In this document: piece after piece, positions 1 to 41,748 of the stretch
How positions within the stretch are numbered: position 1 is the first letter of the stretch
Layout: each line of letters begins with the position of its first letter
Assembly: GCA_014379965.1 (NCBI GenBank)
Contig: JACMKU010000059.1
Span: 1 to 41,748 of the forward strand
DNA from: Chitinophagaceae bacterium
Lineage (GTDB): Bacteria; Bacteroidota; Bacteroidia; Chitinophagales; Chitinophagaceae
Length of the DNA: 41,748 nucleotides
Direction: 5' to 3'
The notes under the pieces: generated by a model
Databases searched by the model: none
What the model was told of the DNA's origin: nothing
The model's input: only the letters and a program-made list of their open reading frames with translations
Translations under genes and position numbers: made by a program

Positions 1-247
1 AAATCTGTTACCATTTAGATTAAAGCTTGTTTTTCAGCCGTTTTGTCATTTTAAAAACATCTTTATCAAAAAAAAATGAAAGGAAATGAGTAAAGCAAAT
101 AAGATTTAATTATCTGATTAACAAATATTTATAACTTATTATTTTTCCCCAGAGATACTGTCGTATTTAACCTGCTTCAGCGCCAAAGTTATTCACAGAA
201 TAAAAAATTTATTTTGAAATGTTGCACAGAATTGTAACTTAGCTATA

Positions 248-305
248 GAATTTAATGGGTTAGTAAGTAAAGGGGTCAATCGATAAGATTGGCCCTTTTT
301 ACTTT
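248..305 (+). ncRNA. candidate short RNA upstream of radA
   Basis: A possible transcript of about 50-60 nt starts a few bases after the -7-like box TAACTTAG (235-242) and ends at the terminator at 269-300. It carries a 15-base segment at 255-269 that is the exact reverse complement of 30036-30050, which lies in another small terminator-bearing unit. This could instead be the 3' end of a transcript entering from outside the window. The RNA itself is inferred; only the box, the complementarity and the hairpin are seen. Confidence 0.3.
269..300 (+). terminator. Rho-independent terminator
   Basis: A 13-pair stem (269-281 with 287-299, including two G-T pairs), a 5-base loop (282-286), and a T-run at 296-300 continued by another T-run at 303-307. 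It faces right and separates radA from whatever is transcribed to its left. Confidence 0.75.
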
Positions 306-377
306 TTACGAATCACTAATAATCAACGGGTTCATCCTTCACATTTCTTCTTTTTTTCGTCTCATTTTTTGATAGTT

Positions 378-385
378 TACCTTTA
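378..385 (+). promoter_or_regulatory. -7 box of radA (TACCTTTA)
   Basis: TACCTTTA matches the Bacteroidota -7 consensus TAnnTTTG at 7 of 8 positions. It ends only 4 bases before the radA ATG, so the transcript would be leaderless or nearly so. There is no TTG at the expected -33 position, only a T-run at 351-357. Confidence 0.45.
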
Positions 386-389
386 GATC

Positions 390-1766
390 ATGAGTAAAGT
401 TAAAACTGCTTTCTTCTGTCAAAACTGCGGTTATGAAAGTGTGAAATGGGTTGGTCAATGTCCTTCATGTAGTCAGTGGAACAGTTTCGTGGAAGAGTTG
501 ATGCAAAAGGATGTGGCAAAAAATAATAATGGTTGGAAAGAGTATAATGATGATAAACGATCAACCAGGACAGTTTCACTTAATGAAATAAAAAGCAGCG
601 AAGAGAAACGATTGGTGACGAGTGATGGTGAATTGAATCGCGTACTTGGAGGTGGAATCGTTCCAGGCAGCATTATTCTTGTAGCTGGTGAACCCGGCAT
701 CGGTAAGTCAACCTTGTTTCTGCAAAATGGTTTGTGGTTGAAGAGTGCGACCGTTCTCTACATAAGTGGAGAAGAAAGTGAGCAGCAGATAAAGATGCGA
801 GCAGACAGGTTGAAATTGAAGAATGAGAATTTCTACCTCCTCACGGAGACTTCCACTCAGACGATCTTCCAGGAAATAAAAAAGTTAAGGCCTCAACTCG
901 TCATTGTCGACTCGATCCAAACGCTACAGACACCTTTTATTGATTCATCACCTGGGAGTGTATCACAGATCAGGGAATGCGCTGCAGAATTCCAGCGATT
1001 CGCCAAGGAGACGAACACACCCGTCATCCTGATAGGACATATAACAAAGGAAGGAAGTATAGCCGGTCCCAAGATCCTCGAGCATATGGTAGACACTGTA
1101 TTACAATTCGAGGGAGATCGTCATTATGCCTACCGCATTCTCCGTACATTAAAGAATCGTTTCGGCAGTACTGCCGAACTTGGAATTTATGAGATGACGG
1201 ATGAGGGGATGAAAGGAGTAGCGAATCCAAGTGAGATCTTAATCACTCAAAAGGAGGATCAGCTTAGTGGAATCGCGATTGCTGCAACGATCGAGGGCAT
1301 GCGGCCGCTCCTTATTGAAGTGCAGGCACTCGTCACACAATCTGTCTATGGTACACCGCAGCGAACAGTGAGTGGATTTGACTTAAGAAGACTTCAATTA
1401 CTGTTGGCAGTACTGGAAAAACGTGGTGGTTTTCACTTTGGCGTCAAAGATGTTTTTCTAAATATTGCAGGAGGCATCAAGGTCGAGGACCCCTCGATCG
1501 ACCTGGCGGTATTGTGTGCATTGCTGTCTTCCTATGAAGATGTGGCACTGCCCCATCCGCACATATGCTTTGCAGGGGAAATAGGATTGAGCGGCGAAAT
1601 AAGGGCTGTGAACAGGATTGATCAGAGAATTGCGGAAGCCGAAAAATTAGGATTTGAAAAGATCATTCTTTCCAAATACAATCAAAAAGGGCTAGCTCGC
1701 AAGAAGTTCAATATAGAGATCATTACTATGGGTAGGGTCGAGGAAGTGTATAAATATCTTTTCTGA
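390..1766 (+). CDS. radA: RadA, DNA repair/branch-migration ATPase
   Basis: RadA (Sms) is a RecA-like ATPase that processes recombination intermediates in the cytoplasm. The 458-residue length is normal for the family. In order: an N-terminal zinc finger (CQNCGYESVKWVGQCPSC, residues about 10-27), the Walker A motif GEPGIGKST near residue 100, the RadA signature KNRFG near residue 256, and a C-terminal Lon-protease-like domain from about residue 290 to the end. The ATG follows a -7-type box at once. Its stop overlaps the next start by one base (TGATG), so radA and the comF-family gene are probably translated from one message. Confidence 0.97.
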   Translation: MSKVKTAFFCQNCGYESVKWVGQCPSCSQWNSFVEELMQKDVAKNNNGWKEYNDDKRSTRTVSLNEIKSSEEKRLVTSDGELNRVLGGGIVPGSIILVAGEPGIGKSTLFLQNGLWLKSATVLYISGEESEQQIKMRADRLKLKNENFYLLTETSTQTIFQEIKKLRPQLVIVDSIQTLQTPFIDSSPGSVSQIRECAAEFQRFAKETNTPVILIGHITKEGSIAGPKILEHMVDTVLQFEGDRHYAYRILRTLKNRFGSTAELGIYEMTDEGMKGVANPSEILITQKEDQLSGIAIAATIEGMRPLLIEVQALVTQSVYGTPQRTVSGFDLRRLQLLLAVLEKRGGFHFGVKDVFLNIAGGIKVEDPSIDLAVLCALLSSYEDVALPHPHICFAGEIGLSGEIRAVNRIDQRIAEAEKLGFEKIILSKYNQKGLARKKFNIEIITMGRVEEVYKYLF

Positions 1767-2464
1767 TGTTTGCGATTAGTGAGGTTGGGCATTCCTTGTT
1801 TCATTTATTATTCCCCCAGGTCTGCACAGGATGTGGCGGCGACCTTCCCTTTACTGAAACCACGCTTTGTCTTCGTTGCCTTGACTCACTTCCCGATACA
1901 AGATTCGAATTTCATCCTGATAATCCCGTAGAAAAGAAGTTTTGGGGTCGTCTTCCGCTTTCCGGCGCTACTGCATCCTACTATTTTACTTCGGAATCGT
2001 TGATTCAACATCTCATGCATGAATTTAAATACAGGGGAAACAAAGAACTTGGCCGCCAGCTCGGCAGGATGATGGGAAACCACATCCAGTCTTCAGGACG
2101 ATTTGACGTGGATGCGCTTTTACCACTTCCCCTTTTCCTGTCTCGTCAAAAGAAGCGGGGCTTCAACCAGGCGGAAATCCTTTGCCAGGGAATCGCGGAA
2201 ATACTGAAGATCCCGATCATGACCTCAGCCATCGCGAGGACCCATAGTACCGATTCGCAAACCAATAAAGGGAGGATAGAACGATGGAAGAATATGGAAG
2301 GCAACTTCATTATTCTTGACAACGAACTCATTTCCGGGAAACACTTGCTGTTGGTGGATGACGTCATCACTACCGGGGCAACCCTCGAGGCATGTGGCGC
2401 GGAGATGTTAAAAGGTCGGGATGTGCGCCTCAGCATTGCGACTCTTTGCTTCGCCGCTCGTTAA
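1766..2464 (+). CDS. ComF-family phosphoribosyltransferase-like protein
   Basis: The 232-residue product has the ComF layout. An N-terminal four-cysteine zinc site comes first (CTGCGG, then CLRCL, residues about 18-40). A type I phosphoribosyltransferase domain follows, with its PRPP-binding loop LLVDDVITTGAT near residues 194-205. In naturally competent bacteria ComF helps take up single-stranded DNA. In non-competent lineages its job is unclear, and the conserved PRPP loop hints at nucleotide salvage. Coupling to radA by a one-base overlap suits a role in DNA metabolism. The family assignment is firm; the function here is inferred. Confidence 0.93.
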   Translation: MFAISEVGHSLFHLLFPQVCTGCGGDLPFTETTLCLRCLDSLPDTRFEFHPDNPVEKKFWGRLPLSGATASYYFTSESLIQHLMHEFKYRGNKELGRQLGRMMGNHIQSSGRFDVDALLPLPLFLSRQKKRGFNQAEILCQGIAEILKIPIMTSAIARTHSTDSQTNKGRIERWKNMEGNFIILDNELISGKHLLLVDDVITTGATLEACGAEMLKGRDVRLSIATLCFAAR

Positions 2465-2480
2465 TGTGGCTTAGTTCTAT

Positions 2481-2488
2481 TATTTTTG
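2481..2488 (+). promoter_or_regulatory. -7 box upstream of beta-helix lipoprotein
   Basis: TATTTTTG is a perfect TAnnTTTG match, ending 7 bases before the ATG at 2496. It suggests that the lipoprotein gene has its own start-proximal promoter despite lying only 31 bases after comF. No clear TTG is seen at -33. Confidence 0.4.
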
Positions 2489-2495
2489 GTAACCA

Positions 2496-3905
2496 ATGAA
2501 AGCCCTACTAATATCTATCCTGGCCGCTGTGATCTTATTGCATGCATGTAGAAAGGATAGCTTCATTACCGCGCCTGATGCGAGAGTCACAATTACAGCC
2601 GATACACTGAAGTACGACACGGTTTTTACTTCTTCCGGGTCCGTCACACGATTTTTCAAGATTGTAAATGAGAATAACCAGAAGCTAAGGTTAAGTTCAG
2701 TGAAAATCATGGGCGGGGCCACGTCTCCATTCAAGATGAATGTAGATGGCCTTGCAACCCAGCATGCCACCAATATTGACATCGAAGCTAACGACAGTAT
2801 TTATGTCTTTGTCCAGGTCAACATAAATCCCGCCACGCCTAACCTGCCCTTTGTTGTTCGCGATAGCATACAGGTGAGCTACAATGGAAATGACAGGCTT
2901 GTACAGTTGGAGGCGTGGGGACAGAATGCGCATTTCCTGCGAAACAAGGAAGTACTGGCTGATGAGACATGGACGAACGATCTGCCATATGTCATACTCG
3001 GGTATTTGCGCGTAAACCAGGGCCGTAAGCTCACCATTGAAAAAGGATGCCGCATTTACATTCATGCCGATGCACCGATAATTATCGACGGGAGTCTGCA
3101 GGTGAATGGACTAAAGGACACGGCGGACCGTGTAACTTTTAGCGGCGACAGGCTCGACGAGCCATATCGAAGCTATCCAGCATCCTGGCCTGGAATCTTC
3201 TTCACAGCTACAAGTCGCGACAACGTTATAAATTTTGCATTTATAAGGAATTCATACCAGGCGATAGTTTCGCTTGACCCATCGCCTAATGCAAATCCTA
3301 AGGTGGTTCTCAACGAGTGTTTGATCGATAATGCATATGATGCAGGTATCATCGGTTCAAACTCCAGCATCAAAGCACGCAATTGCCTGGTGACGAATTG
3401 CGGAAAGAATGTCGTGCTTCTCGGAGGGAATTATGATTTCAATCATTGTACAGTGGCTTCTTATTCGAATATGTACATCTTACACCGCGACCCGGTGTTG
3501 AGCATTCGCAATGAGGATATTAATGACGTAGTGCGAAATCTCGATGTAGTTTTTCGTAATAGCATACTCTGGGGAGCCAATGGAACACCGGATAGCGAGG
3601 TAGTGGTGACCAGGTCCGCAAATACGGGAGGCAATTTATTCCTGGTGAACTTCAGTAACAACTTATGGAAGGTACAGTCACCACCTGCGGCGATCACCAC
3701 TAACGTAAGCAACATCAATCCTTCCGATCCTTTATTCGACACCATTGATGTATCGAGGCAGATTTATGATTTTCGGCTGAAGCCGGGACCACCGCCATCA
3801 CCTGCTATCGATAAGGGAATCAATACAGGATTGGTGTTTGACCTGGAAGGTAAGCCAAGAAACGTCGGCCCGCCAGACCTCGGATGTTTCGAAAAACAAC
3901 CATAA
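2496..3905 (+). CDS. Secreted lipoprotein with parallel beta-helix / choice-of-anchor Q-like region
   Basis: The 469-residue product opens with a short lipoprotein signal (MKALLISILAAVILLHAC; lipobox Cys at residue 18), so it should be anchored to a membrane. Residues about 20-140 look like a beta-sandwich domain. Residues about 150-400 have the spaced Asn/Gly and short beta-strand pattern of a right-handed parallel beta-helix (for example GSNSSIKARNCLVTNCG). The C-terminus carries the D-LEGKPR-x-GPPDLGCFE ending typical of choice-of-anchor Q and polymorphic outer-membrane proteins. Such proteins are common surface proteins in Bacteroidota. The ligand or substrate cannot be told from sequence. 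No catalytic residues of a pectate lyase are recognisable to me. Confidence 0.8.
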   Translation: MKALLISILAAVILLHACRKDSFITAPDARVTITADTLKYDTVFTSSGSVTRFFKIVNENNQKLRLSSVKIMGGATSPFKMNVDGLATQHATNIDIEANDSIYVFVQVNINPATPNLPFVVRDSIQVSYNGNDRLVQLEAWGQNAHFLRNKEVLADETWTNDLPYVILGYLRVNQGRKLTIEKGCRIYIHADAPIIIDGSLQVNGLKDTADRVTFSGDRLDEPYRSYPASWPGIFFTATSRDNVINFAFIRNSYQAIVSLDPSPNANPKVVLNECLIDNAYDAGIIGSNSSIKARNCLVTNCGKNVVLLGGNYDFNHCTVASYSNMYILHRDPVLSIRNEDINDVVRNLDVVFRNSILWGANGTPDSEVVVTRSANTGGNLFLVNFSNNLWKVQSPPAAITTNVSNINPSDPLFDTIDVSRQIYDFRLKPGPPPSPAIDKGINTGLVFDLEGKPRNVGPPDLGCFEKQP

Positions 3906-3920
3906 CAAGCTGCCCGCTTT

Positions 3921-3954
3921 TTGTGTCACAACACACATAAACGGTGTACCTTTA
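3921..3954 (+). promoter_or_regulatory. Promoter of glutathione-peroxidase-like gene
   Basis: TTG at 3921-3923 inside a T-rich run, a 23-base spacer, and TACCTTTA at 3947-3954 (7 of 8 matches to TAnnTTTG). The ATG is 30 bases downstream at 3985. This placement supports the 3985 start rather than the long upstream extension of the frame. Confidence 0.6.
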
Positions 3955-3984
3955 ACGCCCGGGTTAAAAATTAAATTTACAGAC

Positions 3985-4503
3985 ATGAAAACACTACTTA
4001 TCTCTTTGCTACTGTCGGTTACACTGACTGGGAGTTCAATCTACGACTTCAAAGTGCCAGGACTTGACGGGAATGACATAGACTTTTCTTCATTTAAAGG
4101 AAAGAAGATCCTGATCGTTAATACGGCATCGAAATGTGGTAACACTCCGCAGTATAACGACCTCGAGAAGTTATATGAGAAGTATAAAGGCAAACTTGTG
4201 ATCGTTGGATTTCCTGCGAATAACTTCGGTGGACAGGAACCAGGAACGAGTACCGAGATAAAGGAGTTCTGCTCGAAGAACTATGGTGTCACTTTCCCAA
4301 TGGCCGATAAAATATCTGTAAAGGGCGATGATGTTGCTCCGATCTACCAGTATTTGAAGGGTGAGGCGAAAGCGAAGGGTCTTGCGGATCCCGTTAATTG
4401 GAATTTTGGAAAATTCCTCGTTGATGAAAAGGGCAACCTGATCGCCACTTTCTCTCCGAAGACGCAACCATTGAGCGAAGAGATACTAAAGTACCTGAAT
4501 TGA
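3985..4503 (+). CDS. Glutathione-peroxidase-family (thioredoxin-dependent type) peroxidase
   Basis: A 172-residue protein with an N-terminal hydrophobic export signal (MKTLLISLLLSVTLTGSS), so it probably acts in the periplasm. The peroxidatic cysteine lies in NTASKCG. A second cysteine in EFCSKNYGVTFP sits where thioredoxin-dependent members carry the resolving cysteine. The tetrad Trp-Asn is present in WNFGKFLVDEKG. The usual FPCNQFG loop reads FPANNFG, so the catalytic Gln is replaced by Asn and the loop Cys by Ala. The frame is open up to 3838, but that extension overlaps the preceding gene and lies upstream of the promoter, so I chose the ATG at 3985. A strong terminator follows. Confidence 0.9.
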   Translation: MKTLLISLLLSVTLTGSSIYDFKVPGLDGNDIDFSSFKGKKILIVNTASKCGNTPQYNDLEKLYEKYKGKLVIVGFPANNFGGQEPGTSTEIKEFCSKNYGVTFPMADKISVKGDDVAPIYQYLKGEAKAKGLADPVNWNFGKFLVDEKGNLIATFSPKTQPLSEEILKYLN

Positions 4504-4524
4504 TCTCAGGAAAAAACTTATTGT

Positions 4525-4555
4525 AAGCCATCCCCGCGGGATGGCTTTTTATTTT
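4525..4555 (+). terminator. Strong Rho-independent terminator
   Basis: A perfect 10-pair stem (4525-4534 with 4538-4547) closes a 3-base loop and is followed by TTTTTATTTT. It begins 22 bases after the peroxidase stop codon. Confidence 0.92.
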
Positions 4556-4632
4556 GCTATCATGGGCATTCGGTTTAAATTCATAGCCCTAGAATTCTGT
4601 ACCAGATCCCTGAAGAACCGAAGAAAGGATTT

Positions 4633-4640
4633 TAAGTTTG
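4633..4640 (+). promoter_or_regulatory. -7 box upstream of holB
   Basis: TAAGTTTG is a perfect TAnnTTTG match, 30 bases before the ATG at 4671 and after the preceding terminator. No TTG is seen at the expected -33 distance. Confidence 0.45.
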
Positions 4641-4670
4641 AGCTTGAATCGGTAGAATAAATAATGACTG

Positions 4671-5873
4671 ATGCAATTGAAAGAAATCATTGGCCAGGAC
4701 GAAGTGAAGAAGAACCTGGTTGAGCTCGTCCAGCATAATCGTTTAAGCCATGCCTTACTCTTCCTGGGAAGGGAGGGAAGCGGCGTCCTCCCACTAGCGC
4801 TAGCCTTTGCTCAATATGTGGTGTGCGAAAAAGTGAATGGCAAATCGCAACACCAAATTGGCGCGTCCCTCTTCGGTGATGAACCACAGGCCTCGCCCGC
4901 GGCTACACTTGGGGATTCATGCGGCCTCTGTCCAGCGTGTTTAAAGGCCAATCAACTGGTTCACCCTGATATACACTTTAGTTACCCCGTCGTCACCAAA
5001 AAGACCGGCACCCCTCCAATCAGCGCAGATTATATTACAGAATGGCGCGAGTTTGTAAAAGGCTATATGTATGGAAACGTATACGACTGGTTGCAATTCA
5101 TTGGTGCGGAAAATAAGCAAGGCAACATTACAGCGAATGAGTGTAATGATATTATAAAGCAACTTAACCTTAAGAGTTTCGAAAGTGAGTACAAAATCCT
5201 TATTCTCTGGATGCCGGAGTACCTTGGCAATGAGGGAAACAAGTTATTAAAGTTGATAGAGGAGCCACCTCCTAATACATTATTTATACTGGCTGCCGAG
5301 AATGAGTCGTTGATACTGCCGACCATCCTTAGCCGCTGCCAATTGGTACGTATTCCTACACTTGAGGTCGGGGAAGTTGAGGCGGCATTAGTAGAAAGAA
5401 ACAAGACCCCGCAGGACGTAGCGCGGCAGGTAGCGAGCGTGAGCGAAGGGAATTATCGCGAGGCTTTGCAGATGATGCAGCACGCCGACGAGGACTGGCA
5501 GAGCCTGTTGCGTGACTGGCTTAATGCGATGCTTAAGACTGGCCCTATCGCCCAGACCAAGTGGGTGGAGGAAATCAGCAAGATGGGCCGGGAAAAGCAA
5601 AAGCAATTTCTGCGCTATTTTAACCACCTGCTGGAACAGGCCGTAAGGCTGCGGTTGATCGACCACGATCCGGGTATTCCAGAAAAGGAGCGGGATTTTG
5701 CGGACCGGTTGAACAAGATTGCCGGGGTGGAGCAGCAACAGGCCATAATCGAGGAGCTCGACAGGGCTGCCTATTATATAGAGAGGAACGCTAATGCCAA
5801 AATCTTGTTCCATGCCCTCACCATCAAGTTATACCATATCATTCGGGACAAAATTGTATTTTTGACAGATTGA
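4671..5873 (+). CDS. holB: DNA polymerase III delta' subunit (clamp-loader component)
   Basis: Delta' is the stator subunit of the clamp loader that places the sliding clamp on DNA. In the 400-residue product the AAA+ fold starts at the N-terminus (IIGQDEVKKNL, then LSHALLFLGREGSG, a degenerate Walker A as expected for non-ATPase delta'). A cysteine cluster follows (CGLCPAC near residues 84-90). Next come LLKLIEEPPPNTLFIL and the LSRCQ arginine-finger motif near residues 222-226. These are hallmark clamp-loader sequences. An insertion of about 20 residues before the cysteines (around residues 60-80) is family-variable. The gene stands alone after a terminator. Confidence 0.94.
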   Translation: MQLKEIIGQDEVKKNLVELVQHNRLSHALLFLGREGSGVLPLALAFAQYVVCEKVNGKSQHQIGASLFGDEPQASPAATLGDSCGLCPACLKANQLVHPDIHFSYPVVTKKTGTPPISADYITEWREFVKGYMYGNVYDWLQFIGAENKQGNITANECNDIIKQLNLKSFESEYKILILWMPEYLGNEGNKLLKLIEEPPPNTLFILAAENESLILPTILSRCQLVRIPTLEVGEVEAALVERNKTPQDVARQVASVSEGNYREALQMMQHADEDWQSLLRDWLNAMLKTGPIAQTKWVEEISKMGREKQKQFLRYFNHLLEQAVRLRLIDHDPGIPEKERDFADRLNKIAGVEQQQAIIEELDRAAYYIERNANAKILFHALTIKLYHIIRDKIVFLTD

Positions 5874-6157
5874 GGAAAACAGGCAAGTGAGTGTGGAATT
5901 TCGTGAGTGGGCACCTGCTTCGGAATCATCTATAAAATTCTTATTGTGGTATTCGCTTCTATATATATTACTCCTGTTGTTCAGCTTCCTATGCTGAATA
6001 GCGGTATGGACGTACAAGAGTGCGACGCAACAAAAGCCTAATAGATATTCTGCAGCCGGGTTCATAATACTCATGCCCTCTCTCATCGCTGACGGCTAGC
6101 TTAGTAGACACTGTTCGTGGTCCTAAACTTTAAACATTAAACGTTCAACGTTTCATA
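5874..6157. other. Gap between holB and ricT with possible structured element
   Basis: A 284-base gap with no credible gene; the reverse-strand frame across it (5829-6086) overlaps holB and has no family I recognise. Two things stand out. A 6-pair hairpin lies at 5980-5998 within a non-AT-rich block (about 5980-6065), unlike ordinary spacer sequence here. A four-unit period-7 tract lies at 6125-6152, just before the ricT start. The block could be a structured RNA or dispersed element; I cannot name it. Confidence 0.4.
6125..6152. repeat. Period-7 tract before ricT
   Basis: Four in-register 7-base units, such as aaacatt and aaacgtt, end 5 bases before the ricT ATG at 6158. The reverse-complement word (gtttaac type) recurs at 26179-26210. 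No opposite arm was found in the same gap. Confidence 0.65.
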
Positions 6158-7612
6158 ATGGGATGTAGTAATTGTGGCACTTCCGCTAAAGGCGGAAAAC
6201 CTAACGGATGCAAAAGTAATGGAGGATGTAGCACTGGCGGCTGCAACCGTATGAATACATATGACTGGCTCAGAAACTTGCCTATCGTTGGCGTAGATAT
6301 GGCCTGCAATGTAATTGAGGTGAGTTTCAACCAGGGTACCCGGAAAGATTTTTTCCGAAATGCGACTTTACAACCGTTCGAAAAAGGGGAGATGATATCA
6401 GTAGAGGGTGTGAGTGGCTTCGACGTGGGCGAAGTCTCCCTGACTGGTGAGATCGTGAGGCTACAGATGAAGAAAAGAGCTATCAAGGAAGATAACCCTG
6501 AGATGAAGAAAGTACTGCGTCCATCTACGGACCGGGATCTCGATCTCATGCGCCAAAACAAGGCGCGCGAGCCGGAGGCGGTGATTCGCAGCAGGGCAAT
6601 AGCTCGTCAACTGAGGCTGGATATGAAAATCAGCCAGGTCGAGATGCAGGCAGATGGAAGGAAGGCTACTTTCTTTTACATAGCAGACGGAAGGGTGGAT
6701 TTTCGCGAGCTGATAAAAATATATGCATCGGAATTCAAGGTAAAGGTTGAGATGCGGCAGATCGGTGCCAGACAGGAAGCCGGCAAGGTAGGAGGCATCG
6801 GAAGTTGCGGCCGTGAACTATGCTGCAGCACATGGCTCACGGATTTTAAATCTGTAAATACCGCCGCCGCCCGGTATCAGAACCTCTCCATCAATCAAAC
6901 GAAGTTGAGTGGGCAATGTGGAAGACTAAAATGTTGCCTCAACTATGAGCTCGATACTTACCTCGACGCATTACAACATTTCCCAGATAACTGCGACCTG
7001 CTACAGATCGCGAAAGGCAACGCGTTTCTCATAAAGAAAGACATTTTCAAAAACCTGATGTGGTATACGCTGCCAGACAGCACAAAGCAGTACCCTGTTT
7101 CAATAGAGAGCGTAAAGAAGATAAAAGCGCTAAATCAACAAGGCATCGTCCCAGATGCGTTGGAAACAGTTGAGGTAACTTCCAATAAACCAAAGGAAGT
7201 TGAACCCGAGTTCGTTGATGTGGTTGGTCAGATCACTTTGCGTAGTCTAGACAAGACTGCCGATAAGAAACGTCGCCAGCAACAACAACAAAGAGGAGGC
7301 GGAGGCCAGGGTCAGCGTTCACAACAGAGACCACAAGATGGAGGTGGCAATCAGCAACGTTCGAATCAACCACGCCAGGGCGGTCAAGGGCAAGGCGGTC
7401 AAGGCCAAGGTGGTCAGGGGCAAGGTGGCCCAGGCCAGGGTGGGAATCAGCAACGCGGTCAACAACGTGGGCCACGACCTAATCAACAAAGACCTCCTGA
7501 TAACAGACCACAAAACCCAAATCAGCAACGTCCTCCAAATCAACAACGAAATTCTCCCGGCAGGCGTCCTCCAAATCAGCCGCGACCACCGCGTCCTGAG
7601 AAAGGTGAATAA
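6158..7612 (+). CDS. ricT: RicT/YaaT (PSP1-domain) protein with long disordered tail
   Basis: RicT belongs to the PSP1 family. In Bacillus it works with RicA and RicF in an iron-sulfur complex affecting mRNA processing. This 484-residue version has a cysteine-rich N-terminus (CSNCG, GCSTGGC). The PSP1 core spans residues about 40-300, with SCGRELCCSTWL and GQCGRLKCCLNYE, the conserved cysteines of the family. From residue 371 to the end it is a low-complexity tail rich in Gln, Gly, Pro, Arg and Asn. Part of that tail is a DNA-level tandem repeat of GGQGQ units at about 7378-7440. The tail is basic and probably binds RNA or another polyanion (inference). The stop codon abuts the convergent gene with no spacer. 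Confidence 0.9.
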   Translation: MGCSNCGTSAKGGKPNGCKSNGGCSTGGCNRMNTYDWLRNLPIVGVDMACNVIEVSFNQGTRKDFFRNATLQPFEKGEMISVEGVSGFDVGEVSLTGEIVRLQMKKRAIKEDNPEMKKVLRPSTDRDLDLMRQNKAREPEAVIRSRAIARQLRLDMKISQVEMQADGRKATFFYIADGRVDFRELIKIYASEFKVKVEMRQIGARQEAGKVGGIGSCGRELCCSTWLTDFKSVNTAAARYQNLSINQTKLSGQCGRLKCCLNYELDTYLDALQHFPDNCDLLQIAKGNAFLIKKDIFKNLMWYTLPDSTKQYPVSIESVKKIKALNQQGIVPDALETVEVTSNKPKEVEPEFVDVVGQITLRSLDKTADKKRRQQQQQRGGGGQGQRSQQRPQDGGGNQQRSNQPRQGGQGQGGQGQGGQGQGGPGQGGNQQRGQQRGPRPNQQRPPDNRPQNPNQQRPPNQQRNSPGRRPPNQPRPPRPEKGE

Positions 7613-10498
7613 TTATTTTTCGATGGCCTGGTAGATGGCATCCTGGATCTTTCCCCTGATCAGGAGTTGACCGAGACGCGGATTATCACGCGTTGGAGTT
7701 ACCCGGTTTGAAAGAAAGATGTATACAAGTTCCGTTTTGGGATCTACCCACACGCATGTGCCGGTGAAACCAGTATGACCGAATGCCTGTGGTGAAACGT
7801 TTACGGAAGGATAAGGTTCTTTCCTTGTTGCGTTGTCTTTCTCGGGCTTATCGAAACCAAGTCCTCTACGACTAACATTGCTGTGATAAGCAGTAAAATA
7901 CTTTATAGTCTCGGGTTTAAGATATCGCTCTCCATTGAACTCGCCTTCGTTTAGCAACATCTGATAGAGCATTGCCAGGTCATAGGCATTTGAAAAAAGG
8001 CCCGCGTGTCCAGCAACTCCACCGAACAGTGACGCTCCTTCATCATGTACATCACCCTGGATCGTTTGCCGACGGAAATGTTTCTCCGTCTCGGTGGGAA
8101 CGATGCGATCAACTACAAACCTAGCCCTCGGCTTATAACCGGTGGTGGTCATTGCAAGCCGGTTATAAAAATTTTTTTGAACGTATTCATCCAGACTCAT
8201 GCCCGACAATGCTTCTACTATTTTTCCAAGAAAAATGAAGTCGTTGTCGCTATAGGAATATTTATTGGCTGGTCCTACTGGACTTTTCAGGATGCGACTC
8301 ATGATGGTATCGTTCCAATCATTTCGCAGGTAAAGATTCTCCGCGACGCGGAGTGTATAACCTGGCTTCGACTTTTCACTATAAATAGCGGGGTTAGGAG
8401 TTCCGGTGGCGGAGTCGATGGTCTCCCTGTAGAAAGGTATGAAAGGAACGAGACCAGCCTGGTGAAGTAAGATGTCGTCGATCTGGAGGTTAGCCTTATC
8501 GGTGCCTCTCACAATCGGGAGATAATCACCGAGTCTTTTTTTTAGATTTAGTTTTCCTTCTTCATACAGTTTCATTACTGCTACAGTTGTCGCAGAGATC
8601 TTTGTCACAGAAGCCAGATCAAAGATGCTTTCAAGGTTCATCGGTTGGGGTGAATCATAAGCGAAACTCCCAAAAGCTTTGTGGTAGACGATATCGCCTT
8701 TGTGGACGGCCAGCACTACGCAACCGGGAAAAGCCTTTTTGGCAATGCCATCACTCACGATAGAATCGATTGTCTGGAATTTACTTTCTCTTAGTACAGG
8801 CATCGCAGGCTTTATGCCACCATATGCGATACCCTCACCGTATTTGATATTGCATACCGTGACGGGAAGCGTGCCCTTGGCGATGAACTTGCCTTCAAGC
8901 AGATCGGCAGCGACATTACGCGTGATGTCATCATCCTGGTAGCATGCAACGATGTTCTTTGCCGAACAAAAATTGGATGTGGCAAGTACATTACCGAAAA
9001 TGAACGTCGCGGGGTTGAATGTTTGCAGTTGATTAACGAGGTCTATGGCAGAAGCACTAATGTTGTAGTTATTTGAGGGGCGAAGGCTATACTCGTGCAC
9101 GCCAATGATCACGGCCTCGTAGTTGCCTTTTCGAATGTTGTCGATTAACTGACCCGATTCTTTGCTGCCATCTTTGTATGAGAAAAAGTAATTGTCCGCA
9201 TCCAGGTCTTCCTGTAGTCTCTTCGCGAAGTCATTCCCGTGAGCAGTACCTACGCCTACATACGCGATCTTCTTTTCGGTAGTTAGCGGAAGTGGGAAGG
9301 GTGGATTTTTTAAAACAGTAATCGTTTGTCTGGCCGTTTCGTACCTGATACTATTAGTCTTTGCATTCAGATCATTCAGCAGGTTCTCTGTCTCGATAGG
9401 CTTTAGCTGGTTAAGACCGAGTTCATACTTCGAGTTGAGGACCTTTCTAAGTTTGGAATCGATGTCTTTCCAACTGAGTCTTTTTTCCTTGATGGCCTGC
9501 TTCACCGCTGTGATAGTTTCGGCAACGCTTTCAGGGAGACAGAGCATATCATTACCGGCGATCAGTGCTTCTACGGCAATGGTTCCACCGGGAAAATATT
9601 TCGCGACTCCCTTCATCTCGAGAGCATCAGTGAAAGTAAGGCCATCATAACCCATCTTGTTCCTGAGGAGTTCCGTTACACTATTCTTTGAAATGGATGT
9701 GGCACGATTCGCAGTGTTGTCAATTGCGGGAATAAAGAGGTGAGCGATCATAACGCTCCCGACACCCGCTTTAAATATCGCCTGGAAGGGCATTAGTTCC
9801 AGTGAATCCAATTGCTCAAGTGTCTTGTTTACTACGGGAAGATCGAAGTGTGAATCGACATCTACATCACCATGACCTGGGAAGTGTTTTGCGCAGGCCA
9901 TGATGCCTGCGTCCTGCATCCCTTTCATATATGCTACACCGAATCTTGCGACCTTATTCTTATCCTCTCCAAAAGATCGATACCCAATCACTGGATTGTT
10001 AGGATTATTGTTGATATCGATTACGGGAGCATAGTTAACATGAATACCCAGTCGCTTGCATTGTTCGCCAACAGCGAGTCCCATTTCGTACACTACTTCA
10101 TCATTGGTCAATGCGCCGAGTGTTAGCTGGTACGGCATCTTCGTCACGCTGTCGAGCCTCATTCCAAGCCCCCACTCGCCATCGATGGTCACCATCAAGG
10201 GGGTCCGCGCTATGCGCTGGTAATAATTGGTAAGGTTGGCTTGTCTAACCGGTCCACCCTGGAAGAAACATAACGCACCTACATTATACTTAGTAATATC
10301 ATTTACGACTTTGGCAACGTGATCCGGTCCGAGGTTTGAGTGTGCGCGAATTACCATTAACTGGGATATCTTCTCATCATCACTCAGCGACCCGAAAACG
10401 CTATCGACCCATTTGGCCTGGCTAAGATTGCTCTTATACTGGGAGAACGATGAAACAGACGCGGACAGGAGAAGAAAGGCTACTAATAACTTTTTCAT
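7613..10498 (-). CDS. GH3 beta-N-acetylhexosaminidase fused to a beta-lactamase-fold esterase
   Basis: A 961-residue secreted fusion with signal peptide MKKLLVAFLLLSASVSSFSQ. The first half is a glycoside hydrolase family 3 (NagZ-like) domain with the general acid/base loop KHFPGHGDVDVDSH near residue 205 and the nucleophile motif FTDALEM near residue 285. The second half (about 580-955) is a class C beta-lactamase/CubicO-type serine hydrolase with SVTK (SxxK), YSDND (YxN-like) and HTGFTG. This two-enzyme chain is known in Bacteroidota and suggests peptidoglycan-fragment hydrolysis in the periplasm; the substrate of the esterase half is unknown. The gene lies alone on the minus strand, converging on ricT with no gap. 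Confidence 0.93.
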   Translation of the reverse strand: MKKLLVAFLLLSASVSSFSQYKSNLSQAKWVDSVFGSLSDDEKISQLMVIRAHSNLGPDHVAKVVNDITKYNVGALCFFQGGPVRQANLTNYYQRIARTPLMVTIDGEWGLGMRLDSVTKMPYQLTLGALTNDEVVYEMGLAVGEQCKRLGIHVNYAPVIDINNNPNNPVIGYRSFGEDKNKVARFGVAYMKGMQDAGIMACAKHFPGHGDVDVDSHFDLPVVNKTLEQLDSLELMPFQAIFKAGVGSVMIAHLFIPAIDNTANRATSISKNSVTELLRNKMGYDGLTFTDALEMKGVAKYFPGGTIAVEALIAGNDMLCLPESVAETITAVKQAIKEKRLSWKDIDSKLRKVLNSKYELGLNQLKPIETENLLNDLNAKTNSIRYETARQTITVLKNPPFPLPLTTEKKIAYVGVGTAHGNDFAKRLQEDLDADNYFFSYKDGSKESGQLIDNIRKGNYEAVIIGVHEYSLRPSNNYNISASAIDLVNQLQTFNPATFIFGNVLATSNFCSAKNIVACYQDDDITRNVAADLLEGKFIAKGTLPVTVCNIKYGEGIAYGGIKPAMPVLRESKFQTIDSIVSDGIAKKAFPGCVVLAVHKGDIVYHKAFGSFAYDSPQPMNLESIFDLASVTKISATTVAVMKLYEEGKLNLKKRLGDYLPIVRGTDKANLQIDDILLHQAGLVPFIPFYRETIDSATGTPNPAIYSEKSKPGYTLRVAENLYLRNDWNDTIMSRILKSPVGPANKYSYSDNDFIFLGKIVEALSGMSLDEYVQKNFYNRLAMTTTGYKPRARFVVDRIVPTETEKHFRRQTIQGDVHDEGASLFGGVAGHAGLFSNAYDLAMLYQMLLNEGEFNGERYLKPETIKYFTAYHSNVSRRGLGFDKPEKDNATRKEPYPSVNVSPQAFGHTGFTGTCVWVDPKTELVYIFLSNRVTPTRDNPRLGQLLIRGKIQDAIYQAIEK

Positions 10499-10637
10499 GT
10501 CGCTGAATTATTGCGACACAAGTTAACATAATCAGCACTTATTGGCTACCGGTAATTCGGTAAAATCTGCGGCAGTGCAGATTTTTCACATTTCCCTAAT
10601 GAGGATACGGATGTCATGCGGCGCAGTCTCATTTCCT

Positions 10638-10776
10638 GTTTCTCGCTCTGTTCTTGTTCCTGTTTCTGTTTTAATTTCTTTACCTACTCCTGTCAAGAGT
10701 GAGGAAACAGAAACAGGAACAGAAACAGAAACAGGAACAGGAACAGAAACAGAAAACAGGAACAGAGCGAGAAACA
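10638..10776. repeat. Hexamer-repeat inverted repeat (gaaaca/ggaaca type)
   Basis: The right arm, from 10704, is about 12 units of period 6 (gaaaca or ggaaca, one unit with an extra base), ending in gagcga. The left arm, 10638-10672, is its reverse complement. The outer 16 bases pair perfectly (10638-10653 with 10760-10775), and the next 19 pair with one bulge. The same word and the same agagcgag flank recur at 14496-14544 and 37111-37202. Confidence 0.85.
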
Positions 10777-10787
10777 AAGCGGGCCTG

Positions 10788-10812
10788 CCCGCCGTGGCGA
10801 AGCGAAGGCGGG
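10788..10812. repeat. GC-rich short palindrome
   Basis: CCCGCC at 10788-10793 pairs with GGCGGG at 10807-10812 around a 13-base loop. It sits immediately after the hexamer tract. From memory it resembles short extragenic palindromes seen in other bacterial genomes; I cannot confirm copy number from this window. Confidence 0.45.
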
Positions 10813-10847
10813 AGCGAGGGGCAGCTTAGCGATGCTGGCAAATCCCG

Positions 10848-10867
10848 TATTTTTGAGGCTGAAGGAG
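10848..10867 (+). promoter_or_regulatory. mutL -7 box and ribosome binding site
   Basis: TATTTTTG (10848-10855) is a perfect TAnnTTTG match. AAGGAG at 10862-10867 lies 8 bases before the GTG at 10876. A good Shine-Dalgarno site is rare in this window and decides the start of mutL. Confidence 0.6.
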
Positions 10868-10875
10868 AAGTTATT

Positions 10876-12699
10876 GTGCCTGATAAAATTTTTTTACTGC
10901 CAGATAATATCGCCAACCAGATTGCCGCTGGTGAGGTCATTCAACGTCCGGCCAGTGCCGTTAAAGAGTTGCTCGAGAACGCAGTAGACGCTGGCGCTAC
11001 GGAGATCAGGCTTTTTGTACAAGACGCCGGAAAATCACTGATCCAGGTCATCGACAATGGCATCGGCATGAGTGAGACTGATGCGCGCATGTGCTTTGAG
11101 CGCCATGCCACTTCCAAGATCCGAAACATTGACGATCTCTTCCATATCAAGACGATGGGTTTCAGAGGCGAGGCGCTGGCCTCCATCGCTGCAGTAGCGC
11201 AGGTGGAGGTAAAGACAAAACGCCCAGAGGATGAAACTGGGGTATACATCGAGATTGAGAATAGTTCCGTGAAGAAACAGGAGCCAGTTGCTTCTCCAAC
11301 AGGAACAAGCATAGCGATGAAGAACCTGTTTTTTAATGTTCCAGCCAGGAGGAATTTCCTGAAGAGCAATGCTGCCGAGATGCGTCACATCGTAGATGAA
11401 TTCACGAGAGTTGCCCTCTCATTCCCGACTATATTCTTTTCACTCACTGCCAACGGTCAACAGCTTTTTCATCTCGAGGCCGGAAGCCTGAAGCAACGCA
11501 TCGTGCAGTTGCTCGGAACTAATTATACCGCCAGGCTTGTCACCGTAAAAGAAGAGACGGACTATATGAATATCTATGGTTTCGTAGGTAAACCGGATAC
11601 TGCGAAGAAGACCAGAGGTGATCAGTATTTCTTTGTCAATAATCGCTTCATCAAGAGTGCATATCTCAACCACGCGGTAATGAACGCCTACCAGGAAATG
11701 ATCCCGAGCGATAGTTTTCCTATGTATGTGCTGTTCATCGACCTCGATCCTACGCAGGTAGATGTGAATGTACATCCAACGAAGCAAGAGATAAAGTTTG
11801 AAGATGAGAAGATCATCTACGCATTTGTACAGGCAGCCGTGAAGCATGCTCTTGCTCAGTTCAGCGTGACGCCAACACTCGATTTCGATCTCGATGCGAG
11901 TATTCAGCAACTATCTTCCATACAACAACCTTTCACAGAAGAAAGGCGCTCGGCTGCAGCGGCCACTTCACTTTATAAAGGGTTTACTCAAAAGCACCAG
12001 GCCCATTTCATTGAGTCGTCGGAGAGGACAGAGTTAAAGCATTGGAAAAATTACCAGGATCAACAGTTCAGCGAGGCAGGATTAGGCGCCGGTCCTGACA
12101 TTACAAATAAGAATAGCGGACCGGTATTGTCGGAGGACGTGGAATTATCCCAACTATTAAATACCTATATCATTCTCCCTTCTCAAAATGGTTTCCTCCT
12201 AATACACCAGCAGGCGGCACATGAGAGGGTTTTGTACGAACAATTGGACGCTGCCAGTCACGGTAAACCCATTGCCACACAGAGGAGCATGTTTCCGATC
12301 ACGCTGGAGCTTGCACCGGCTGATGCAATACTACTCGGAGAATTGACAAATGATCTGCAGGAGTTAGGATACAGTATCGAACCATTTGGAAAAAATAGCT
12401 TCGTGATACAGGGAACGCCAGCAGATCTCGAGCATGGCAACGAAAAGAATATTATTGACACCATTCTCGAACAATACAAGCATTTCAATAGTGAGCTTAA
12501 ATTATCCAGGAGGGAGAAACTCGTGCGCTCCGTAGCGAGGCAGCAGGCGACAAAGGCCGGTACGAGATTGACTGAGCGAGAAATGCGACAGTTGTTAGCG
12601 GACCTGTTTCAATGCAAACAACCCAATTCAACGCCGGACGGCAGTCCGATCTATCACGAATTCAGCGCCGATCAGCTAGGTAGAATGTTTGGCAGGTAA
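10876..12699 (+). CDS. mutL: DNA mismatch repair protein MutL
   Basis: MutL is the ATP-dependent coordinator of mismatch repair. I place the start at GTG 10876, giving 607 residues beginning VPDKIFLLPDNIANQIAAGE. This matches the family N-terminus and has AAGGAG at the right spacing. The longer open frame back to 10699 only translates the hexamer repeat. GHKL ATPase motifs are clear: ELLENAVDAGAT, DNGIGM, GFRGEALASI. The C-terminal endonuclease signatures are degraded: DQHA(x2)E(x4)E reads HQQAAHERVLYE, the ACHxAI-type motif reads ARQQATKAG, and the CPHGRP motif reads TPDGSP. So this MutL probably lacks nicking activity. It converges on the short anti-sigma-like gene with a 4-base gap. Confidence 0.95.
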   Translation: MPDKIFLLPDNIANQIAAGEVIQRPASAVKELLENAVDAGATEIRLFVQDAGKSLIQVIDNGIGMSETDARMCFERHATSKIRNIDDLFHIKTMGFRGEALASIAAVAQVEVKTKRPEDETGVYIEIENSSVKKQEPVASPTGTSIAMKNLFFNVPARRNFLKSNAAEMRHIVDEFTRVALSFPTIFFSLTANGQQLFHLEAGSLKQRIVQLLGTNYTARLVTVKEETDYMNIYGFVGKPDTAKKTRGDQYFFVNNRFIKSAYLNHAVMNAYQEMIPSDSFPMYVLFIDLDPTQVDVNVHPTKQEIKFEDEKIIYAFVQAAVKHALAQFSVTPTLDFDLDASIQQLSSIQQPFTEERRSAAAATSLYKGFTQKHQAHFIESSERTELKHWKNYQDQQFSEAGLGAGPDITNKNSGPVLSEDVELSQLLNTYIILPSQNGFLLIHQQAAHERVLYEQLDAASHGKPIATQRSMFPITLELAPADAILLGELTNDLQELGYSIEPFGKNSFVIQGTPADLEHGNEKNIIDTILEQYKHFNSELKLSRREKLVRSVARQQATKAGTRLTEREMRQLLADLFQCKQPNSTPDGSPIYHEFSADQLGRMFGR

Positions 12700-12703
12700 A
12701 TTA

Positions 12704-13297
12704 TTAGAAAGCCCTCCGCCTTGGTGTCGTTTCTACAACCTCTGGAACTGCAATAACAGAATCTTTCACGGCTGGTACTATAATCATCATTGTCATCACC
12801 TGGCTAGAAGTATCCTTTGCTGTGGCACGGGTAACTAATATGCTGGCGTTACCATTCGTCTTATCGGAAATCTTAGCACGTTTAGTTTTGGCCTTATGAG
12901 TAGATTCTTTTCCCAATGAACCGTTTATGGTTGTTGGGGTTGGGGCATTCGTTATTTGCGCCTCGGGTGTAACAGTCGGTAAATCCGGTGTAGTGGTAGC
13001 GACTACGGCGCTATGGGATTCTACATTTATGGTAGAAGAATTTTCAGTTGTTGGAATAGGCGATTGTTGCTGGTGCATGAAATAGCCAGTGGCTGCGGCA
13101 CCAAGACAGAATAACATAAGTGTAAACATGCCGGCGCGGGAAAGGAACCAGAGCCACCATTTACGCTTTTTCTTTTCCGGCATTTTCCTGTCGAGTATGA
13201 CCTTCATTTCCTTCCATGTACTATTCCTGTCTGTGGAAACTAATTCGCTGAACTTATTATTGATCAGCTCTCCGTATGTATTGTTATTACTTGCCAT
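12704..13297 (-). CDS. Short anti-sigma-like inner-membrane protein (barrel-less paralogue)
   Basis: A 197-residue protein. The cytoplasmic N-terminus (1-45) contains STWKEMKVILD. One transmembrane helix covers about 47-73, and a Ser/Thr/Pro-rich periplasmic tail follows. The N-terminal motif closely resembles MAWEDMKRRLD in the larger protein at 14554-16041, which occupies the same position after a paralogous sigma gene. I infer an anti-sigma role from that parallel and from the 11-base overlap with the sigma gene upstream. Unlike the paralogue it has no beta-barrel and stops 4 bases from the convergent mutL stop, so it may be a shortened form. Confidence 0.7.
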   Translation of the reverse strand: MASNNNTYGELINNKFSELVSTDRNSTWKEMKVILDRKMPEKKKRKWWLWFLSRAGMFTLMLFCLGAAATGYFMHQQQSPIPTTENSSTINVESHSAVVATTTPDLPTVTPEAQITNAPTPTTINGSLGKESTHKAKTKRAKISDKTNGNASILVTRATAKDTSSQVMTMMIIVPAVKDSVIAVPEVVETTPRRRAF

Positions 13298-13853
13298 TAA
13301 AAAAAATAGTTCTTTTTTCGAAACAGATAGTTAATTGCTTTTTTGCTTCACTAAGATGCCATTTACTGGTGCCTTCGCTAATGTCCAGTAGCTGGGAAAT
13401 TTCTTTGTGTTTATATCCCTCTATAACGTAGAGATTGAACACTGCGGCGGCCATTTCTGGCAATTGCTTAAGGAAATACAAGATCTCCTCTGCCGATTTA
13501 TCAATGATCGTTTCAGGTTGTATCGTCGGTTCGTTGGACTCTGTCCATTCTACTGTCGACACTTCCAGTTTCTTTTTTCTTAAGAAATCGATCGCGGTTC
13601 TCACCATGATCGTGTGTATCCAGGTATAAAGGGCCGATTTTCCAATATCATAGTTGCCTATGTGTTGAAACACCTTAAGCAGGCCTTCATGTAAGACTTC
13701 AATAGCATCTTCTTCGTTCTTGGTATAACGATAACAAAGCGCCATCATGGGATTGTAAAATCGCTTGTACAGTTGTTCCTGCGCCTTTCGATCGTTGGCG
13801 ACACAACCGGCCACAAGCTGGTAGTCAGGTATGACATTTTCAGGTACAGACAT
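13287..13853 (-). CDS. ECF-type RNA polymerase sigma factor
   Basis: A 188-residue sigma-70-family protein with only regions 2 and 4. Region 2 includes CYRYTKNEEDAIEVLHEG and TWIHTIMVRTAIDFLRKKK (-10 recognition and melting). Region 4 has LPEMAAAVFNLYVIEGYKH followed by the helix-turn-helix ISQLLDISEGTSKWHLSEAK. Its 3' end overlaps the start of the putative anti-sigma gene by 11 bases, the usual layout of a sigma/anti-sigma pair. It has its own promoter. Similar in length and sequence to the sigma factor at 16038-16622, so the two are paralogues. Confidence 0.92.
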   Translation of the reverse strand: MSVPENVIPDYQLVAGCVANDRKAQEQLYKRFYNPMMALCYRYTKNEEDAIEVLHEGLLKVFQHIGNYDIGKSALYTWIHTIMVRTAIDFLRKKKLEVSTVEWTESNEPTIQPETIIDKSAEEILYFLKQLPEMAAAVFNLYVIEGYKHKEISQLLDISEGTSKWHLSEAKKQLTICFEKRTIFFNGK

Positions 13854-13880
13854 TCTTCGCAGGGTTCGGATGATGAAAGA

Positions 13881-13896
13881 CTGTTGAGTTCAACAG
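13881..13896. promoter_or_regulatory. 16-base near-palindrome in the sigma leader
   Basis: CTGTTGA and TCAACAG flank a 2-base centre, between the likely transcription start and the ATG of the ECF sigma gene (13853, minus strand). It could be an operator or a small leader hairpin. Only the symmetry is seen. Confidence 0.35.
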
Positions 13897-13905
13897 TAAT
13901 TACTG

Positions 13906-13936
13906 CAAAAGTAAAGTCAATTTACCATGAATGCAA
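13906..13936 (-). promoter_or_regulatory. Promoter of the ECF sigma factor gene at 13287-13853
   Basis: On the minus strand: TTG at 13936-13934, a 20-base spacer, and TACTTTTG at 13913-13906, a perfect TAnnTTTG. Expected transcription starts near 13899, giving a leader of about 45 bases. One of the best promoter matches in the window. It looks like a housekeeping promoter, so the sigma gene need not depend on autoactivation. Confidence 0.7.
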
Positions 13937-14007
13937 TAGTAGATCTACTAACAAGCACTCAAAGAACAAGCTTACATAAGACACTTTACTTCACAGAAAT
14001 AGATTCT

Positions 14008-14046
14008 TAAAAAAAGGTCTGCGGCCGTCGGTCGACGACCGCAGAC
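14008..14046 (-). terminator. Leftward Rho-independent terminator
   Basis: Stem 14017-14024 with 14039-14046 (8 pairs), one mismatch, then 5 more pairs (14026-14030 with 14033-14037) around a 2-base loop. A run of seven A on the plus strand at 14009-14015 becomes the T-run on the minus strand. It lies about 500 bases beyond the stop of the gene at 14554 and upstream of the other sigma promoter, insulating the two cassettes. Confidence 0.8.
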
Positions 14047-14495
14047 AAGGGACTAAGGTTATAAGAGAAAAGAAAAATTCAATTTTTGGTGGTTAATCAA
14101 AGGTGGTAGCTTTTCAGTGGAAGTAAGGATCTTAAATGTGTGTAAACATTAACTCATGGGCATTGATTTTGGTTTTAGTTCGGTTAAATAATGGATTGTC
14201 ATTTTCAATGAACATTACGACTTATCATGGGTACGGATAAAAACGGGTATTACAGATTGATAAGTAATATGCCATTGTTGGTTTTCATAATTGGACAATG
14301 ATCTTTCATCGGATTGGAATCGTGGTTCATCAAGGGTTGGATACGGGCTTCGAAGGATATTGGTCGGTGTTCTGTAGGATTGGATTTCTAACTGCTCTAT
14401 TAAGTTATACGGGGGCGGAGAGGGAAGGGTTGGTGATTGGCGGTATTTTTTTTAAGAAAGATTCTTTGTTATTTAGAATCAGTGGATTATAGAAT

Positions 14496-14544
14496 GAGAA
14501 ACAGAGCGGGAGCGAGGACGTACCCCGCTCCCGCTCTGTTTCTC
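14496..14544. repeat. Perfect 19-pair hairpin (gaaacagagcg type)
   Basis: 14496-14514 and 14526-14544 are exact reverse complements around an 11-base loop, starting 10 bases past the stop of the barrel-type anti-sigma gene. There is no T-run on either side, so it is not a classic terminator. The arm shares GAAACAGAGCG-type words with the repeats near mutL and psd. Confidence 0.85.
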
Positions 14545-14553
14545 GCTCTCCTC

Positions 14554-16041
14554 CTACATCCTCCCCTTACGGGACCTCCACAACTCATATCGTAGAAACA
14601 ACTGCAGCGATTGATTCCGTTCCTCCCTCAGTTGTCCACCCGGGAGCGTGAATTTGAGATAAGGCTGTAGTCCAAAGGAATAACGAGCACCTACTGCAAA
14701 TCTCTTCCACCTGAACTGCGTCTCGACCACAGCCTGGAAATAGGATTTTGCAAAATTGGAGTCGGACTCGCTTGACTTTAAGATGACGCCTTTGCTAATG
14801 ATACTATCCGTCTGAGAAGAATTGTTTCTCTGGTTGACATCCCTCTCGGAAATTGCACTGTTAAATTTGTTCCATACCAAACCAGTTCCGATAGACCAGT
14901 CCTTCATGATGAAATAATTAAACGTGAGAGGTAACTGGTGATAAAATGTCTTCTTGAGTTTGGTCGACGTAGTAGTGGTGACCGTACCGAATGTATCTGA
15001 AACTATTTCCTCACCGTATACAAACTCGCGGTTGTATTGTGGTGCGCCATACCTGAATTCCGAATGTATGAACCACGCATCTCCTTTGTACATTCGGAAA
15101 TATACCGACGGCACATAGTCCGCTAAGGAGCCCTTTCTTCCGGCCGAGTTGTAGGGGGTTAATTTTTGTCCAGCAATCGGTAGCAGTTGATGCACACCTA
15201 TTCCAGCACCGAAAAATATTTCCTTCTTTTTTGCTGTGTCTTTCTTTTGCGCCGGCTTCTCAGCAACCGGGGGAGTCAACGTAGTATCAGGTCGTTTGCT
15301 CGATAGAGCGACGGTATCAACTTTTTTGGTATCGTCCAAGTTCTGTCTTACCGTGTCTCTGCTTGTCGATGCTACAGGCGTATTTGTAATTGGCTCGTGC
15401 GACGGATTCTCTATGAGTGTAGATGGTTTAGTCGGAACCTTAATATCCGATCTGTTATCATCAACCAATCCGGTAATCTTCTTCTGATTAGGGTTTCTCC
15501 TTTTATCTGTTTTTTTCGTAGCGACCTTTTTTCCATTCGTTGTCCGTACTGTCGCCTTGCCTTTAGCAGCGGATCCCCTCGGGGGAGCTTGTACTTCAAT
15601 ATCTATTGATGAGGGCGTGACCTTGGGAACGCGTTCATTGTTGTGCTGTTCAGTCGTTCCTGGCTTCGAATGCGAAACACTGGAATCAATTGGTGTCGCA
15701 GTATCACCTTTAATAACCAGAGCATTGCTGGCTGGCGAGTTGCGTGAAGTATCAGTCGACTTCTTCGTGCCTTGTTCAGTTTCATCTTTGGTGATGCTCT
15801 TAGTTTCCTGATCACTCCTCCACAATTTGTCTGGCCTAACGATCCACCAGCCTAAGGCGATTACGAGCAGGCCAATGAGTCCCCACATACCGCAGCCAGT
15901 TAACCAGAAAGGAACAATAGGAGGATTATCATCCTCGTCCAGCCTGCGCTTCATGTCCTCCCATGCCATGTCCTCATCGGGCACGGGAAGGTTGTCCCAT
16001 TGCTTTGCCAATTTATCCTCGTATGGTAAACGATCACTCAT
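14554..16041 (-). CDS. Dual-membrane anti-sigma-like protein: cytoplasmic domain, TM helix, long linker, outer-membrane beta-barrel
   Basis: A 495-residue protein with four parts. Residues 1-43: charged cytoplasmic region with MAWEDMKRRLD. Residues about 44-68: a single transmembrane helix. Residues about 70-270: a Ser/Thr/Lys/Pro-rich, presumably unfolded linker. Residues about 275-495: alternating beta-strands with aromatic girdles (FFGAGIGVHQLLP, GDAWFIHSEFRYGAPQYN, QLPLTFNYFIMKDWSIGTG), typical of an outer-membrane barrel. There is no signal peptide. The start overlaps the sigma gene stop by 4 bases. This is the architecture of the dual membrane-spanning anti-sigma factors (Dma) reported in Bacteroides thetaiotaomicron, so it probably relays outer-membrane state to the sigma factor. 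The relationship is inferred from layout. Confidence 0.85.
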   Translation of the reverse strand: MSDRLPYEDKLAKQWDNLPVPDEDMAWEDMKRRLDEDDNPPIVPFWLTGCGMWGLIGLLVIALGWWIVRPDKLWRSDQETKSITKDETEQGTKKSTDTSRNSPASNALVIKGDTATPIDSSVSHSKPGTTEQHNNERVPKVTPSSIDIEVQAPPRGSAAKGKATVRTTNGKKVATKKTDKRRNPNQKKITGLVDDNRSDIKVPTKPSTLIENPSHEPITNTPVASTSRDTVRQNLDDTKKVDTVALSSKRPDTTLTPPVAEKPAQKKDTAKKKEIFFGAGIGVHQLLPIAGQKLTPYNSAGRKGSLADYVPSVYFRMYKGDAWFIHSEFRYGAPQYNREFVYGEEIVSDTFGTVTTTTSTKLKKTFYHQLPLTFNYFIMKDWSIGTGLVWNKFNSAISERDVNQRNNSSQTDSIISKGVILKSSESDSNFAKSYFQAVVETQFRWKRFAVGARYSFGLQPYLKFTLPGGQLREERNQSLQLFLRYELWRSRKGRM

Positions 16042-16622
16042 TTAACCGATTGCTCTTTTATCATTTGTTGTAATCTTTTTCTCGCTTCGCTCAAATGCCA
16101 TTTGCTTGTTCCTTCGCTAATGCCTGCGATGGTGGCAATCTCGCCATGCTTATAACCTTCGATCACGTATAGATTGAAAACTGCCTGAGTAGCTGGCGGC
16201 AACAATCTCACCAGATCCAGAATTTCCGCCGCGGACATTTTCTCAATGACAGCAGGCGACACGTGTATCTGTGCCGCCTGTTGCAATTCCCCGGATGAAG
16301 GATTAAGCGTCCTGATCTTTATATGATCGAGGCAACTATTAATGATGATGGTGCGGATCCAGGTATATAGGGTTGCCTTTCCGGCATCATACCGGTGAAT
16401 GTTTTTATAGACTTTGTAAAATCCAGTATTCAATACTTCCAATGCCTCTGTTTCATTTTTTGTATAGCGAAGACAAAGGTTTATCATCACCCGATAATAG
16501 CTCCTGTACAGCTGTTCCTGGGACCTGCGGTTACCGGCTTTACAGCCGCTGATGATAGTATCTATGTTTTTCTCCTCGCTAGTCAAACAAGTTTTCCCCT
16601 TTAAAATTCCCCGGCCGGACAT
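16038..16622 (-). CDS. ECF-type RNA polymerase sigma factor paired with dual-membrane anti-sigma
   Basis: A 194-residue sigma factor with region 2 (CLRYTKNETEALEVLNTG, then TWIRTIIINSCLDHIKIR) and region 4 (LPPATQAVFNLYVIEGYKH, then IATIAGISEGTSKWHLSEARK). It is paralogous to the sigma factor at 13287-13853, sharing the distinctive GTSKWHLSEA ending of region 4. Its stop overlaps the anti-sigma-like gene by 4 bases. The gene upstream, a lipoprotein, ends only 24 bases before it, so the three probably form one operon. The ATG lies in the loop of a strong hairpin (16609-16634), which may limit translation. Confidence 0.92.
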   Translation of the reverse strand: MSGRGILKGKTCLTSEEKNIDTIISGCKAGNRRSQEQLYRSYYRVMINLCLRYTKNETEALEVLNTGFYKVYKNIHRYDAGKATLYTWIRTIIINSCLDHIKIRTLNPSSGELQQAAQIHVSPAVIEKMSAAEILDLVRLLPPATQAVFNLYVIEGYKHGEIATIAGISEGTSKWHLSEARKRLQQMIKEQSVK

Positions 16623-16634
16623 TAACCGACCGGG
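16609..16634 (-). promoter_or_regulatory. Hairpin presenting the sigma start codon in its loop
   Basis: On the minus strand, 16634-16626 pairs with 16618-16610 (9 pairs, one G-T, otherwise GC-rich) around a 7-base loop, 16625-16619, that contains the ATG (16622-16620). The pairing is seen. A role in translational control is inferred. Confidence 0.5.
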
Positions 16635-16646
16635 AAGTATCTCTTA

Positions 16647-18434
16647 TTAATTCATTCTCCGGAGTCTGAATGAGCCATTGATATTATGAATAGGAATAGG
16701 TGTCGCTATTTCTTTGAACTTGCCTGTGAATGTGCCTTCATAGAATCCACCTACGCTTGCAGGGTAGTTAGTAAGCGTGACGGTAAATGGTTGCACGATC
16801 ATGATGCTATCATAGGTTTGAACATAAAGTGATCTTACATCATAAGTCCCGGTGCCTGCGTTGTGATCGAAATTGAACGAAATATTATTGTTAGTGGTAA
16901 GGCTCCATCCACTTGTCCCGGTCATCATCGGAGGCGTTCCCTGCGTCTGGTATGTATACGATGAGAGGGAATCTCCGACAACGCTACTTGAAATGCTGTA
17001 ATTGGTACCGTCTATCGTGTAGTTAATGAATTGCGCTGCTGAAGTACCACACGCAACAACAACGCCCGCATTAGTGAGTGGAGTTGTGATGGTAACAGAT
17101 ACGACATTGCCCTGCTGTTGGGAACCGGCGTCCACACCGATTACCTCTGCTGTAGCTGGCCCACCTGAGCATTTCAGGAAACTCACTGCAAATTCTCCGA
17201 GACTATTAACTGAGGCATACCGCGTAACGTTGTCATAATTAATGAGCGCATACCCGTTTGTCACGGCTCCATTGGTACAGTTCTTCAGTTGTCCTTTTAT
17301 TGTCAGGAGTGAAGGAGAAGTCGGATTAGAGACGGTAATCGTTCCCAGGTTAGTATTCTGTGTTAATGGCGTAATGTTTTGTGTATATATCACATTGTTG
17401 CAAGGATCGAGTACGGAGAGCACCAGGTTTTCATTTGCTGGCACCAGGCCGCTGACCTGTCCAAGTGTATCCGTACATCCATATGCTACATCCCAAAAGT
17501 TCCCAGTTGAACGCGCGATTTTTACCATGCCATGGACGATGGGGATCCCCTCATTGTTTTTAAGTGTTGCAGTAAGTGTAACTGCAGGGATTCCGATATC
17601 ACAGTTCCAAAATGAGAAGTGCTTCACCTCACCAACATAATTTGAGCCATTCTTGGTAGCAGTTCCTTCTTCTTTCCAGATGCCTGTCTGTTCGTCAACG
17701 AACCAGAGGGCAATCGTTGCGGGAGCACTCGATAAAAGAGAGGATGGGATTGGCGATGTAAGAGTAGCCGTCGATGTAGGCGCGATCTGCAGTTTTTCGC
17801 CTGCGGCAGATTCGAGTTCCACAGCCAACATTCCGTAAGATGCTAATGTAACCCTGTTGTTGTTCTTGTCGTTGGCCATAAATGAACCCGGTACAGTCTG
17901 AGCAATATCGCTTGATGTCGGGTCAATGTATGTTGCATATACTTTCACAGTACCAGTAAATGCAGCACCGCCAGCTGCCTTCACTACACCTGCTGCAGGC
18001 AGCGCGATCTTTGAGCCATTGCTCAGTGTCACATTGCCACCCGCTGCTGCATCAATATCACCCACGGAGGTTTTTTGAAGAAGTTTAATGTTGACCTGGT
18101 TTACTCCCGATGTCGCATTAAAAGTCCGGTAGGCTTTGAAATACCCACTCTTCTCCGCTGTGACGAGCGATGCGTTCTTGTCGAGAGCAGCGTTCGATAT
18201 ACGGAAATAACCTTTCGCATTGGTAATGGCTGTCTTACTTCCAACCCTGATGCTCACACCCGATGCGGGCTGGCCAGTCTCATCTACTATATTTCCCTGA
18301 AGCGTCGCAGTAATTGGGTTTTTACTATTATTACCCGTTCCTGGAAGGACAGGTCCTGAGCTTAATTCCTTCTGGCAATTGAAACTAAGAACAGACAGTA
18401 AAATCAGTGATACGGCAAGATAAAGTCCTTTCAT
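16647..18434 (-). CDS. Large lipoprotein with carboxypeptidase-regulatory-like domain
   Basis: A 595-residue lipoprotein (lipobox ending in SFNC, Cys at residue 20). Residues about 45-115 form a carboxypeptidase regulatory-like beta-sandwich (GNIVDETGQPASGVSIRVG). Residues about 120-280 hold a domain with ATIALWFVDEQTGIWKEEG and KHFSFWNCD, which reminds me of the extracellular region of FAM171-like proteins. Further beta-sandwich repeats follow, and the C-terminus ends in a small beta-rich domain. No catalytic motif is visible. It sits 24 bases upstream of the sigma/anti-sigma pair on the same strand, so it may be the surface sensor or a partner of that system. That link is inferred from position only. 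Confidence 0.8.
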   Translation of the reverse strand: MKGLYLAVSLILLSVLSFNCQKELSSGPVLPGTGNNSKNPITATLQGNIVDETGQPASGVSIRVGSKTAITNAKGYFRISNAALDKNASLVTAEKSGYFKAYRTFNATSGVNQVNIKLLQKTSVGDIDAAAGGNVTLSNGSKIALPAAGVVKAAGGAAFTGTVKVYATYIDPTSSDIAQTVPGSFMANDKNNNRVTLASYGMLAVELESAAGEKLQIAPTSTATLTSPIPSSLLSSAPATIALWFVDEQTGIWKEEGTATKNGSNYVGEVKHFSFWNCDIGIPAVTLTATLKNNEGIPIVHGMVKIARSTGNFWDVAYGCTDTLGQVSGLVPANENLVLSVLDPCNNVIYTQNITPLTQNTNLGTITVSNPTSPSLLTIKGQLKNCTNGAVTNGYALINYDNVTRYASVNSLGEFAVSFLKCSGGPATAEVIGVDAGSQQQGNVVSVTITTPLTNAGVVVACGTSAAQFINYTIDGTNYSISSSVVGDSLSSYTYQTQGTPPMMTGTSGWSLTTNNNISFNFDHNAGTGTYDVRSLYVQTYDSIMIVQPFTVTLTNYPASVGGFYEGTFTGKFKEIATPIPIHNINGSFRLRRMN

Positions 18435-18512
18435 ACAATGATGTTTTGAACAATATACTGCCGGTAGAAGGAAAGGGTTGGGTAATCAGATAAAGTTTTT
18501 GTTAAAGCGCTA

Positions 18513-19859
18513 TTAGTATCGGGACCTTATTCCCTGGAGAAATTTCTCGACCGCCCGCCTGATCTCCGTTGCCGAAGATTGGTGGTTGTTTACCAATACA
18601 GAGAAAATGAGCTGTTTACCTTTCTTAGTATACAGGAAGCCGCTGAAGGCTACTACCCCACTGAGTGTGCCAGTCTTACCATATATATAGGTACTGTCCG
18701 ACTTGTAGTAGCTGCTGATTGTACCTTCGCCCCCGGTGGCGAATATCGTCTTGATCCGATCCATTCCAAATTCATCCTTCATTTTTCCAAGAATAGTAAC
18801 GAAGTCCCGGGGACTAAAGAGATTGTAACGGCTAAGGCCCGAGCCATCAGCCCATCTTGGCTTCTGTGGCAGGTCCTTAAAGTCGGTCTTGAGTATGGTG
18901 TCGACGATCCTGTAGTCGCTCATTATTCCCAATCGCACATGACTTACCATCAGCAATAGTTGCTCGGCGAAAAAATTATCGCTACGGTGCATCATAGGTT
19001 TCAACACCGAATCGGTGGGCTGGCTAAAAACAGTCTTACCAGGAGCGGCGGGCAAGGGTGATTTATGTGTCGCAGGAAGAACAGGAGTTGGCAACTTCAG
19101 GGTATCCGCCAATAGTTTTTCTATTACACGGCCGTTATCAGTATCGAAAGTGACATTTAAAGTCGCAGGTTTAGTTCCGCCTCCCGTTATTGAGAAACGA
19201 TTCCCTGCACGGATCCTGCTCACTTCTTTGAAGTATGAGTTTTTAGAGGTCGTATCGAGTGTAAGGGATTCGATCACGTTTCCAGGCATGACAAGAGGAG
19301 ATCCCACTGTCCCGGCAAATTGAACAACATTTCCATAGATCGGCATTGCACTTCTTTCAGCCATATAGGTGGCTTCGTAATCATTCCATGACCATCCCGA
19401 ACCAAGAGGATTAGTTTTCCAACCGGATAGGTCGATATTTATCCGCTTCTTTGTCTTCCTGAGAAATTCGAGAACGGGTTGATTAGGAAATTCAGCAAGC
19501 AGGAAAGTTGGATCTCCACCAGGCTGTATATATATATTATCTCCGGGTGCCTCGTAATAGGTCAGGCCAACCAAACTATCGCCTAAATATTTCATGGCGA
19601 CATAACATGTTGGAATTTTCGTGTTGCTTGCAGGTATGAAATACTTATCACCCTGGAAATCGAACCAATACTTGCCAGTGGCGGGTTCAAAGATGGTGAT
19701 ACCCACATGTGCAGCCTTCAACGAAGGGGCCTCGAGAACAGTTTCGCTTGCGGAACGGCCCAGCTTCTTTTCAATGGTACAAGATGAGAGAAGGAATGTA
19801 AAATTTAGAATATAAAATGTAAAATGTAAAAGGCGACCCTTCGGTTTGTAGTTATTCAT
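18513..19859 (-). CDS. dacB: D-alanyl-D-alanine carboxypeptidase (PBP4/DacB type, family S13), lipoprotein
   Basis: A 448-residue penicillin-binding protein trimming peptidoglycan stem peptides in the periplasm. All three active-site motifs are present: SNTK (SxxK) in IPASNTKI near residue 78, SDN (SxN) in HRSDNFFAE near residue 296, and KTG in YGKTGTLSG near residue 397. The N-terminus is a lipoprotein signal with lipobox LLSSC (Cys near residue 27). Its hydrophobic core, HFTFYILNFTF, is encoded by the period-7 repeat at 19794-19833. No other in-frame ATG offers a signal peptide, so this start seems right. The domain I spacing matches the compact Bacteroidota form. It lies downstream of the Gfo/Idh gene. 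Confidence 0.93.
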   Translation of the reverse strand: MNNYKPKGRLLHFTFYILNFTFLLSSCTIEKKLGRSASETVLEAPSLKAAHVGITIFEPATGKYWFDFQGDKYFIPASNTKIPTCYVAMKYLGDSLVGLTYYEAPGDNIYIQPGGDPTFLLAEFPNQPVLEFLRKTKKRINIDLSGWKTNPLGSGWSWNDYEATYMAERSAMPIYGNVVQFAGTVGSPLVMPGNVIESLTLDTTSKNSYFKEVSRIRAGNRFSITGGGTKPATLNVTFDTDNGRVIEKLLADTLKLPTPVLPATHKSPLPAAPGKTVFSQPTDSVLKPMMHRSDNFFAEQLLLMVSHVRLGIMSDYRIVDTILKTDFKDLPQKPRWADGSGLSRYNLFSPRDFVTILGKMKDEFGMDRIKTIFATGGEGTISSYYKSDSTYIYGKTGTLSGVVAFSGFLYTKKGKQLIFSVLVNNHQSSATEIRRAVEKFLQGIRSRY

Positions 19860-19972
19860 TCCCTATGCATTTAGAATTCTATTTAGAAAAATCAAAATGT
19901 AAAACGACTTTCGAGCGAAATGACTCTACACCTTTTACATTTTATATTCTACATTTTAGATTTTACATTTTC
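19794..19972. repeat. Period-7 inverted repeat (aaatgta type) spanning two gene ends
   Basis: Left arm 19794-19833, right arm 19931-19972, spacer about 97 bases. A 19-base core pairs exactly (tagaatataaaatgtaaaa at 19806-19824 with the complement ending at 19951). The left arm has one more 7-base unit than the right. The left arm codes for the PBP4 signal peptide. The right arm contains the last codons and the stop of the Gfo/Idh gene. Confidence 0.85.
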
Positions 19973-21006
19973 ACGAGTTTTCCTGCTGACGAACTTTCCA
20001 ACGCCCCTTCAATTATCCGCACCGTCTTCACGCCATCTTCGGCCGGAACTGGATTAGGCCCCTTTCCATCTAAGAATTTATGCAGGTCATCATAGAAACC
20101 CATGTAGTTGCCAGGACTTGAAGTCTGTTGCCTTCGAACAACTTTTCCGTTGATCTCGGTATGTAAAAGTCCATCCGGCTTATCGGGGGCAGGACACCAT
20201 GATTCGAGCGATGGTTTAGTTCCGGCGAGTAATTGTTGTTCTTGCATGTCGGATCGCTCCTGGAGAAATGATCCCTTCATTCCATGCAGCATATAACCGG
20301 GCACACTCTCTCTGCAGATACAGGTGGCCTTGAGGCGAACTCGAAGTTTATCATAATAAAAAAGCATCTCGAAATAATCTGCCGGAACAACATCCTCCCT
20401 CATCTTCCATACATCAGCAAACATGGCTTTCGGCCAACCGAATAATTGTAGTGCCTGGTCTACGAGATGCGGGCTAAGGTCATAGAGTATGCCGGCTCCC
20501 GGCATCGCACCTTCTTTATGCGGTTTGCCACCGTAGGTTGGCCTGAACCGGTCATAGTGGATCTCCACCTCGCGTAGATCACCCAATAATTTCTCGTCGA
20601 CAACTTGCTTCACGGCCTTGAAGTCACCATCGTATCGGCGGTTTTGATAAATGGTAATGTTAAGATCGAGGCTCTTTGCCAGCGCCGATAGTTCCTCTGC
20701 CTCCCGGACTCTAATTGTAAATGGTTTCTCTACTATCAGGTGTTTGCCAGCCTGCAATGCCATCTTCGCCTGCTCGAAATGTAAGTGTGTAGGCGTGTTG
20801 ACTACTATTAATTGAATTGATGGATCCGCACACATCGATTCCACTGACCTGAATAAGGTCGAGTTAGGATAACGTTCCCTCGAGTCATTGTTATTTCTCT
20901 CAACGATCCCCGCGAGTTCAAAACCCGGATGTGCGTCAAGAAAGGGAGCATGGAATAGTTTTCCACTCATGCCGAAGGAGCAGATGCCCGTTTTGATCGT
21001 TGTCAT
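19963..21006 (-). CDS. Gfo/Idh/MocA-family NAD(P)-dependent oxidoreductase
   Basis: A 347-residue cytoplasmic dehydrogenase of sugars or inositols. The N-terminal Rossmann domain begins TGICSFGMSGKLFHAPFL, a signature shared with E. coli YdgJ-like proteins. EKPF (HLIVEKPFT, near residue 96) is the family's conserved nicotinamide-site motif, and YQNRRYDGDF follows. The substrate-binding domain covers residues about 125-347 with GILYDLSPHLVDQAL carrying the catalytic-region histidine. The exact substrate is unknown. The last few codons and the stop fall inside a period-7 repeat arm. It is co-oriented with dacB 103 bases downstream. Confidence 0.9.
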   Translation of the reverse strand: MTTIKTGICSFGMSGKLFHAPFLDAHPGFELAGIVERNNNDSRERYPNSTLFRSVESMCADPSIQLIVVNTPTHLHFEQAKMALQAGKHLIVEKPFTIRVREAEELSALAKSLDLNITIYQNRRYDGDFKAVKQVVDEKLLGDLREVEIHYDRFRPTYGGKPHKEGAMPGAGILYDLSPHLVDQALQLFGWPKAMFADVWKMREDVVPADYFEMLFYYDKLRVRLKATCICRESVPGYMLHGMKGSFLQERSDMQEQQLLAGTKPSLESWCPAPDKPDGLLHTEINGKVVRRQQTSSPGNYMGFYDDLHKFLDGKGPNPVPAEDGVKTVRIIEGALESSSAGKLVKM

Positions 21007-21046
21007 GTGTTCGAGTTGAATTAATTTGGAGTTTCCTAGAGTGCGT

Positions 21047-21162
21047 GTTTAAAAGTTTAAAGGTTTAAGAGTTTAAAAGTTCTGCCAGTTCGCAACTTCG
21101 TTATTTATGTGAAGATTCAAGGTTAAGAACTCTTAAACCTTAAAACCATTAAACTTTTAAAC
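21047..21162. repeat. Period-8 inverted repeat (gtttaaa type)
   Basis: Left arm 21047-21083 is four 8-base units (gtttaaaa, gtttaaag and so on) plus gttct. Right arm 21126-21162 is the reverse complement with four units, differing at a few positions. The spacer is 42 bases. It lies between the Gfo/Idh start and the pseudo-ureohydrolase stop. Confidence 0.85.
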
Positions 21163-21165
21163 GAT

Positions 21166-22302
21166 TCACGTCCTCTCCTGCGCCCTCAACCACCGTTCCG
21201 GAATCTCATTGCTACTCGCGAGGAGGTAATCTTTGTAACTACAGGCGATGAATCTCTTATCTGGCAGCTGCATCCACCAGCGCCCTGTTTTTTTGCTTTG
21301 AAGGAAGGTAGTGTCTACTTCCGCGAAGGCCATATGATATTCATTGAACGAGTCTTTTTCGTCGAGCTTGGCCTCTCTTCGCCCGCGGCTCCGCCCATCC
21401 AGGACGTACCAGAGCATGTGGCTGATCTGCCTGGCGGTGAGTTCCTCTTTATCATAGCTTGGATTAAATCCATAGATCCCGATCGTATTCACATTAGGAC
21501 TCATGCCGGCATATCGCATAAGTGTACAAGCCTCTTCGCCCGTTAAACCATTGGGTGAAATAAGATTCGCCGGGGCATAGGAATGGGCGATGGAGGTGAT
21601 ATCAAAACTAACCAGGTGGCTATTGCGGATCACGGGTTCCATCTCGTCGATGTTTTCACGCACATGGCCTACTCGGTAGCAATCGAAACGCAACTTATCC
21701 ATTGTCTCGAGCATTCGTGGGTGCACATAGTAACTCTGGAAGCCAATATGATTATAGTGCCTGATATAATTCGGTTCGCCTGTAAGCATTTCCATCAGGA
21801 AATTCTCGTGTGGGAATGGAGAATCGATATTGAGATCTATTAGTGCGTCCACACAAGAGGCTTCGATCGGCTTCTTGTTCTCGGCATAGGCCGAGTATTG
21901 CGCAAGAGTCAAGTCATGTGAGCCTCCAAGGATGATCACTGTCTTTCCCTCGCCGATCAGTTCCTGTACCACCGTCTTTAGCGCTGCGTATGAATCGGTG
22001 TATAGTGATCCGGACCGTATATTGCCGATGTCGGCTATCGAGATATCAGTGTGCCAAAAGTATAGAGAGTAAAATTGCCGTCTTATCAAGTCAGGAGCAT
22101 GGCTGGACGTGTGGATGATGCCACTTCCGCGTTGTTCACCACAGCCCACGATGACGATCTGCACATCATCGAGGTCTGGAAATTCATCCAGGTAGATCGT
22201 TATTTCCTTACCTACCTGCCCATCCTTATATCCTTCATCCTGCGAAACCTGGTGGATGTTGACGGGAGAGAGAAAATCGGCAATATGAAGATGATCGGCC
22301 AT
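21166..22302 (-). CDS. Ureohydrolase-fold protein with lost metal ligands (annotated formimidoylglutamase-like)
   Basis: A 378-residue arginase/agmatinase/formimidoylglutamase-fold protein. I start it at ATG 22302 (MADHLHIADFLSPVN); the frame is open to a TTG at 22317, but the -7 box abuts it. True family members bind two manganese ions through GGxHD, DAHxD and SxDxDxxDP. Here GGSHD (126-130) is kept, but DAHxD reads DALID (152-156) and the third motif reads SFDITSIAHS (232-241), so most ligands are gone. The same divergent pattern (SFDI-x-I) is known in a Bacteroidota clade often labelled HutG. It is unlikely to be a working formimidoylglutamase, and no other histidine-degradation gene is nearby. 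Confidence 0.85.
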   Translation of the reverse strand: MADHLHIADFLSPVNIHQVSQDEGYKDGQVGKEITIYLDEFPDLDDVQIVIVGCGEQRGSGIIHTSSHAPDLIRRQFYSLYFWHTDISIADIGNIRSGSLYTDSYAALKTVVQELIGEGKTVIILGGSHDLTLAQYSAYAENKKPIEASCVDALIDLNIDSPFPHENFLMEMLTGEPNYIRHYNHIGFQSYYVHPRMLETMDKLRFDCYRVGHVRENIDEMEPVIRNSHLVSFDITSIAHSYAPANLISPNGLTGEEACTLMRYAGMSPNVNTIGIYGFNPSYDKEELTARQISHMLWYVLDGRSRGRREAKLDEKDSFNEYHMAFAEVDTTFLQSKKTGRWWMQLPDKRFIACSYKDYLLASSNEIPERWLRAQERT

Positions 22303-22318
22303 GTGTGGGATTTGCAAG

Positions 22319-22326
22319 CAAACTTA
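22319..22326 (-). promoter_or_regulatory. -7 box of the ureohydrolase-fold gene
   Basis: TAAGTTTG on the minus strand (22326-22319) is a perfect TAnnTTTG match, 16 bases upstream of the ATG at 22302. It supports that start over the TTG at 22317. Confidence 0.55.
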
Positions 22327-22346
22327 AGGAAACCATGGGTATATCA

Positions 22347-22456
22347 GTGAATGGTGAGGGGTGAATAGTGAGTGGCTCTCCGACCTTCGGTCATGCATTA
22401 CTGTTTCGTAACTATAAACTGCCCTCAAATTTAGAGAGCCACTCTCTATTCACCAT
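22347..22456. repeat. Period-7 inverted repeat (gtgaatg type) at the pheS promoter
   Basis: Left arm: four 7-base units from 22347 (gtgaatg, gtgaggg, gtgaata, gtgagtg) followed by gctctc. Right arm: 22434-22456. The inner 20 bases pair with one mismatch (22361-22380 with 22434-22453), spacer 53 bases. The right arm ends at the first base of the pheS -7 box. Confidence 0.85.
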
Positions 22457-22463
22457 ATCTTTG
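22456..22463 (+). promoter_or_regulatory. -7 box of pheS
   Basis: TATCTTTG, a perfect TAnnTTTG, lies 5 bases before the ATG at 22469, so the message should be essentially leaderless. It directly abuts the right arm of the period-7 hairpin. There is no TTG at -33. Confidence 0.55.
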
Positions 22464-22468
22464 CCCCT

Positions 22469-23509
22469 ATGGAGCAATTGTTAGAGCAGATCGAAACATA
22501 TAAGAAGGAGATCAGGGGATTCTCGGCCGCTGATACCAAGGCCGTGGAAGAATTTCGGATCAAATATCTCGGAACCAAGGGAGTTGTCAAGTCCATAATG
22601 GGCGAAATGAAGAACGTTCCAGTTGATAAGAAGAAAGAATTTGGACAGGTGCTCAATGATTTTAAGACTTTTGCTGAAGAGAAGTTCGAATCACTTAAGT
22701 CGTCCTCATCAGGACAGGTGGATACGGTTAACGGTCCCGACCTAAGTCTTCCCGGCGATCCAGTAGCCCTGGGTTCCCGGCATCCCATCACATTGATGCG
22801 AAACAGGATCGTCTCCATTTTCCAACGCCTTGGTTTCGCCGTGGCGGAAGGACCGGAGATCGAAGATGACTGGCACAATTTCACCGCACTTAATTTGCAT
22901 GAGCATCATCCTGCACGCGATATGCAGGACACATTCTATGTTCAGCATCCATCCGCCGGTGGTGTTGACTGGCTACTTCGGACACACACCAGCAATGTAC
23001 AGATACGGGAGATGGAGAAAGGAAAGTTGCCCATCAGGGGCATTTACCCTGGGAGAGTTTATAGAAATGAAACCGTAAGTGCAAGGAGTCACTGTTTCTT
23101 TCACCAGGTAGAAGGATTGTATATAGATGAGAACGTTTCCTTCGCAGATCTAAAGCAAACACTTTACTTCTTCGTCCGGGAGATGTACGGTAAGGATGTG
23201 AAAGTTCGTTTCAGGCCTTCCTATTTTCCATTCACGGAACCAAGCGCGGAGATGGATGTCACTTGCTTTATTTGTGGAGGCACAGGTTGTAATATTTGCA
23301 AGAAGACCGGATGGGTAGAGATTCTTGGTTGTGGTATGGTGCATCCAAATGTTTTACTGAATTGCAAGATTGATCCAAGCAAATACACCGGGTATGCGTT
23401 CGGAATGGGGATCGAACGTCCGGCGCTGTTGAAGTATGGAATAAATGATATCAGGTTGTTTAGCGAGAATGATGTGCGGTTTCTGAATCAATTTACAGGA
23501 GCGATTTAG
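22469..23509 (+). CDS. pheS: Phenylalanyl-tRNA synthetase alpha subunit
   Basis: The 346-residue product is the catalytic subunit of the alpha2-beta2 class II enzyme. An N-terminal coiled-coil tRNA-binding arm covers residues 1-90. Class II motifs follow: HPITLMRNRIVSIFQRLGF, HPARDMQDTFY, GRVYRNETVSARSHCFFHQ and GMGIERPALLKYGINDIR. A four-cysteine insertion, CFICGGTGCNICKKTGW, is usual for Bacteroidota PheS. pheT is not adjacent. The start codon is fixed by the -7 box 5 bases upstream. Confidence 0.97.
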   Translation: MEQLLEQIETYKKEIRGFSAADTKAVEEFRIKYLGTKGVVKSIMGEMKNVPVDKKKEFGQVLNDFKTFAEEKFESLKSSSSGQVDTVNGPDLSLPGDPVALGSRHPITLMRNRIVSIFQRLGFAVAEGPEIEDDWHNFTALNLHEHHPARDMQDTFYVQHPSAGGVDWLLRTHTSNVQIREMEKGKLPIRGIYPGRVYRNETVSARSHCFFHQVEGLYIDENVSFADLKQTLYFFVREMYGKDVKVRFRPSYFPFTEPSAEMDVTCFICGGTGCNICKKTGWVEILGCGMVHPNVLLNCKIDPSKYTGYAFGMGIERPALLKYGINDIRLFSENDVRFLNQFTGAI

Positions 23510-23513
23510 AGAA

Positions 23514-23562
23514 GTTAGGCGTTAGGTGTTAGGCGGGAGACGGGAGACGGGAGGCGGGAGAA
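23514..23562. repeat. Period-7 tract (gttaggc / gggagac)
   Basis: Seven exact 7-base steps: three gttagg-type units and then four gggag-type units, beginning 4 bases after the pheS stop. The word changes part-way while the period is kept. No opposite arm was found in the rest of the gap, but the complement of these words occurs in the tract at 30253-30280. Confidence 0.85.
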
Positions 23563-23650
23563 GAAAGGAGAGATCTCGATTTACAGTAGTTCTTGTTTTC
23601 TAATCTCGTCATCAAATCCTACTTATCATAACAATCATGATAATCTGCGG

Positions 23651-24529
23651 TCAACGTACTGTATATTTCAGCCCCACCTCCACGCTGCTGAACTTGTAAT
23701 CGTGCAGCCCTTGTTGCAAGTTGAATAACACACTCGTACGCTTCAGTTTTTTTTCAATTGAAGTTCGAAGTACAATGGGCTTGTCGCCGCCGTTTTCCAT
23801 ATAGCCGAGGTATCCTGCCGTATATAGTTGCACCTTCATCGCCCTTCCATTCAATTCTAAACCGGTGCCAAACAGGAATGCATCGTTTTGCCGGTGACTG
23901 ATGTCGATGAGCTGCCATGCATAGAAACCGGCCATACCGATCCATTTCAGCATTGTGTTTCCAAGAGGCTTGCCAAAAGAAATATCGAAATAGTATCCAG
24001 GTCCATCTGTGTACCTCGCCGTTCCAAGTCCACTCGCGGTAGGAAACCTGTAACCCACGCGGAGTGCAAGGTCGATCGTCTTGCTCCACTTCTTAAGCAA
24101 ACGGATATTCGTGTTTAGATGAATGTCGCCAGTGGCATGATCATCATAATAGAAATGATGGAAGATGTGACGTCTTTCCTTTATTGCATGGCTCATCTTG
24201 AAGCGCTCATAAGGTATCCATGACAGGTCGAAGGAGATCACGTCTTTTACCAGGCAGTAATTTGCATAGACAGTCAGGTTCTGCGTCTGGTCACCCTTTG
24301 AAAAATGAAAATTGCCAGTGACGCCAATTGAGACACTGCTGTCAATTCGGCCATTGCCGACGCGTGGTATTGGCAATGCGTTAGGGCCGAGATAAGCAGG
24401 CTGGGTAATGATGTACCGCGACCAGTGACTCACTCCATCCCATCCGACGTTGGCCGCCCACCAGTCATGTGTCTGGGCTTTTGCGGCATTGACGATCAAC
24501 ACAGCCAGCGCAATAGAAATTAACTTCAT
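23651..24529 (-). CDS. Probable outer-membrane beta-barrel protein, unknown function
   Basis: A 292-residue protein with a signal peptide (cleavage after NAAKAQ). The mature chain shows alternating short beta-strands with aromatic ends and polar turns, for example NLTVYANYCLVKDVISFDLSW and TIDLALRVGYRFPTASG, and ends in VGLKYTVR, like a porin-type barrel closing strand. A histidine- and arginine-rich loop (KERRHIFHHFYYDDHATG) near residue 120 is unusual. I recognise no named family. Confidence 0.7.
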   Translation of the reverse strand: MKLISIALAVLIVNAAKAQTHDWWAANVGWDGVSHWSRYIITQPAYLGPNALPIPRVGNGRIDSSVSIGVTGNFHFSKGDQTQNLTVYANYCLVKDVISFDLSWIPYERFKMSHAIKERRHIFHHFYYDDHATGDIHLNTNIRLLKKWSKTIDLALRVGYRFPTASGLGTARYTDGPGYYFDISFGKPLGNTMLKWIGMAGFYAWQLIDISHRQNDAFLFGTGLELNGRAMKVQLYTAGYLGYMENGGDKPIVLRTSIEKKLKRTSVLFNLQQGLHDYKFSSVEVGLKYTVR

Positions 24530-24580
24530 GTAATCAGATGAATCGTGAAATTAATCAAAACAGCGGCTTGGGTGCTTGAT

Positions 24581-25234
24581 TTAGCTCGTTGTAGACCGAT
24601 TGCCCAGTAGTTTTAATCTTCTGTAGCTGAGAAATGCAGCGGTGAGCAAGGCTATAGTACAAACATAGGACCATGGCGTAAATACAAGATTGATCTGCGT
24701 ATACTCGCCGACATCGTAAGAGTCGCTTGTTTCGTTAATCTCCTTCATGAAGTCTTTCGACTTTCGCTTGAGGTCGATCATCAGTCCTATTAGAGAAATA
24801 GCGGATAACGCTCCACAGGCAATAGCTCCGTTCACCGCCAATCGGTTATTGGAAAGTGACAGGATCAATCCCAGAATGGCGAGAGCCATTGCCGCGATTG
24901 CATAAATATTTGGATCCTGTTTCTTAATATCTTTTGTCCACGCTACGGCTTTTTCTTCAGGCAACATCGTGGAAGTCGGCGTATTGAACTTCCACTTACT
25001 TCCCGTAGCCAACCCAAGTCCCGAGTTTGAGGCCATGAGCCTAATTTTCATCATCGCAAATAGGGGGTCTGCCTCTACCGCAGGCGGTTTGCATCTGAAT
25101 TCAGCAAAAGGCATTAGAAAAAGAATCAGGCCCACTGCAAAACAAACTGACGAAGGAATGCGGGTGCCAAATACATTCTTGGGATTTGCAGGATAATAAT
25201 TCGATGAAGGAACCGGGGGAGTGGATGCGTACAT
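24581..25234 (-). CDS. Predicted four-helix membrane protein, unknown function
   Basis: A 217-residue protein with a proline-rich N-terminus and four probable membrane helices at about 27-45, 110-131, 136-154 and 188-206. A soluble loop of about 60 residues sits between helices 1 and 2. No motif is recognised. It is transcribed divergently from the hydroxyacyl-CoA dehydrogenase gene and lies 51 bases upstream of the barrel gene on the same strand. Confidence 0.7.
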   Translation of the reverse strand: MYASTPPVPSSNYYPANPKNVFGTRIPSSVCFAVGLILFLMPFAEFRCKPPAVEADPLFAMMKIRLMASNSGLGLATGSKWKFNTPTSTMLPEEKAVAWTKDIKKQDPNIYAIAAMALAILGLILSLSNNRLAVNGAIACGALSAISLIGLMIDLKRKSKDFMKEINETSDSYDVGEYTQINLVFTPWSYVCTIALLTAAFLSYRRLKLLGNRSTTS

Positions 25235-25291
25235 TCCTTTTTGGCGTTAAGGTAAGCAAACTGCAAGATTCTACCTCTCGACTGTGGATGC

Positions 25292-25299
25292 TATCTTTA
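25292..25299 (+). promoter_or_regulatory. -7 box of the hydroxyacyl-CoA dehydrogenase gene
   Basis: TATCTTTA matches TAnnTTTG at 7 of 8 positions and lies 18 bases before the GTG start at 25318. There is no clear -33 element. Confidence 0.45.
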
Positions 25300-25317
25300 C
25301 CGGACTAAATAAATGTT

Positions 25318-26166
25318 GTGAGCATTAATACGGTTTGCATCTGCGGGGCAGGCACTATGGGAAGCGGGATAGCGCAGGCTTCCGCGCAATCAGGGTTCTA
25401 TACAATCCTGTATGAGCTGAATCCAGCGGTCCTGGAAAAGGCGAAAGAGCGAATTGTAAAAGATCTCGACGTACTCGTAGAGAAACAAAAGATCAATCGG
25501 GCGGAGAGGGATAAAGTCTTTAACCGTATTAAGTTTACCGACGACCTACAGATTTGCCAGGCGGACATCTTTATCGAGGCAATAATCGAAAAGCCTGAAG
25601 CGAAGATTGCGCTTTTCAATCAACTCGCAGAGATCAATCATAGCGAATGCATCTTCGCTACCAATACTTCATCACTTTCTATAGACGCGATTGCAAGTAG
25701 TATCAAGAACCCCGAACGGATGGTAGGTATGCATTTCTTCAACCCTGCCACGATCATGAAGTTGGTAGAGGTAGTGGAAGGCCGGGTGACAGAGGCAGTC
25801 GTGACGGAATCCGTTGTTGAACTCGCTAAGATGATGGGCAAGACACCTGTAGTCTGTAGGGATTCGCCTGGATTCATCGTCAACCGCGTAGCGAGACCCT
25901 ATTATATCGAATCGCTGCGGCTAGTGGAAGAGGGAGCAGTAGATATTGCGACGATCGATGCTTTGCTGGAATCCACTGGCTTTCGAATGGGCCCTTTTCG
26001 GTTAATGGATCTTATCGGCAATGATATTAACTATGCAGTAAGCTGTTCGGTGTATGATCAATTGAAGCAGCCGGAACGATTGAGGCCTTCCTCTATTCAA
26101 AAAGAGAAGGTGGAGAAAGGGGAGTTGGGGAAGAAGACAGGACGGGGGTATTATAACTATGGTTGA
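25318..26166 (+). CDS. 3-hydroxybutyryl-CoA dehydrogenase family protein
   Basis: The 282-residue enzyme oxidises 3-hydroxyacyl-CoA with NAD+, in fatty-acid or butyrate-type metabolism. The N-terminal Rossmann motif is GAGTMGSG (residues about 9-16). The catalytic histidine is in MHFFNPA near residue 137, with the conserved NTSSLSI and DSPGFIVNRV motifs. The C-terminal helical dimerisation domain ends in GRGYYNY. It starts at GTG. An out-of-frame ATG-TTG-TGA at 25313-25321 overlaps this GTG, so initiation at the ATG would end on the real start codon. Confidence 0.93.
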   Translation: MSINTVCICGAGTMGSGIAQASAQSGFYTILYELNPAVLEKAKERIVKDLDVLVEKQKINRAERDKVFNRIKFTDDLQICQADIFIEAIIEKPEAKIALFNQLAEINHSECIFATNTSSLSIDAIASSIKNPERMVGMHFFNPATIMKLVEVVEGRVTEAVVTESVVELAKMMGKTPVVCRDSPGFIVNRVARPYYIESLRLVEEGAVDIATIDALLESTGFRMGPFRLMDLIGNDINYAVSCSVYDQLKQPERLRPSSIQKEKVEKGELGKKTGRGYYNYG

Positions 26167-26178
26167 AGAATCGTTTTC

Positions 26179-26316
26179 GTTTAACGTTTAAGGGTTTAAC
26201 GTTTAACGTTCTAAATTTGCGGAGTTATTACTAATGCGCGATGGGTGTCGTAAGGAGCAGGAACAATTTTGACGACGGAGTCCACTCACTATTGACCACT
26301 CACCACTCACAATTCA
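26179..26316. repeat. Two period-7 tracts (gtttaac type and ccactca type)
   Basis: 26179-26210 holds four gtttaac/gtttaag units with one extra base. 26282-26316 holds five units such as ccactca and caattca. The words of the two tracts do not pair with each other. The second is the complement of the gtgagtg words found at 22347 and 30101. Confidence 0.75.
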
Positions 26317-26326
26317 ACTAAGTCCT

Positions 26327-27322
26327 TTGTCAAAGAAAATTCTCATTACCGGTGGAACCGGATTTCTTGGGGCCTACATAATTAAGAAGCTGGTGGAATC
26401 CGGTTATTATGTAAGGGCAATTCGGCGCAGCAGCAAGTTGCCTACATATATTTCGCCACTCATTTTCGAGAAAGTAGAATGGGTGGAGGGAGATGTGCTG
26501 GATGTAGTCTCTCTAGAGGATGCGATGGAAGGGATAGATACTGTGATTCACGCAGCAGCCATCGTCTCGTTTTCCGCAAGGGATCAAAAAGAGATGTATA
26601 AAGTGAATGTGGAAGGGACGGCGAACGTGGTGAATATCGCCCTCGAACAGAACATTGCCCGCTTCGTGCACATTAGTTCAATCGCTGCCATAGGCAGAAA
26701 ACCCGATGGAGGGCATGTAAACGAGCAAAAGAAGTGGGAGGAGAGTAAGGTCAATACACATTATGCGAAGAGTAAGTTCAAGGCAGAGATCGAGGTATGG
26801 CGAGCCATCAGCGAAGGGTTGAATGCGGTGATGGTCAATCCAAGTACCATACTTGGTTATGGCGACTGGCACTCCGGCAGCTCAGCTATTTTCCGGAATG
26901 TATATAATGAATTTAAATGGTATACTTCAGGTGTGAATGGTTTTGTTGATGTGGAAGACGTCGCAGCCGCCGTGGTGCTGTTGATGGAAAGCGAGATCAG
27001 CGAAGAAAGATTTATTATCAATGGCGATAATTGGCCGTTCAGGAGATTGATGGATACAATAGCGACTGGCTTCAAGAAAAAGAAACCTGCGAAACAAGCA
27101 AGTACCGGTTTGCTGAATATTGCCTGGCGTACAGAAAAATTGAAGTCGATGATTACAGGCGCCCGGCCATTACTTACGAAAGAGAGTGCAAAAGTCGCCG
27201 TCAGCATGACATATTTCGAGAACGACAAATTTCTAAAGGCCTTCCCTTCTTTTTCATTCACTCCACTGGAACAAACAATCGAGAAGGCTTGTGCCAATTA
27301 TGCATCATCTGTTGAGAAATAG
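26327..27322 (+). CDS. NAD(P)-dependent epimerase/reductase (extended SDR)
   Basis: A 331-residue extended short-chain dehydrogenase, of the dihydroflavonol-reductase/epimerase type. The N-terminal nucleotide-binding motif is TGGTGFLG (residues about 8-15). HAAAIVSF and HISSIAAIG follow. The catalytic Tyr/Lys pair is in HYAKSKFKAE near residue 145. The substrate is unknown. It starts at TTG 26327: the frame is open a little further but there is no better codon, and SKKILITGGTG is the expected N-terminus. It follows the dehydrogenase gene across a repeat-filled gap of 160 bases. Confidence 0.88.
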   Translation: MSKKILITGGTGFLGAYIIKKLVESGYYVRAIRRSSKLPTYISPLIFEKVEWVEGDVLDVVSLEDAMEGIDTVIHAAAIVSFSARDQKEMYKVNVEGTANVVNIALEQNIARFVHISSIAAIGRKPDGGHVNEQKKWEESKVNTHYAKSKFKAEIEVWRAISEGLNAVMVNPSTILGYGDWHSGSSAIFRNVYNEFKWYTSGVNGFVDVEDVAAAVVLLMESEISEERFIINGDNWPFRRLMDTIATGFKKKKPAKQASTGLLNIAWRTEKLKSMITGARPLLTKESAKVAVSMTYFENDKFLKAFPSFSFTPLEQTIEKACANYASSVEK

Positions 27323-27401
27323 CGGCTTGTGCAATTGCAAATTCCTTCTTAAAAGTAGATTTCATGGCATAATTACTATACGGTGATCGACATGCAAAGC
27401 G

Positions 27402-27409
27402 TACCTTAG
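27402..27409 (+). promoter_or_regulatory. Possible -7 box of the regulatory-domain protein gene
   Basis: TACCTTAG differs from TAnnTTTG at one position and lies 16 bases before the ATG at 27426. Weak evidence. Confidence 0.25.
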
Positions 27410-27425
27410 CCATTAATTCAATTCT

Positions 27426-28499
27426 ATGCAAAAACGAAGTTCCGGCCTTGTTTTCCTGTTACTATTATCCTCGTTCCTCAGTGTCGCCCAGTACAATGTT
27501 ACCGGCAGGATCATAGATTCCGCCAGTAAGGAACCAATGAGCGGCGCTTCAGTTTTTTGCCAGAACACCACTATCGGCACAGTCTCTAATAAGCAGGGTG
27601 AATTCTCCCTCTCCTTGAAATCTGGGGGTTATGAACTTATCATATCCTATACAGGTTATCAAACTAAACAGATCCAGATCAATCATACCGATACTCGAAT
27701 TCCCGAAATCGAAATGATTAAAGAGGAGAAGAGCCTTGGTGAGGTGATCATCAAAAGCAGCAATGAAGTAAAGGATGGCTGGGAGAAGTACGGCACGTTT
27801 TTCCTCGAGCATTTCATAGGCACTACTCCCAATGCGGCCAGGACCGTGTTGTTGAATCCAGAGGTGCTGAAGTTTTATCTACTTAAGAAAAGTAATAAGT
27901 TAAGAGTACTGGCGACAGAACCGCTACAGATTGAAAACCGTGCGCTTGGATATAACATGCGTTTCCAACTCGACTCGTTCATGTACCATTATAATACAGA
28001 TATTAATCTCTATAGAGGATATTGTCTTTACTCGGAGATGGAGGGTGGTGATAGTCTCAGGAGGGCATGGGCTCAGAACCGTCGAAATGCCTACTTCGGT
28101 TCAAAATTGCATTTCATGCGCAGTTACTACGATAGTAGCGTTGTGGAAGAAGGATTCGTGATTGACCTACTGGATGAAAATATCAATACGCGGTTCAATA
28201 AGGTAGCCGACGTGTATGACACAACTTATTATGGTGCGTTAGATAGTACGGGCCAGATCGAGATTTGGTTTCCAAGAAAATTCAGTATCACCTATACTAA
28301 GAAGAAGCCTGACTTGGAGTACCTGAAGAAATATAAACTCCCCAAGAATGTTTCTACCCAGATATCCTATATAGAGATGATCGATGGTATCGCCATCAAG
28401 GAGAATGGATATTACTATGAACAGAAGGACTGGATCAACCAGGGATTCTGGAGTTGGAAGAACCTGGCGGATCAGTTGCCGTTTGACTATTCACCATAA
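27426..28499 (+). CDS. Secreted protein with N-terminal carboxypeptidase-regulatory-like domain
   Basis: A 357-residue exported protein with signal peptide MQKRSSGLVFLLLLSSFLSVAQ. Residues about 23-110 form the carboxypeptidase D regulatory-like fold common on Bacteroidota surface proteins (GRIIDSASKEPMSGASVF, then GEFSLSL, then YTGYQTKQI). The remaining 240 residues are a conserved-looking mixed domain with many Tyr and Asp residues that I do not recognise. It is too short to be a TonB-dependent receptor and has no plug or barrel. Its stop is followed directly by a nine-unit period-7 repeat. Confidence 0.82.
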   Translation: MQKRSSGLVFLLLLSSFLSVAQYNVTGRIIDSASKEPMSGASVFCQNTTIGTVSNKQGEFSLSLKSGGYELIISYTGYQTKQIQINHTDTRIPEIEMIKEEKSLGEVIIKSSNEVKDGWEKYGTFFLEHFIGTTPNAARTVLLNPEVLKFYLLKKSNKLRVLATEPLQIENRALGYNMRFQLDSFMYHYNTDINLYRGYCLYSEMEGGDSLRRAWAQNRRNAYFGSKLHFMRSYYDSSVVEEGFVIDLLDENINTRFNKVADVYDTTYYGALDSTGQIEIWFPRKFSITYTKKKPDLEYLKKYKLPKNVSTQISYIEMIDGIAIKENGYYYEQKDWINQGFWSWKNLADQLPFDYSP

Positions 28500-28642
28500 G
28501 CAATAGGCAATAGGCAATAAGCAATAGGCAATAAGCAATAGGCAATAAGCAATAGGCAATAGCCAAATCGCAAATGACCATTGCTAAAAATCATTGCTAA
28601 TTACTGTTATAGGGGTGCTTGCCTATTGGCTATTGCCTATTG
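28500..28642. repeat. Period-7 inverted repeat (gcaatag type)
   Basis: The left tract is nine perfect 7-base units (gcaatag or gcaataa), 28500-28562, starting right after a stop codon. Right arm: 28621-28642. Seventeen bases pair exactly (28550-28566 with 28626-28642). The right arm contains the stop and last codon of the LpxD-like gene on the minus strand. Confidence 0.93.
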
Positions 28643-29590
28643 ATTCTTCCTCCCCATGACTTTCTCCCATAGCTCCGGAATACGCTTGATCCAAACAAGC
28701 TCCTTCATTTTCTCCCTGGCGTCTTCGACGGGAGAGCCGAAGTAGACTTTTTTGCCGGCGATTGAATCCTTGACCCCGCTCTGAGCATATACTGTCGCCC
28801 CCTCACCGATGGTAAGCGTTTTACTTACTCCCACCTGTCCCCATAATATAACGTTGTCCTCGATAGTAGTTGCGCCCGCTATGCCGACCTGTGCTGCGAA
28901 GAGGCAATTGCTGCCGATCAAGGTGTCGTGACCAATGTGCACGAGGTTGTCCATCTTAGTGCCTGCGCCAATGAGCGTGTCGCTCGTCACTCCACGGTCG
29001 ATAGTACATCCCGCCCCGATCTCAACGTCATCCTGGATGTTTACTCCACCACAACTCGTCATCTTCTTATAGTGTGACTTGCGATCAGTTTTCTTGTTGT
29101 AATAAAAAGCATCGCTCCCTATCACTGTGCCTGACTGGATGACCACCCTGTCGCCAATCGAGGTATAGTCGAGAATGGTTGTATTGGGATGGATTATGCA
29201 ATTCTTGCCAATAGTGACGTGATTTCCGATGTAACTGTTCGGCATTATCACTGTCCCTTCTCCAATCGTGGAAGTGTCGCTGATCATTTTCGTAGAGGGG
29301 CGGAAGGGTCTGTAATGGTCTACGATCGCCAGGTAGGCCTCAAAGGGATTTTCTACAATCAATAAAGCTTTCTCCTTTGGGAAATCAAGTTTCTTGTTAA
29401 TGATGATAAAACTCGCTGCGGAGTTTATGCATTTCTCATAATACTTCGGATGGTCAACGAAAGCCAGGTCTCCCTTCTCCACCCTGTTCAATTCGTTGAT
29501 GCCGGTAGCCGATGCCTGGGTATTACCGATTAGGTTGGCCTTTATCAACCTGGCTAATTCCTGGAGAGGGACTGGTGCGGAGAAACGCAT
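28637..29590 (-). CDS. LpxD-like UDP-3-O-acylglucosamine N-acyltransferase
   Basis: LpxD adds the second hydroxy-acyl chain in lipid A synthesis. The 317-residue product (start at ATG 29590, MRFSAPVPLQEL) has an N-terminal uridine-binding-like region (GDLAFVDHPKYYEKC). A left-handed beta-helix of hexapeptide repeats follows (about 115-270; IGEGTVIMPNSYIGNHVTIG and many similar turns), with HIGHDTLIG carrying the expected active-site histidine. It is shorter than typical LpxD (about 340). No other lipid A gene is near, so it may be a second copy or a divergent acyltransferase. The frame is open to 29743, but a good -7 box lies inside that extension. Confidence 0.85.
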   Translation of the reverse strand: MRFSAPVPLQELARLIKANLIGNTQASATGINELNRVEKGDLAFVDHPKYYEKCINSAASFIIINKKLDFPKEKALLIVENPFEAYLAIVDHYRPFRPSTKMISDTSTIGEGTVIMPNSYIGNHVTIGKNCIIHPNTTILDYTSIGDRVVIQSGTVIGSDAFYYNKKTDRKSHYKKMTSCGGVNIQDDVEIGAGCTIDRGVTSDTLIGAGTKMDNLVHIGHDTLIGSNCLFAAQVGIAGATTIEDNVILWGQVGVSKTLTIGEGATVYAQSGVKDSIAGKKVYFGSPVEDAREKMKELVWIKRIPELWEKVMGRKNQ

Positions 29591-29634
29591 ACGAGTATCA
29601 TTTTGGTAATAAATCTTCAATGTAGCAATGGCTG

Positions 29635-29642
29635 CAAAGGTA
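29635..29642 (-). promoter_or_regulatory. -7 box of the LpxD-like gene
   Basis: TACCTTTG on the minus strand, a perfect TAnnTTTG, 44 bases upstream of the ATG at 29590. Two to three 7-base units of the ggtgagt type (29660-29680) lie at about the -33 position. Confidence 0.5.
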
Positions 29643-29736
29643 ATGAGGTATGTGTAATAGGTGAGGGGTGAGTGGTAACAGTGCGTTGTCCAACCTAACC
29701 GGGACCGATGCTCACAGATATTAGCCCATCGACAAG

Positions 29737-29943
29737 TCACCAATCCGTTTCCTTCGGAAAAATCATAAAACCATTGAGGAACTTCGCCTCTTTTATCCGG
29801 TTAATATCGGTGTAATAAAAAGAGAAGAGAGTAACCTTTCCGAAGGAAATCGGAAATAACGGCTGCATATTGTGACGTATGAAGTGTTGCGAGTAACAGT
29901 CAAATTGCATTCCAATAAGGATCCAGCGATGCGTGCTATCCAC
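29737..29943 (-). CDS. Small hypothetical protein with its own promoter
   Basis: Up to 68 residues from a GTG at 29943, or 57 from an internal ATG (MQFDCYSQHF). I recognise no family. Composition looks protein-like and has no low-complexity stretch; the sequence ends in FLNGFMIFPKETDW. The main support is one of the best promoters in the window immediately upstream (29947-29977, minus strand). The gene lies between the LpxD-like gene and a divergent candidate small RNA. It could be a chance frame within an untranslated RNA. Confidence 0.4.
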   Translation of the reverse strand: MDSTHRWILIGMQFDCYSQHFIRHNMQPLFPISFGKVTLFSFYYTDINRIKEAKFLNGFMIFPKETDW

Positions 29944-29946
29944 AAT

Positions 29947-29977
29947 TAAAAGTAAAATGTGAATAAAATTTTACCAA
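29947..29977 (-). promoter_or_regulatory. Promoter reading left toward the small hypothetical gene
   Basis: On the minus strand: TTG at 29977-29975 inside TTTTGG, a 20-base spacer, and TACTTTTA at 29954-29947 (7 of 8). It ends 3 bases before the GTG at 29943. Confidence 0.6.
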
Positions 29978-30006
29978 AATATTTTTTAGTTAGTGAAAAT
30001 TATAAT

Positions 30007-30014
30007 TAATATTG
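30007..30014 (+). promoter_or_regulatory. -7-like box of the candidate small RNA
   Basis: TAATATTG matches TAnnTTTG at 7 of 8 positions. A T-run at 29982-29987 lies 19 bases upstream in place of TTG. It diverges from the promoter at 29947-29977. Confidence 0.35.
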
Positions 30015-30017
30015 TGG

Positions 30018-30090
30018 AGGGAAATTTATTTCCTGTACTTACTAACCCATCGATATAAATAATCCCCTCGATTCTTCGGGGGGTTTTTTA
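30018..30090 (+). ncRNA. Candidate small RNA ending in a strong terminator
   Basis: About 75 nt. Near the 5' end is a small hairpin (ggaaa and tttcc around ttta, about 30020-30033). A single-stranded region follows, containing 30036-30050, the exact reverse complement of 255-269. A GC-rich terminator and T-run close it. No reading frame of note is inside. Promoter-like box, hairpin, exposed segment and terminator together suggest an independent small RNA. Expression is not shown. Confidence 0.45.
30064..30089 (+). terminator. Rho-independent terminator
   Basis: Eight-pair stem, 30064-30071 with 30076-30083 (one G-T), 4-base loop, then TTTTTT at 30084-30089. Confidence 0.85.
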
Positions 30091-30100
30091 TTGCATATAC

Positions 30101-30301
30101 GTGAGAAGTGAATGGTGAGAAGTGAATGGTGAGTAGTGAATGGTGAGTGGCCGTCCTCATTGGCAGAAGCGAGTGAATGAAGCTAGTACTCTAGAACTAA
30201 ACAGATCCTCTGTGTATTTCGGAATACCGATTACCAATTACTGATTACCGATTGCCTCCCGCCTATTGCCTCCCGCCTCACGTCTCTTGCTTATTGCTTC
30301 T
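30101..30301. repeat. Two long period-7 tracts upstream of yicC
   Basis: 30101-30149 is seven exact units (gtgagaa, gtgaatg, gtgagta types). 30225-30301 is eleven units in perfect register, moving from tacc-type to tgcctcc/cgcctat to tgcttat words. The two tracts are not complements of each other. The second is complementary in wording to tracts at 23514 and 28500. The second ends 21 bases before the yicC -7 box. Confidence 0.9.
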
Positions 30302-30322
30302 GCGTATATACAATATTTCAGA

Positions 30323-30330
30323 TACCTTTA
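30323..30330 (+). promoter_or_regulatory. -7 box of yicC
   Basis: TACCTTTA, 7 of 8 matches to TAnnTTTG, 19 bases before the ATG at 30350. The nearest TTG (30294-30296) lies inside the last 7-base repeat units, with a long 26-base spacer. Confidence 0.45.
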
Positions 30331-30349
30331 CCGATCTAAAAGAATTTGC

Positions 30350-31225
30350 ATGTTGAAATCAATGACCGGTTTTGGAAGAGCTGAGAAGAATGTAGGCGAT
30401 AAGACATTTCTTGTTGATATAAAATCGCTTAACGGGAAGCAATTCGAACTCTCTCTTAAACTTCCTTCTATTCTTAAACCATTCGAATTCGATATTCGCC
30501 GCCTCCTTTCGGAAAAATTGGCTCGGGGTAGCGTCGACTGCAATATCTCCCTCAAGGATACCGGAAGTGCGAAACCGGTCACTATCAATACAGACCTCGC
30601 TAAAGCGTATTATAAACCGCTGGCAGATCTCTCGGCCGCGTTGAATCTCGATCCCTCCCATATCCTGAGCACGCTCGTGAAGCTGCCGGAAGTAATCACT
30701 CCAAGTAGTGATACTCTTTCCGACGAAGAATGGAAGGATTTCAAAAACGTATTGCTTCGGGCCATCGACAACCTCAATGAACATCGGTTGAACGAAGGAA
30801 ATGTGCTCGAAGAGGATTTAAACGTCAGGATCAATAATATACTCAAGCAACAAGAGGAGGTCATCAAGCTCGAACCCCTTCGCCAGCAGAAGATCCGTGA
30901 GGGAATAACCAGGTTACTGGAAGATAACGTCGGGAAAGAGAACTATGACGGCAACAGGCTCGAACAGGAACTGATCTATTATATAGAGAAGATTGACATA
31001 AGCGAAGAGCAGGTGCGTCTCAAGAACCACTGCGACTACTTCAGGGTGCTTCTCAATGAAGGCGAGGAATCGAAGGGTAAGAAACTTTCCTTCATTCTCC
31101 AGGAGATTGGCAGGGAAATCAACACCACTGGATCAAAGGCCTACGATTCTACCATACAGAAGTGCGTGGTATTGATGAAGGATGAACTTGAGAAGGCAAA
31201 AGAACAAGTCCTGAATGTACTTTGA
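30350..31225 (+). CDS. yicC: YicC-family endoribonuclease
   Basis: The 291-residue product matches the YicC/YloC family from end to end: MLKSMTGFGRAEK at the N-terminus, PSILKPFEFDIRRLLSEKLARG, and the C-terminal DUF1732-type region with EQVRLKNHCDYFRVLL and GKKLSFILQEIGREINT. Members are cytoplasmic ribonucleases involved in RNA turnover. The frame is open upstream to 30266, but that part translates the period-7 repeat; the conserved N-terminus fixes the ATG at 30350. Confidence 0.95.
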   Translation: MLKSMTGFGRAEKNVGDKTFLVDIKSLNGKQFELSLKLPSILKPFEFDIRRLLSEKLARGSVDCNISLKDTGSAKPVTINTDLAKAYYKPLADLSAALNLDPSHILSTLVKLPEVITPSSDTLSDEEWKDFKNVLLRAIDNLNEHRLNEGNVLEEDLNVRINNILKQQEEVIKLEPLRQQKIREGITRLLEDNVGKENYDGNRLEQELIYYIEKIDISEEQVRLKNHCDYFRVLLNEGEESKGKKLSFILQEIGREINTTGSKAYDSTIQKCVVLMKDELEKAKEQVLNVL

Positions 31226-31277
31226 GGAGGTACACGCTCCCAACGAGATCAGGATGAAAAATGATTTCCTTCTTACT

Positions 31278-31285
31278 TACTTTTG
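31278..31285 (+). promoter_or_regulatory. -7 box of gldH
   Basis: TACTTTTG, a perfect TAnnTTTG, ends 12 bases before the TTG start at 31298. There is no clear -33 TTG. Confidence 0.45.
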
Positions 31286-31297
31286 AAATAAAATCAT

Positions 31298-31771
31298 TTG
31301 AAAGTCTTGCAACAAACGAGGATCTACCTCCTGGTCGCCCTGGCAGCACTAGTTTCATGTACAGCAGTCGATCTTTACGAGAAGAGTGTGACCATACCCG
31401 GGCATTCCTGGGAGAAAAGTTTCAAACCGTCGTTCACCTTTACTATAAAGGATACTACATCGCTTTACCAACCCTACCTGGTTCTAAGGCATACCGAGAA
31501 ATATAACTACAATAACATCTACATTAATTTCTATGTCCAGGGTCCCGGCCAGGATACGGCCATGAAATTTCAACAAAACCTTGAGTTGGCAAACAACGAG
31601 GAGGGATGGAAAGGAACGGGCATGGACGACATATACGAGCATCGCATCGTCCTGGGCAGGCCAGAATCGCTCAAAGCAGGAGACTATACCTTTACAGTTG
31701 AGCAGATCATGAGGGATAACCCTCTGCCCCATGTGTTGAACGTAGGTATACGCATTGAAAAGAAACCATAA
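31298..31771 (+). CDS. gldH: Gliding-motility lipoprotein GldH
   Basis: A 157-residue lipoprotein starting at TTG, with lipobox LVSC (Cys near residue 21). The mature part has the GldH features: YEKSVTIPGHSW, FKPSFTFTIKDTTSLYQPYLVLRHT, YNNIYINFYVQGPG and the C-terminal LPHVLNVGIRIEK. In Flavobacterium johnsoniae GldH is needed for gliding, but homologues occur in non-gliding Bacteroidota. It is the first gene of an apparent operon with the histidine kinase, which starts 1 base after its stop. Confidence 0.9.
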   Translation: MKVLQQTRIYLLVALAALVSCTAVDLYEKSVTIPGHSWEKSFKPSFTFTIKDTTSLYQPYLVLRHTEKYNYNNIYINFYVQGPGQDTAMKFQQNLELANNEEGWKGTGMDDIYEHRIVLGRPESLKAGDYTFTVEQIMRDNPLPHVLNVGIRIEKKP

Positions 31772-31772
31772 C

Positions 31773-32771
31773 ATGTCCATAACCGATGTGCGAAAGAAGA
31801 AGTTGCGTCGCGCCACAATCCTGTACTGGGCGTTGCTCATCTATATAGTCGCCGCACTGGTCTGGTGGTTTATCTCGCTCGAGAAGCAGAATGATGTAAT
31901 GAGGAAGTTTAAGATAAACGAGCTGCAATACACTACAGACAGCGTCAAATCACCGGCAGCATACGCCATTGAACTAGAGAAAATTAATTCGGAGTATAAG
32001 AGGAACAGCACGAAGTATCTAGGAGAAGGGGGAATATTTCTCTTGCTAATCCTCGTAGGTGCCGCACTTGTATATCGTTCGGTACGTCGCCAATTTGTCA
32101 TTCAGCAACAACAGCAGAATTTCATGATGGCTGTTACCCATGAACTGAAGACACCCATTTCGGTGATCAAACTTAACATCGAAACCCTTCAGAAATATTC
32201 CCTCGATGTAGACCGGCAGAAGAAGTTGATAGGTGTAATGTTAAAGGAGACTTCGAGGCTAAATTTCCTGACGAATAACATCCTAATCGCGTCACAGCTC
32301 GAAGGAGGCGGTTATCAATTTACAAAAGAGGAACTAGACCTGTCTGACCTGTTGAAAGATTGTATCCAGGATTTCCGTGCACGGTTTCCACATCGCGAGT
32401 TTAGTTCCAGCGCCGAGCAGGGCGTAGATATAAAGGGAGACCCTCTCCTCTTGCAAATGATGATCAATAACCTGTTGGAGAATGCCGTCAAGTATTCACC
32501 CAAAGAGACTCCTGTCTTAGCAGTACTGAGAAAAGAACCAGCCGCGGTGATCCTACAGATTATCGATGAAGGTCCGGGGATACCGGATGAGGAGAAGAAG
32601 ATGGTCTTCAGGAAATTTTACCGCATCGGCCATGAAGCTACACGGAAGACACAAGGGACGGGACTAGGATTGTATCTTTGCAGGAAGATAGCGCGCGATC
32701 ACAATGCGGACATTTTGGTGACAAACAATATACCCCGTGGCAGTAATTTCGCCGTCACTTTTAAGTTATGA
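31773..32771 (+). CDS. Sensor histidine kinase
   Basis: A 332-residue two-component kinase starting at ATG 31773, 1 base after gldH. Two membrane helices at about 15-37 and 85-105 frame a short periplasmic sensor of about 45 residues. The H-box is FMMAVTHELKTPIS (His near residue 121), the N-box INNLLENAVKYS, G1 IDEGPGIPDEE and G2 GTGLGLYLCRKIA. All kinase motifs are intact. Its stop overlaps the response regulator start (ATGA). Coupling to gldH hints at envelope or motility control, by position only. Confidence 0.94.
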   Translation: MSITDVRKKKLRRATILYWALLIYIVAALVWWFISLEKQNDVMRKFKINELQYTTDSVKSPAAYAIELEKINSEYKRNSTKYLGEGGIFLLLILVGAALVYRSVRRQFVIQQQQQNFMMAVTHELKTPISVIKLNIETLQKYSLDVDRQKKLIGVMLKETSRLNFLTNNILIASQLEGGGYQFTKEELDLSDLLKDCIQDFRARFPHREFSSSAEQGVDIKGDPLLLQMMINNLLENAVKYSPKETPVLAVLRKEPAAVILQIIDEGPGIPDEEKKMVFRKFYRIGHEATRKTQGTGLGLYLCRKIARDHNADILVTNNIPRGSNFAVTFKL

Positions 32772-33472
32772 GTGAGAAAAGAACATCAATTCTCCTGGTG
32801 GAAGATGAGGAAAACCTTCACGAAGCATTAAAGTTAAACCTGGAACTTGAAGGCTACGACGTGACGTCGGCTTTCGATGGCGCTGCTGCGCTTCACGCAG
32901 TCCATGGAGAATATTTCGATCTGATCATACTCGACGTGATGCTTCCCGAAATGGATGGCATCAGTGTGGCCGAGACCGTCCGCATTAGCAATAATGAAGT
33001 TCCTATCCTGATATTAAGCGCACGCAATACAAGTGCGGACCGGGTTCTCGGGCTGAAGAAAGGCGCCGATGACTACCTGACCAAGCCGTTTAATCTTGAA
33101 GAACTCCTGTTGAGAGTTCACAAGCTCATAGATAAGAACAAGAAGCTCCAGGATAAATCTTCCGTGGGCAATAGCTACACATTTGGTGAAAATATTATCG
33201 ACTTCAAGGCACAGGAGGCAACCAGCAAGGGCGGGCAGAAGATCCAGTTAAGTAAGAAGGAAACCATGCTGCTGAAACTTCTCATAGAAAATAAGAACGA
33301 GGTAGTACCGAGGGAAAAAATATTGCAGGCCGTATGGGGCTATAATGTTTATCCTACTACGCGCACCATCGACAATTTCATTCTGAATTTCAGGAAATAC
33401 TTCGAAGAAGACAGCCGTAACCCGCGTTACTTTCATTCGGTGAGGGGAGTCGGGTACAAATATTCGGAATAG
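32768..33472 (+). CDS. OmpR-family response regulator
   Basis: A 234-residue two-component regulator overlapping the kinase by 4 bases. The receiver domain has the acidic pair ED, the phospho-acceptor Asp in LIILDVMLPEMDG (about residue 56), and Lys in YLTKPFN. The C-terminal winged helix includes LSKKETMLLKLLIEN and TRTIDNFILNFRKYFE, ending VRGVGYKY. All conserved phosphorylation residues are present. Its regulon is unknown. Confidence 0.95.
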   Translation: MSEKRTSILLVEDEENLHEALKLNLELEGYDVTSAFDGAAALHAVHGEYFDLIILDVMLPEMDGISVAETVRISNNEVPILILSARNTSADRVLGLKKGADDYLTKPFNLEELLLRVHKLIDKNKKLQDKSSVGNSYTFGENIIDFKAQEATSKGGQKIQLSKKETMLLKLLIENKNEVVPREKILQAVWGYNVYPTTRTIDNFILNFRKYFEEDSRNPRYFHSVRGVGYKYSE

Positions 33473-33485
33473 TTTTAGAGGGATT

Positions 33486-33651
33486 GGCGAGTGGCTAGTG
33501 GGAAGTGGCTAGTGGGGAACCTAAGTTTGGTCACTCCCTAAGACTTACGATTAAACACTTTACAATTTATGTCAGCGGTACGAACCAATATTGACTAATC
33601 ATTCTTGAAAACTCTTCGTCCCCACTTGCCACTCGCCACTAGCCACTCGCC
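33486..33651. repeat. Period-7 inverted repeat (ggctagt type), 33-pair hairpin
   Basis: 33486-33518 and 33619-33651 pair over 33 bases with only 3 mismatches, around a 100-base spacer. Each arm is four 7-base units plus a tail (ggcgagt and ggctagt; ccactcg and ccactag). It fills the gap between the response regulator stop and the convergent batD stop. Confidence 0.93.
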
Positions 33652-33662
33652 TCGAGCGAGCT

Positions 33663-35438
33663 TCACACTATCCTTCCTAAAGCAGCTTTCCCCCGCTCGA
33701 GCAGCGCCTGCCTATCGTCAGTCCTTTCTGCGGAGGTAAAGATCGCGGATTCGCATTCCGATAAGACTTCGAGGAGGTCATCATTCTTTCCAACTCCATA
33801 TTTTGCTGCAAGCGCAAGCCGTAAGTCGACTTTATTCATCTTGCTGCCAGAGAGACTGAGTGTGTTTTTAAGATGATCCCAGATCCCTTTTTGAAGGAGT
33901 GAATAAAAAGATCGATCATTCCCTGCCAGGGCCTTTTGTGCGGGATTTAATAGTTCGTCGATACCTGGAAAAGCAGTTTCCGCTTTCATCAAGGGTATCG
34001 CCGCCCTGCGCCTTCTCCTGCGGATCCATACTATTGTAGCAGCGAGAATGGTAAGGCCGAAGAAGACGACTGCCACCAGTCTCCACCATACAGCAGCAGT
34101 TTGCTCCTTCGCCTGTATCTCTTCTTCCTGTTCCTGCACGTATCCTGAGGGCCTGGGATCTATTTTAATGTCAACGGCTGGAGCGATAATAGTCTTGTAT
34201 CTGTTGCTATCGGGATCGAAGAATGTGAAAGCTATATCCCTGATCTGGTACGATCCAGCCTTATTCGCGACAAACGGAAAGCGGAAACTTCGTGAACCGC
34301 TTAGTGGAACATATGCTTTGTTTATCGTGTCCCTGATGATCGCATCGAAGCCTTCTATCTCGGCAGGCCAGTTGATAACAGGAGCAGACAACTGCGGGAA
34401 ATTTCCTTTTCCCTCCAATGTCACAACGAGATCCCCCTCTTCATTTTCAAGCAAATCATCTTTCTCCAATGCTGCACGGATGAGGAAGTTTCCGGTAGCG
34501 CCAGTAAAGTCTACCGGTTTGTTCTTCGTGGGATGTGGTTTTACATTGATAGCGATTTTTTCTGTACTAAGCGTGTTTTCATATGTAACCATATCCCCAT
34601 TTTCAGAAGTGGATGGTTCTCGCTCCTGCCTTACGCCCTCCTTGATTTCCTGTTCGGGTCTTTTATTTACTACACTCCTGGAAAATTCAACCCTGTTTTC
34701 GAGTTCCATAGGGTCAATGACGAAGGTGCCCGCCTGTAATGGATAAAGCTGTACAGTCCGTACTGTGTGTACGTCGAATAATTTTCCATTCATCGTTTCC
34801 GTTCCGGCTACGCGGTCTGCCAGGCTGATGATATCCTGTACAGAGAAGCCATAAAACCCGGGATTCTTTACGATGTCCGATTTCGATTGAAGCCTGGAGT
34901 ACAACTTGAAAGTGGCAACGACGGGTTCTCCAACATAACAACTCCGCTTATTCACAAGCACCTTCATGAAAAGGTTCTCCCGCATCTTCACATATGGATC
35001 TTCTTCCGGCCTGAGAAAATATTCCGATCCGTTGTCTGTCTTCTGCATCTTCTCGAATGCTTCTGTGCGAGAGACAACTTCGATCTGTACATCGTCACTC
35101 TTGATGATCCGGCCATTTACCCTCGCGGTAGCGCCAGGGATAGTGAACTTTCCAGGTTTTATGGCTACCAGAGTGAAGAGAATATTCTTAAGAGGCTTAA
35201 GCCCGTCGAGGCTATACACTTTGCCATCATAGAAGTATGGACCACTGACCAGGCGAAACCCTGGAAAGGAGGGTGCAGTAAAACCATCATTCTTGTCAAT
35301 GTCTTCCAATACGTATTGAACCGGGAATGATTCTCCTACGGCAACCGGCTGTTGTGGAACGATAGTCTTGAACACAACCTGTCCACTGGCGACCAGGGCC
35401 GATAGTACGATTGCTATTATTGCCGTTAACCTGTACAT
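33663..35438 (-). CDS. batD: BatD-like aerotolerance/oxygen-tolerance membrane protein
   Basis: A 591-residue protein from ATG 35438 (MYRLTAIIAIVLSALVASGQ is the signal peptide; the frame extends back to 35525 into the next gene without a better start). The BatD pattern is visible: VFKTIVPQQPVAVGESFPVQYVL, then FRLVSGP, then repeated Ig-like domains (LRAALEKDDLLENEEGDLVVTLEGKGNFP). A membrane helix lies near residues 455-475, followed by a basic stretch and a helical cytoplasmic C-terminus. BatD normally belongs to a batIABCDE set with an MoxR ATPase. None of those genes is in this window, so it stands alone after an SDR gene. Confidence 0.85.
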   Translation of the reverse strand: MYRLTAIIAIVLSALVASGQVVFKTIVPQQPVAVGESFPVQYVLEDIDKNDGFTAPSFPGFRLVSGPYFYDGKVYSLDGLKPLKNILFTLVAIKPGKFTIPGATARVNGRIIKSDDVQIEVVSRTEAFEKMQKTDNGSEYFLRPEEDPYVKMRENLFMKVLVNKRSCYVGEPVVATFKLYSRLQSKSDIVKNPGFYGFSVQDIISLADRVAGTETMNGKLFDVHTVRTVQLYPLQAGTFVIDPMELENRVEFSRSVVNKRPEQEIKEGVRQEREPSTSENGDMVTYENTLSTEKIAINVKPHPTKNKPVDFTGATGNFLIRAALEKDDLLENEEGDLVVTLEGKGNFPQLSAPVINWPAEIEGFDAIIRDTINKAYVPLSGSRSFRFPFVANKAGSYQIRDIAFTFFDPDSNRYKTIIAPAVDIKIDPRPSGYVQEQEEEIQAKEQTAAVWWRLVAVVFFGLTILAATIVWIRRRRRRAAIPLMKAETAFPGIDELLNPAQKALAGNDRSFYSLLQKGIWDHLKNTLSLSGSKMNKVDLRLALAAKYGVGKNDDLLEVLSECESAIFTSAERTDDRQALLERGKAALGRIV

Positions 35439-35514
35439 AGACAGGTTAAAAATAAACCAGCGTAGCCTTTCGGCCGATTTAAATTGGTAATTGGATGAAA
35501 TTGGCTGTAGACGG

Positions 35515-36267
35515 TCAGAGATCACCCTGCTGGGGTCGTATTATGATATCTTCCACGCAGGCCTGGGGTGATAGTTGGGATGTCGCAACGATTATCTTCG
35601 CAATATCGCTTGCCTCCATTATTCGGCGGGATGAATTGTCGAAATTTCCCCAGGAGTCTGTCAGCACCGCGCCGGGCATCACAGCGGTTACCTTTATTCC
35701 ATGCGGCTTCATTTCTTCACGAAGGTTTTTGCTAAATCCATATAATGCAAATTTGCTGATGCTGTAGGCTCCGCCATTATTGTACGCATGCAGGGAGGCT
35801 ATTGAACACATGTTGAAGATATGTCCACGGGTTCCTTCAAGCGGTTCCTGTTTCATCATCGACGCGAGGAGCCGACGAGTAAGGTGATACGCACTGTACA
35901 GATTTACGGCGATTTGATTTTCCAACACACCATCGGCCTCGTTGTGTACACCTCCCGGCTCGAAGCTTCCCGCGTTGTTGACTAAAATATCGATGCGCCC
36001 TCCGAATCTCAGGATCCAATCCCCCAACGACTGCGCTGCCTCTTTTTTGCTGAGGTCGAAATGATTCTGTTGTATGTTAATGGCTGGAAACTGCTTCTTC
36101 AACTCCTCCACCGTTTTATTTAATGTTGAGGAGGTGGCCGAACTCAGGTATAGATTGTATCCCTCCTGGGCAAAGGCAATGGCGATTGCTTTACCAAGAC
36201 CCCTGGAGGCGCCGGTTATCACCACGCTCATGCTACCATCCACCTTTCGCTCTTTATTTGTTTCCAT
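35515..36267 (-). CDS. Short-chain dehydrogenase/reductase
   Basis: A 250-residue classical SDR. The cofactor motif is TGASRGLG near residue 19. LVNNAGS, then CSIAS with the catalytic Ser, and YSISK with the Tyr/Lys pair near residue 169 complete the active site. It has the 3-oxoacyl-reductase look but the substrate is unknown. The start could be ATG 36267 or the internal MSVVITG at residue 13. The promoter (36293-36325) lies inside the divergent YjjG gene. It is transcribed toward batD, 76 bases upstream of it. Confidence 0.9.
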   Translation of the reverse strand: METNKERKVDGSMSVVITGASRGLGKAIAIAFAQEGYNLYLSSATSSTLNKTVEELKKQFPAINIQQNHFDLSKKEAAQSLGDWILRFGGRIDILVNNAGSFEPGGVHNEADGVLENQIAVNLYSAYHLTRRLLASMMKQEPLEGTRGHIFNMCSIASLHAYNNGGAYSISKFALYGFSKNLREEMKPHGIKVTAVMPGAVLTDSWGNFDNSSRRIMEASDIAKIIVATSQLSPQACVEDIIIRPQQGDL

Positions 36268-36292
36268 ACGTGAAGGTTTGTTCTGTAATTTG

Positions 36293-36325
36293 CAAACTTA
36301 ATCATGATTGAGAAAGCAGACCCAA
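36293..36325 (-). promoter_or_regulatory. Promoter of the SDR gene
   Basis: On the minus strand: TTG at 36325-36323, a 22-base spacer, and TAAGTTTG at 36300-36293 (perfect TAnnTTTG). It overlaps the first codons of the divergent YjjG-like gene. Confidence 0.55.
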
Positions 36326-37080
36326 TAAAAAACAACGAGGAGAATCCAAGGAAGGTCTACGGTGCGGCGACCAAATACCGTCATCTCTTTTTCGACCTTG
36401 ATCATACACTGTGGGATTTTGAAGCCAACGCCAGGGCTACACTGCTGGAGTTGCACGACACGATGAAGCTCGGAGAGAAAGGAGTTCACGACTTTGAATT
36501 ATTCTACAAGAATTATCTCATACACAACGAAAAGCTATGGGATCGTTATCGAAAGGGATTCATCAGGCAGGAAGAGTTGCGCGTTAAACGCATGACTCTC
36601 GCGTTGCTTGACTTCAGGATATATGATGAGGCGTTATCAAAAAACCTGAGTTCTGTGTTCCTTGATAAATTGCCTACCCGTACTATATTATTTCCGCATA
36701 CCAAGGAGATACTTCAACACCTGATCGATAAAGGTTACCAACTGCACCTGATCACGAATGGATTTGAGAAGACGCAGCACAGCAAGCTTAAATACTCGGG
36801 CCTGGATGCATTTTTCCAGGAGATTATTACTTCAGAGGGATCGAACAGTCTTAAGCCAGAGAAGGAAATATTTTATTACGCATTGAATAAGAGTGGGGCC
36901 CGGGTTAAAGAAAGCATTATGATCGGGGACACTATTGATGTAGACATTCTGGGGGCGTATAACGCCGGAATGGACCAGGTGTATGTCAATCATGTAACTA
37001 AGGATCGAAAACCGTTTTCGGGAGAACTTTTTCCTACTTATACGGTGTTTTCATTAAAAGAGTTGGAGGGTATTTTTTAA
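36304..37080 (+). CDS. YjjG-family HAD nucleotidase
   Basis: A 258-residue haloacid-dehalogenase-type phosphatase. The nucleophile motif is FFDLDHTLWDFE (first Asp near residue 32). Motif II is LITNGFEKTQHSKL, motif III SLKPEKEIFYYAL, and motif IV MIGDTIDVDILGAYNAGM. The LWDFE signature and cap domain are those of YjjG, which removes phosphate from non-canonical pyrimidine nucleotides. About 25 extra residues precede the motif compared with most members. The gene is divergent from the SDR gene with 36 bases between. Confidence 0.92.
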   Translation: MIEKADPIKNNEENPRKVYGAATKYRHLFFDLDHTLWDFEANARATLLELHDTMKLGEKGVHDFELFYKNYLIHNEKLWDRYRKGFIRQEELRVKRMTLALLDFRIYDEALSKNLSSVFLDKLPTRTILFPHTKEILQHLIDKGYQLHLITNGFEKTQHSKLKYSGLDAFFQEIITSEGSNSLKPEKEIFYYALNKSGARVKESIMIGDTIDVDILGAYNAGMDQVYVNHVTKDRKPFSGELFPTYTVFSLKELEGIF

Positions 37081-37095
37081 GGGTGAGTTGTCAAT

Positions 37096-37230
37096 GGTGA
37101 GTGGTGAGTCCTCGCTCTGTTCCTGTTTCTGTTTCTGTTCCTGTTTCTGCTCCAGTTTCTAATTAGAAAAAGAAAGTGGAACAGAAACAGGAACAGAGCG
37201 AGAGCGAGGGCTGAATACTGACCACTCACC
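37096..37230. repeat. Nested inverted repeat: gaacag hexamers inside gtgagtg heptamers
   Basis: Inner arms 37111-37133 and 37180-37202 pair perfectly over 23 bases, with tgttcc/tgtttc hexamers and a ctcgctc flank, 46-base spacer. Outer arms 37096-37105 and 37221-37230 pair over 10 bases in ggtgagtggt words. The right outer arm contains the psd stop. The inner arm matches the repeat upstream of mutL, with the same agagcgag flank. Confidence 0.9.
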
Positions 37231-37882
37231 AAGTAGCCACCACAGTCACTCCACCCTTCGGCATGTCTCCAATCTTCACCAGCACTTTGGCATCCAGAGG
37301 CAATAACATGTCAACCCTTGAACCGAATTTTATAAAACCCATCTCTTCCGCTTGCTGGACCTTCTGACCAGGCTTGAGATAGTTAATAATGCGTTTAGCT
37401 ACCGCACCGGCGATCTGCTTTACAAGCAGCTCCCGGCCATTCATATTGTACACAACAGTGTGACGTTCGTTTTCCGTAGAAGACTTGGGGTTCCAGGCTA
37501 CGAGATATTTTCCTTTGTGATACTGGCTATATGCAACCTCGCCAGTGATAGGGTTCCTGTTCACATGCACGTTAGCTGGACTCATGAAGATAGAGACCTG
37601 GATGCGGCGATCTGTGAAGTATTCATCTGCTTGTACCTCTTCGATGACCACAACCTTGCCGTCTGCAGGAGCGATAATTGCATTTTCCTGGACGGTCAAT
37701 GCGCGTTTTGGTATTCTAAAAAAGGAAATGATGAATAGGAACAATCCTAAGGTCACTGCGAATATGATCCAGCTGATCAATGGAATTTCAAAACTTAAAA
37801 AGTAGAATGAAAGGAGATTGATAACGCCGAAAAAGATAGCGGTCCAAGCGATGGTAGTATAGCCTTCCTTATGAATGGTCAT
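37226..37882 (-). CDS. psd: Phosphatidylserine decarboxylase family protein
   Basis: Converts phosphatidylserine to phosphatidylethanolamine at the inner membrane. The 218-residue length fits the short archaeal/Bacteroidota form. Two membrane helices at about 10-30 and 34-53, then PADGKVV, then the His-rich SPANVHVNRNPITGEV. The self-cleavage site is KFGSRVD near the C-terminus (Gly-Ser, where the serine becomes the pyruvoyl group). It is the last gene of a minus-strand set with cdsA. The stop codon lies in a repeat arm. Confidence 0.93.
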   Translation of the reverse strand: MTIHKEGYTTIAWTAIFFGVINLLSFYFLSFEIPLISWIIFAVTLGLFLFIISFFRIPKRALTVQENAIIAPADGKVVVIEEVQADEYFTDRRIQVSIFMSPANVHVNRNPITGEVAYSQYHKGKYLVAWNPKSSTENERHTVVYNMNGRELLVKQIAGAVAKRIINYLKPGQKVQQAEEMGFIKFGSRVDMLLPLDAKVLVKIGDMPKGGVTVVATW

Positions 37883-37949
37883 TTAGAATAATTGATCGAC
37901 AAAATTAGGCAATGAAAGGCAGGAAATAAAAAATGTAAAAGTGTGAGTG

Positions 37950-38609
37950 TCAGAGCCGATAAAGGAGCCGGACGCCAAAATTAGTGTGGAATCTGGTTGC
38001 AGTGCCATCAGTCCAAAATGCGGGGTCTGATACTGGCACAATTTTGCATACCGCCCTATTGTATTGAGTCTTGCTGATATTAACCAGGTCTGAATACCTG
38101 GTAAAGACTGTACGTACGCCAAAGCCCATGAATACATCAATAAAAAGATTATCAGTTATGGGCATGAGTTTACCATACTGGATGGAGGCCGTGAGAATAG
38201 GGCTGGAGATACTTGCCGTTTGAAAATTGATGGAACTATCCTTGACAGTGTCTCCAAAGTAACAACCGCCGTTGATATCTTTCCACTTGCGATGGGTATA
38301 TGAAAGCTGCAATCCTATATATCTCCGGTGACCACGTCTTGTTTCAGGAAGCTCGTATCGAACCTCTGGCTTAATCCGGAAGTAACTGCTATTGCGGGTT
38401 GAAGAATCACTATGATTACCGACGCTCTTGGTGATTTCCGTCAGGAAAGATAATCTGTCACTAAACCGGTATTCTGCTCCAACCTGCAAACCATAATGAA
38501 GTCTTGGTGATTGAACAACCGCCGGGGTAAATGAGAAACCCCACCTTTCCTGGGCGTTCGCCGAAGAGAGACAGCAGATTAGTATGGCTAGAAGCAACAA
38601 TTTTCTCAC
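37950..38609 (-). CDS. Small secreted beta-barrel-like protein, unknown function
   Basis: A 219-residue protein with signal peptide (cleavage after SSANAQ) and about eight amphipathic beta-strands (GLQVGAEYRFSDRLSFLTEI, YIGLQLSYTHRKW, and so on). It ends in GVRLLYRL, like an 8-strand outer-membrane barrel. It starts at GTG 38609; an out-of-frame ATG-ATG-TGA just upstream overlaps this start, as at 25313. It sits between cdsA (23 bases upstream) and psd (67 bases downstream) on the same strand. A functional link to phospholipids is not evident. Confidence 0.75.
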   Translation of the reverse strand: MRKLLLLAILICCLSSANAQERWGFSFTPAVVQSPRLHYGLQVGAEYRFSDRLSFLTEITKSVGNHSDSSTRNSSYFRIKPEVRYELPETRRGHRRYIGLQLSYTHRKWKDINGGCYFGDTVKDSSINFQTASISSPILTASIQYGKLMPITDNLFIDVFMGFGVRTVFTRYSDLVNISKTQYNRAVCKIVPVSDPAFWTDGTATRFHTNFGVRLLYRL

Positions 38610-38632
38610 ATCATTAAGACTCGCAATTCAAA

Positions 38633-39523
38633 TCAGGCGCTGCTTCTCTCCATAAAAAAGTAAACGTACACCCATACTGCCGGGATGGCAATGAGCAGGG
38701 AGTCGAACCGGTCGAGGAAGCCTCCATGACCGGGCATCATTCTGCCGCTGTCCTTTACCCCAGCCATCCTTTTTAGTTTTGACTCCAGCAGATCGCCAAA
38801 CGTTCCTGTGATTGATGCAATTACTGCAATCACAACGAGATGAACGGTAAGTTTGCCCAGGTCCAGTGCATAGTAGCTGATTAATCCAACCACCCCAATG
38901 CTCAGGAGGATACCGCCGATCGTTCCTTCCCAGGTCTTCTTAGGGGAAATACTGGAGAGCGGTGTCTTGCCAATTAGAGAACCTACTATATAAGCCATCG
39001 TATCATTAATCCAGATCGCTACAATTATCACAACCGGGAGAAAATATTCTGCTAGCACATACATAGTGTCATGCACATGAATATCGGGTTGACCATACAG
39101 ATCGATCATCAATCCACAGCTCAGAGAAATATAGAGTACGCCAATTGCCGCCAGCCCGAATGTTTTCAGCGTCACCGGGTTTCTCTGAAAAATCCCAATG
39201 ATTAGCAACACGAAGCCAACAGCAGAAACGGGCAATAGAAAATTATCCTTGATAGCATACTCGCCGATCCGGTACTCCGGGCTGCAAAACCAAAGCATCA
39301 GGCTGTACCCGATAAGCATGAAACCGAGCCGCGTATATGGATGAAAGTTTATCCGCTTGATCTTTTCGATCAGCCGGAGGTATTCCCACCAGCATCCAAA
39401 ATGTATTACGGAGAACAGAATGAAAAAACTCCAATGATTCCAAAACAAACCAGCCAGCATCACCGCAGCAAAGATCACCGCGGTTAATGCTCTTGTCTTG
39501 AAAGTTTGAAGGTTGAATGCCAT
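38633..39523 (-). CDS. cdsA: Phosphatidate cytidylyltransferase (CDP-diacylglycerol synthase)
   Basis: Makes CDP-diacylglycerol from phosphatidate and CTP in the inner membrane, the precursor of all phospholipid head-group branches. The 296-residue protein has about eight membrane helices. The signature region is SPKKTWEGTIGG followed by the C-terminal motif MPGHGGFLDRFDSL with the metal-binding Asp residues. It lies 13 bases downstream of the CPBP gene, so the two are co-transcribed. Confidence 0.95.
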   Translation of the reverse strand: MAFNLQTFKTRALTAVIFAAVMLAGLFWNHWSFFILFSVIHFGCWWEYLRLIEKIKRINFHPYTRLGFMLIGYSLMLWFCSPEYRIGEYAIKDNFLLPVSAVGFVLLIIGIFQRNPVTLKTFGLAAIGVLYISLSCGLMIDLYGQPDIHVHDTMYVLAEYFLPVVIIVAIWINDTMAYIVGSLIGKTPLSSISPKKTWEGTIGGILLSIGVVGLISYYALDLGKLTVHLVVIAVIASITGTFGDLLESKLKRMAGVKDSGRMMPGHGGFLDRFDSLLIAIPAVWVYVYFFMERSSA

Positions 39524-39536
39524 GGTCGTAAGTTTA

Positions 39537-40436
39537 TCAGTATTCCAGTTTAGCGGGCTTCGATTCCCTTTTGAAAAACAGGAACAGCATTACCAGCACG
39601 GGTAAAAGCGTAAGACTCCATAACGATGCTCCCGTCTCCTGCTGCACATCGACGGCCTTGCCTTTCTGGATAGCGTAATAGAATAACGTAATAGCCATTG
39701 CATTATTCAGGAAATGTCCAATGATGCATAACCATAGTTTTCCTGAATAATGATAAATGATCCCTAACACGACGCCCAAAAAAAATCGTGAAAGGAATCC
39801 ATAGAATGACATGTGGGCGAGGCTAAAGATCAGGCTGACAACCACGATTGCGATCCAGGGTTTATTGATTGACCTGGTCAGGAAATTCTGGAGTCCTCCG
39901 CGGAAAAGCGTCTCTTCACAAATCGCAGGCAGGAAGCCCATGACTATTAGCGCGAGGACATAATCGCCAAAGTTCTTTAACCCGAGGATGGCCTGCGCCT
40001 GTTGACTATAACTGGATTCAAGTTTATCGAATCTTGCCTTCCAGTCTGCCGGAATGGGAAGGAGGTGACTGATATGACTAAAGGCTGCCGCGATAAACAT
40101 GGCGGAGACCATGATCATACACGCGAGAGCAATCTGCTTACCGGTAATGCGTGGCGAGAATCCTAATAAGGCGAGTGGCTTGCGGTGGACCATGTGAGCC
40201 ACAATCAATGCCGGCACCAGAAATCCTAGCATGTTAATTACCTGGATGATCTTATAGACGTTTGAGAATGCGGGGTCCGTCATGCCCGAGGCAAATTGTT
40301 CGTATGTTCTTCCAGTCATCGCCGTCCATAGTTGAATGCTTATTAGTCCGGCGATGATGATGCCCCCGATCGCGAATGCAATTAGCATGAAAAAGCCCGC
40401 AGTATATGAAATTCCTTTCGAGTGGGTATCGTACAT
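39537..40436 (-). CDS. CPBP-family intramembrane metalloprotease
   Basis: A 299-residue polytopic membrane protein (about 7-8 helices) of the CAAX-protease/Abi family. The catalytic motifs are present: EETLFRG (EExxxR), SLAHMSFYG and GHFLNNAM (HxxxN). Start at ATG 40436 (MYDTHSKG); the frame is open to 40493 but the extra residues are polar and not conserved in look. First gene of the set CPBP-cdsA-barrel-psd. Its natural substrate is unknown. Confidence 0.88.
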   Translation of the reverse strand: MYDTHSKGISYTAGFFMLIAFAIGGIIIAGLISIQLWTAMTGRTYEQFASGMTDPAFSNVYKIIQVINMLGFLVPALIVAHMVHRKPLALLGFSPRITGKQIALACMIMVSAMFIAAAFSHISHLLPIPADWKARFDKLESSYSQQAQAILGLKNFGDYVLALIVMGFLPAICEETLFRGGLQNFLTRSINKPWIAIVVVSLIFSLAHMSFYGFLSRFFLGVVLGIIYHYSGKLWLCIIGHFLNNAMAITLFYYAIQKGKAVDVQQETGASLWSLTLLPVLVMLFLFFKRESKPAKLEY

Positions 40437-40589
40437 AGATTTAGCGATTAAACCATAAATTTGCAGGTTCCCCACGGGGAGTCGGGCAGGCAAAAATAGC
40501 TGACCCGTCCGAGAATGATCGACAGCCGCAGAATATTTATTTAGCTGTATTTCAGCGAGCCGCGGGATCTGTTACCCGAATTGATAACC

Positions 40590-41627
40590 ATGGTCAAGAT
40601 AGAGAATATAGAACTTCCAGACTTCCCACTTCTACTCGCGCCGATGGAAGACGTGAGCGACCCTCCATTTAGGGCCGTGTGCAAGGACAATGGCGCGGAT
40701 CTGATGTATACAGAATTTATTTCTTCTGAGGGTCTTATCCGAGATGCAATCAAGAGTCGCAAGAAGTTGGACATTTTCGATTATGAGCGTCCTGTCGGAA
40801 TCCAGATTTTTGGAGGCGACGAAGAAAGTCTGGCCTTGGCGGCTAAGATCGTAGACGTCACTAACCCCGACCTGCTAGATATCAATTTCGGTTGCCCTGT
40901 TAAGAAGGTAGCGTTGAAAGGAGCCGGCGCCGGTGTACTCAAAGATCTCGACCTGATGGTTAGACTGACCGACTCGGTCGTACGCGCAACCAGGCTGCCT
41001 GTCACTGTTAAAACAAGACTCGGCTGGGATGACCATACTAAGAATATCGAGGATGTTGCTGAAAGACTCCAGGATGTGGGAATCAAGGCACTCGCAATAC
41101 ACGGAAGAACAAGATCGCAGATGTATAAAGGCGAGGCAGACTGGACGCTTATTGGAAAGATCAAGAACAATCCACGCATTAAGATTCCCATTTTCGGGAA
41201 CGGTGACATCGATTCACCTGAAAAGGCGGTTGCATATAAGAACAGGTATGGTGTAGACGGAATCATGATCGGCAGGGCCGCTATCGGCTATCCCTGGATA
41301 TTTAACGAGATCAAACATTTCGTAAAAACGGGAGAGCATCTGCCTCCTCCTACTATCGAGGATCGCGTTGCGGTATGTAGAAAGCATCTAAAACGATCCG
41401 TTGAATGGAAGAATCCAGTGGTAGGCATCAACGAGATGCGCCGTCATTATGCCAACTATCTAAAAGGGCTTCCAAATATTAAAGAGTTTCGCAATAGGCT
41501 GGTGACGTTGAAAACGGAAGAAGAGATAAATGCAGTGCTGGATGAAATAGCGGTCACGTATGCTGGGTATGAGATTGAGAAGACGCCGATTGAGTTGGTT
41601 AATTATCATGAAAAATGCCCGGTGTAA
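40590..41627 (+). CDS. dusB: tRNA-dihydrouridine synthase
   Basis: The 345-residue flavoenzyme reduces uridines in the tRNA D-loop. TIM-barrel motifs: LLAPMEDVSDPPFR at the N-terminus (FMN-binding), INFGCPVKKV with the catalytic cysteine near residue 103, VTVKTRLGW, HGRTRSQMYKG and FGNGDI. The C-terminal helical domain includes RRHYANYLKGLP. DusB type by overall similarity. The frame starts at TTG 40581, but ATG 40590 is the better start. Divergent from the CPBP gene. Confidence 0.95.
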   Translation: MVKIENIELPDFPLLLAPMEDVSDPPFRAVCKDNGADLMYTEFISSEGLIRDAIKSRKKLDIFDYERPVGIQIFGGDEESLALAAKIVDVTNPDLLDINFGCPVKKVALKGAGAGVLKDLDLMVRLTDSVVRATRLPVTVKTRLGWDDHTKNIEDVAERLQDVGIKALAIHGRTRSQMYKGEADWTLIGKIKNNPRIKIPIFGNGDIDSPEKAVAYKNRYGVDGIMIGRAAIGYPWIFNEIKHFVKTGEHLPPPTIEDRVAVCRKHLKRSVEWKNPVVGINEMRRHYANYLKGLPNIKEFRNRLVTLKTEEEINAVLDEIAVTYAGYEIEKTPIELVNYHEKCPV

Positions 41628-41634
41628 GGTTTCA

Positions 41635-41748
41635 CGCAAAGGCGCAAAGTTCCGCAAAGACGCTAAGAGGTTCCTTCAATTCTACCTTGTATATAGTGTA
41701 TCCTGTGCGACGTTGCGAGACTTCACCTCTTGCAAAAACCCTTTGCGG
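41635..41748. repeat. Period-8 tract (cgcaaaga type), cut by the window end
   Basis: Four units such as cgcaaagg and cgcaaaga at 41635-41668 (one is 10 bases long), starting 7 bases after the dusB stop. The complement ccctttgcgg at 41739-41748 may be the start of the opposite arm, but the window ends here. Confidence 0.7.

Follow-up and report, generated by a model that had tools for sequence, protein, structure and literature searches.

Word tracts and hairpins between the genes of the window

The window analysed here, 41,748 nucleotides of a Chitinophagaceae bacterium (assembly GCA_014379965.1, contig JACMKU010000059.1), carries tracts of short tandem words, or hairpins built from such words, in 13 of its intergenic gaps, eight of which hold inverted pairs (Table 1). 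All tracts named in the original prediction, which had been made from the letters alone, were found in place, including those built from GCAATAG, GTGAATG, GGCTAGT, AATGTAA, GTTAGGC/GGGAGAC, CCACTCA, GTTTAAAA and GAAACA. Our gene model places 19 gaps of 60–899 bp in the window, ten with a tandem tract, seven with an inverted repeat scoring at least 16 and 12 with either; the thirteenth place, at 41634, lies behind the last gene and outside this count. The design that had been proposed for gap after gap, with an arm, a spacer and a complementary arm, is indeed common, but the tracts at 6124, 23514, 26178/26282 and 30101/30225 consist of single arms or mixed pairs. Within a tract the word may change in phase, for example at 23514–23561 and 30225–30301, confirming that the period is kept while the word drifts. 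Four stems gave more stable RNA folds than shuffled sequence (z -3.3 to -8.5), and a scan of the window against Rfam returned no RNA family at gathering score.

Table 1. Positions of word tracts and hairpin arms in the window.
Feature	Position	Strand	Words and remarks
Single family-A-like arm	6124..6152	-	CGTTTAA words
Family G hairpin, left arm	10626..10671	+	CTGTTTC, period 6
Family G hairpin, right arm	10704..10776	-	GAAACA
Family G hairpin, 5-base loop	14491..14549	.	Polarity reversed; one of three exceptions among 203 assigned hairpins
Family J hairpin, left arm	19795..19833	+	AATGTAA / AATGTAAA
Family J hairpin, right arm	19931..19971	-	
Family B hairpin, left arm	21047..21083	+	GTTTAAAA / GTTTAAAAG, period 8; RNA fold z -8.0
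Family B hairpin, right arm	21126..21162	-	
Family C hairpin, left arm	22347..22380	+	GTGAATG, GTGAATA/GTGAGTG; pheS/arginase-family gap
Family C hairpin, right arm	22434..22454	-	pheS/arginase-family gap
Single arm, family N	23514..23561	+	GTTAGGC to GGGAGAC, in phase
Single family A arm	26178..26211	+	
Single family C arm	26282..26310	-	CCACTCA
Family I hairpin, left arm	28496..28566	+	GGCAATA/GCAATAG; begins at stop codon of 27426-28499
Family I hairpin, right arm	28619..28648	-	
Family C arm	30101..30148	+	GTGAATG
Family H to N word tract	30225..30301	-	TACCGAT to GCCTCCC, in phase
Family K hairpin, left arm	33485..33518	+	GGCTAGT / GGCTAGTGGGAAGT
Family K hairpin, right arm	33619..33651	-	
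Nested hairpin, left arm	37082..37148	+	Family C words on the outside, family G words within; RNA fold z -8.5
Nested hairpin, right arm	37165..37229	-	C outside G
Family D arm	41634..41668	+	CGCAAAG, period 8; close to window end

Abundance, word families and recurring units across the genome

The genome assembly is a draft in 221 contigs with a completeness of 90.4%, in which we called genes with our own codon-usage model, whose starts are often over-long. A lag scan and an inverted-repeat search, compared with shuffled and coding controls, revealed a strong excess in its gaps. Within a sample of 770,748 bases, gaps totalling 72,684 bp hold 178 tandem tracts; dinucleotide shuffles gave 0.2 (average over five), and the 595,716 bp that are coding contain five. 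Heptanucleotide repeats are known from cyanobacteria as STRR, and intergenic tandem heptamers are found here as well, lag 7 being the commonest period with 62 tracts in the same gaps. Inverted repeats were present in 117 of the 331 gaps of at least 60 bp in this first pass and in none of the 331 when shuffled once. Across 1,401,405 bp, a set without a shuffle, 219 of 635 gaps of 60–899 bp (34%, about a third) hold an inverted repeat scoring at least 16, a share that may be high because the sampled stretches came from contigs with a known word hit. Two genomes of the same genus have inverted repeats in 5 of 94 and 2 of 95 gaps.

The arms consist of tandem 6- to 9-mers and vary widely in length. 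Each gap had been thought to have its own word; instead, about 14 families recur across gaps, although 272 of 288 word-bearing gaps carry one family only (12 patterns). Hairpins share one polarity in 200 of the 203 cases assigned to a family. Family A matches its pattern 124 times in this genome and not once in 146 other genomes of the host's family, and 78 of its 93 arm clusters stand in outer-to-inner inverted pairs, with none exclusively in the opposite order.

Whole units recur in different gaps. Positions 13399–13569 and 15521–15691 of L027 are 85.5% alike, and 2670–2767 and 3227–3324 of L196 87.8% alike, with different genes around each copy, and four copies of one family-H unit are spread over three contigs (L183/L185, 89.8%; L166, 83.2%, inverted; L005, 82.8%). 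In these recurring arm-spacer-arm units homology stops at the arms; the members of four of the unit pairs lie at most 2.2 kb apart. A classical MITE with a conserved core was rejected, as the 104 first-pass spacers yielded just one true pair; a comparison of 189 masked spacers with the whole sample gave more pairs.

The hexamer TTCGAA occurs 25 times in 11.5 kb of spacers, mostly of families A, B, C and F, against 22 times in the 64.2 kb of gaps that hold neither tract nor hairpin. Tests of spacer ancestry single out families A, B and F, and not C, D and E, with untrimmed spacers; once 15 bases are trimmed, they single out A and C (10 and 13 of 1000, respectively), and not D and F. Coupling between the two arms of a hairpin beyond family membership is weak (edit distance 3.9 versus 4.45, 17 of 300 permutations; 1 of 300 with a looser anchor; 31 of 300 for family D). 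Around 219 hairpins, no target-site duplication was found for K = 2, 3, 4, 5, 6 or 8 beyond small numbers relative to shuffled pairing (22 versus 16.6 ± 3.8 at K = 4; 3 versus 0.6 at K = 6).

In a comparison with relatives, the orthologues of three hairpin gaps measuring 123, 201 and 133 bp had lengths of -26, -4 and 0 bp. Over all compared pairs, hairpin gaps have median lengths of 137 versus 54 bp in relatives when convergent, 159 versus 73 when codirectional and 151 versus 104.5 when divergent; hairpin-free gaps of this genome are also longer than their orthologues (convergent 141 versus 42.5, six pairs; codirectional 72 versus 36), and several hairpin-free orthologous gaps are as long as hairpin gaps here. 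That something generates and pairs the tracts had been part of the original prediction, with slippage among the candidates. A process that generates and spreads them is supported, whereas slippage in place does not fit on its own: entire units reappear in gaps that are otherwise unrelated, their homology ending at the arms, and some orthologous gaps are near zero.

IVP and GxxExxY genes between word arms

The pheS gap of the window contains a gene-less hairpin; the corresponding gap of two relatives (L064 and L066) contains an IVP gene enclosed by word arms. IVP is the four-helix-bundle family of 23S-rRNA intervening sequences, and GxxExxY is a nuclease-like family. A search for genes between distant arms of the same family gave eight candidates, and the two with small genes (GxxExxY; DHFR plus IVP) provided the lead. 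In other genomes, inverted flanks (score at least 16) were observed at 11 of 17 IVP loci from four genomes and 7 of 12 GxxExxY loci from three of those four, compared to 1 of 394 control genes, all taken from G027, G009 and G034 and none from G460. Beyond the host's family the link is weaker: of 20 IVP loci that head the listing for the phylum, 5 have such flanks, measured over 260 bases rather than the 220 of the 11/17 test.

In this genome, one same word family lies on both sides of 8 of 9 IVP and both GxxExxY loci, compared to 13 of 972 genes (Fisher, 9e-14 for IVP) and 6 of 177 genes of 90–175 aa, with helper flanks measured from the Pfam match, control flanks from frame ends, and family patterns partly widened after the loci had been read. 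A blind inverted-repeat measure passes 3 of 10 IVP matches and 16 of 948 controls. The eight IVP loci carry eight different families, each on both sides, among them G at L287 and N, as GGCGGGA arms, at L276; the GxxExxY locus L256 is flanked by family D words. Families F and H were not seen around any IVP gene, and family J words stand on one side only, at the IVP locus L289. In other genomes, word 11-mers common to flanks and hairpins of the same genome occur at 7 of 18 IVP and 5 of 12 GxxExxY loci versus 4 of 63 small control genes; within this genome the measure is uninformative because 129 of 181 control genes share such 11-mers too.

Word and IVP protein lineage tend to go together. L285 and L273 (Terrimonas ginsenosidimutans), both with GTTTAA words, encode proteins 68% identical over 98 aa, and the proteins of L268 and L275 (another genus), both with GTGAATG words, are 54% identical, whereas those of L268 and L285, from one genome with different words, give no alignment. 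T. ginsenosidimutans shows this arrangement of words and genes at L068, L267 and L273. Over 26 loci, word and protein similarity correlate with a Mantel-type rho of 0.19 (44 of 2000 permutations), and the pair L276/L279 combines the top word score with dissimilar proteins (rank 302 of 325). Of 198 Bacteroidota genomes, 157 have IVP genes, the present one among them, and therefore their presence by itself does not explain the expansion here. A reverse transcriptase was rejected as the mover, the genome having a single partial match with an internal stop.

Proposed mobilisation, its alternatives and known elements

Judging from these sequence comparisons, we hold with moderate confidence that the tracts are arms of gene-less hairpins, most likely miniature non-autonomous elements mobilised in trans by IVP and GxxExxY proteins. 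The full element would consist of word arms enclosing an IVP (or GxxExxY) gene, whose protein would recognise its own word in a folded single strand of DNA or RNA and bring about copying into further gaps. A hairpin that had lost the gene could still be moved by the same protein; slippage of words would change arm length, and spacers would decay faster than arms because only arms would be recognised. Lying mainly just behind stop codons, the units may come to serve as terminators or to protect 3' ends at these places; if they do take over termination, the 3' ends of the genome would be in the course of being rebuilt by a selfish element. More tentatively, each IVP paralogue may read its own 6- to 9-base word and copy hairpins, with or without the gene, behind genes, giving private word-protein pairs of which rRNA intervening sequences would be a special case; GxxExxY nucleases with CAC/CGC-type words could form a second, parallel system. 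Such a pairing could explain why heptamer repeats have been recorded between genes in several phyla.

We consider it unlikely that the IVP and GxxExxY genes are passengers, small selfish genes living inside hairpins that another enzyme moves. Passengers would be compatible with a protein that the accessible text of PMC4990558 and PMC11270868 calls functionally uncharacterised and that, in the Coxiella intervening sequence, is probably not made in vivo (PMC4990558), and with families F and H, which lack a visible helper gene; however, passengers would not be expected to show a single IVP locus per word family, as this genome does, or a link of word to protein lineage, which has exceptions (L276/L279). 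Considerably less probable is an origin in place, with slippage making words and template switching copying one arm into the other without a mobile unit. In-phase word changes, variable arm lengths and the four unit pairs within 2.2 kb agree with it, but the same families at many loci with one polarity, the unit on three contigs and the empty orthologous gaps do not, and as the sole process it is disfavoured because dispersed whole-unit copies exist.

We give an equally small chance to a selected role in RNA, in which the hairpins, however they arose, would be maintained or shaped by selection as large bidirectional terminators or as stabilisers of 3' ends. Hairpins lie a median of 10 nt from stop codons versus 53 from the (often over-long) starts and occupy 60 of 114 convergent, 123 of 383 codirectional and 36 of 138 divergent gaps. 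Canonical terminators occur at 24 of 243 ends with hairpins versus 67 of 368 without (p 0.005), and at 91 of 611 ends here versus 47 of 171 in the two genomes of the same genus (p 3e-4); hairpin spacers contain one in 1 of 177 cases. Yet the terminator difference by gap class has p values of 0.07 and 0.08, G027, with fewer hairpins, has canonical terminators at 12 of 64 ends, and tolerance of insertions behind genes would give the same distribution; hairpins are also present in divergent gaps, and private words, polarity and helper genes would be left unexplained. Very improbable, and rejected, are REPIN-type elements moved by RAYT (Y1) transposases: inverted arms around a less conserved spacer recall REPINs, as far as the excerpts of PMC3116915 describe them, and target duplications are lacking here, but none of 19 Y1 loci in seven genomes has such word tracts (400-base flanks; one flank of L239 partly N), two of the three Y1 genes of this genome (L116, L117) are flanked by palindromic REPs, and G004 has 14 Y1 matches yet inverted repeats in 5 of 94 gaps.

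Among the closest known systems are the intervening sequences (IVS) of 23S rRNA genes, which are sporadic, have been called selfish and likewise have an IVP gene inside inverted repeats. The IVP reading frame (PF05635) is present in the predicted full elements and absent from the window hairpins; inverted repeats flank it here too (11/17 in other genomes, 8/9 by word family in this one, 5/20 elsewhere in the phylum). IVS sit in 23S rRNA genes whereas the window hairpins sit between protein genes, and we regard them as related in build without filing them as IVS. The consulted portions of the literature report two to three tandem heptamers upstream of the Coxiella IVS reading frame (PMC4990558), some rRNA insertions without one in CPR bacteria (PMC11270868) and a suspicion of mobility since 1993, with no mechanism given (Ralph and McClelland, as quoted in PMC4990558). 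Compared to IVS as described in that text, the present elements have tandem-word arms on both sides, several IVP paralogues each with its own word and, by extrapolation, hundreds of gene-less copies. The words flanking IVP genes, together with this large gene-less stock, could turn the suspected mobility into a testable protein-word pairing.

Other known elements share parts of this design. REPINs are also intergenic and, by analogy, have a helper flanked by the same repeats, but their arms are palindromic REPs served by RAYT, unlike the tandem 6- to 9-mer arms seen here. MITEs are short and intergenic with terminal inverted repeats, as the hairpins are, but differ in the target-site duplication, which was not found here. 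MITEs also share ends with an autonomous element of the same genome; the IVP and GxxExxY loci, which have the word arms, are candidates for such an element. In the BrickBuilt MITE of Porphyromonas gingivalis, a 23-nt minisatellite lies between small inverted-repeat ends, according to extracts of PMC4596501, whereas here the arms themselves are the repeats.

No search result for six of the word strings turned up in published literature, and excerpts of open-licence PMC literature contained no prior report of heptamer hairpins or an IVP-word link. The claim that Bacteroidota have no described counterpart was nevertheless too strong. Extracts of MacGregor 2015 (PMC4679880) report heptamer repeats (TAACTGA) in Beggiatoaceae, Cyanobacteria and some Bacteroidetes, with intergenic heptamers in Gramella, Aequorivita and Elizabethkingia, and some assemblages missing from the shorter gap of a close relative; these are intergenic direct repeats, as here, and the extracts mention no hairpin arms or helper gene.

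Two further kinds of repeat were seen in passing. The Y1 locus L115, which looks foreign, carries a different sort of repeat with units of 12 and 18 bases. Repeats of the GTCATTGCGAG type at L024, L040 and L171 of this genome were taken for CGTC-tagged REPs, which, as partially described in PMC3733652, are a separate palindromic family without tandem words.

Tandem words and hairpins in intergenic gaps

In the window, part of a draft genome with Chitinophagaceae as its nearest named relatives, 13 intergenic gaps hold tandem words (periods 6–9) or hairpins built of them, in agreement with the original prediction of word-specific tracts in at least twelve gaps. Their neighbours are ordinary genes (pheS, arginase family, MutL, BatD type, phosphatidylserine decarboxylase and others), and the window is therefore not a single mobile island. 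The predicted common design of arm, spacer and complementary arm applies to the inverted pairs found in eight of the 13 gaps, with spacers of 5–100 rather than 42–100 bases. In a sample of 770,748 bases from this genome, we counted 178 tandem tracts in gaps, as delimited by a codon-usage gene model, compared with a mean of 0.2 after dinucleotide shuffling (5 rounds) and with 5 in 595,716 bases of coding sequence. Inverted repeats (score at least 16) occurred in 117 of 331 gaps and, after one shuffle, in 0 of 331. A larger sample (1,401,405 bases) gave 219 of 635 gaps, extrapolating to ~740 per genome.

The proposal that each gap has its own word was too strong, since about 14 word families recur across gaps of this genome: A (CGTTTAA, 42 hairpins), C (GTGAATG, 26), B (GTTTAAAAG, 23), E (GTTGATTGG, 22), F (CCGAAAGT, 20), D (CGCAAAG, 19), H (9), G and I (8 each), J and M (7 each), K (6) and L (2), among others; one further hairpin is REP-like and 16 are unassigned. 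Polarity is nearly constant, being reversed in 3 of 203 assigned hairpins (two of short-loop family G, one of partly palindromic family M). In family A (45 ends of an earlier subset), a conserved arm of ~34 bases gives way to a degenerate inner motif around TCGA and then to little conservation. In spacers, chiefly those of families A, B, C and F, the density of TTCGAA is 6.4 times that in gaps with neither tract nor hairpin; the motif was chosen out of all hexamers, and the excess (25 observed, ~4 expected) holds despite this selection. The family A pattern is confined to the window's species, with 124 matches there and none in 146 other genomes of the family; GTGAATG is present in 18 of 58 relatives, the window's genome not counted.

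Recurrence of whole hairpin units and their occurrence in relatives

Two hairpins 2.1 kb apart match at 85.5% over 173 columns, with homology that does not extend beyond the outer arm edges and unrelated genes around them. A second pair matches at 87.8% over 98 columns, and searches against the whole sample revealed one family H unit at four places on three contigs (82.8–89.8%) and two more local pairs (70 and 77%). Four pairs lie within 2.2 kb, which amounts to a local bias, and at L027, L196, L181 and L186 recent copies tend to flank one or two genes. No target-site duplication stood out at the hairpins of this genome.

At orthologous positions, hairpin gaps of 123, 201 and 133 bp correspond to −26, −4 and 0 bp in relatives. 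Several orthologous gaps without a hairpin equal the hairpin gaps in length, and gaps without a hairpin in the window's genome also exceed their orthologues in two of three orientation classes. Over nine hairpin gaps, 60 comparisons yielded four relatives' gaps that also hold a hairpin; in the Terrimonas ginsenosidimutans locus (L068) the words differ.

Inverted repeats occur in 5 of 94 and 2 of 95 gaps of two same-genus genomes, judged from sequence to be REP-like repeats or terminators, in 14 of 265 gaps at relatives' 43 loci around one orthologous gene, and in 13/70, 8/64, 10/80 and 5/89 gaps of the relatives' genomes G027, G009, G010 and G034, those of the last three being in part ordinary terminators. 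Given these low counts beside 219 of 635, the hairpin build is widespread at a low level and strongly expanded in the window's species. An assembly artefact is unlikely, because hairpins also appear in cultured T. ginsenosidimutans (6 of 15 gaps) and on a 3.15-Mb contig of G027.

Small genes between word arms

RAYT genes showed no association with word arms (0 of 19 Y1 loci in seven genomes) and were rejected as movers, as was reverse transcriptase, for which this genome has one broken match. Two small genes found between arms, their identities confirmed in the examples, gave a lead: the nuclease-like GxxExxY (PF13366/TIGR04256) and the 23S-rRNA-intervening-sequence protein IVP (PF05635/TIGR02436). 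We collected matches from five genomes and scored each one blind, taking the strongest inverted repeat that pairs its 220-base flanks (cut-off 16). Among the four other genomes, 11 of 17 IVP loci reached it (Fisher 1e-16; one of 18 matches was dropped, having no readable frame), as did 7 of the 12 GxxExxY loci that three of the four contain (2e-11), compared with 1 of 394 control genes from stretches of three of these genomes. In the window's genome, the score was reached by 3 of 10 IVP matches, compared with 16 of 948 genes. When the flanks are classed by word family, 8 of 9 IVP loci here (two matches being halves of one gene) carry one family on both sides, inverted, a count favoured by patterns widened in part after reading the loci; the two-sided layout is legible directly in the sequences. 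The controls gave 13 of 972 genes, a set not cleared of IVP and GxxExxY loci, and 6 of 177 small genes. The eight families all differ (C, E, N (GGCGGGA), K, L, A/B, G, I); the ninth locus has family J on one side only, and of the two GxxExxY loci one has family M and the other family D.

The gap between pheS and the arginase family gene, occupied by a gene-less hairpin in the window, exceeds 400 bp in the relatives L064 and L066, where an IVP gene (E 9.5e-34, 2.5e-34) lies between AGTGGAA-type arms; in L074 the gene is absent and a single arm of this type is present.

Word and protein appear to travel together weakly, with exceptions. GTTTAA words accompany proteins of 68% identity in the window's genome (L285) and T. 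ginsenosidimutans (L273, compared by the open piece ahead of an internal stop), and GTGAATG words proteins of 54% identity in L268 and another genus (L275); L268 and L285, in one genome, have different words and proteins that do not align. Joint inheritance with the protein could explain why different genera have GTGAATG in common. Among 33 loci entered, 26 were usable (six lacked a recognisable frame, one lacked arms), and across these the correlation of word similarity with protein similarity was weak (rho 0.19), exceeded by 44 of 2000 permutations; L276/L279 have the top word score and rank 302 of 325 in protein similarity. In other genomes, word 11-mers are shared with same-genome hairpins at 7 of 18 IVP and 5 of 12 GxxExxY loci, and among small control genes at 4 of 63; for the window's genome this measure is uninformative, because such sharing extends to 129 of 181 control genes.

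Elements with a gene resemble the intervening sequences found in 23S rRNA genes: these encode a protein of the IVP family, and the one in Coxiella also carries tandem heptamers (PMC4990558). Gene-less hairpins look like offspring of such elements, in the way that REPINs relate to RAYTs. Layout, pairing and lineage lead us to infer that IVP or GxxExxY may drive hairpin copying. Some IVP proteins have weak matches to Avd, a protein of diversity-generating retroelements (4e-4 to 3e-5 for bAvd and 7e-5 to 2e-7 for Avd, all below the curated cut-offs), and the only solved chain found for the L285 protein was XCC0516 (2GSC, E 7e-4). Of 198 Bacteroidota genomes, 157 have IVP genes, the window's genome being one of them; among 20 loci from the top of that list, five had inverted flanks and six a tandem tract on a flank. 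The word-arm layout is therefore common in the Chitinophagaceae examined and patchy elsewhere.

Hairpins at host 3′ ends

Hairpins start a median of 10 bases behind the stop codon, and convergent gaps retain a median of 20.5 bases beside the unit. Canonical terminators are about half as frequent at ends with a hairpin (24 of 243) as at ends lacking one (67 of 368); the difference has p 0.005 overall, and p 0.07 and 0.08 when the classes are taken separately. Canonical terminators are also fewer in this genome (91 of 611) than in the two same-genus genomes (47 of 171); the counts for G010 and G027 are 25 of 84 and 12 of 64. This fits hairpins taking over termination; the same picture would arise if hairpins were tolerated at ends that need no terminator.

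Features and further repeats in the window and in sampled loci of its genome
Location	Positions	Feature
Window	22347-22454	Family C hairpin, pheS/arginase-family gap
Window	22456-22463	TATCTTTG box directly after the family C right arm, before pheS; a motif of Bacteroidota promoters
Window	7374-7443	Repeats, period 15 and 30, within coding sequence 6158-7612
Window	7613-10498	Glycosyl hydrolase family 3 and beta-lactamase-type domains in a single reading frame
L017	14081-14470	190-bp repeat (94%) with family M hairpin and its flank; looks like ordinary tandem duplication, flanks included
G000:C162	866-1165	Only PF00078 reverse-transcriptase match; partial, internal stop
L116	1080-2000	RAYT gene (184 aa) between palindromic REPs CTCCTGAGCTTGTAGCTCAGGAG
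L117	1290-2240	RAYT gene (184 aa) between palindromic REPs GGTTAGCTTGTAGCTAACC with GGCCTCGGAGAGGCCGTC
L115 (contig C217)		316-aa Y1 protein between TGGGGTCAAACCTACACT repeats; contig, by eye, unlike the rest of the genome, possibly contamination
L024	3153-3359	GTCATTGCGAGG ... GAAGCAATCTCC repeats, taken as CGTC-type REPs, nested within family F arms
L040	6024-6246	Same repeats, nested within family F arms
L171	16529-16779	Same repeats
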